DNA from: Gammaproteobacteria bacterium
GTDB lineage: Bacteria > Pseudomonadota > Gammaproteobacteria > Steroidobacterales > Steroidobacteraceae
Reading direction: 5' to 3'
Length of the DNA: 34,963 nucleotides
Assembly: GCA_003134045.1 (NCBI GenBank)
Contig: PLAH01000048.1
Span: 1-34,963, forward strand
Shown: positions 1 through 34,963 of the stretch, piece after piece
How the letters are laid out: each line of letters opens with the position of its first letter
How positions within the stretch are numbered: the first letter of the stretch is position 1
Notes under the pieces: generated by a model
What the model saw: only the letters and a program-made list of their open reading frames with translations
What the model was told of the DNA's origin: nothing
Databases searched by the model: none
Program-made: the position numbers and the translations under genes

Positions 1-381
1 ATTGCCGGCAGTTCGCAGTGGCTGCTGGAAGGCTTCGTCACCTACAGCAATGAGGCGAAGGAACGCACGCTCGGCGTGGCGCGTTCGGTGCTGAAGAGTC
101 AGGGTGCCGTCAGCGAGGGGGCGGCGCGTGCCATGGCGGCGGGCGCCTTGCGGCGCGCGGGGGCGCAGGTGGCCGTGGCGGTGACCGGTATCGCGGGTCC
201 GGGGGGCGCGGTACCGGGCAAGCCCGTCGGGACCGTGTGGCTGGCCTGGGCGGTGCAGCGCGGCCGCAGGGTCCATGTGGTCGCAGAGCTCAGACATTTT
301 CGGGGCGATCGTGAGACCGTGCGCCGCAAGACCGTGCGGGCGGCATTGGCCGGCGTGCTCAATCAGACCGAACGGGCGTGA
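1..381 (+). CDS. pncC: CinA C-terminal domain / nicotinamide-nucleotide amidase, 3' part only
   Basis: The reading frame is open from base 1, so the gene starts outside the window. The visible 126 residues are the C-terminal part of the CinA C-terminal (PncC) domain. They contain the conserved GSSQW..GFVTYSNEAK segment at the very start, then a GAARAMAAGAL helix and the VTGIAGPGG loop typical of the family. PncC deamidates nicotinamide mononucleotide to nicotinate mononucleotide in pyridine nucleotide salvage. Its position just upstream of recA is the usual gammaproteobacterial arrangement. The stop codon overlaps the GTG start of the next gene by four bases, which suggests translational coupling. 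Whether an N-terminal CinA domain is also present cannot be seen. Confidence 0.93.
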   Translation: MAGSSQWLLEGFVTYSNEAKERTLGVARSVLKSQGAVSEGAARAMAAGALRRAGAQVAVAVTGIAGPGGAVPGKPVGTVWLAWAVQRGRRVHVVAELRHFRGDRETVRRKTVRAALAGVLNQTERA

Positions 382-932
382 GTTTCGCGGGCGAGTCGCC
401 GGCGCGATTGTTCTTCGCCGCGTTGCCGGACGCGACGGCACGCGACCGGACCGCGGCCGCCGCGCGCGCGCTGTCACTCGAGCCGGAAGCCCGGCGGGTG
501 CGCGAGGAAAATTACCATGTGACGCTGGCGTTCGTGGGCGAGATTCCCGCCTCGCAAGTCGCGCTGTTGCTCGATGCCGGCCGCGCTTTGTGCGAAGCGA
601 AATTCAATCTGCAATTCGACGCGTACGAGTACTGGCCGACAGCGGAGGTGGTGGTGGCTGCGGCAGGCGCCGTACCCGCCGCGCTGGAGCGCTTGTGGCA
701 AGACCTGCATCGCGAGCTGGCCAGACACCAGTGGGCGCTTGAACCCAAGCGTTTGCGCCCTCATGTCACTCTCGCGAGAAAGGTCTCGCAAGCGCCTGTG
801 TTGCAAGCAATGTCTGCGTTCGATTGGCCGGTGAGCGAGTTCAGCCTGATGCGCTCCGACAGCGGCGGCGCGCAGCCCGCGTATACAGTAGTCGGCACCT
901 GGTCACTACTGGATAGCGCTGCAGAAACATAG
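378..932 (+). CDS. thpR: RNA 2',3'-cyclic phosphodiesterase (2H family)
   Basis: The 184-residue protein has the two HxTx motifs that define the 2H phosphoesterase/LigT superfamily, both as HVTL, at residues 47 and 129. The spacing and total length fit ThpR, which opens 2',3'-cyclic phosphate ends on RNA and was first described as a 2'-5' RNA ligase. It starts with GTG inside the end of the preceding gene, as expected for a two-gene transcription unit. The 86 bases between its stop and recA leave room for a separate recA promoter. In many gammaproteobacteria thpR is found near recA or pncC. No signal peptide or membrane segment is visible, so the protein should be cytoplasmic. Confidence 0.9.
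   Translation: MSFAGESPARLFFAALPDATARDRTAAAARALSLEPEARRVREENYHVTLAFVGEIPASQVALLLDAGRALCEAKFNLQFDAYEYWPTAEVVVAAAGAVPAALERLWQDLHRELARHQWALEPKRLRPHVTLARKVSQAPVLQAMSAFDWPVSEFSLMRSDSGGAQPAYTVVGTWSLLDSAAET
886..911. promoter_or_regulatory. Inverted repeat upstream of recA
   Basis: CAGTAGT and ACTACTG form a perfect 7-bp inverted repeat with 12 bases between, inside the end of thpR and about 110 bases upstream of the recA start. Xanthomonad LexA boxes use TAGTA/TACTA-like half-sites, but the spacer here is longer than the published type. It may be an SOS operator or chance. Confidence 0.2.
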
Positions 933-1018
933 AAAAACTCTGCTCTTTCGGTCCATATGAGACGAGCGCGCGGCGCTGAATATGAAATAATAGCGCCACA
1001 CCTTGTTGAGGACTCCCC

Positions 1019-2050
1019 ATGGAAGAGAATCGTAAAAAAGCTCTCGCAGCCGCGCTGAGCCAGATCGAGAAACAGTTTGGTAAGGGCTCCGTCATGCGCT
1101 TGGGCGATGCCGGCGCGATATACGAAGTGGAATCGATTCCCACGGGTTCGCTCGGACTCGATATCGCGCTCGGTGTCGGCGGTATCCCGCGCGGCCGCGT
1201 GATCGAGATCTTCGGGCCCGAATCCTCGGGCAAGACCACATTGACGCTCGCCATCATTGCGTCGGCCCAGGCCAACGGCGGTACGGCGGCATTCGTCGAC
1301 GCCGAGCACGCGCTCGATCCCGTGTACGCGGAGAAGCTGGGCGTCAAGGTCAACGACCTGCTGGTGTCGCAGCCCGACACCGGCGAACAGGCGTTGGAGA
1401 TCACCGACATGCTGGTCCGGTCGGGTGCGGTCGATGTCGTCGTCGTCGACTCGGTTGCCGCATTGACGCCGAAGGCGGAGATCGAAGGCGAGATGGGCGA
1501 TTCCCACATGGGCTTGCAGGCGCGCCTCATGTCTCAGGCGTTGCGCAAGCTGACCGGCAATATCAAGCGCTCCAATACCATCGTGATCTTCATCAATCAG
1601 ATCCGCATGAAGATCGGCGTGATGTTCGGCAATCCGGAGACCACCACGGGCGGCAACGCGCTGAAATTCTACTCATCGGTGCGCATGGACATTCGGCGCA
1701 TCGGCGCGATCAAGAGCGGCGAGGAAGTCGTGGGTTCGATGACCCGGGTCAAAGTCGTCAAGAACAAAGTGGCGCCGCCTTTCCGTGAGGCCGAATTCGA
1801 AATCATGTATGGCACCGGCATTTCCAAGGAAGGCGAGCTCATCGAACTCGGCGTGCTGCACAACATGGTCGAGAAGTCCGGATCTTGGTACAGCTACAAG
1901 GGCGAGCGGATCGGCCAGGGCAAGGACAATGCCCGCACCTTCCTGCAGACGCACCCGGAAATCGCGAAAGATATCGAGGCTCAGGTGCGAGCCAAGCTGA
2001 TTCCGGAGAAGGCGACCATGAATCGCGGCGGTGACGTCAAGGAAGCGTGA
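1019..2050 (+). CDS. recA: Recombinase RecA
   Basis: RecA is the ATP-dependent strand-exchange protein of homologous recombination and the coprotease that triggers LexA cleavage. The 343-residue protein has the family's usual length. It contains the Walker A loop GPESSGKTT (about residue 66), the [11 protein letters not shown]alker B region, the L1/L2 DNA-binding loops (including [19 protein letters not shown]) and a short acidic C-terminal tail. The ATG is preceded by GAGGA at a good distance. The end overlaps the probable start of recX by 20 bases, so recA and recX are probably read from one transcript. The upstream gap contains an AT-rich stretch around 980-992 that could hold the -10 element. 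Confidence 0.99.
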
Positions 2051-2537
2051 GCCTCTGGGTCGCTCGGCGCTAGACCCTCTCGATTCGCGCGCCGCCCGTA
2101 TGGCGGCGCTCGATTCTCTGGCTCGCCGAGATCATTCGTCCGAGGATTTGCGCCGCAAACTCGTCGATAAGGGCTACGATCACGCCGTCGTCGGGGAAGT
2201 GATCGAGCGGCTGTGCGCCGAGAAGCTCATCGATGACCGCCGCTACGTCGAGAACTTCGTGGCCTACCATGCGGGGCGGGGCCAGGGGCCCCTGCGGGTG
2301 CGGGCGGACCTGCGTAAAATTGGGGTGCAGGCTGCCTTGGTCGAAGAGGCCATCGAAGCGTATCCCGACTGGATCGCCCAATTGCGTAAAGCGCATCAGA
2401 AGAAGTTTGGTACGCAGCGACCGGCCCTTTACGCTGACAGGCAGCGCCAAGCGCGATTCCTGGGTTACCGAGGTTTCACGGGCGCACAGATTCGATTGGC
2501 TTTAGGCTTTGACACGGACTTGGACCTGGATACGTAG
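2031..2537 (+). CDS. recX: Regulatory protein RecX
   Basis: RecX binds RecA filaments and limits recombinase activity. The 168-residue protein has the helical repeat organisation of the family: an [19 protein letters not shown] first repeat, then [21 protein letters not shown], then a C-terminal [20 protein letters not shown] repeat. The start is uncertain. GTG at 2031 lies inside the end of recA and gives a slightly long N-terminus; an ATG at 2100 would begin right at the first repeat. I chose the longer form because the family normally has some residues before that repeat. Position directly after recA is the classic arrangement. Confidence 0.92.
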
Positions 2538-2570
2538 AACCTTATGAAACGCGATGCCAGATTGAAATCG

Positions 2571-5159
2571 ATGACGAGTTCGGAAATTCGGGCAAGCTAC
2601 TTGGAATTCTTCCGCAAGAACGGCCATTCGATCGTGCCGTCGAGTTCGCTCGTCCCCGGCAACGATCCGACCTTGCTGTTCACGAACGCCGGCATGGTTC
2701 AGTTCAAGGACGTGTTCCTCGGCAGGGAGGTTCGCGATTACTCGCGCGCGGCCTCCTCGCAGCGCTGCGTGCGCGCCGGCGGAAAGCATAACGACCTCGA
2801 GAACGTCGGTTATACGGCGCGCCATCACACGTTTTTCGAAATGTTGGGAAATTTCAGCTTCGGCGACTATTTCAAACGCGAAGCGATTCACTACGCCTGG
2901 AATTTCGTGACCGGCACGTTGGGGATTCCGAAGGACCGGCTGTGGGTCACGGTCTACAAGGAGGACGACGAAGCGGCGCGTATCTGGGTGGAGGAAATCG
3001 GCATCGACCCGACTCGCTGCACTCGAATGGGCGAGGCCTCGAACTTTTGGCAGATGGGCGAGACGGGGCCGTGCGGACCATGTACCGAGATTTTCTACGA
3101 TCACGGCGCGGAGATTCCCGGAGGACCTCCCGGATCGCCCGAGGAAGACGGCGACCGCTACGTGGAAATCTGGAACCTGGTCTTCATGCAGTACGATCGT
3201 TCGTCCGACGGCGTGCTGGTGCCGCTGCCGAAGCCGTCGGTCGACACCGGGATGGGACTCGAGCGTGTCGCCGCGGTGATGCAGGGCGTGCACAGCAACT
3301 ATGACATCGATCTGTTCGAGACCTTGATTCGGGCGGCGGCCGAGGTCACGGGCACCGAAGACCTCGAATCCTCCAGCTTGCGCGTCATCGCCGATCACAT
3401 CCGCGCGTGCACGTTCTTGATCATCGACGGGGTCGTGCCGTCCAACGAGGGCCGCGGCTATGTGTTACGGCGCATCATTCGCCGCGCCATCCGTCATGGT
3501 TACAAGCTCGGCCAAACGCAGCCGTTCTTTCACAAGCTGGTGGTGACCTTGGTGCGCGAGATGGGTTCGTATTACACCGAGCTCGTGAGCGGCGAGGCGC
3601 GTGCTACGCAAGTTCTCGCGCAGGAAGAGAGCCGATTCGCCGAGACCTTGGCAACCGGCATGGCCTTGTTGGACACGGCCGCCGCGAAGTTGAAATCCTC
3701 GGTGATTCCGGGCGAGACGGTGTTCCGACTGTACGATACCTATGGCTTCCCGCTGGATCTCACGGCCGATGTGGCCCGCGAGCGCGGGCTTACCATCGAC
3801 CAGGCGGGTTTCGATGCGGCCATGGAGGCGCAGCGCGTCAGAGCGCGTGCCGCGAGCAAGTTCGGCACGGACCTCCGCGAATCGGTTAAGCTGCCGGGAA
3901 GAACGAATTTCTCCGGGTACGATCGACTGGCGGGTCCAGGTCGGGTCAGTGCCTTGATATTCGACGGCGCCGTGGTCGATAGGATGCTGCCTGGCCAGGA
4001 AGGCCAGGTGGTGTTGGACCATACGCCGTTCTACGCCGAAAGCGGCGGCCAGATGGGCGACACGGGCACACTCGCCGGCGCGGCGTCGCGCTTCATCGTC
4101 AGGGACACGCGCAAGCTCGGCGCCTCGTTTGCGCACATCGGCGTGCTCGAGACCGGCGAGATCCGTGTGGGCGACGAGCTCGAGGCGAGCGTCGATGGCG
4201 AACGCCGCGCCGCAATCGCGCTCAATCACTCCGCCACCCATCTGCTGCACGGGGCGTTGCGGCAGATCCTGGGCAAACATGTGCAGCAGAAGGGCTCTTT
4301 GGTTGCGCCCGATCGACTGCGCTTCGATTTTTCCCATACCCAGCCCGTGACCCTCGATGAATTGCGCCGCATTGAAGAACTCGTGAACGAGGAAATTCGC
4401 CGCAATGCGCCGGTGGAAACCCGCGTGATGGCGCTGGATGAGGCGGTTGCCGCGGGAGCGATGTCGTTGTTTGGCGAGAAGTACGAGAGCGACGTTCGCG
4501 TGCTGTCCATCGGCGAATTTTCGATGGAACTGTGCGGCGGCACCCACGTCAGCCGCGCCGGTGACATCGGGCTTTTCAAGATACTGGGCGAGTCCGGCGT
4601 CGCCGCGGGCGTGCGCCGAATCGAGGCCGTCACGGGCAAGGCCGCGTTCGAGTGGCTGCTGCGGACCGAACAGGTGCTGCGCGACGTGGCTTCGATGCTG
4701 CGCGGAAGTCGTGAGGATGTGGATGAGAAGGTGCGAGAACTCGTCGAGCGCTCGCGTCGTCTGGAAAAGGAGGTGCAGCAGCTCAAGTCAAAGCTGGCGA
4801 GCGGCCAGAGCGGCGACTTGTCCACCCAGGCGAAGGACGTAGGCGGCGTTAAGGTTTTGGCTGCGCTGGTCGAGGGTGCCGACGCCAAGTCGTTGCGCGA
4901 TGCGGTAGATCAGCTGCGCAGCAAGCTGGGATCGTCCGTCATCGTGCTCGCAACTGTTAAAGAAGGTAAAGTTGTATTGGTGGCCGGCGTTTCCGCCGAT
5001 TTGCTCGAGCGATTCAAGGCGGGCGACATCGTGGGCGCGGTTGCGGCGCAGGTAGGCGGGCGCGGTGGCGGCCGTGCGGACTTCGCGCAAGCGGGCGGCA
5101 CGCAGCCGGAGAATCTCAGCGCGGCCCTTCTCAGCGTCGAGGCGCTGGTGCGGGGCTGA
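2571..5159 (+). CDS. alaS: Alanine--tRNA ligase
   Basis: Alanyl-tRNA synthetase charges tRNA-Ala. The protein has the class II catalytic domain ([22 protein letters not shown] near the start, [17 protein letters not shown]), a central tRNA-recognition region, the editing domain with its zinc-binding HSATHLLH and CGGTHV motifs, and a C-terminal oligomerisation/C-Ala domain ending in [15 protein letters not shown]. About 862 residues is normal. I start at ATG 2571 because [19 protein letters not shown] aligns with the family's usual N-terminus; an in-frame ATG at 2544 would add nine residues, and neither has a clear ribosome binding site. The order recX-alaS-csrA is typical of gammaproteobacteria. 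Confidence 0.98.
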
Positions 5160-5372
5160 TTTCCGTCACGTGTAGTTGAACGGTCAGTTTAATTTGATGA
5201 CAGATGCATGAATTGCGTCGGGCTTTCTTGTATTCTTAGTATGTGAGTGAACAAATCCGTGGTGAATTGGTCTCACAATTGAATGATCTCCACGGACGCC
5301 GTCGGTGGCCATGCGGTTTCCCACGCGGTCAAACGCGCCGCTACATATGCCAAGGAAGCTAGGAGTCGGATT

Positions 5373-5591
5373 ATGTTGATATTGACAAGACGAGTCGGTG
5401 AAACGGTCATGATCGGAAACGAGGTCACGGTGACTGTTTTGGGCGTCAAGGGGAATCAAGTGCGCATCGGCGTGAACGCCCCCAAGGATGTGGCCGTTCA
5501 CCGCGAAGAGATCTACGAACGGATCAAGCGTGAAGAAGACGGTGAGCCTGGGGGAATCCATTCCGCCGCGAAAGTCGTAGACGACGCCTAA
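5373..5591 (+). CDS. csrA: Carbon storage regulator CsrA
   Basis: CsrA is a small dimeric RNA-binding protein that binds GGA motifs in leader RNAs and represses or activates translation globally. The 72-residue protein begins [15 protein letters not shown] and contains the RNA-contact region around [19 protein letters not shown], both nearly invariant. The C-terminal tail after residue 55 is longer than in E. coli CsrA (61 residues) and is unremarkable. The ATG follows AGGAG at about nine bases. The frame extends upstream but has no family match there. The gene sits between alaS and tRNA-Ser(GCT), exactly as in E. coli, and is followed by a clear terminator. Confidence 0.98.
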
Positions 5592-5605
5592 AAGGCGTCT
5601 TTCTT
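5583..5605 (+). terminator. Rho-independent terminator of csrA
   Basis: GACGCC (5583-5588) and GGCGTC (5594-5599) form a perfect 6-bp stem with a five-base TAAAA loop, followed by TTTCTT. The csrA stop codon lies in the loop. This separates csrA transcription from the tRNA downstream. Confidence 0.75.
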
Positions 5606-5615
5606 GCCCTATCGC

Positions 5616-5645
5616 TTTACCTACACTGCCCCAGGCGGGTATCAT
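5616..5645 (+). promoter_or_regulatory. Probable promoter of tRNA-Ser
   Basis: TTTACC (5616-5621) and TATCAT (5640-5645) resemble -35 and -10 boxes with an 18-base spacer. They lie between the csrA terminator and the tRNA, which would start about 28 bases after the predicted transcription start. Confidence 0.4.
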
Positions 5646-5679
5646 CCCGCGCTCCTTGATATGGGCAAATAGCCCTCCG

Positions 5680-5770
5680 GGAGAGGTGGCCGAGTGGTCG
5701 AAGGCGCGCCCCTGCTAAGGGCGTAAGGGTCAAAAGCCCTTCGAGGGTTCGAATCCCTCCCTCTCCGCCA
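5680..5770 (+). tRNA. tRNA-Ser(GCT)
   Basis: The 91-base gene folds as a class II tRNA. The acceptor stem GGAGAGG (5680-5686) pairs with CCTCTCC (5760-5766), followed by discriminator G and an encoded CCA. The anticodon stem CGCCC/GGGCG closes loop CTGCTAA with anticodon GCT (5714-5716). It has a long variable arm (about 5724-5740) and a GGTTCGAATCC T arm. It reads AGC/AGU serine codons. It sits where serV sits in E. coli, after csrA. Its last 19 bases are copied in the repeats at 5910-5928 and 6036-6054, and with one base missing at 29780-29797. Confidence 0.97.
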
Positions 5771-5852
5771 CTAGGTTGGAAATTGCTAGGCGTTAGGCCT
5801 AAGCATAGATTGGTAAGGAAGTTGGTCGGTTGAGGAGGGAAGGAGACGCCGG

Positions 5853-5960
5853 CGCGCAGCGACGGCGGTCCCGAAGCGAAGCGGAGGGATGAGCGGCGCA
5901 GCCGCGAACAATCCCTCCCTCTCCGCCACAGGGCCAGTAAATTTTCGTAGCTTTGGATCG
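5853..5960 (+). repeat. tRNA-Ser tail repeat, copy A, with G-N-A triloop hairpins
   Basis: The copy ends in an exact duplicate of the last 19 bases of tRNA-Ser, AATCCCTCCCTCTCCGCCA (5910-5928), and then CAGGGCCAGTAAATTTTCG. Before it are tiny hairpins: GCGAAGC (5876-5882, loop GAA) and GCGGC-GCA-GCCGC (5893-5905). GCGAAGC is known as an exceptionally stable DNA mini-hairpin. The CCA ends of tRNA and copy A are 158 bp apart. Confidence 0.8.
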
Positions 5961-5990
5961 GTCGACGCCGGAGCAACGAAGCGGGGATAA

Positions 5991-6085
5991 CGCCCGCAGG
6001 GCGGCCCCGCAGGGGCGAGGCGCGGAGCGCCGAGTAATCCCTCCCTCTCCGCCATATGGCAGGTAAATTTTCTTCGGTTAGGCGG
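5991..6085 (+). repeat. tRNA-Ser tail repeat, copy B, with three G-N-A triloop hairpins
   Basis: Three consecutive perfect 5-bp hairpins with triloops GCA, GCA and GGA (5991-6003, 6004-6016, 6019-6031) lead into the exact 19-base tRNA-Ser tail (6036-6054). This is followed by TATGGCAGGTAAATTTTC. The last hairpin has different stem bases from copies A and C but the same shape, which looks like compensatory change. The CCA end lies 126 bp after that of copy A. Confidence 0.8.
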
Positions 6086-6089
6086 TTGA

Positions 6090-6264
6090 TTCGGCTTGGG
6101 TACGGAGTCTCGGCGATGACATGAGTGCCTCTCCTCGGCGAGCCGCCCCGAACCGCCTTCAAACCGGCGTCGACGGAATCCGAATCCACCGGCCTCACTT
6201 GCTGGGCAAGAGCGGCTTGGGAGAGAGCCAGCAGCCAGAACCATGCGAGCAGTCGGGTCTTCAC
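6090..6264 (-). pseudogene. 5' remnant of an exported protein, cut by the repeat
   Basis: A GTG at 6264 follows AGAGGA at six bases and begins a clear Sec signal peptide (VKTRLLAWFWLLALSQAALA, then QQ). About 38 residues of unrecognised mature protein follow before the frame runs into repeat copy B. Downstream of that point the frame reads through the repeats and the antisense of tRNA-Ser, which is not protein-like. It follows the CocE-type hydrolase by about 50 bases on the same strand, so it may once have been the third gene of that operon. Its function cannot be told from what is left. Confidence 0.45.
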
Positions 6265-6316
6265 GGGGCTTCCTCTCGTTGGCATGGAACAACCGGCACG
6301 GTAGTTAATCGAGTGT

Positions 6317-8287
6317 TCAGTTATCCGATACGGGCAGCGCAATGTACGTCGCCTGCTCTGCGGAGTGGTAAATGCGTTGCGTCGCTCGACGATAGTCCTC
6401 GGATTTGGCATAGAAAATGTTCGGCACGAAGGTCTGCGGATTTCGGTCGTAAAGCGGAAACCAGCTTGATTGCACCTGCACCATGATGCGGTGACCCGGC
6501 AGGAACACGTGATTATTCGCCGGTAGACTGAATTGATAGGCCAGAGGCCGATTCGCATCGATCGGCATTGGATTGGCAAAGCCTTGGCGATAGCGGCCGC
6601 GGAAGATGTCCATTCCCACAGCGAGCTGGTAGCCGCCCATGTCCGGTTGGGACGCCACCTGATCCGGATAGACATCGATCAGTTTAACCACCCAATCGCT
6701 GTCCGTGCCGCTCGTCGAGGCAACGAGATGCACGACGGGCTTGCCGCTGATTTTCAGAGGAGCCGTCAGCGGATCGGACGTGAACGTCAGCACGTCGGTG
6801 CGACCGGAAGCCTCGCGCTGGTCATCCACCAGCCATTGCTCCCAGGTCTGGCCGGGATCGTAGCCGATCGGCTGGATGGGCCGAGCACGAAACGGCACCG
6901 GCTGCGCCGGATCAGCGACGTATTCGGAAAAGGCATTGCCCGCCGTGGGTTTGTCAAAGCCGAGTTTGTGACCCGGCTGAAGATACAGCCGGCGACTGGC
7001 GTTGGGGCACCCGCTCTCGCACACGAGCGGCCAGCGATCGAGCCGGCGCCACTGATTCGTGCCGGTCTCGAAGGCGGTGACCGGAGCAAGGTCCGCCTTG
7101 GGCGCACCGTCCTTGAGATATTGTGCAAGGAACGGGCGCAACACCTGCTCGCGAAAATATTGGGCGGTGTCGCTTCCGAAACGGATTTGACCGAGGGCGC
7201 TGCCCTCCTCGATCTCCTGGCCGTGATACCAGGGACCCATGACCAACTTCACCATGTCACCGCGCGTATCTTTCGGTTTGATGGCTGCATAAACCGCGAT
7301 TGCCCCGTAGCTGTCTTCCTGGTCCCACAGGCTGTGCACCAGCATCACCGGTACCCGCAACGGCTGCGCTGCGAGCACCTTGTCCACTGCCTGCTCGCTC
7401 CAAAACGCATCGTACGCCGGATGAGCGAGGACCTTGTTCCAAAAGCCGAGCTGCTCCATGCCATAACGGTGCGCCAGTTCCCCGGCCGCACCGCCGTTCA
7501 TGAATTGGTCGTATTCGTCATGGTAGTTGGTCCACCACTTCTCGCTGCTATCGCGGGTGGCAGCCTGCTCGTAGATATAGGGCATGGCATATTGCTGACG
7601 AAAGGCGCCATTGTGGAACCAGTCGTCGCCCAACCAGCCATCGACCATCGGATTCATCGGCACTGACACCTTGAGAGCCGGGTGTGGGTTCACCAGCGAC
7701 ATCAGCGGTTCAAACCCGTCGTATGAGATGCCCAAGGTACCGACCCTGCCGTTGCTCTCGGGCACATTCTTGACCAGCCATTCAATGGTGTCATAGGTGT
7801 CGGTTGCATCATCGACCGGCGTCGGATTCTGCGGACCGTGGATGGGACGGTTCATCACGAAGTCGCCTTCCGAGCCAAACTTGCCGCGCACATCCTGAAT
7901 CACGCGGATGTAGCCATCTTCGATGATGACGTCGGTCGCGTTGTCATAGCCTTGCAAGATGGGGCCTAAGTGGCCGCTATGGCTATGTCCGGTCAGTTCC
8001 TTCGCATTGTAGGGCGTTCGCGTGAGCAGTATGCCGGCATGCGCGGCGCCCTTGGGAATCAGAATGATCGTATGGAGCCTGGCCCCATCGCGCATTGCGA
8101 TCATGACATCGCGCGACTTGTAGTCGTAACTTTCAGTGACCGGGACAAAGCTTTCCGGTGTTTCGCTGGGATAGTTCGGGTACGCGGATTTCGGCGGGTC
8201 TTTTGCCTGAACCATGGAACTCATGAGCAGAGCGACGAGCGCGGACCTCAGACCGTAATAGACGACGGTGCGACGTTTGGAAATCAT
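6317..8287 (-). CDS. Exported CocE/NonD-family serine hydrolase
   Basis: The protein (656 residues from this start) is an X-Pro dipeptidyl peptidase/cocaine esterase-type hydrolase. It has an N-terminal signal peptide (hydrophobic stretch, then SSMVQA|KDPP) and an alpha/beta-hydrolase domain with nucleophile elbow GISYDG (Ser near residue 188). The catalytic Asp lies in VHSLWDQEDSYG (about 323) and the His in GPWYHGQE (about 354), followed by a C-terminal jelly-roll domain. Such enzymes cleave acyl-amino-acid, ester or amide bonds. I start at ATG 8287, behind GGAG; an in-frame ATG at 8335 would add 16 residues and spoil the signal peptide. It lies 44 bases after the acetamidase gene, so the two probably form an amide- or ester-degrading operon. 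Confidence 0.88.
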   Translation of the reverse strand: MISKRRTVVYYGLRSALVALLMSSMVQAKDPPKSAYPNYPSETPESFVPVTESYDYKSRDVMIAMRDGARLHTIILIPKGAAHAGILLTRTPYNAKELTGHSHSGHLGPILQGYDNATDVIIEDGYIRVIQDVRGKFGSEGDFVMNRPIHGPQNPTPVDDATDTYDTIEWLVKNVPESNGRVGTLGISYDGFEPLMSLVNPHPALKVSVPMNPMVDGWLGDDWFHNGAFRQQYAMPYIYEQAATRDSSEKWWTNYHDEYDQFMNGGAAGELAHRYGMEQLGFWNKVLAHPAYDAFWSEQAVDKVLAAQPLRVPVMLVHSLWDQEDSYGAIAVYAAIKPKDTRGDMVKLVMGPWYHGQEIEEGSALGQIRFGSDTAQYFREQVLRPFLAQYLKDGAPKADLAPVTAFETGTNQWRRLDRWPLVCESGCPNASRRLYLQPGHKLGFDKPTAGNAFSEYVADPAQPVPFRARPIQPIGYDPGQTWEQWLVDDQREASGRTDVLTFTSDPLTAPLKISGKPVVHLVASTSGTDSDWVVKLIDVYPDQVASQPDMGGYQLAVGMDIFRGRYRQGFANPMPIDANRPLAYQFSLPANNHVFLPGHRIMVQVQSSWFPLYDRNPQTFVPNIFYAKSEDYRRATQRIYHSAEQATYIALPVSDN

Positions 8288-8331
8288 GATATCTCCGCGG
8301 TTAGCTGGAATGCCTGGAGGTCGTTTCACAT

Positions 8332-9291
8332 TCACTCAAAGACCACTCGTGGCAGATAAAACGATACCACCCAGTTCGGACTATCGACGATCTCACTGAT
8401 GCGGAGGTCCCCGCAGACGCTGCACAGCATATAGGCATGCTCCGCGCCGAGCCCCTGAGTCCGGCCGAGCAGATCGATCATCTCACGCACGGCATTTTGT
8501 GACGCCTCCATGAGATCCGGACCTATCCCCATGGTCACGTCATACCCTTTTTCGTCCAGATGGCGGCTGACGGGCCCGCGCGAGAGAAATCGCGGGAACC
8601 GCTGATTGCCCCCCTTGATGAGATCAATGTGCGCGGTGACGCTCATGGGAGATTCGATGGCGGTTCCGCAAACCTCACCGTCTCCCTGAGCGGCGTGAGG
8701 ATCTCCGATGGAGAACAATGCGCCCTTCACTTTAACCGGCAAGTACAGCTCGACGCCCTCGCCAAGGTCGCGAATGTCCATGTTGCCGCCGGTCTCGTAC
8801 GGCGGGAGCGTGCCAAAGCTGCCGGACTGCGCCCGGGCAACACCTATCGTTCCGCAAAATGGCTTCAACGGTACGCGGGCCCACTTTCCGTACGCCGCCG
8901 GCACGCCAAACGAGCGGTCATAGCTCCAGATGTGCAGGGCGAAATCGGGAAAATCCGCTGCCAGCAGCCCAAACTCCGGAAACACTCCCGTCCACCCCCA
9001 ACCGCAGGTCTCAAAGCCCAGCAACGTGACCTTCAATGTATCGCCCGGCTCCGCACCGTCGACATACACAGGTCCCGCGATCGGATTGACCAGATCGGGG
9101 TCGAGCGTCGGGAGTTCACCGACCGTCGACCTGGCGGTGATCTGGCCACCCATCACGTCGAGGTCCTTGAATTCCACGCAATCCCCGGGCGCAATCGTGA
9201 TGGCAGGGGGGCGGGCATTGTCCCAGCTCAGATGCTGCTGGTGCCGGTGGATCGTATGCGCTCCGCTCTGATCATGTCTCGCAGGGTTCAT
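8332..9291 (-). CDS. Acetamidase/formamidase family protein
   Basis: The 319-residue protein matches the FmdA/AmdA family along its length: LSWDNARPPAITIAPGDCVEFKDLDVMGGQI at the N-terminus, GPVYVDGAEPGDTLKV, SIGDPHAAQGDGEVCGTAIE in the active-site half, and a C-terminal AYMLCSVCGDLRISEIVD. The family hydrolyses short amides to the acid and ammonia. No signal peptide is seen, so it should be cytoplasmic, unlike the truncated relative at 12991. I start at ATG 9291 where homology begins; the frame is open to 9363, but that start would run through the palindrome at 9345-9366. It is the first gene of a minus-strand operon, divergent from the SDR gene. Confidence 0.9.
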   Translation of the reverse strand: MNPARHDQSGAHTIHRHQQHLSWDNARPPAITIAPGDCVEFKDLDVMGGQITARSTVGELPTLDPDLVNPIAGPVYVDGAEPGDTLKVTLLGFETCGWGWTGVFPEFGLLAADFPDFALHIWSYDRSFGVPAAYGKWARVPLKPFCGTIGVARAQSGSFGTLPPYETGGNMDIRDLGEGVELYLPVKVKGALFSIGDPHAAQGDGEVCGTAIESPMSVTAHIDLIKGGNQRFPRFLSRGPVSRHLDEKGYDVTMGIGPDLMEASQNAVREMIDLLGRTQGLGAEHAYMLCSVCGDLRISEIVDSPNWVVSFYLPRVVFE

Positions 9292-9344
9292 CGAGAGTGT
9301 CCTGATCGTATCGAGGCGAGTGTCACATAGCGATGCGTTTATTG

Positions 9345-9366
9345 TAAGTGATCGATCGTTCATTTA
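9345..9366. promoter_or_regulatory. 22-bp palindrome between divergent amidase and SDR genes
   Basis: Nine of eleven symmetric base pairs match, around a core TGATCGATCGTTCA (9349-9362). Length, symmetry and placement between divergent start codons suggest an operator for a dimeric regulator of TetR type. No regulator gene is adjacent; the TetR gene at 34563 is 25 kb away, so a link is speculative. Confidence 0.45.
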
Positions 9367-9411
9367 TTCTCAGACCGCAATTCCGCGGCCATGGGATACG
9401 GGAGTTGATGA

Positions 9412-10158
9412 ATGAAGCAACGCGTGGCACTCGTGACGGGCGGTGGCCGGGGGATCGGCCGTGAGGCGGCGCTGCTGCTGTCGGCCGCCGGATCGCGCGT
9501 GATGGTCGTGTCGCGCAACGTGGACGAGCTGGCCGCCGTGGGCCTCGAGTATGTCGCGGCCGATCTCGGCACTCCCGAGGGTTGCGCACTGGCGGTCGGC
9601 GAAACCGAGCGGCGATTGGGGCCGATCGACCTTCTTGTCGTGAATCATGGCATCGGTTCGGCTCACGAGCGGCTGGTGTGGGAACAGGATCCCGAGGTCT
9701 GGCGCGAAACGATGCGCATCAACCTCGATGGTCCGTTCGAGCTCGCGCGACTCACGGTAGGGGGAATGTGCAAGCGCGGCTTCGGGCGGCTCGTGTTCAC
9801 CAGCTCGACCGCCGGCGAGAAGGCGGAAAGGTCCGGCAGCGCCTACACCGCCTCAAAGCACGGAGTGATCGGACTTGCCCGGGCGGTCGCCCAAGATGCC
9901 GGACCTTTCGGAGTCCCATCCAATGCCGTGCTGCCCGGCTGGGTGCGCACCGCGATGGCCGAGCGGTCAGCGCGCACGGAGGCCGAGCGACGCGGCATCA
10001 CCGTCGAGCAAGTCTGGGAAGAGCGCGCAGCAATCTACCCGCAGAAGCGGGTATTGGAGCCGCGCGAAGTCGCGCAGGTGATCGCATTTCTCTGCAGCGA
10101 TGCGGCCGGGGGTGTGAACGGAGAGGCGATCACCGTGGCTCTTGGCGGCATGTGGTAG
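9412..10158 (+). CDS. SDR-family NAD(P)-dependent oxidoreductase
   Basis: The 248-residue protein is a classical short-chain dehydrogenase/reductase. It has the dinucleotide-binding TGGGRGIG at residues 9-16, the VNHGIG segment, the catalytic Ser in FTSSTA (about 131), and Tyr145 and Lys149 in YTASKHG. A PGWVRT loop and a VNGEAITVALGG C-terminus complete the family pattern. Substrate cannot be told from sequence; the family oxidises or reduces alcohols and ketones. GGGAG lies a few bases before the ATG. It ends seven bases inside the start of the binding-protein gene, so the two are probably co-translated. Confidence 0.9.
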   Translation: MKQRVALVTGGGRGIGREAALLLSAAGSRVMVVSRNVDELAAVGLEYVAADLGTPEGCALAVGETERRLGPIDLLVVNHGIGSAHERLVWEQDPEVWRETMRINLDGPFELARLTVGGMCKRGFGRLVFTSSTAGEKAERSGSAYTASKHGVIGLARAVAQDAGPFGVPSNAVLPGWVRTAMAERSARTEAERRGITVEQVWEERAAIYPQKRVLEPREVAQVIAFLCSDAAGGVNGEAITVALGGMW

Positions 10159-11267
10159 CGCATCGAGTAACGCTGCTCACGGTGCTCCTGTTTGGTGCAG
10201 GTTCCCTGACCGCCTGCGGCGGCCATACCGGCGCAGGAGCGCCCGACAAGACCCTGAATGTCTCTAACTGGGCGGGCTACATCGCTCCGGACACAGTCGC
10301 CAATTTCGAGCGTGAGACAGGCATAGAGGTTCACTACAGCACCTACGAATCGAACGAAATAAGCGAGACCAAGCTGCTGACGGGACACAGTAATTACGAT
10401 GTCGTGACTTCCGCGGATGCTTTCTTCGAGCGCCAGCTGCAGGCCGGCGTTTTTCGTAAGCTGGACAAGACGGCGCTGCCGAACAGCGTCAATCTGGATC
10501 CCGAGGTCGTACAAAAGCTCGGCGTGCACGACCCGGGGAATCTGTACGCCGTGCCGTACCTGTGGACGGAGGCTGGCCTGGGTTACAACGTCGACAAAAT
10601 CCGCGAGCGCCTGGGGTCGGCTGAACCGGACAGCTGGTCATTGCTCTTCGATCCCAAGAACGCGGCGGTGCTCAAGGACTGCGGCATCATGATCGTCGAT
10701 TCCCCGGAGGACGTATTGCCCTCCGTGCTGATCTATCTCGGAAAGGACCCTAACAGCCGCGACCCCGCGGATTGGACGGCGGCGGCCGATGTGCTGATGC
10801 GGATACGGCCGTATGTGCGTTCGATCGAGGCCGAGGGAATCATCGGGGACCTCGCCAACGGCAGCCTCTGTCTGGGCTTGACGTGGGGCGGCGAGGTCAC
10901 CCAGGCACGCTACCGCGCGCTCGAAGCAGGCAACGGGGTGAAGATCCGCTATTTCGTGCCGCGCGAGGGAGCCGTCGCCGGCCTCGACATGCTCGCCATA
11001 CCGGCCGATGCACCGCATCCCGAAAACGCCCACAAATGGCTGAACTACTTGATGCGACCGCGGGTGATCGCCGACATCAGCAACGCCCTGAAATATCCCA
11101 ACGGAAACAGCGCTTCGCTGCCGTTCGTGCAGGAGGCGATCAAGAACGACCCGGCCATCTATCCCGAGGCGAAGATTCGCGCCAAACTGTCGATCGAAAC
11201 GATGCAACCGCCGGAGCTGAAGCGCTTGATGACCCGCCTTTGGACGCGGTTCCGGACGGGGCAGTGA
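10152..11267 (+). CDS. Extracellular solute-binding lipoprotein, polyamine (PotD/PotF) type
   Basis: The 371-residue protein starts at GTG 10152, overlapping the SDR stop. It has a lipoprotein signal peptide with lipobox LTAC (Cys22). The mature part begins KTLNVSNWAGYIAPDTVANFERETGIEV, the hallmark of spermidine/putrescine-binding proteins, and keeps the PYLWTEAGLGYN and AVAGLDMLAIPADAPHPENAHKW regions of that family. In Gram-negative bacteria such proteins normally deliver polyamines to an ABC permease. No permease or ATPase gene is in the window, so it is an orphan and may work with a transporter elsewhere or as a sensor. The long open frame upstream (from 9582) is only a shadow of the SDR gene. 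Confidence 0.85.
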   Translation: MVAHRVTLLTVLLFGAGSLTACGGHTGAGAPDKTLNVSNWAGYIAPDTVANFERETGIEVHYSTYESNEISETKLLTGHSNYDVVTSADAFFERQLQAGVFRKLDKTALPNSVNLDPEVVQKLGVHDPGNLYAVPYLWTEAGLGYNVDKIRERLGSAEPDSWSLLFDPKNAAVLKDCGIMIVDSPEDVLPSVLIYLGKDPNSRDPADWTAAADVLMRIRPYVRSIEAEGIIGDLANGSLCLGLTWGGEVTQARYRALEAGNGVKIRYFVPREGAVAGLDMLAIPADAPHPENAHKWLNYLMRPRVIADISNALKYPNGNSASLPFVQEAIKNDPAIYPEAKIRAKLSIETMQPPELKRLMTRLWTRFRTGQ

Positions 11268-11342
11268 GCCTGTGGGTGCCGTCGAAGCCTATTTTGTCGG
11301 GTCCTGGGTCGAAGGCCGCGCGGTGACCATGGCCGTGGACCG

Positions 11343-12887
11343 ATGAGCCAGGCGGCAGATCCAGTCGGCACTCTCGACGCAGCATTGGCGCATGCGGCGC
11401 GGCTCCTTGATACCCGACCCCTTCTGGCAGCAGAACAGGCGCAGGAGATACTCAGGGTGGTGCCGGGCCAGCTGCTGGCGAGGCTGCTGCCCGCCCGGCA
11501 TAATCTCGCGCTCGTGTTGCATCGTCAAAACAAGGCGGCGGAGGCGCTCTCCGTCGTCGATGAGTGCCTGTCGGCCGAGCCGCGTCACACCGGCCACCGC
11601 AACCTCAAGGCGGCCATTCTCGGTACGATCGGGGAGTACGAGGCCGCGCTGCAACTCTACCGGGATGTGCTGAACGAGTACCCCGATCAGGCCAAGGTCT
11701 GGATGAGCTTCGGGCACGCATTGAAGACCGCCGGACACGAGGAAGACGGCATCGATGCCTATCGCCGCAGCATCGAACTGATGCCGCGTCTGGGAGAGGC
11801 GTACTGGAGCCTCGCCAACCTGAAGACCTTTCGATTTGCACCGCAGGATGTCGGTGCGATGCGTGCCGCGCTGAGTGCTGCCGGATTGGATCCGCAGGAG
11901 CGGCTCCACTTCCACTTCGCGCTCGGCAAGGCGCTGGAGGACCGCGGGCAGTTCGAGGAGTCCTTCGAGCACTATGCCGAGGGAAACCGACTGCGCCGGC
12001 TGGACCTTCGGTACGACGCGGAAGAGCATCACCACAAGCTGGCAAGGTCCCACGACCTCTTTACCGCAGAGTTTCTTCACGAGCGGGCCGGCGCAGGCTG
12101 TCCCGCGCCGGATCCGATCTTCATCATCGGGTTGCCGCGCTCGGGATCGACGCTGCTCGAGCAAATCCTTGCCAGCCACTCGCAGGTGGAGGGCACGATG
12201 GAACTGCCCGACATCATCGCCATCGCGCGCCGTCTCGCGGCCGCCGCCCCCGGCGCGGACGACGCCGACGCCGCGAATTACCCCGGCGTGCTGACCGCGC
12301 TCACCGAGGATCAATGGCTTAGGCTAGGCGCAGAGTATCTCGAGCGCACGCGCATTCACCGCAAGCGCGGGCCGCCGTTCTTCATCGACAAGATGCCCAA
12401 TAATTTCGTGCACCTTGGGCTGATACTCTTGGCGCTGCCGAATGCGAAGATCATCGACGCGCGGCGCCATCCGCTCGCCTGCGGCTTGTCCGGTTTCAAG
12501 CAGCATTTTGCGATGGGGCAGCAGTTCAGCTACAGCCTCGAGGACATCGGCCGATATTACCGGGACTACGTGGCTCTGATGGCGCACTTCGACCGCGTGG
12601 CCCCGGGGCGCGTTCACCGCGTGATTTACGAGCAACTGGTGGATGACACCGAGGCGCAGGTGCGCGCGCTGCTCGATTACTGCGGCCTCCCGTTCGAACC
12701 AGAATGCATGCGCTTCTACGAGAATTCCCGCGGCGTGCGCACCGCGAGTTCCCAGCAAGTGCGCCAGCCTATTTTCCGCGACGGCGTGGACCAATGGCGA
12801 AATTTCGAGCCATGGCTGCTGCCTCTGAAACAGGCGCTCGGCCCGGTGCTGGGCGCGTATCCCGGTGTTCCCGAGTACCACGAATAG
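11343..12887 (+). CDS. TPR-containing sulfotransferase
   Basis: The 514-residue protein has tetratricopeptide-like helix pairs over about residues 1-245 (for example GEYEAALQLYRDVLNEYPD and AKVWMSFGHALKTAGHEEDGIDAYRR). From about residue 258 follows a sulfotransferase domain with the PAPS 5'-phosphosulfate loop FIIGLPRSGSTLLEQILASH. The 3'-phosphate region lies around the segment RRHPLACGLSGF. The family moves a sulfuryl group from PAPS to a hydroxyl or amine; the TPR part probably selects the acceptor. No signal peptide is seen. It follows the binding-protein gene by 75 bases on the same strand. Confidence 0.88.
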   Translation: MSQAADPVGTLDAALAHAARLLDTRPLLAAEQAQEILRVVPGQLLARLLPARHNLALVLHRQNKAAEALSVVDECLSAEPRHTGHRNLKAAILGTIGEYEAALQLYRDVLNEYPDQAKVWMSFGHALKTAGHEEDGIDAYRRSIELMPRLGEAYWSLANLKTFRFAPQDVGAMRAALSAAGLDPQERLHFHFALGKALEDRGQFEESFEHYAEGNRLRRLDLRYDAEEHHHKLARSHDLFTAEFLHERAGAGCPAPDPIFIIGLPRSGSTLLEQILASHSQVEGTMELPDIIAIARRLAAAAPGADDADAANYPGVLTALTEDQWLRLGAEYLERTRIHRKRGPPFFIDKMPNNFVHLGLILLALPNAKIIDARRHPLACGLSGFKQHFAMGQQFSYSLEDIGRYYRDYVALMAHFDRVAPGRVHRVIYEQLVDDTEAQVRALLDYCGLPFEPECMRFYENSRGVRTASSQQVRQPIFRDGVDQWRNFEPWLLPLKQALGPVLGAYPGVPEYHE

Positions 12888-12990
12888 CGCGGCTGCCACG
12901 GCGGCCGCATCCAATCCCTCCTCCTCCGGGAGGATGGCGACGGTCCGGGCAATCGGGCATAACGGCCCGAGGATTCCCTGGAGCAAGCTT

Positions 12991-13383
12991 ATGAGAGTCT
13001 CTATGCGCCGAGTGCTGTTGATCATCTGCGTGTTCATGAGCGCGGCGCCTGCGCTTCAAGCGGCCGACTACACACTGCTCGCGACGCCGCAGTCCGTTGA
13101 ATGGGGCTACTACTCCAGCGAGGCGAAGCCCGCTCTGACCGTGCACTCGTTAGTGTATTCGCCATCGGCGCAGACTCTATTGTCTGCCCTGGCCTTCGCG
13201 CTTGCGACCGAGTCCGGTCAAGTAGCAGCGGCCCAATGGCGCTTCGTGTCGGATCAATCCGAAACCCTGGAAAACCTCAAAAAGAGCGGCGGAATCGCAT
13301 TTCATCTACGCGACGCAGCGGGTACCTCCTTTCAGCATCTCGGCTTTAAACGCGAAGCGATATTTGGTCTTGGTACTGCCTGA
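12991..13383 (+). pseudogene. N-terminal remnant of a periplasmic acetamidase-like protein fused to unrelated sequence
   Basis: ATG 12991 follows GGAG and begins a Sec signal peptide ending around LQAADY. The next 30 residues (LLATPQSVEWGYYSS, then EAKPALTVHS) match the start of exported acetamidase/formamidase proteins, where the family normally continues with SGDTV. The match stops there. The remaining 75 residues (ALAFALATESGQVAAAQW and on) are not recognised and may belong to another gene or an old frameshift. The whole reading is 130 residues against 300 or more in the family. I call it a broken gene; a novel small exported protein is possible but less likely. Confidence 0.5.
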
Positions 13384-13417
13384 GATTGTTTGCCGCGCGG
13401 ATGCCGATCGTCGCGGT

Positions 13418-13990
13418 TCACTCGGCGGATATCCGTCGCACGAATTGGTTCAGCGCCGGTCTGCCGTCTTCCCAAATCGTAAACGGCGTATCCAAGGACT
13501 CCTGCGGCATCTGCAAAATGAGCGTCCTGCTGGCGGCGATGAAACGCAATGTCGCCAGATCGATCGCATAAGCGCGCGTAAGCGGCGCGCCGTGATGCGG
13601 CACGTATAGGTCGCCACCCGAATCCAGGTTCACCGGCAAGGATTCCAACGGCTGTAGATTCAATTCCCTGCCCTCGCTCAGCAATCGCATCGCACCTTCA
13701 TTGGATTGAGGTCGCGACAACATGCGGCTATCCACCGTCGACCAGCGATAGAGCAGCAAGTAATCTTTGAACGTGCCCGAGTGGTCGACTTCGACGGCGA
13801 CCAGGGTCGCATAGTCGCGTGCGTAGGCAGCGACGTCGTTGCGATCGCGCGCGAACACGATCGGCTTCGATACCACCGTCAGGGTGTTGCCGGTGCGCTC
13901 ATCGAATATCTCGCGTCCGGGCGCAGAAGGAGTGCCGCTGCAGGCGCACAGCGCCTGCACCATCAGCGTAAACATCCAAAGACGACGCAT
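13418..13990 (-). CDS. Small lipoprotein at the end of the cytochrome operon
   Basis: The 190-residue protein has a short signal peptide with lipobox LCAC (Cys17), so it should be membrane-anchored in the cell envelope. No cysteine pairs, heme motifs or known domain are visible. The mature part is mixed alpha/beta in look, with GNTLTVVSKPIVFARDRN near the start and DLATLRFIAASRTLILQM near the end. It starts nine bases after the beta-barrel gene stops, so it is the last gene of the minus-strand cytochrome operon. A role in assembly or stabilisation of the outer-membrane complex is a guess from position only. Confidence 0.75.
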   Translation of the reverse strand: MRRLWMFTLMVQALCACSGTPSAPGREIFDERTGNTLTVVSKPIVFARDRNDVAAYARDYATLVAVEVDHSGTFKDYLLLYRWSTVDSRMLSRPQSNEGAMRLLSEGRELNLQPLESLPVNLDSGGDLYVPHHGAPLTRAYAIDLATLRFIAASRTLILQMPQESLDTPFTIWEDGRPALNQFVRRISAE

Positions 13991-13999
13991 GGGAGGGCG

Positions 14000-16459
14000 C
14001 TAAAAGCGCAACCGGTAGGTGGCGGAGACATAGAGATTACGTTGTTCAAGCGAACTCATCTCCAGTGTCCCGGCGAGATTCGGCAGCTGCTGCTGCGCCT
14101 GCTGTCGCTGCAGCTGGTAGCCGGCGATGACTTCGAATATTTGCCTGAGGCTGACCCAATCGGCACGCACCTCCGGCAGATACAGGGTTTGCCTGCCGCC
14201 GAGTTGCGGGTCGTCCAGTCGCGCCACGTTGAAGCGCGGACCGAGGCGCCAGGCGCCCGCGACCGGGAAGCGGGCATCCCAGGTCAGGGTGGTGCTGCGC
14301 GAACTCGGCGAGTCGTCGATGCGCACGCCGAAGATGTGCAAGTCGCTGGCGCGCAGCAGGCTGGAACCGGCGAGCTGCAGACTGGCATCCTTGTCCAGTC
14401 CCGTCGAGGGGGTCGCGGGCACGCCGCCCGACGCGGGTGTGGAACCCAGGCGCAATGCTGCGAGATCCGCCATCACCTGCCACCGCTCGCCCAGCGACCG
14501 GCTCACCGACAGCACGACGGTATCGCTCTGGGCAGTGCGATCGAGCGCCAGCTGTTTCAGCCGCGCCGGCGCAACTGAGGCCTGCAGTGCGCGCAGATCC
14601 AAGGCCGACTGGCCGATGAGCACGTCGTTCAACTCCAGCAACGGGCTGTGGCGATGGTCCAGGTTGACGCCGAATATCCAATGTTCGCCGATTCTGAAGT
14701 TGCCGATCAGCGTGGCCGAGTTCAGTTGCTGAAAGTAGATGTCGTAATCGGCCAGCGCGATGGCCGTAAGCCCGGGTCGGGAGAAGCGAGTTTGAAAGCC
14801 GATGGAGCGCCGATCCGTGAGACCCTCTTCGGTCTCGTTGAACAGATACGCATCCAGCACCAGCGACAAGAACGGGCTGTACTCGGCGCCGACGCTTTCG
14901 AATTGCTGGTTCAGGGAAAATCCGGAATAGCTGGTGTATGCGGGGTAGCCCCCCGCCACGCTCACGGAAAACCGGGAATTGATTTCATAGCCCATCGACA
15001 ACCCGTCGAATAGGCCAATGATGCCTTGGCTCGCCAGCGTCTGTCGGCCGACGCGGCCGCTCAAACCCCACGAGCGGTCGGTCAGTTCGGCGTATGCCGC
15101 GGTGGTGCGATCCTGGCTGCCGCCGGGTGTGTTCGCCGAATTGTGCGTGTAGCCTGCGTCCACGCGGCCGGTGAAATCGTAACGCGAGCCGCGGTCTCGC
15201 ACCAATAGGTCGCCGTACACCAGCGCGGCGCCGACGCTGGTGGTGCTGGTCGTGGTTCCGGCGCTCACCGTTTGCCCCTTGTCGTATTGATATCCGAGCG
15301 CCGTGCTTCCAGCCATGGTCCAGCCGCCGGCCGGCGCCGCGCCGCTTTCAAACATGCGCGGCGCGATGGAGGCGGCGGCGAGCGCCTGCAGCCGCCGGCG
15401 CACACGCTCAGCACCCGCGCCTTGCGGGTAGCGCTGCAAATAGGCCTGGTATTCGGCCTTGGCCTGCGCCAACTGGCCGGCGCGTTCGCGCACCAGTCCA
15501 AGCAATTCCTGGGCCTCGGCGCGCGCCGGGTACTCCGGTTGGTGCACCAGCCGGCTCAACAGTTCCACGGCCTCCGGGTACCGATGCTGCTCCAGGTCGG
15601 CGCGAGCAGCCGCGAGAAGTTTGCCGCGTTCCTCCGCCGTCAGGGGCGGATCGGTCGGTGGCGGGGCGGCGGCCGGCACGCCGGCATGCTCGCTGGGCGC
15701 GAGATCTCCCTGCTCGTCATTGACCGCGATCCAAGCGCGCGGATACTTGCCGAGTGCGACGTTGAGCATACGCTCCGCCTCCGCGTGCGTTGCAAAAGGG
15801 CCGAGACGCAGCCGATACCAGTGCTCGCCGTCGAGATCGATCTGCGACTCGTAGGCCTGAGTATTGTAGGCGAGCGCTGCTGCGGCAAGCGCCTCGCGCT
15901 CGAATTTCTGGCGCGACGAATCGAGGTTCACCGCATAGGTCTCGGTGTCGGCTGGTTCCAGCACCGCGGCGCTGCCTTTGCGCTGCGGCTCGATGTGGAA
16001 CAATCTCAGGCGCAGGCCCGCGGCGTTGTTGGTCGGCGCGATGACGAAATCCATGGCCTGGGACCAGTCGAGTTCCAAGGTCACTTCGCCGGGCGCCACC
16101 GACTCGAGGCGCGCGGCCGTGATCAAGTCCCCGCCGCCGCCGATCTGCGGGAATTCCGGCGGCACGTTGCCGAGCAACGTGCCGCAGTCCGGCCCCAAGC
16201 GCAAAGTGATGCGCGTGCTCGCGCCGTGGCTGACCGGCGTGTTGTTCAGGTAGCGCACCGTACAGGCGAACTGCACCAGAATGTTGGTGTGGTCGTCGTG
16301 CAAATCGGCATCGATGAGCTGCACCAGCGGCCCGCTGAGTGCACCGAGCGCCGTCGCGGCGGCCGCGCAGAACGAGGCGCCGCTCACGGCCAGCAACGCG
16401 GTCATGGCAAACCGCGATCGCGCACCTGCCGACGCCGTCGAGGAATCTGGAATGTTCAT
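14000..16459 (-). CDS. Outer-membrane beta-barrel protein with SPOR and TPR regions
   Basis: The 819-residue protein has a probable signal region (residues 1-40) and an AMIN-like beta domain (about 45-165). A SPOR-like domain follows (about 175-250, with GEHWYRLRLGPFATHAEAERML), then TPR helices (about 273-360). From about 375 to the end come alternating amphipathic strands typical of a large barrel, finishing ATYRLRF with a terminal aromatic as in BAM substrates. SPOR domains usually bind peptidoglycan. Its ATG overlaps the stop of the 46-heme gene (ATGA), so the two are coupled. By position it could play the role MtrB plays in Mtr systems, a sheath carrying heme protein through the outer membrane, but I see no sequence similarity to MtrB. 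Confidence 0.75.
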   Translation of the reverse strand: MNIPDSSTASAGARSRFAMTALLAVSGASFCAAAATALGALSGPLVQLIDADLHDDHTNILVQFACTVRYLNNTPVSHGASTRITLRLGPDCGTLLGNVPPEFPQIGGGGDLITAARLESVAPGEVTLELDWSQAMDFVIAPTNNAAGLRLRLFHIEPQRKGSAAVLEPADTETYAVNLDSSRQKFEREALAAAALAYNTQAYESQIDLDGEHWYRLRLGPFATHAEAERMLNVALGKYPRAWIAVNDEQGDLAPSEHAGVPAAAPPPTDPPLTAEERGKLLAAARADLEQHRYPEAVELLSRLVHQPEYPARAEAQELLGLVRERAGQLAQAKAEYQAYLQRYPQGAGAERVRRRLQALAAASIAPRMFESGAAPAGGWTMAGSTALGYQYDKGQTVSAGTTTSTTSVGAALVYGDLLVRDRGSRYDFTGRVDAGYTHNSANTPGGSQDRTTAAYAELTDRSWGLSGRVGRQTLASQGIIGLFDGLSMGYEINSRFSVSVAGGYPAYTSYSGFSLNQQFESVGAEYSPFLSLVLDAYLFNETEEGLTDRRSIGFQTRFSRPGLTAIALADYDIYFQQLNSATLIGNFRIGEHWIFGVNLDHRHSPLLELNDVLIGQSALDLRALQASVAPARLKQLALDRTAQSDTVVLSVSRSLGERWQVMADLAALRLGSTPASGGVPATPSTGLDKDASLQLAGSSLLRASDLHIFGVRIDDSPSSRSTTLTWDARFPVAGAWRLGPRFNVARLDDPQLGGRQTLYLPEVRADWVSLRQIFEVIAGYQLQRQQAQQQLPNLAGTLEMSSLEQRNLYVSATYRLRF

Positions 16460-19400
16460 TTGATCGGCTGCTTCTGCGGCAACGGCCTCGAGGGAGCTTT
16501 GGGCGCAAGCACGGTCCAGGACTGCGTGCTGTGGCAGGTTGCGCAGTCCTGTGCGGATGTCGGGTGATTGGCTTGCTTGCCGATGGCGGCAACGCCGTTA
16601 TGGCAGCTCGAGCAGCTCGCCGACAGACCGGCGTGGCTGAACGTCGCCGCCGTCCAGGAGATCGTTCCGTGGCAGGTGCTGCAGTCCTGCGAACTCGCGA
16701 TGTGCCGCAGCGGCTTGCCGGCCGCGATCACGCCGTTGTGACAGCCGGCGCACGGACCGGACACGCCTTGGTGGTCGAAGCGCGCCGGCAGCCAAGCCGT
16801 CGTGATGTGGCAATTCTGGCAAGCATTATTGCTGCCGATATGCGCGCCGCCCTTGCCGCTCGCCAGTACGCCATTGTGGCAGCTGAAACAATTGGCGGTT
16901 ACGCCGGCATGCGACACGGGCGCGGCGGGGGCGCCGGATGTTGCGACCGGGGCAGGGGCGCTGCCACCCGCGGCCGAGGCACCGGGCGATGGCGCACCCG
17001 CGACCGGCGCCGTCACCACGTTCGTGACCACGCCGCGCGATACGGTTTGAGTAATGGTCGTCCTTTTGATGGCGGCGTTTCCGTCCCAATTGTTCGAGCT
17101 GTGGCAACCGCTGCAGTCCTGGCCGACGTGATGGCCCTTCGGCCGGGTGGTCAGATTGTTCACGCCATAGAACTTCAAGGTCGAGGCGTCGTGGCAGGCG
17201 TCGCAGGTTTTGCCGATCACCGCGAACATCAACGTGTGCTTGGCGGCGCTCATGGCGGTGCCGCTGAACGAGGTGAAGCTCACGGCGTGGCAGTCCTCGC
17301 ACGGTGTGGCGCCGGTGGGAATGTGCACCGGCGAGAGCACGGCATCCTTGGGCGTGTAATTGGGATAGAAAACGGGCGGCGTCGCCGACGGCGCGCCGTG
17401 ACAGGTAATGCAGCCGCCGCTGATACCCGTGTGCAGGACCGCATTCGTGGCCAGCGTGGCGATCGAGTAGTCGGCGGGCGCGGTGGTATGACACAGCGTA
17501 CAGGCGCTGTTGGCGGGATTTGGCATATGGCCCGAGGGCAGCGCCGTACTGTTCCAATTCGCCGTCGTGTGGCAGCCGCTGCAGTCGCCGGTCGACATGC
17601 TGCCGGAGGTGTGGTCGGCGGGACGACCTTGCAACCCCGGGCTCGCCGCGCCCAGGTAGAACGAGAGGCCCTTCTCGTGGCAGGTATCGCAGGCGGCCGG
17701 CACGAACGCGTGCTTCGCCTGGGTCATGTTCATCGGACCGAAGGTACCGGCCGCGTAGGTGCTCGACGCGTGGCAGGAGCCGCAGTCGGTGCCCGCGTTA
17801 TACGGAATGTGCGATGGCCCGAGCACGGCATCCTTCGGCGTGAAATTGTTGTACCAGGTGAGCGCCGTGGTGCCGCCGTGGCACTGGCCGCAGCCGCTGG
17901 TAATGCCGCTGTGCAGTACCGCGTTGGCGGCGAGTGTGGTGTAGTTCGCGGGTGCCGCGGTGTGGCAGGTGGCGCACGCGGTTCCCGCCGGGTTCGGCAT
18001 ATGGCCCGCGGGCAGCGCCGTGCTGTTCCAATTCGCCGTGGTGTGGCAGCCGCTGCAGTCGGCGGGTGCCGCCATGGTGCCGCTGTGATCGGTTGGCCGC
18101 CCCTGCAGCCCCGGGCTCGCCGCGCCCATGTAAAACGACAGACCGGCTTCGTGACATCCATTGCAGGTGCTGCCGACGCCCGCGTGAGTGGCCTGGGTCA
18201 TGTTCATGGGCCCGAAACCGCCCACGACATAGTTGGCCGTATGGCAGGCGCTGCAGTCCTCGCCGGTGAAGGCGGGGATGTGCGGCGGCGACAGTGAGGC
18301 GGCGGCCTTTGGGTTGTCGTTGTTGTTGTAGAAAGTGAGCTGCGTGCCACCGCCGTGACACTGGGCGCAGCCATTGGTGATGCCGGTATGCAGCACGGCA
18401 ACCGCGGCCAACTGTGCATAACTGGTCGGGTCCGAGGTCAACGTACCGGTATGGCAGACCGAGCAGGTCTGTGTACCCGGGATCGGCATGTGGCCATTGG
18501 GCAGCGTGCTCGGTGTCGTCCACGTGGTCGTGTTGTGGCACAGCGAGCAATCCCCGGTCGCCTGGCTCGCGGGGCTCGGATTCGATACGTGCGTCGGCGG
18601 GCGCCCCTGCAGGGCGAGCGCCACGCCGGGGTAGAACGTCAGGGCCGCCTCGTGGCAAGTGTCGCAGGTGGTCGGGACGAACGCGTGCTTAGCGGCGCTC
18701 ATGGCGGTACTGCCAAAACCGCCTACGGTGAAATTCGTCGTGTGGCAGGAACTGCAGTCGACGCCGTTCGAATACGGGATGTGCGCCGGCGTCAGCACCG
18801 CCGCCTTGGGGTTGTCGTTGTTGTCGTAGAAGGTGAGTTGTCCCGCGGGGCTGCCGTGACACTGGCTACAGTTGATGCTGATGCCGGCGTGCAGGACCGA
18901 AATACCGGCAAGTGTCGCGTAGCTCGCCAAGGTCGAACCGATGGCGGTATGGCACGTCGAGCAGGTCTGGTTGCCGGGGTTCGGCATATGGCCCGCCGGC
19001 ATCAGGTTGCTGGTCCAGTCGGTGGTGGTGTGGCAGCCGGCGCAATCGCCGCTCGCTTGCTGCCCACCATTGGCGATGTGATCGGCCGGGCGCCCTTGCA
19101 GGTTCAGCGCTGCGCCGGGATAGAAAGTCAGGCGGGCCTCGTGGCAGGTGTCGCAGGAGGAAGGGACGAAGGCATGTTTGGCAGCGTTCATGGCGGTGCC
19201 CCCGAAGCCGCCGGTCGCGAAGTTGGCAGTGGCGTGACAGGAGCTGCAGTCGGTTCCCGATAGATAGGGAATGTGCGACGGCGTGAGCAGGGCATCCTTA
19301 GGCGTGAAATTATTTGCCCAGGTGAGCGCGGCGATGTTGTTGCCGTGACAGAGTCCGCAGTTGCCGGTGATGCCGGTATGCAGCACGGTATTCGCCGCCA

Positions 19401-20865
19401 GAGTCGTCGGCGTGTAGTCGCTCGGCGCCGCGGTGTGGCACTGGGCGCACTTCAAGCTGCTCGGATTCGGCATGTGACCGGCCGGCATGGCGGTACTGTT
19501 CCAGTCGGTGGTTTCGTGGCAGCCGGAACAATCGCCGCTCGCCATGTTGGCATCGCCGCTCGCGACGTGATCTGCCGGACGCGCCTGCAAAGCAGTGCCG
19601 CTGCCTACGTAGAAGCTCTTGCCGGTGTCGTGACAGGTATCGCAGGCGGTGGAGACGAACGCGTGCTTGGCGGCGCTCATCGCGGTGGCCGGACCGAAGC
19701 CCCCTGTTCGATAGGCGGCACCATGGCAGGCGCTGCAGTCGGTACCGACCAAGATCGGGATATGCGGCGGCGATAGCGCCGCTGCGTGGTACGGCGAGAC
19801 ACCCAAGGTTGACATCGGAATGTAAGGCGCCGGTACGCCGGCGAAGGTCTCACGGGCGTGACACAGAAGGCAATTGCTCACCGACAGGCCCGAATGCAGC
19901 GTGGCGATGCTGGCGGCGAGCATCGTCCAAGTTTCGGCGCTCGGCGTATTGCCATGGCAAATGCCGCAATCGATGGCCGAGGGAATTGGCGGTACGTGAT
20001 TGGCCGGTTGCCCGGATACGAATCCCGTCGAAATCTTCACCGCGCCGCTATGGCAGGTCGCACAGGTGGCGACCGTCATTTGCGTGTGATCGAAGATCGA
20101 CGGTGTCCAGTTGGGTGTCTTCGTGCCGATGCCGGCGGTATGGCAGTTCTCGCACGAATTGGTGGTGGGCATGTGATTGCCCTGCTTGCCCACCGCTTTG
20201 GTGCCGTTGTGGCAGCTCACGCAGTCCGTGGTAATACCGGTGTGGTCGAAGCTCGCGCCCAACCAGTTGTTCGTCAAATGGCAATCGCCGCACTCGAGAT
20301 TGGTGGCAATGTGGTTCGCCGGCTTGCCGGCGGCCTGCGTTCCGTTGTGGCAAATGATGCAAAAGCCGGCGACCGCCAACGGAATTTGCGAATGATCGAC
20401 GCTGGCGGCCGGATTCCAGGTAAGCACCGAGTGGCAGGCGGCGCAGTTCTGACTGGTTGCCGGATGCGTCGGGCCCTCTCCCTGGGCGATTACGCCGTTG
20501 TGGCAAGTGGCGCAGCTGCCCATTACCTCGCCATGGTCGAAGTGCACGTCGGGACGGAACGCGATGGTGTTATGGCAGGCGGCGCAGTTGTTGCTGCTCG
20601 GGATATGCGTGGTGGTCTTGGGCGTCGCGTCGTAAGGTGAGCCTTGGATGTGACAGGTGCCACAGTTGCGCGGCGTGCCTTTGAAGACGGCATTCAAGTG
20701 GCATGACTCGCACGGCAGGTCGCGGTGCACGCCGTCGAGCTCGAATCCGGTCGATAAATGATCGAAGGGCACCGTGATCGGCGGCGCCTTGTCGGCACCG
20801 CACGCCGGCAATGCCAGCAGCAGTGCGAACCCAGCGATCCATCCGTTGATGCTCCTTCGCCGCAT
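16456..20865 (-). CDS. Giant multiheme cytochrome c lipoprotein, 46 CXXCH motifs
   Basis: In this 1469-residue protein I count 46 CXXCH heme-binding motifs, one per about 32 residues. The signal peptide has lipobox LPAC with Cys22 followed by Gly-Ala, which does not signal inner-membrane retention, so an outer-membrane lipoprotein is likely. Layout: hemes 1-12 with a two-heme repeat (CHNG..GK..H..C..CH..W..FDH); hemes 13-40 in five-heme modules of about 160 residues; an Ala/Pro/Gly-rich linker with no hemes (about 1268-1317); then hemes 41-46, which return to the two-heme repeat. Many additional His residues (HAFVP, HIP, GHMP) could be distal ligands. Role inferred: long-range electron transfer across or outside the outer membrane. 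It starts six bases after the 21-heme gene ends. Confidence 0.93.
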   Translation of the reverse strand: MRRRSINGWIAGFALLLALPACGADKAPPITVPFDHLSTGFELDGVHRDLPCESCHLNAVFKGTPRNCGTCHIQGSPYDATPKTTTHIPSSNNCAACHNTIAFRPDVHFDHGEVMGSCATCHNGVIAQGEGPTHPATSQNCAACHSVLTWNPAASVDHSQIPLAVAGFCIICHNGTQAAGKPANHIATNLECGDCHLTNNWLGASFDHTGITTDCVSCHNGTKAVGKQGNHMPTTNSCENCHTAGIGTKTPNWTPSIFDHTQMTVATCATCHSGAVKISTGFVSGQPANHVPPIPSAIDCGICHGNTPSAETWTMLAASIATLHSGLSVSNCLLCHARETFAGVPAPYIPMSTLGVSPYHAAALSPPHIPILVGTDCSACHGAAYRTGGFGPATAMSAAKHAFVSTACDTCHDTGKSFYVGSGTALQARPADHVASGDANMASGDCSGCHETTDWNSTAMPAGHMPNPSSLKCAQCHTAAPSDYTPTTLAANTVLHTGITGNCGLCHGNNIAALTWANNFTPKDALLTPSHIPYLSGTDCSSCHATANFATGGFGGTAMNAAKHAFVPSSCDTCHEARLTFYPGAALNLQGRPADHIANGGQQASGDCAGCHTTTDWTSNLMPAGHMPNPGNQTCSTCHTAIGSTLASYATLAGISVLHAGISINCSQCHGSPAGQLTFYDNNDNPKAAVLTPAHIPYSNGVDCSSCHTTNFTVGGFGSTAMSAAKHAFVPTTCDTCHEAALTFYPGVALALQGRPPTHVSNPSPASQATGDCSLCHNTTTWTTPSTLPNGHMPIPGTQTCSVCHTGTLTSDPTSYAQLAAVAVLHTGITNGCAQCHGGGTQLTFYNNNDNPKAAASLSPPHIPAFTGEDCSACHTANYVVGGFGPMNMTQATHAGVGSTCNGCHEAGLSFYMGAASPGLQGRPTDHSGTMAAPADCSGCHTTANWNSTALPAGHMPNPAGTACATCHTAAPANYTTLAANAVLHSGITSGCGQCHGGTTALTWYNNFTPKDAVLGPSHIPYNAGTDCGSCHASSTYAAGTFGPMNMTQAKHAFVPAACDTCHEKGLSFYLGAASPGLQGRPADHTSGSMSTGDCSGCHTTANWNSTALPSGHMPNPANSACTLCHTTAPADYSIATLATNAVLHTGISGGCITCHGAPSATPPVFYPNYTPKDAVLSPVHIPTGATPCEDCHAVSFTSFSGTAMSAAKHTLMFAVIGKTCDACHDASTLKFYGVNNLTTRPKGHHVGQDCSGCHSSNNWDGNAAIKRTTITQTVSRGVVTNVVTAPVAGAPSPGASAAGGSAPAPVATSGAPAAPVSHAGVTANCFSCHNGVLASGKGGAHIGSNNACQNCHITTAWLPARFDHQGVSGPCAGCHNGVIAAGKPLRHIASSQDCSTCHGTISWTAATFSHAGLSASCSSCHNGVAAIGKQANHPTSAQDCATCHSTQSWTVLAPKAPSRPLPQKQPIK
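17280..19740 (-). repeat. Tandem five-heme modules inside the giant cytochrome gene
   Basis: The coding sequence repeats with a period of about 470-505 bp. Each module encodes CS(A/S)CH, then GGFG..AMSAAKHAFV, CDTCHE, LQGRP(A/T)DH, CSGCHTT(A/T)(N/D)W, GHMPNP, C..CHTA, VLHTGI and C.QCHG. The five full modules cover hemes 13-17, 18-22, 23-27, 28-32 and 33-37, and a shorter last one covers hemes 38-40. Confidence 0.85.
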
Positions 20866-20871
20866 GTCGAC

Positions 20872-22443
20872 CTACTGTATCCGGGCGCCTTGCCAGGAAT
20901 AGGACGAATGGCAGCGGCCGCATTGCGCGCCGTACTGACCCAGGTGTCGGTCGTCTTTGTGATGACAGGAAGCGCATTCCTGCGACATCTTCTGCGTGCC
21001 GGGCGGCTCGCGATGGCAATCGGCGCATTGCAGTTTGCCGTGCGCGCCGAGCAGCGGGAAGTGCGCATCGCGTGCATGATCGAAGACCCACAGCTGCCAA
21101 CCATTGGGTGAATGGCAGGCGTCGCACTTCTCGCCCAAACCGCCCTTATGTACATCGTCCTTGGCGTGGCAGCCGCTGCAGGTGGATTGCGCATTGCCGA
21201 ACGCTTGCGTCGCATGGCATTGCACGCAGCTCACGATGCGGTGCAAACCGAGCAGCGGGTATTGCGACAGGTCGTGATCGAAGCGGATGTCGGCGCGCCA
21301 GGAATTCTGGCCGTGGCATGCGGCACACTGTCCGGTCACCTTGCCGCCGTGGGGATCTTCGCTGCGATGGCAGCCCTCGCAATCCTCCGGCAACTTGTCC
21401 TTAGCCTGAGCCGTATGACAGGCGTGGCAGTCGAGCTTGGCGTGCGCGCCTTCGAGGGCAAATTTGTGCCGTCCGGTATGGTCGTAGACGAGCGGATGCC
21501 ACTCGTCGTTGCCGTGGCAATCGCCGCACTGCGCACCAAAACGGCGCGCATGCGAGTCGTCGGCGCGGTGGCAGCCGTCGCAATCCTTCGGGATCCTGTC
21601 TTTGTAGTTGCCGCTGCGGTGACAAGTGAGACAGTCGATCTCGGCATGCGCGCCGAGCAGCGCGTAACCGGTCTCCTTCGAGTGATCGAACTTGGCGCTC
21701 TTCCAGTCCTTGGTTCCATGACATTTGCCGCAGTCCGGACCGCGCGAACCGCGATGCTCGTCATCGGTAGCATGGCAACCGACGCATGAATTGGGCGTGG
21801 GCTTGTAGCGGCCGCCGACGTGGCATGCGTCGCAGGCGAGCGATACGTGCGCGCCGGTCAGCTTGAACTCGGTTTTCTCGTGATCGAATTTGCCGCCGCT
21901 CCAAGCGGCCGATCCGTGGCACTCGCCGCACGACTGCCTGAATTGCGATGCATGCACGTCATCGCGCTTGTGGCACCCGATACAGGTCGCCGGGGCCTTG
22001 CGCCAGGCGACGTTCGGCTGATGACAGGCCGCGCAGTCGAGCGAGGCGTGGGCTCCCTGCAGTGCAAATTCCGTCAACCGATGATCGAACTGCGCCGTAT
22101 TCAAATGCACGATGTCCGCGTCACGACCCTTGTGCTCGGTGTGGCAGCCGCGGCACTCGCCATTGCCGGCATTCGGCATGCGGCCGTGGAACCTGGCGCC
22201 CTCACGCACGTCGGCCGCAATGTCCTTGTGACAGTCGAGACACAGTGCAGACTGTGGCCGGCGGTTGCTGCGATCGTGGCAGTCGGCGCAGGTCTCCTCT
22301 TGTTTTTCATGCGCATGGCTAACCTTGCCGGGCATCAAAAGCGTCTCCACCGAGCCGGCTTGCGCCATGTCCGACGCAGCCGCGGACAGTGCGATCAAGC
22401 ACAGCATTGCGAAGATCCGGCGCCAGCGCGCATGTCCGCCCAT
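20872..22443 (-). CDS. Periplasmic 21-heme cytochrome c (c3-like triheme repeats)
   Basis: The 523-residue protein has a Sec signal peptide ending near DMAQA|GS and 21 CXXCH motifs by my count. After three N-terminal hemes there are six similar triheme units of about 65 residues: GAH..LDC.ACH, then C.GCH..DD.H, then CG.CHG...W..A.FDH...(E/K)..L.G. Such repeated triheme units are seen in c3/c7-like multiheme proteins that carry electrons through the periplasm. There is no lipobox or C-terminal anchor, so it should be soluble. It lies nine bases after the cytochrome b gene with AAGGA before its ATG, and immediately before the giant cytochrome. It is a good candidate for the link between inner-membrane cytochrome b and the outer-membrane wire. 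Confidence 0.92.
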   Translation of the reverse strand: MGGHARWRRIFAMLCLIALSAAASDMAQAGSVETLLMPGKVSHAHEKQEETCADCHDRSNRRPQSALCLDCHKDIAADVREGARFHGRMPNAGNGECRGCHTEHKGRDADIVHLNTAQFDHRLTEFALQGAHASLDCAACHQPNVAWRKAPATCIGCHKRDDVHASQFRQSCGECHGSAAWSGGKFDHEKTEFKLTGAHVSLACDACHVGGRYKPTPNSCVGCHATDDEHRGSRGPDCGKCHGTKDWKSAKFDHSKETGYALLGAHAEIDCLTCHRSGNYKDRIPKDCDGCHRADDSHARRFGAQCGDCHGNDEWHPLVYDHTGRHKFALEGAHAKLDCHACHTAQAKDKLPEDCEGCHRSEDPHGGKVTGQCAACHGQNSWRADIRFDHDLSQYPLLGLHRIVSCVQCHATQAFGNAQSTCSGCHAKDDVHKGGLGEKCDACHSPNGWQLWVFDHARDAHFPLLGAHGKLQCADCHREPPGTQKMSQECASCHHKDDRHLGQYGAQCGRCHSSYSWQGARIQ

Positions 22444-22452
22444 GCCCGTCCT

Positions 22453-23328
22453 TCAGTACACGTTGATTGCCACGACATGCACGATTCCCGCAACCAGCAG
22501 CATGAAGAACAGCGGCAGGTGCAGCACATGCCAATAGGAGAAGAGCCGCGCATACACCTGGTACTCGGTCATGCGCCGCCCCGCATCGAGTCTGCGCGTC
22601 GCATAGGAGCGCGCCGCCGCCGCCAGGCGCCGTGCATGGCCGGCGATCAACGGCGACTCGTTCAGCAGTGCGCGCTTGACCGCGCGCTCGATCTCCGCGC
22701 GGATGATCCAACGCGCAAGCGCAACGCGTACGCCCCCCACGAGTACATGCGGGATACGCAGATACGCCCGCCGCGGCGGCTCGATATAGCGCTTCTCGAC
22801 CAGTTCGATGGCCTCGAGCATACCCGGCAGAAAGGCGATGCTCGTTGATTGCGAAGCGAGCCGCGATCCCACCGCCTTCAATTGCTCGAGCGTGTCCTCG
22901 TGATTGTCGAGATGCGCGTGCAGCCGCGTATAGAAGTAGCGTCCGGCGACGCCGCTGGTCGACACCAGCAGCATGCAGAACAAGGCAACATTGCTGTTGG
23001 TCGCGCCCAAACTGAAGTTCGAATGGAACAGCACCAGGAGCGGACCGACCACGCCAAGGGTCATGTGAATCTCGAACCATGTCGGAATGCTGCCCATCCA
23101 ACTCAGCCACGCGAAGCGTTTGCGCGCCGAATAGATCAACAGGAGCAGCATCATGGATCCGCCCAGGATGCCGAGCCAGTAGCCTACGCCGCTACGCGGA
23201 GAGATATAGCGTTCGAGATGCGCGTGGCTGCCCCACCATAGAATCGCGGCGACCAGTACGGTCCATACGAGCGGCCAGTGCAGGCCTGGCGCTCGGGTCG
23301 AAGGCCGTTCTGCCGCGGCGGCGTTCAC
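22453..23328 (-). CDS. Membrane cytochrome b-like protein
   Basis: The 291-residue protein has at least four hydrophobic membrane segments (about 18-32, 48-66, 88-106 or 114-128, and 268-288). His88 and His102 bracket one helix (IHMTLGVVGPLLVLFH). His267/His270 and His284 bracket the last (YWHVLHLPLFFMLLVAGIVH). This pairing fits two b hemes across a four-helix bundle, as in b-type or ferric-reductase-like cytochromes. A charged loop of about 130 residues separates the helix pairs. It starts with GTG overlapping the stop of the CcmI-like gene (GTGA). Likely role: moving electrons across the inner membrane to the periplasmic multiheme cytochrome. Whether it takes them from quinol or from the divergent Fe-S flavoprotein is not visible. 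Confidence 0.8.
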   Translation of the reverse strand: MNAAAAERPSTRAPGLHWPLVWTVLVAAILWWGSHAHLERYISPRSGVGYWLGILGGSMMLLLLIYSARKRFAWLSWMGSIPTWFEIHMTLGVVGPLLVLFHSNFSLGATNSNVALFCMLLVSTSGVAGRYFYTRLHAHLDNHEDTLEQLKAVGSRLASQSTSIAFLPGMLEAIELVEKRYIEPPRRAYLRIPHVLVGGVRVALARWIIRAEIERAVKRALLNESPLIAGHARRLAAAARSYATRRLDAGRRMTEYQVYARLFSYWHVLHLPLFFMLLVAGIVHVVAINVY

Positions 23329-24143
23329 GAGATCACTTCGTCAATCAGGATTTTCAGGGGATGGCGATCGGCGGGATTGATGACGCCGCTGCTGCCGCGT
23401 AGGTCGCCGCTTGCCGGCACTGCCTGACCGCTTTGCGAGATGCGGGCCTCGATGGTGACGCGGCCGGCGCTGGAGAGATTGCGGCCGGGCAGCATCGATT
23501 GAGAATCATCGAGCGTGAAAGTCACCGGCCACGCGCCGACGCTGCCGCGATAAACGGCCACCGGTGCGCCGGGAGAATCAACCGACTTGGCGACGATGAA
23601 CAACGTGCTGCCCGCGGGTACCTTGCCGCGCAACGCGTTCGACAGGGATACCTCACCGCTTACCGCCATGCCCGCCGCCGTCGGCGTCCCGCCAACCGGC
23701 AACTCGTGCTTGCGCGCCTGGGCGGCCGCATCGGCGCGTCCGAGGAATTCGTAGGACTTTGCCAGCAGCTCCCAATCATCGGGAGTGCCCCCGCCCTTGG
23801 CGAGCCGGGCTTCCAAAGACGCGAGCGCGCTTTGCATCGAGCCGGCAGCCGCGGTGCTGGCGGTGGGGGGCGCGACGCCGGGCGCTGCGGGCAGCACGGG
23901 AAGCACGGGAAGCGCGGGAAGCGCGGGAATCGCCGGAAGCATGGCGGACTGCACCAACTCCGGACGGCCGAGCCAGCGGTAAAGGGCGAGTGCAGCGACG
24001 ATCAGCAGCAAACCCGCGAGCGGTGCTTGCCAGGGCAGGGCGGGCAATGCCCCGAAGCGCGGGATGGTGCGTAGCCACGGCAGCAGCACGCAAAGTACCG
24101 CGACCGTGGTCATCATTCCTGTAAAAAACCAGAACAAGGGCAC
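23325..24143 (-). CDS. CcmI/CycH-like cytochrome c maturation protein
   Basis: The 272-residue protein has two N-terminal membrane segments (FWFFTGMMTTVAVLCVLLPW and PLAGLLLIVAALALYRWLG) and a Pro/Ala-rich linker. A TPR-like helix pair follows, then the CcmI C-terminal periplasmic domain with VPAGSTLFIVAKS, LDDSQSMLPGRNLSSAGRVTIEARIS and SGQAVPASGDLRGSSG. CcmI presents apocytochrome CXXCH segments to the heme ligation machinery. I start at GTG 24143, six bases after GAGGAG; the in-frame ATG at 24149 touches that site and is less likely. It is the first gene of the six-gene minus-strand set. No other ccm genes are nearby, so it would work with a general maturation system and may be specialised for the very heme-rich products of this operon. 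Confidence 0.8.
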   Translation of the reverse strand: MPLFWFFTGMMTTVAVLCVLLPWLRTIPRFGALPALPWQAPLAGLLLIVAALALYRWLGRPELVQSAMLPAIPALPALPVLPVLPAAPGVAPPTASTAAAGSMQSALASLEARLAKGGGTPDDWELLAKSYEFLGRADAAAQARKHELPVGGTPTAAGMAVSGEVSLSNALRGKVPAGSTLFIVAKSVDSPGAPVAVYRGSVGAWPVTFTLDDSQSMLPGRNLSSAGRVTIEARISQSGQAVPASGDLRGSSGVINPADRHPLKILIDEVIS

Positions 24144-24217
24144 GCGCATCTCCTCGCAGAATTCCGACGACTTACCTGGGGCGCCTTGCCCACGGGGCGG
24201 CAATCCCAGGCGTCTAT

Positions 24218-24232
24218 CTTTGCAATGCAAAG
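24218..24232. promoter_or_regulatory. Perfect palindrome in the CcmI-gene leader
   Basis: CTTTGCAATGCAAAG is a perfect 7-bp inverted repeat around one base, about 75 bases before the cytochrome operon start. It may be an operator for a dimeric regulator or part of the promoter region. Confidence 0.3.
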
Positions 24233-24299
24233 TATTGTAAAGGTGTTCCATCTGGTGGCGGAATGTGTGTGAAAAGCGACACCTGGCCGGCTCACCGTT

Positions 24300-24315
24300 T
24301 GTGATGACAATCACA
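24300..24315. promoter_or_regulatory. CRP/Clp-type binding site, perfect consensus
   Basis: TGTGATGACAATCACA matches TGTGA-N6-TCACA exactly. It lies in the 231-bp region between the divergent electron-transfer operons, 60 bases before the plus-strand start codon. The G in the half-site favours CRP/Clp over FNR (TTGAT). Confidence 0.65.
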
Positions 24316-24321
24316 GATCCA

Positions 24322-24337
24322 TGCGATTGTCATCACT
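24322..24337. promoter_or_regulatory. Second CRP-like site, imperfect
   Basis: TGCGATTGTCATCACT keeps TGCGA-N6-TCACT. Its centre is 22 bp from that of the first site, two DNA turns. GTGATGACAATC in the first and GATTGTCATCAC in the second are also a perfect 12-bp inverted repeat with a 12-base spacer. Confidence 0.45.
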
Positions 24338-24374
24338 AGCCTAGGGCGAGTCTTATGCTGGAGAGCGTCGGCAC

Positions 24375-25685
24375 ATGGAAATGATTTGGTCTCTTGCCCT
24401 GTATGCGCTGCCGCTGGGACTGTTCATCGGTGCGTATTTGTTGCGGCAACGGCGAGTGCACGCCAGGCACAAGCGTGCGCACGAGGAGTCGATCGCCGCC
24501 GGCTTGACCGAGCCGGCCTCGTTGCACCCGCTCATCGACCCAGCCAAGTGCTTAGCCTGCGGTGCGTGCGTCAAAGCCTGCCCCGAGCAGCCGCATCACC
24601 AAGTATTGGGTCTGATCGGCGGCAAAGCGGTGCTGGTGGGGCCCACCGATTGCATCGGTCACGGAGCCTGCAAGACAGTCTGTCCGTTCGACGCCATCAC
24701 GCTGGTGCTGGGAACCGAGCGGCGCGGCGTCGATATCCCGCTGCTCAAACCGAATTTCGAATCGAATGTGCCGGGAATCTACGTCGCCGGCGAATTGGGC
24801 GGCATGGGGCTCATCAAGAACGCGCTCAGTCAGGGCCAGCAAGCCCTGGAGGCAATCGTCAAGGCAGGTGTGAAACGCAGCGGAGTCTTGGACGTTCTTA
24901 TCGTCGGCGCCGGGCCCGCCGGCTTGGCTGCGAGTTTGGCGGCGAAGAAGGCCGGCCTTAAGTATCAGACCATCGAACAGGACTCCCTGGGCGGCGCGGT
25001 ATTTCAATACCCGCGCGGCAAGCTGGTCATGACGGCGCCCGTAGAGTTGCCGCTGCTCGGCAAGGTCCACTTCCGGCACACCTCCAAGGAAGCGCTGCTG
25101 AAATTCTGGACCGATGCCTGCTCACAGCATCGCTTGGCAATTCGGTATCAGGAACGGGCCGACCGCATCGAATTGCACGACGGTGTATTTCAGGTGACCG
25201 CTGGGCCGAGCAAGTACACGGCATGCGCCGTATTGTTGGCCATCGGCCGACGCGGTACGCCACGCAAGCTGGGCGTGCCGGGAGAGGAGTTGCCCAAGGT
25301 GGTGTACCGGCTCATCGACCCTGAACAATACCGGGGCAGGCAGGTCATGGTGGTCGGCGGCGGCGACAGCGCACTCGAAGCCGCCGCCAGCATCGCGGAA
25401 CTGGGCGATGCCGAGGTGATCCTCTCGTACCGCGGCGAAGCGTTCCAGCGCGCCAAACAGCTCAATCGACAGCGCGTCACCGAGGCCAGCGCACGGGGCA
25501 AGCTACAGGTGCTGCTCAACTCGCAAGTACGCGAAATTCAGGATGCCCAAGTTGTGCTGCAACACGCAGCAAAAACGCTAAAGGTCGGCAACGATGCAGT
25601 GATCGTGAGCGCCGGCGGCATACTGCCGAATGACTTCCTGCGCTCGATCGGCATCCAGGTGGAAACCAAGTACGGCACCGCATGA
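24375..25685 (+). CDS. Membrane-anchored ferredoxin/FAD/NAD(P) oxidoreductase (YpdA-like)
   Basis: The 436-residue protein has an N-terminal membrane helix (residues 2-23). A two-cluster ferredoxin domain follows: CLACGACVKACP with Cys59/62/65/69, and CIGHGACKTVCP with Cys93, His96, Cys99, Cys103. Next is an FAD-binding Rossmann motif (VLIVGAGPAGLAAS, about 174) and an NAD(P) motif (VMVVGGGDSALEAA, about 325). The flavoprotein part resembles thioredoxin reductase and YpdA folds but lacks a redox CXXC. With the helix in the inner membrane, the rest should face the cytoplasm. Likely role: passing electrons from NAD(P)H through FAD and Fe-S to the membrane cytochrome b encoded divergently. It starts 231 bases from the cytochrome operon and overlaps the ankyrin gene by four bases. 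Confidence 0.87.
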   Translation: MEMIWSLALYALPLGLFIGAYLLRQRRVHARHKRAHEESIAAGLTEPASLHPLIDPAKCLACGACVKACPEQPHHQVLGLIGGKAVLVGPTDCIGHGACKTVCPFDAITLVLGTERRGVDIPLLKPNFESNVPGIYVAGELGGMGLIKNALSQGQQALEAIVKAGVKRSGVLDVLIVGAGPAGLAASLAAKKAGLKYQTIEQDSLGGAVFQYPRGKLVMTAPVELPLLGKVHFRHTSKEALLKFWTDACSQHRLAIRYQERADRIELHDGVFQVTAGPSKYTACAVLLAIGRRGTPRKLGVPGEELPKVVYRLIDPEQYRGRQVMVVGGGDSALEAAASIAELGDAEVILSYRGEAFQRAKQLNRQRVTEASARGKLQVLLNSQVREIQDAQVVLQHAAKTLKVGNDAVIVSAGGILPNDFLRSIGIQVETKYGTA

Positions 25686-27661
25686 AACATCGTGTGAAAA
25701 GACCGCGAACGGCATTTGCGGCGGCGGCCTTCTCGCTAGCGCTCGCCTCCCTGGCCGCGGGCGCAGCGGTGCGTGGCGCCGATCCCGTCGAGCCGGCGCG
25801 CGCCGCACTGCGAACTTTGCAATTCGGCAAAGCGCTGCAATTGCTCGATTCCCTGTCGCACCGTAACGCCGAGGCTCAGTACCTGCTGGGCCTCATGTAT
25901 CTGAACGGCGTCGGCGTGGCGCCGGACGCGCCGCGCGCGCGCCGGCTGCTTACAGCGGCCGCCGAACAAGGCCACGCCATCGCCGCCTATGTACTGGCCG
26001 GCGAGCTGGTGCGCGACACCGCCGCGCCCCCGGATTCTTCGAATCGCTGGCTGGAGCGTTCCGCACGACTCGGCTACGGGCGCGCCGCCGAGGTGCTGAA
26101 AAGCGGCCGGCCGCTGTATGCAGCGGATTTCGCCGGCGCTACCGATCCTGCGCTGCTGGCCGCCTGGGCGATCGAATGCGCGCGCAAGGACAACGCCAAC
26201 GAACTGAGGCGGCTTGGCAAACCGGCCGCCACGGTACGCGACGCGTTCGGCCGCGAGCCGCTGTCGTACGCTGCCGCCGCCGGCAGCCTGGCCGCGGCGG
26301 CGGCGCTGATTGACGCCGGTGCGGATCCGCGTGCCGTCGATTCCGTGGGAACCAGCGCGCTCATGCTGGCGGCCGAGCGGCCAGAGCCGGACATGGTCGA
26401 TCTTCTGCTGAACCATGGAGCCGATGTGCAGAGTATCGATGCCGACGGACGCTCTGCCCTATTTTATGCGGCACGGGCGAGTCGCACCAACACGCTGCGC
26501 AGCTTGTTGCAGGCGGGCGCCAAGCTCGATGGGCGTGATTCGCGCAACTACAACGCCCTCGACGCGGCGTTGGCCGTCGGCGCCGACACCACGGCCGAGG
26601 AACTGCGCGCCGCCGGCGCGCGGTCGACGCTCAACCTGACGGTGGCGCAGCGACAGAGCCGTAAATTCGATCTCGCACACCCGGGCGACGTGTACCGCGG
26701 ATGGCCGCCGCTGGCACTGGCTGTGGCGCGCAACGATGCGCCGAGTGTGCAGCAGTTGCTCGATGCGGGCGCGGACGTGAAATTGCCGGTGCCGCAAGGC
26801 GATCCACTGCTCGTGGTAGCGGCCGACGCGGGTGCGTTGCCCTGCATCCGCATCCTGATCCTGCATGGCGCGGATGCCGCTGCCCCGGATCATGCTGGGC
26901 ACGGCGTACTGTGGCTCGCCGCAGTCCGCGGCGGTGGGCCGCTCATCAGTGCGCTGCTCGATGCGGGCATCAAGCCCGATACGCACACGAGAGACGAAGA
27001 GCCGCCGCTGCTCGCGGCGGTACGCGCCGGGCACGACGACATTGCCGCCGTATTGATCGACGCAGGGGCGGCCGTGGATGGCGTCGACGCGCTTGGCCGC
27101 ACGCCGTTGATGCTGGCGAGCGCCGGCAATCACCCGATGCTGGTCGAGGCGTTGCTGCATCAGCATGCGCGCGTCGACCCGAAGGACCGCCTCGGGCGCA
27201 CCGCCGTGTGGTACGCATCGCAGGCCGGCTCGGCCGCCGTCACGACGCTGCTGGCCGCGGGTGCAGACGTGACGACGCACGATTTGGCGGGCTTGACCGT
27301 ACTGCATGCGGCCGCCCTGCAGGGCGACGCGCAGGTGCTCGAGCCGCTGTTCAAGGCGCATGCCGCGATCAATGCTCGCAGCCGCAGCGGCGACAGCCCG
27401 TTGACGGTGGCGGCCGCTGCCGGACATACCGAGGTGGTGCGCGCCCTGTTGGCGCGTTCGCCGGACCTCGATATTCAAAACGGCGGCGGCGACACGGCCT
27501 TGATAGCCGCAAGCCGCAACGGCTTCAACGATATTTGCCGTCTATTGGTTTCGGCCGGCGCCAACCGGGCCCTGCGCAACCGCGACGGTACTTCGGCGGC
27601 GGACGCCGCGGCAAGCCGTGGATTCACGGCGCTCGCCCAAGATATTTCGAGGAAGACATGA
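25682..27661 (+). CDS. Exported Sel1/ankyrin-repeat protein
   Basis: The 659-residue protein has a signal peptide (hydrophobic residues 12-30, ending near GAAVRGAD) and a Sel1-like unit (AEAQYLLGLMYLNGVGVAPD..RARRLLTAAAEQGH). From about residue 180 to the end it is a long series of roughly 33-residue ankyrin repeats with the GADV...G.TAL..AA pattern. Ankyrin and Sel1 repeats bind proteins, so it may be a periplasmic scaffold. It overlaps the flavoprotein gene (ATGA) and is followed by two further exported proteins. No enzymatic motif is seen. Its tie to electron transfer rests only on the operon. Confidence 0.85.
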   Translation: MKHRVKRPRTAFAAAAFSLALASLAAGAAVRGADPVEPARAALRTLQFGKALQLLDSLSHRNAEAQYLLGLMYLNGVGVAPDAPRARRLLTAAAEQGHAIAAYVLAGELVRDTAAPPDSSNRWLERSARLGYGRAAEVLKSGRPLYAADFAGATDPALLAAWAIECARKDNANELRRLGKPAATVRDAFGREPLSYAAAAGSLAAAAALIDAGADPRAVDSVGTSALMLAAERPEPDMVDLLLNHGADVQSIDADGRSALFYAARASRTNTLRSLLQAGAKLDGRDSRNYNALDAALAVGADTTAEELRAAGARSTLNLTVAQRQSRKFDLAHPGDVYRGWPPLALAVARNDAPSVQQLLDAGADVKLPVPQGDPLLVVAADAGALPCIRILILHGADAAAPDHAGHGVLWLAAVRGGGPLISALLDAGIKPDTHTRDEEPPLLAAVRAGHDDIAAVLIDAGAAVDGVDALGRTPLMLASAGNHPMLVEALLHQHARVDPKDRLGRTAVWYASQAGSAAVTTLLAAGADVTTHDLAGLTVLHAAALQGDAQVLEPLFKAHAAINARSRSGDSPLTVAAAAGHTEVVRALLARSPDLDIQNGGGDTALIAASRNGFNDICRLLVSAGANRALRNRDGTSAADAAASRGFTALAQDISRKT

Positions 27662-27707
27662 CGTGCCTGCGATGCCGAGCGCTCGCCAAAGATTAGCCGC
27701 GGTTGTC

Positions 27708-28178
27708 ATGAACTTGGCCACCTTCAGAGTCGCGGCGTGGCGCCCCTGCATCGGCCTGTCGATGTTGTGGGCGTTGCAAGCTCACGCCGCTCTCGGCGGC
27801 GGCGATTCCAGCATTCGGGCGGATCAGTCCGAATTGCATGGCGTGCTCACGATTACCCCGCGCCGCAACTACGAACTGCGCGAAATCACCAACGAATCTG
27901 GGATGGTCGTGCGCGAGTTTGTCAATCGCTCGGGCCTCGTGTTCGCGCTCGCTTGGTCCGGTCCGGCAATGCCGAACCTGCGGCAATTGCTCGGCGCACA
28001 CTATGAAGCTTACGCGCAATCGTTGGCGCGCCTATCACGCCCGGGTCTCCACCGCAGCGTGCGTGTCGAGACGCCGCATCTGGTGGTGGAGAATGCCGGT
28101 CACCTTCGCGCCTACGCGGGCTACGGTTTGCTCACCGATCTGCTGCCGGCCGGCATGTCGCCGACAGAGGTGCGCTAG
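27708..28178 (+). CDS. DUF2844 family exported protein
   Basis: The 156-residue protein has a signal peptide (WRPCIGLSMLWALQAHA) and then matches the DUF2844 pattern: ALGGGDSSIRADQ, YELREITNESGMVVREFVN, GLVFALAWSGPAMPNLRQLLG. The function of the family is unknown. It is often found next to DUF3443 genes, as here, with three bases between. I start at ATG 27708; an ATG at 27672 would add 12 residues, and neither has a good ribosome binding site. It lies 46 bases after the ankyrin gene and is probably part of the same operon. Confidence 0.82.
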   Translation: MNLATFRVAAWRPCIGLSMLWALQAHAALGGGDSSIRADQSELHGVLTITPRRNYELREITNESGMVVREFVNRSGLVFALAWSGPAMPNLRQLLGAHYEAYAQSLARLSRPGLHRSVRVETPHLVVENAGHLRAYAGYGLLTDLLPAGMSPTEVR

Positions 28179-28181
28179 AGC

Positions 28182-29411
28182 ATGAACACTGTTTATCGGC
28201 TCGCAGCGCTCTTACTCGCGAGCTTGGTCGCCGGCTGCTTCGGCGGCAATGGAACGGGCACTCTACCTGCGGCGCCAGCGCCCACTGCGAATGTCGTCAC
28301 GGTAACGGTCGATTCGGGTCCGGAGGCGGCCAGCGGCCAAATCAATCATGCCTATGTAACCGTCAAGGTGTGCGTCCCCTCGAGCCAGACCTGCGCCAGC
28401 ATCGATCACGTTCTGCTCGACACCGGTTCGAACGGATTGCGCCTGGTCGGGTCGGTGCTTGCATCACAGTCCCTCACGTTGCCCAATGAAACTGATGAGC
28501 AGGGACAAACCATCGAGGAGTGCGTCAGTTTCACCGGCGGTCAAACCTGGGGCGCGATTGCAACCGCGGATGTTTACCTCGCTGGCGAGAAAGCTGTGAA
28601 AATCCCGGTACAAGTGCTGGACGACACCAACGCGGGCGCGCCGCCGCCGGCCGCTTGCGGCGCGAACGGCACGCTCATCGATACGGTGGCGGGCTTCGGT
28701 GCCAATGGAGTTCTCGGGGTCGGGGTATTTGCACAGGATTGCGGCGAAGCGTGCGTTTCCCCGGCCACGCCGCTGCCCGTATATTATGGCTGCAGCGCGG
28801 CGGGTACCTGCAGCGCCGAAAATGCGGCCTTGGCGCAGCAGGTCGCCAACGTCGTGGCGCAGTTTGCCGCTGACAATAATGGCGTCATCATCAACCTGCC
28901 GAACCTGGTGAATGCCAACGGCGATGCCAGCGTACAAGGTGAGCTGATTTTCGGCCTCTCGACGCAAGCCGACAACATGCTGCCGGTATCCGGGTTGACC
29001 GTGCTCGGCGCCGACGCGAAAGGCAATTTCACGGCAACCTACAATGGCGCTGCCACTGCGCTGCCGGCGTTCATTGACTCCGGCACGGATGCCTACGCGT
29101 TCAATGATTCGAGCATCGCCACGTGTTCGACCGGCGCCTTCGTCGGCTATTACTGTCCGGCAGTGGCGCCGGCGACGGCGTTCACGGTGAACACCGGGGT
29201 CGGCATGTACACCGCTTCCAACACGGTGAATTTCGCTATCGCCGATCCCAACACCTTCGTGGTCGGCGCCGCCGCCTTCACGGATCTCGCCGGTGGCGGC
29301 GGCTCAACCACCTTCACCTGGGGTATGCCTTTTTTTTACGGGCGGCAGGTTTATTTCGGCATCGATCAGCGCGTCAGCGGAGCTTACACCGGCCCCTTCT
29401 ACGCGTATTAG
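28182..29411 (+). CDS. DUF3443 family lipoprotein with pepsin-like motifs
   Basis: The 409-residue protein has a lipoprotein signal with Cys19 (LVAGC), then the DUF3443 pattern: NVVTVTVDSGP, HAYVTVKVCVPSSQTC, HVLLDTGSNGLRLVG. The DTGSNGLRL segment (about residue 80) and FIDSGTDAYAF (about 299) look like the two active-site loops of a pepsin-type aspartic protease, placed about 220 residues apart as in bilobed enzymes. Protease activity is not shown for this family to my knowledge. It is the last gene of the plus-strand set and pairs with the DUF2844 gene. It contains many Cys residues, which may form disulfides. Confidence 0.83.
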   Translation: MNTVYRLAALLLASLVAGCFGGNGTGTLPAAPAPTANVVTVTVDSGPEAASGQINHAYVTVKVCVPSSQTCASIDHVLLDTGSNGLRLVGSVLASQSLTLPNETDEQGQTIEECVSFTGGQTWGAIATADVYLAGEKAVKIPVQVLDDTNAGAPPPAACGANGTLIDTVAGFGANGVLGVGVFAQDCGEACVSPATPLPVYYGCSAAGTCSAENAALAQQVANVVAQFAADNNGVIINLPNLVNANGDASVQGELIFGLSTQADNMLPVSGLTVLGADAKGNFTATYNGAATALPAFIDSGTDAYAFNDSSIATCSTGAFVGYYCPAVAPATAFTVNTGVGMYTASNTVNFAIADPNTFVVGAAAFTDLAGGGGSTTFTWGMPFFYGRQVYFGIDQRVSGAYTGPFYAY

Positions 29412-29694
29412 CATGCGACGGCCATGGGACCATGTAGGGGCACCCGGTCCGGGCGCCGGCCATACCGTAGGTTTCGCGCCCCGTGTGACGGGTTCCCACA
29501 GTGCGGACCTATCATTTCAAAATCGGCGTTTGTGATAGGATAGCCGCCCGGTTGGGAACGATCAGTGCCGATGGAGCCACGCTCCAGTGCCAAATCTAGT
29601 ACTAAATCCGGGGGATTGAGGGGATTTCAGGGGATATCCTTTCTGGGAAAATCGGCAACTCGTTGATTCTTCGAGCGGCTCTTGCGGGTTCGAC
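29412..29694. other. Intergenic region without a recognisable gene
   Basis: After the DUF3443 gene I see no convincing reading frame. A GC-rich hairpin near 29438-29456 lacks a T-tract and is a weak terminator candidate. A G-rich stretch near 29608-29636 precedes repeat copy C. Confidence 0.5.
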
Positions 29695-29820
29695 AAAATC
29701 GCCGAAGGCGATTTTGGACGTCACAGCGTAGCTGCGACGGTCCGGAGCGAAGCGGAGGACGAGCGGCGAAGCCGCGAGTAATCCTCCCTCTCCGCCACAT
29801 GGCAGGTAAATTTCGTCGGT
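29695..29820 (+). repeat. tRNA-Ser tail repeat, copy C, with G-N-A triloop hairpins
   Basis: Hairpins run in series: a perfect 9-bp stem with loop GAA (29695-29715), CAGC-GTA-GCTG (29724-29734), GCGAAGC (29747-29753) and GCGGC-GAA-GCCGC (29763-29775). Then comes the tRNA-Ser tail with one C missing (29780-29797), followed by CATGGCAGGTAAATTTCGTC. It is closest to copy B, 23.7 kb away, and lies about 155 bases before tRNA-Arg. Confidence 0.78.
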
Positions 29821-29953
29821 TTGGATCAATCGGATTCGATAAGAAGATCAGGAGCTTAGCAGGAGAGGATTTTCCGCACCGGACGCGGAGTGACCAGGGA
29901 GTGACCGAGCGCTATGCGGCCGGTCGATGGCGAAATTGCTACAATCAGAATAT

Positions 29954-30030
29954 GCGCCCGTAGCTCAGCTGGATAGAGCGCCTGGCTACGAACCAGGAGG
30001 TCGGGGATTCGAATTCCTCCGGGCGCACCA
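29954..30030 (+). tRNA. tRNA-Arg(ACG)
   Basis: The 77-base gene has acceptor stem GCGCCCG pairing with CGGGCGC, discriminator A and an encoded CCA. The anticodon stem CCTGG/CCAGG closes loop CTACGAA with anticodon ACG (29988-29990), and the T arm carries GATTCGAATTC. The ACG anticodon is normally edited to ICG and reads CGU, CGC and CGA. TACAAT at 29940-29945 could be a -10 box, without a clear -35. In E. coli this tRNA (argV) follows serV directly. Here an integrase remnant begins 40 bases after its 3' end, as usual for tRNA-targeting elements. Confidence 0.97.
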
Positions 30031-30069
30031 CAATTGCTTCGTCAAATCAGTCATTTAGCGTGCCTGACC

Positions 30070-30921
30070 TCAGCCCGTTTTGCGCCGAAGCCAGGTGGTT
30101 GCGGGAGATTTGCGGGTCTCGGTGTCGCACACGCGTTCCGCGGCCTCGATCAAGCTCGTCAGTTCCGCCTGGGAGTAGTGCGTCGTGATCCGACCACTTC
30201 GATGCCCGAGCAGGTCCTGACGGTCCTCGAACGTCACGTCTGCCGCCCGCAGTCGGCGACCGAACGTGTGTTTCAGACCGTGGACGCGAATCTTTCTGAA
30301 CCCCGCTGGCGCCGCTTCCCCGTGCTTTTGAGCCCAAGCGTCCGCGGCACGCTCCCGCGCCGCTTTCCAGGCCGTGTTGTAGATCTTGGTCAGCGGTCGC
30401 GCCGCGGCGTCCTTGCCTGGTATGCGCACGAAGACGTACACGGGATGCAGGCCTCGCAAACTCTCCACGACTGACTTCGCGACCCGGTTGAGCACGACGA
30501 GTCGTTCCTCGCCGTTTTTGATGCGCTCGCCCGGGATGACGAAAACCGACGTGTCGAGTTCCGGCACCTTCACCTCATACTCCCACTTGAGTCCGCAAAC
30601 TTCCTGCTCCCGTAGCCCCGTATTCACCTTGAACAACACCATCCGCGCCAAGTGGTCCGGCAACTCTTGGAACAGGAGCGCCTGTTCCTCCCGGGTCAAG
30701 GGGTAAGGCGGTCGGGCACCCTTGACGGGAAACAGCTTGATCTTCGGCGCCGTTTCCAGCCACGTCATGCCCTGTTCGTCCATCCACTCGGAGGAGGCGA
30801 GATTCAGGACCCTGCGCACGACCGCGAGCGCCGCGTTCAAGGTCTTAGTCTTGACTCCATCCCGCCGCCGCTGCGCTGACCCTGCGATTCGTCCGAATCT
30901 AGACATGCGCGGCGCTCTCAC
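30070..30921 (-). pseudogene. Tyrosine recombinase (integrase), N-terminal half missing
   Basis: From about 30861 down to 30070 the translation is a good tyrosine integrase: DGVKTKTLNAALAVVRRVLNLA, the catalytic Arg in NTGLREQEVCGL, HGLKHTFGRRL (box II), LLGHRSGRITTHYS with the active Tyr. About 265 matching residues remain. Upstream of DGVKTKT the sequence (APRMSRFGRIAGSAQ) is not the family's arm-binding/SAM-like N-terminal domain, which is absent, so the gene is cut and probably dead. Box II has Lys where Arg is usual; I believe this is common in this subfamily. The gene points at tRNA-Arg with 40 bases between, the normal place for an integrase that used that tRNA as its site. Confidence 0.75.
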
Positions 30922-31150
30922 GATGACGTTGGGATTCGCGGCGGGATTCGCCGGTTGCGTTCTGGCGCCCTACGGGACTCGGGATGAGCAAGCGAAGCTC
31001 AATGCGGTCTCGCCGGCGTTTGAACCGCGAATCGAGGCACGCCAGATACCTGAGATGCCAGCGGTCGCCACCTGCGGCGCTGCGCTCGCCGGGAAGCACG
31101 CGCAGCCGATTACCTACGTGCGTATCACCCAGCGAAACGTTACATTCTGA
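30905..31150 (+). pseudogene. N-terminal fragment of a TolC-family efflux lipoprotein
   Basis: An 81-residue frame begins with a lipoprotein-like signal (MTLGFAAGFAGC). It continues VLAPYGTRDEQAKLNAVSPAFEPR.....IPEMPAVAT, the pattern at the start of CusC/CzcC-type outer-membrane efflux proteins. It then loses similarity and stops, where the family continues for about 400 residues. It abuts the truncated 5' end of the integrase, so one deletion or insertion event may have broken both. It is an unlikely functional gene. Confidence 0.5.
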
Positions 31151-31447
31151 GCACCGGGCACTCCGCGAGAAGGCTAATTCACGAAACACGCCGGTGACCA
31201 ATATCGGTATTGCCAGCCCGATTATTCTGGCCGCGACACGCTGTGGCAGGTTTTCACATGAATCTCGCAGGCGGACCATTCACACTTAATCTAGATACAA
31301 TGATATAAATATAATGGAGGCACGTGTAAGTGTAGTTGGTGCTCCTTAGCGGCATCGTTTGAACTTTTAGTCGGGTCTAATTGGCGAGGTGGTTCACGCA
31401 ATGGCGAACTCACAACGTACAGGCTGGCGGTCGCTCAGAGGCGCGCG
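31151..31447. other. Intergenic region with AT-rich promoter-like segment
   Basis: No gene is seen. The stretch 31284-31316 is unusually AT-rich and contains a perfect TATAAT (31310-31315), without a clear -35 box. It could drive the alpha/beta hydrolase gene 130 bases downstream. Confidence 0.35.
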
Positions 31448-32230
31448 TTGAAGCACCAAGCACAGCTTTTGTGTCTGACGCTGTGGCTCGCTTGTATTCC
31501 CGCTCCATGGACGCATGCCGTGGTGCGGCGTACCGAGTGGAGCCGAGTAACGATCCATGGCCACAGAATCGTCTACGCCGTGCGGGGCAGGGGCCCGACT
31601 TTGCTCCTGTTGCATGGAGGCGGAGACTCGGGTGAGCACTCCTTTGAACGTCAATTCGATGAGTTCTCGGAACATCATCATATCGTCGCACCCGACCAAG
31701 TCGGTCAGGGACGCACACCCGATGTGCCCGGGGCACTGAGCTATACGGCGATGATGGAGGATACGGCTGCATTGCTGCAGCATCTACGGTTCAGACATGT
31801 CGATGTGGTGGGATTCAGCGATGGAGGAATTTTGGCGCTGATGCTCGCCTTGCGCCATCCTGAGCTGGTACGGCGAGTAGTCATCAGCGGCGTCAATATC
31901 GCGCCCGATGGGCTGGATCCGGAGGACTTGGAGGAACTTAGGGCTTCTCAGACGCCTAACCCGAAAACGATCGATGAAAAGTTAACGCACCTGTGGCTTA
32001 CGTCCCCCACAACGACGGAGCTGAGTCTAGCCTTACTCCGACAAATCGTTCAGCCGGTGCTGGTTATCTCCGGCGACCGTGATGACATCACGCTCGAACA
32101 TACACTCAAGATTTTTCATGCGCTACCCGACGCCGAGCTTTGCGTATTACCCGGTACGGATCACGGGACGTTTTCCGGCCGACCCGGATGGTTGAATCCG
32201 ATCATCAGCGCTTTTCTCGATCGCGCTTAG
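31448..32230 (+). CDS. Exported alpha/beta-fold hydrolase
   Basis: The 260-residue protein has a signal peptide (LLCLTLWLACIPAPWTHA) and a compact alpha/beta hydrolase domain: oxyanion-hole segment LLLLHGGGDSG, nucleophile elbow GFSDGG (Ser about 123), Asp in VISGDRDD and His in GTDHGTF. Such enzymes hydrolyse esters, lactones or similar bonds; the substrate is unknown. The start is TTG at 31448, with GAGG six bases before, chosen because it gives a complete signal peptide. It lies alone on the plus strand and faces the TPR gene convergently. Confidence 0.82.
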   Translation: MKHQAQLLCLTLWLACIPAPWTHAVVRRTEWSRVTIHGHRIVYAVRGRGPTLLLLHGGGDSGEHSFERQFDEFSEHHHIVAPDQVGQGRTPDVPGALSYTAMMEDTAALLQHLRFRHVDVVGFSDGGILALMLALRHPELVRRVVISGVNIAPDGLDPEDLEELRASQTPNPKTIDEKLTHLWLTSPTTTELSLALLRQIVQPVLVISGDRDDITLEHTLKIFHALPDAELCVLPGTDHGTFSGRPGWLNPIISAFLDRA

Positions 32231-32299
32231 CCACGGAATGCACACCGAAAGGCTGAGCCTGCTCACAGCAAAAACGGATGGGGAGGCCTAGTCGTCACG

Positions 32300-33598
32300 T
32301 CAAAAGTAGCGACGCCGACTCGAGGCGAGGGATTGGTTGACAAGCGCATTGGCATTCACCCGCAATCTCCAAAGCTCAGCTAGCCCCGCCCATGGGGATC
32401 CCCTGTCCACAGCCCGGAAAGCCTCATCAGCGAGGTCCCTGAGGCCGAGTTGTAGGTAAGCGATTCCGAGGCTCATATGCGCTTCGTCGGCCTCCTGCAC
32501 CCCGCCCTTATTGATCCCTCGATTCAGCGCGGCCACGGCTAGGTCGTATTGACCGTAACTTAGGTAGATCTGTCCGAGCAGCACGTCGTCTTGACCCCCA
32601 GATGCGTCCGTTGGTTTCGTGGCCAAGCGGCGTAGCGAGACGCGATTTGCCGCCACTTCCTTCTGTACCCGTTTGAACAGGCGCTCGTATCTGCCGGGCA
32701 TGCTATCAGGGCCGGAAAACACGTCCTCGTTCCTGGCGCTATCGAGCACTTGTAGCGCCTCGGCGGGCACTCCGGCGGTGAGTGTCTCAAATACCATTGC
32801 CTCGTAGTCATCGGGACGCGTCAACACGTTGAGTTCAAACATCAAGCGGTGATACCCGAGCGCGATACGTTCATCGTGAACATCCCGCGAACACAGGTCC
32901 AACAACTCACGCCAGTCCTCGGGCTCGTGAAAGTAGCCGACCAAGAGCACCAGAGCGCTTTCCATGCCCCGAAGATCCTCCAGACGATAGTAGGAGTCTT
33001 CGATGATTCGCAGCCAACTTTCCTTCGGTATTCGCCGATCGTGTTCCGCATCGGCGACGAGCGCCGTCATTGTTGCAACGGCGCTCTTATAATTGTCCAT
33101 TCTGAAATAGGCATCGCCGAGCATTGCCGCAACTTGCGGTGCATCCGGGTGCCGTCCGAGAAATGCCTTAGCCCACTTCGCTGCCCTCGGATACTCTCCC
33201 ATTTTAAAATACATTTCCGCGATCGCTTTGGTGCGTTCGCTAACCTGCGCTGCGGGCACTAGCGGCGACTCGAGTAGGCGTTCGTAGACTGCCGCGGCTT
33301 GTTTGTATTTGTTTTGTCTGTATAAGACGTAGCCAAGAAGCGCGTCGATGTTGTACTCGTCCTTGGCAGTCAAGCGGGCCGCGGCTTGCGCCTGTTTGAT
33401 ACTCTCAAGAGCGGCATCCCAATGGTTCTTTTGGATGGCAACTTGCGCTGCCATCAGTGGTTCCGCTACGCCCACGCTGAGCACTTCGGTCCGGGCGGTT
33501 TGCGCAGCCGAAGCATTCTCCGGCCCAACGATCGACGTGACCACTACGAGGAAAATCAACCACCCCCGCGTTGCTGCGGTGCTCTTCATCGGAATCAT
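32300..33598 (-). CDS. Exported TPR-repeat protein
   Basis: The roughly 432-residue protein has a signal peptide (WLIFLVVVTSIVGPENASA) and is otherwise built of tetratricopeptide helix pairs, for example YNIDALLGYVLYRQNKYKQAAAVYERLL and VLLGQIYLSYGQYDLAVAALNRG. TPR proteins are scaffolds; no catalytic motif is visible. ATG 33598 is preferred, eight bases after GAGG; an ATG at 33604 lies almost on that site. The next gene upstream on the same strand is 200 bases away. In several gammaproteobacteria such TPR proteins sit with TonB/ExbB genes, but none are in view here. Confidence 0.78.
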   Translation of the reverse strand: MIPMKSTAATRGWLIFLVVVTSIVGPENASAAQTARTEVLSVGVAEPLMAAQVAIQKNHWDAALESIKQAQAAARLTAKDEYNIDALLGYVLYRQNKYKQAAAVYERLLESPLVPAAQVSERTKAIAEMYFKMGEYPRAAKWAKAFLGRHPDAPQVAAMLGDAYFRMDNYKSAVATMTALVADAEHDRRIPKESWLRIIEDSYYRLEDLRGMESALVLLVGYFHEPEDWRELLDLCSRDVHDERIALGYHRLMFELNVLTRPDDYEAMVFETLTAGVPAEALQVLDSARNEDVFSGPDSMPGRYERLFKRVQKEVAANRVSLRRLATKPTDASGGQDDVLLGQIYLSYGQYDLAVAALNRGINKGGVQEADEAHMSLGIAYLQLGLRDLADEAFRAVDRGSPWAGLAELWRLRVNANALVNQSLASSRRRYF

Positions 33599-33799
33599 GG
33601 CCATTTCCTCGCACCGATCACAGCGGACCGATGTCGCAAACTTAGGTTTCGATCACGTCGTGGATATGCTGAACATCATTGCGTAGTCAGCGCAATTCAA
33701 GGGCCCGTCGAGTGTGCGTTGCCCTGCAGCGTCCGCTCAATGAAGCGATCGGAACCGGCGGGGGATGAATGTGCCTAAACACGGCTCATAAACGAAGGT

Positions 33800-34399
33800 T
33801 TAGTCGGTTCCGGGATATGTCAATTGCAGCGCCGCTGCGGCGGCCTCGGCCTTGGGTTTCGCGTCCTTGATAAGCGCTACCGCATCCTCGAGTTGGCCCG
33901 ACTCGAATGCGGACTCAGCCTTGTCCCACAATGCGTCGCCGACGGCGATGCTTGCCTTTGCTCGAGAAAGATCAATTCCTTTCCGCGGGAGTTTGATCTT
34001 GGTCAACATGTCGATACGCACTCGCACCGCGGCGACCAGCGGAGGCAGGGACGCATCGAGAGTCGTCCATTCGCGAAGCAACCCCGCAGCGGCCTCCTGC
34101 CTTTTTACGGAGACCGCTGCAACCAAGCCCTTCGCGTCCGCGAGTACGGCAGGTGAGCCTGCGAGCACCGCCGAATAGTCCTCTTGGTCAAAAGAGGTCT
34201 TCAGCACAGCCACTTTGTCGTGGACCATCGCCGCTTGCTCCGGCAGGTATCTCCGCGCATCTGTCGATGCCTGCTTCACAAAGCTATCGATCTCCGCCAA
34301 TGCTTGTTTGGCGGGTTCTTGATTCTTTGCGCAGGCCACCGTCATCAGTCCAACGAAACTGAGCATGACGAAGTGGGGTGTGCGCTGTGACAATTGCAC
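33800..34399 (-). CDS. Small helical lipoprotein
   Basis: The 199-residue protein has a lipoprotein-type signal (MLSFVGLMTVAC, Cys23). The mature region is almost entirely helical and Ala/Lys/Glu-rich, for example AKQALAEIDSFVKQAS and DALWDKAESAFESGQLEDAVALI. I recognise no family with certainty. GTG 34399 has GGAG nine bases upstream; ATG 34366 is an alternative that would keep the signal peptide. It faces away from the TetR gene, and the 163-bp gap may hold promoters for both. Confidence 0.7.
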   Translation of the reverse strand: MQLSQRTPHFVMLSFVGLMTVACAKNQEPAKQALAEIDSFVKQASTDARRYLPEQAAMVHDKVAVLKTSFDQEDYSAVLAGSPAVLADAKGLVAAVSVKRQEAAAGLLREWTTLDASLPPLVAAVRVRIDMLTKIKLPRKGIDLSRAKASIAVGDALWDKAESAFESGQLEDAVALIKDAKPKAEAAAAALQLTYPGTD

Positions 34400-34562
34400 G
34401 GGTCAGGGCTCCGGGTCGGTGTGACGTATACGCTACACTATGTATCGAAAGGTACGCAACAATATTTGACCGCCATCGGCGGACGGGAGAGCTGGAAGCG
34501 AATGGGCAACAGCGATTTCGGCGAGGGCAATGACGGCCGGCTTATGGTACAAAGGTCGCGCC

Positions 34563-34963
34563 ATGCGTTTAAGACGACAATTGTGCAAGACAGGCGAACC
34601 GACGACGGGCAGTCACGATCAGCCATCATCATCCGGCGTCGGCCGACCGCGGGACACGCGGATCGACAAAGAGGTGGTGGCCGCCGTTTTGGATGTCCTG
34701 AAATCGGGAGGATACGAGGCCGTGACAATCGATGGTATTGCCCGGCATGTCGGCCGCGCCCGCAGCAGTCTGTATCGCCGGTGGTCGAGCAAGCGTCATC
34801 TCGTGGCTTACGCCGTCGTCAGCGAATTAGGTGAAAATCCAGCGACGGATACGGGGAGTATTCGAGGCGATCTTGAGGCGGCGGTTGGTACTCTGTTACG
34901 AGCATTCCGCGGACCGCTGGGCCGTGCGCTGGCAGGTCTCGTGGCGGACATGGCGCAGGATGC
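34563..34963 (+). CDS. TetR/AcrR-family regulator, 5' part only
   Basis: The frame runs open to the window end, giving 133 residues. A disordered N-terminus of about 25 residues precedes GRPRDTRIDKEVVAAVLDVL. Then comes the helix-turn-helix (YEAVTIDGIARHVGRARSS, LYRRWSSKRHLVAYAV), the standard TetR DNA-binding domain. The beginning of the ligand-binding helices follows (GSIRGDLEAAVGTLLRAF). ATG 34563 has AAGG about ten bases before it. The regulated genes are unknown; it is divergent from the helical lipoprotein. Confidence 0.85.
   Translation, partial: MRLRRQLCKTGEPTTGSHDQPSSSGVGRPRDTRIDKEVVAAVLDVLKSGGYEAVTIDGIARHVGRARSSLYRRWSSKRHLVAYAVVSELGENPATDTGSIRGDLEAAVGTLLRAFRGPLGRALAGLVADMAQD

What the first reader, a model, noticed from the sequence alone, without database searches (positions are those of the whole stretch)
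13418..29411. Two divergent operons that may form a complete NAD(P)H-to-cell-surface electron conduit
The locus encodes a membrane-anchored FAD/Fe-S/NAD(P) protein, cytochrome b, 21-heme periplasmic cytochrome, 46-heme lipoprotein cytochrome, outer-membrane barrel, a CcmI-like maturation factor, a Sel1/ankyrin protein and three envelope proteins without known function. That is 67 c-type heme sites from two genes. The set covers each cellular compartment in order but resembles neither Mtr nor the OmcS/OmcZ gene sets as I know them. This is the best candidate for an undescribed system in the window.
Basis: partly seen in the sequence, partly recalled or inferred. Interest (0 to 1): 0.88.

Follow-up and report, generated by a model that had tools for sequence, protein, structure and literature searches.

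The report
NAD(P)H-linked 67-heme electron conduit (PCC3)
These genes make up a predicted porin-cytochrome cluster of the already described but functionally untested PCC3 type, with 67 heme-binding motifs in two proteins, and its usual companion, an iron-sulfur flavoprotein, is predicted to pass electrons from NAD(P)H inside the cell into that wire, so that the cell would likely discharge them at its surface.

Summary
In detail: 46 + 21 = 67 CXXCH motifs in two genes, a five-helix membrane protein, a predicted barrel protein, a CcmI-like paralogue, a Sel1/ankyrin protein and a membrane-anchored Fe-S/FAD/NAD(P) protein, in two divergent operons. The "undescribed system" reading does not: the left operon is PCC3, a porin-cytochrome cluster named by He et al. 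2017 (PMC5566968). It has the porin, both cytochromes and the ~300-aa inner-membrane protein (IMP) with SGXXG and two WX3HX13H motifs, and one relative lies in Bradyrhizobium sp. STM 3843, which that paper lists. What seems new is the flavoprotein's link to PCC3. It is in the same stretch as the IMP gene in 73 of 74 relatives whose contigs reach far enough; in 369 genomes of the class, 42 have a strong IMP match, 43 a strong flavoprotein match, 41 both, sometimes unlinked. Six PCC3 papers, seen as passages and term searches, do not mention it; their figures and supplements were not seen. I infer that NAD(P)H electrons pass through FAD, two Fe-S sites and two b hemes to the wire, likely outward. 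Direction is unproven; the genome also has a RuBisCO-family gene. DUF2844, DUF3443 and the small lipoprotein are not core.

The parts
13418..13990 (-). small predicted lipoprotein, no known family; frequent but not universal PCC3 neighbour
   Evidence: no Pfam/NCBIfam hit; 25 of 39 loci that reach 9 kb beyond the IMP; lipobox in 21 of 26 relatives by a simple rule
14000..16459 (-). PCC3 porin: signal peptide, beta domain, SPOR domain, TPR, then a predicted 22-strand outer-membrane barrel
   Evidence: SPOR E 1e-4, TPR E 9e-6 but below Pfam's cut-off; AlphaFold2 mean pLDDT 81.6, pTM 0.56; the 50 Foldseek rows shown are outer-membrane barrels, at low TM-scores (0.12-0.28 by query length); 37 of 39 loci that reach 9 kb
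16456..20865 (-). extracellular multiheme cytochrome (location inferred), 46 CXXCH
   Evidence: Cytochrome_C7 E 7e-68; 43 complete relatives have 5-73 motifs, median 29
20872..22443 (-). periplasmic multiheme cytochrome (location inferred), 21 CXXCH
   Evidence: complete with exactly 21 motifs in 66 of 80 loci; 5 with 18, 2 with 24, 1 with 22, 6 cut by a contig end
22453..23328 (-). inner-membrane protein (IMP), predicted di-heme cytochrome b
   Evidence: five hydrophobic segments; WX3HX13H at 84 and 266; SGVAG at 125; both motifs in 35 of 35 relatives listed
23325..24314 (-). CcmI-like protein with Ig_CycH domain, a second copy beside the canonical one; probable start near 24146
   Evidence: PF23892 E 7.6e-30; the only other genome match is at G000:C183:6353, next to a ccmH-like reading frame (my reading)
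24147..24374 (.). divergent promoter region with a Crp-type palindrome TGTGA-N6-TCACA at 24300
   Evidence: only exact match in the window; 17 of 72 relatives have a site with at most one mismatch upstream of the flavoprotein against 143 of 2547 control stretches, controls mostly coding
24375..25685 (+). membrane-anchored 2[4Fe-4S]-FAD-NAD(P) protein, apparently circularly permuted; near-universal PCC3 partner
   Evidence: co-occurrence
25682..27661 (+). predicted exported Sel1-ankyrin protein, frequent partner
   Evidence: 51 of 80 loci, 48 of 66 that reach 5 kb upstream; in 48 of those 51 it is on the flavoprotein's strand and within 500 bases of it
27618..28178 (+). DUF2844 protein; local neighbour, not part of PCC3
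   Evidence: PF11005 E 1.6e-35; 2 of 80 loci
28182..29411 (+). DUF3443 protein; local neighbour, not part of PCC3
   Evidence: PF11925 E 5.6e-111; 6 of 80 loci; 14 of 147 genomes of the order, 8 of them without a strong IMP

Best explanation
The locus encodes a PCC3-type porin-cytochrome cluster together with an Fe-S/FAD/NAD(P) protein that likely feeds it electrons from cytoplasmic NAD(P)H, which would leave through the membrane and the 21-motif and 46-motif cytochromes to acceptors outside the cell. Shown: gene content, heme-motif counts, IMP motifs, domain content, and near-complete co-occurrence of flavoprotein and IMP over the class. Inferred: (1) the flavoprotein's redox domain is cytoplasmic, held by its one N-terminal helix; (2) NAD(P)H reduces FAD, FAD reduces the two ferredoxin clusters, and these reduce two b hemes of the IMP, so that flavoprotein plus IMP act like a split NADPH oxidase; (3) the 21-heme protein spans the periplasm, the SPOR/TPR-barrel protein carries electrons through wall and outer membrane, and the 46-heme protein lies outside; (4) net flow is outward, since both the NAD(P)H potential and the membrane potential would push electrons that way. 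The CcmI-like protein would be a dedicated heme-attachment chaperone; the Sel1-ankyrin protein would be a periplasmic assembly factor.
For: PCC3 identity: all four genes and the IMP signature of He et al.; a relative in Bradyrhizobium sp. STM 3843 (L122), named as PCC3-containing in that paper. Flavoprotein coupling: present in 73 of 74 named loci with at least 1.5 kb upstream of the IMP; of the 74 loci of 80 that have it, 68 have it divergent and within 3 kb of the IMP. Genome level, class: strong IMP (E <= 1e-40) in 42 and strong flavoprotein (E <= 1e-100) in 43 of 369, both in 41; order: 30 and 29 of 147, both in 28. IMP carriers of the class fall in 33 families. In G395 and G650 the flavoprotein is on another contig with other neighbours; in G425, G620, G560, G568 and G188 it sits at the porin end. 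Chemistry: seven of nine Cys lie in the ferredoxin part and no TrxR-type CXXC follows, which fits an electron carrier rather than a disulfide reductase; the best solved relatives are YpdA and thioredoxin or ferredoxin-NADP reductases (one search agrees, on a weak model). The IMP motif is, per He et al., shared with the ferric reductase/NADPH oxidase domain. In strain ES-1 both PCC3 clusters were down on Fe(II) (PMC8788666, passages), which is not what an Fe(II) oxidase predicts.
Against: No experiment. Direction is not set by sequence. The host genome has a gene of the RuBisCO large-chain family (contig C127; that family includes RuBisCO-like proteins; the assembly is 6.3% contaminated, but the same-genus genome G058 has one too), and 7 of 30 strong IMP carriers in the order have such a gene against 12 of 117 others, so electron uptake cannot be excluded. 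G113 and G121 (100 and 98% complete) have IMP and cytochromes without the flavoprotein, and the genome of locus L141 (2.2 Mb, completeness not given) shows none either, so the flavoprotein is not indispensable. The IMP does not match Pfam's ferric reductase model: not among the hits of 23 relatives at E <= 1. He et al. propose a quinone link for the IMP. The flavoprotein model is poor (mean pLDDT 66), and contact with the IMP was not modelled. The E-value cuts were chosen after seeing the score gaps; weaker matches were dropped (IMP 19 of 61 in the class, 2 of 32 in the order; flavoprotein, searched at E <= 1e-60, 2 of 45 and 1 of 30); only the best few candidates per genome were scored; related genomes are not independent.
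Confidence: 0.55

Rival explanations
1. PCC3 as first proposed: an electron-uptake conduit from Fe(II) or other outside donors to the quinone pool through the IMP; the flavoprotein is a side branch or runs towards NAD(P)+ reduction.
For: He et al. model electron flow from an outside donor to quinone; PCC3 occurs in Fe(II) oxidizers; the inner-membrane gene of PCC3 copy 2 was up in Fe(II)-oxidizing cells of strain CL21 (PMC12442390, passages); the host genome has a RuBisCO-family gene.
Against: Both PCC3 clusters of ES-1 were down on Fe(II), and in its proteomes on Fe(II) citrate-type and magnetite growth the listed PCC3 extracellular cytochrome was not detected (table passage); moving electrons inward from Fe(II) to NAD(P)+ is uphill in potential and against the membrane potential (established bioenergetics); a side branch would not be expected to co-occur in 41 of 42 carriers.
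Confidence: 0.28
2. The flavoprotein is a maturation helper: it supplies reductant to keep apocytochrome cysteines or heme reduced for a cluster that needs 67 thioether hemes, alongside the CcmI-like protein.
For: Relatives are thiol-system reductases (YpdA, TrxR); a CcmI-like gene is often in the same stretch (52 of 80 at a loose 40-bit cut).
Against: No CXXC after the ferredoxin part; a cytoplasmic ferredoxin part would be on the wrong side for periplasmic thiols; the CcmI-like gene is less constant than the flavoprotein.
Confidence: 0.1
3. The right-hand operon is an unrelated neighbour kept by chance or by a shared promoter region.
For: True for DUF2844 and DUF3443.
Against: Flavoprotein and IMP co-occur across 33 families of the class, with a second arrangement and unlinked copies.
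Confidence: 0.03

Closest known systems
PCC3 (He et al. 2017, PMC5566968; abstract and passages seen)
   Same: porin, many-heme extracellular cytochrome, 21-heme periplasmic cytochrome, 5-helix IMP with SGXXG and two WX3HX13H
   Different: published accounts, as far as seen, give four genes and a quinone link; here a NAD(P) flavoprotein, a Sel1-ankyrin protein, a CcmI-like protein and a lipoprotein belong to or accompany the cluster
MtrCAB / MtoAB / PioAB
   Same: logic: inner-membrane partner, porin, periplasmic and outer cytochrome
   Different: MtrA- and MtrC-type models match the 46-heme protein only below their cut-offs, and no MtrB-type hit is listed for the barrel; the barrel carries SPOR and TPR parts; the inner-membrane partner is not CymA (recalled as a c-type tetraheme quinol oxidase)
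NADPH oxidase / ferric reductase (FRD) family
   Same: two HX13H heme pairs in the membrane next to an NAD(P)H-FAD donor (He et al. note the shared heme motif)
   Different: separate polypeptides; the donor is of thioredoxin-reductase type with ferredoxin clusters; no Pfam ferric-reductase hit
YpdA / thioredoxin reductase family
   Same: FAD and NAD(P) domains
   Different: adds an anchor helix and ferredoxin part, lacks CXXC, and the usual C-terminal FAD segment appears to stand before the first Rossmann motif

Membership tests
PCC3 porin-cytochrome complex | porin-type outer-membrane barrel gene in the cluster | tested here: met
   22-strand barrel in an AlphaFold2 model; barrel hits in PDB at low TM-scores; prediction only
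PCC3 porin-cytochrome complex | extracellular multiheme cytochrome, published median 34 hemes | tested here: met
   46 CXXCH; extracellular location itself is inferred
PCC3 porin-cytochrome complex | periplasmic multiheme cytochrome, published median 21 hemes | tested here: met
   21 CXXCH, signal peptide-like segment 10-28; location inferred
PCC3 porin-cytochrome complex | about 300-aa IMP, five helices, SGXXG on helix 4, WX3HX13H on helices 3 and 5 | tested here: met
   291 aa, five hydrophobic segments, both motifs
PCC3 porin-cytochrome complex | homology to a published PCC3 cluster | tested here: met
   IMP, 18-motif cytochrome and flavoprotein genes at a Bradyrhizobium sp. STM 3843 locus (L122), an organism named; that its published gene ids are these was not checked; ES-1 and Leptothrix are not among the 80 of 356 matches kept
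PCC3 porin-cytochrome complex | electron transfer across the envelope | not testable with these tools
   also untested in the passages seen
MtrCAB/MtoAB | decaheme MtrA/DmsE-type and OmcA/MtrC-type cytochromes | tested here: not met
   46-heme protein: TIGR03508 94.5 bits against a cut-off of 192.2; TIGR03507 59.5 against 209.3; 21-heme protein: neither listed
NADPH oxidase / ferric reductase | two HX13H pairs in transmembrane helices | tested here: met
NADPH oxidase / ferric reductase | match to the ferric reductase domain model (PF01794) | tested here: not met
   absent from the hits of 23 relatives at E <= 1
thioredoxin reductase | redox-active CXXC in the NADPH domain | tested here: not met
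   Cys only at 59, 62, 65, 69, 93, 99, 103, 249, 284
OmcS/OmcZ nanowires | six- or eight-heme filament-forming cytochrome (recalled) | not tested
   heme counts differ; filament formation cannot be tested here

The most novel reading that the evidence does not exclude
PCC3 is not primarily a quinone-linked Fe(II)-oxidation conduit but a bacterial analogue of an NADPH oxidase with a reach beyond the cell: a thioredoxin-reductase-type flavoprotein with a histidine-containing Fe-S site passes NAD(P)H electrons straight to membrane b hemes and on through a 67-heme wire, giving many proteobacteria a direct valve from cytoplasmic reductant to the outside.
Probability: 0.38. Interest if true: 0.82.

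Novelty: new variant of a known kind. Interest (0 to 1): 0.6.

Why it matters
PCC3 is widespread, can hold very large heme counts, and has no tested function; the papers seen treat it as a possible Fe(II) oxidase. A near-constant NAD(P)H flavoprotein partner changes the question: it names a cytoplasmic donor, predicts outward flow, and gives a one-gene deletion that would separate the models. Known conduits such as Mtr draw on quinol (recalled), so a direct NAD(P)H link would be a different way of wiring metabolism to the outside.

Tried and rejected
DUF2844/DUF3443 as parts of the conduit: rejected (2 and 6 of 80 loci; 8 of 14 DUF3443 genomes lack a strong IMP). The 46-heme protein as a conserved lipoprotein: not supported (3 of 43; a first, stricter selection gave 4 of 30). 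Plasmid-borne relatives: one weak hit, Emticicia, 26.5% identity. Solved structures by sequence: none for IMP (E <= 1) or 21-heme protein (E <= 0.001). Sigma-70 promoter and terminator scans: no more than shuffles. FAD-IMP gene fusions: none among the ORFs of 118 loci, some of which are the same genomes. RuBisCO as a direction test: inconclusive and partly against outward flow. The flavoprotein model is too poor to prove circular permutation; the case rests on sequence: with the N-side segment appended behind the Rossmann part, scores to solved chains rise over the Rossmann part alone for most shared chains I compared (5ygq 52.6 to 64.8, 1vdc 28.4 to 39.3, 8c16 42.0 to 50.4, 1fl2 38.7 to 46.4, 7a7b 83.2 to 88.1 bits), while some hardly move or drop (2zbw 71.7 to 71.9, 5uth 60.4 to 59.5). 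Class-level exceptions were opened: the contigs of G560, G486 and G573 end or break in the cluster, so these are probably assembly gaps; the order-level exceptions G113 and G121 are not explained away. Phylum search: 11 of 249 genomes match the IMP profile; 7 of these are weak matches, and in the three opened (L085-L087) a short IMP-like protein stands by a 7-12-motif cytochrome with no porin or flavoprotein match, like the 'other' group of He et al.; the flavoprotein was not searched in that set. CcmI counts use a loose 40-bit cut and are soft.
Full report
What is there. Two divergent gene sets face away from about 24.1-24.4 kb. The minus-strand set reads: CcmI-like protein, inner-membrane protein (IMP), 21-heme cytochrome, 46-heme cytochrome, SPOR/TPR-barrel protein, small lipoprotein. 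The plus-strand set reads: Fe-S/FAD/NAD(P) protein, Sel1-ankyrin protein, DUF2844, DUF3443. The heme-motif counts, 46 and 21, are exact, which is 31.9 and 24.9 residues per motif. The genome is a 5.5 Mb draft, 96.8% complete and 6.3% contaminated. Among the 120 hits listed for the IMP and for the flavoprotein, the organism names that are visible are Steroidobacteraceae.

It is PCC3. He et al. 2017 (PMC5566968; abstract, outline and passages seen) define PCC3 as a porin, an extracellular cytochrome (median 34 motifs), a periplasmic cytochrome (median 21) and a roughly 300-residue IMP with five helices, SGXXG on the fourth and WX3HX13H on the third and fifth. The window's IMP has 291 residues, five hydrophobic segments, W84...H102, SGVAG at 125 and W266...H284. 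All 35 relatives listed have both motifs. One of the 80 named relatives is Bradyrhizobium sp. STM 3843 (L122), which the paper names.

How constant are the parts? A profile of diverse IMPs found 356 relatives in named genomes; the best 80 were kept and analysed. One isolate gave two of them (L090, L093), and several are the same genomes as in the handle-based searches. Flavoprotein (>= 200 bits): 74 of 80 loci, and 73 of the 74 with at least 1.5 kb upstream of the IMP; of the 74 loci that have it, 68 have it divergent and within 3 kb. Sel1-ankyrin: 51 of 80 (48 of 66 with 5 kb upstream), in 48 of the 51 within 500 bases of the flavoprotein and on its strand. Barrel: 37 of 39 with 9 kb downstream. 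Lipoprotein: 25 of the same 39. CcmI-like: 52 of 80 at a loose cut. DUF3443: 6 of 80. DUF2844: 2 of 80. The periplasmic cytochrome is complete with exactly 21 motifs in 66 of 80 loci (5 with 18, 2 with 24, 1 with 22, 6 cut by a contig end), while 43 complete extracellular cytochromes range from 5 to 73 motifs, median 29; 25 more run into a contig end. A fixed inner wire and a free outer one is a pattern the Gallionellaceae survey also reports (21-27 against 10-35; PMC10734462, passages).

Flavoprotein and IMP go together. In 369 genomes of the class, 42 have a strong IMP match (E <= 1e-40), 43 a strong flavoprotein match (E <= 1e-100) and 41 have both. In 147 genomes of the order the numbers are 30, 29 and 28. 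Weaker matches were dropped: IMP 19 of 61 in the class and 2 of 32 in the order; flavoprotein, searched only at E <= 1e-60, 2 of 45 and 1 of 30. The cuts were set after seeing the gaps between strong and weak scores, only a few best candidates per genome were scored, and related genomes are not independent, so the Fisher values should not be taken literally; but the class carriers belong to 33 families. I opened the class-level exceptions: the contigs of G560, G486 and G573 end or break in the cluster. In G425, G620, G560, G568 and G188 the flavoprotein sits at the porin end, and in G395 and G650 it is on another contig with other neighbours. Linkage alone therefore does not explain the pairing. 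Exceptions remain: G113 and G121 in the order (100 and 98% complete), and the 2.2 Mb genome of locus L141, completeness not given.

What the flavoprotein is. One N-terminal helix (residues 4-22) is followed by two ferredoxin motifs and a thioredoxin-reductase-type FAD/NAD(P) part (Foldseek agrees, but on a weak model). In 41 aligned sequences Cys59, Cys65, Cys69, Cys93, His96, Cys99 and Cys103 are invariant and Cys62 nearly so: the second site reads C-X2-H-X2-C-X3-CP. A histidine takes the place of one cysteine, so a His-ligated 4Fe-4S or a 3Fe-4S cluster is possible; this is inference. No CXXC follows, so it should not be a TrxR-type disulfide reductase. The segment PNFESNVPGIYVAGELGGMGLIKNA at 126-150 resembles the C-terminal FAD segment of that family but stands before the first Rossmann motif. 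With that segment appended behind the Rossmann part, most solved chains I compared match better than with the Rossmann part alone (5ygq 52.6 to 64.8 bits, 1vdc 28.4 to 39.3, 1fl2 38.7 to 46.4, 7a7b 83.2 to 88.1), though some do not (2zbw 71.7 to 71.9, 5uth 60.4 to 59.5). That suggests a circular permutation. The structure model (mean pLDDT 66) is too weak to settle it.

How it most likely works. NAD(P)H, FAD, two Fe-S clusters, two b hemes of the IMP, 21-heme protein, porin-held contact, 46-heme protein, outside acceptor. The gene content, motifs and co-occurrence are shown; every electron step is inferred. He et al. already compared the IMP's histidine pattern with ferric reductases and NADPH oxidases but proposed quinone exchange. 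A partner with NAD(P)H and FAD domains would supply the missing donor half of such an oxidase, as a separate protein. Outward flow is favoured because NAD(P)H is a strong reductant and the membrane potential pulls electrons outward. In ES-1 both PCC3 clusters were down on Fe(II) (PMC8788666, passages). Against this: in strain CL21 the inner-membrane gene of one PCC3 copy rose with Fe(II)-oxidizing ability (PMC12442390, passages), and the host genome has a RuBisCO-family gene, as do 7 of 30 strong IMP carriers (the host included) and 12 of 117 other genomes of the order (the family includes RuBisCO-like proteins). Direction stays open.

The rest. The barrel model has 22 strands after a beta domain, SPOR and TPR; the 50 Foldseek rows shown are porins, ushers and other outer-membrane barrels at low TM-scores. 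SPOR domains bind peptidoglycan (recalled), so this protein may tie the wire to the wall. The CcmI-like gene is one of two matches in the genome; the other lies by a ccmH-like frame (my reading). A perfect Crp-type palindrome lies between the operons, and near matches are commoner there in relatives (17 of 72) than in control stretches (143 of 2547), although the controls are mostly coding.

Is the flavoprotein link in print? Searches for PCC3 gave the same six papers. Passages were seen and terms such as flavoprotein, pyridine nucleotide and ankyrin were searched in each (FAD in all but PMC12016527): none describes such a partner. Further searches (listings only, apart from passages of PMC12175321) showed none. 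PMC12175321 reports mtrA, mtrB and mtrC annotations in sediment Woeseiaceae; whether some of these are PCC3 was not checked. He et al. do mention other redox genes beside PCC4 and related IMPs. Figures and supplements were not available, and subscription papers are mostly missing from the library.

Verdict.

Noticed in passing
window 29954-30921: tRNA-Arg (acg) at 29954-30030 with an ORF at 30070-30921 on the other strand right after it that reads like a tyrosine recombinase (my reading, not searched): looks like the edge of an integrated element to the right of the cluster.
   Followed up: no
window 24300-24333: Crp-type palindrome TGTGATGACAATCACA inside a longer inverted repeat TGATGACAATC...GATTGTCATCA in the divergent promoter region.
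   Followed up: partly
24375-25685, residues 93-104: Second ferredoxin motif has an invariant histidine in place of one cysteine in 41 of 41 aligned sequences: possible His-ligated Fe-S cluster.
   Followed up: partly
24375-25685, residues 113-169: Apparent circular permutation of the thioredoxin-reductase fold.
   Followed up: partly
L071, L073 (G121, G113): PCC3 variant without the flavoprotein; the Sel1-ankyrin gene is followed by a large two-CXXCH protein and a 440-aa protein with a twin-arginine-like start.
   Followed up: no
L135, L140, L146: PCC3 variants with an added 5-motif cytochrome and a separate 26-motif cytochrome that has a clear lipobox.
   Followed up: no
G000:C127:262-1179: RuBisCO large-chain family gene in the window's genome.
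   Followed up: partly
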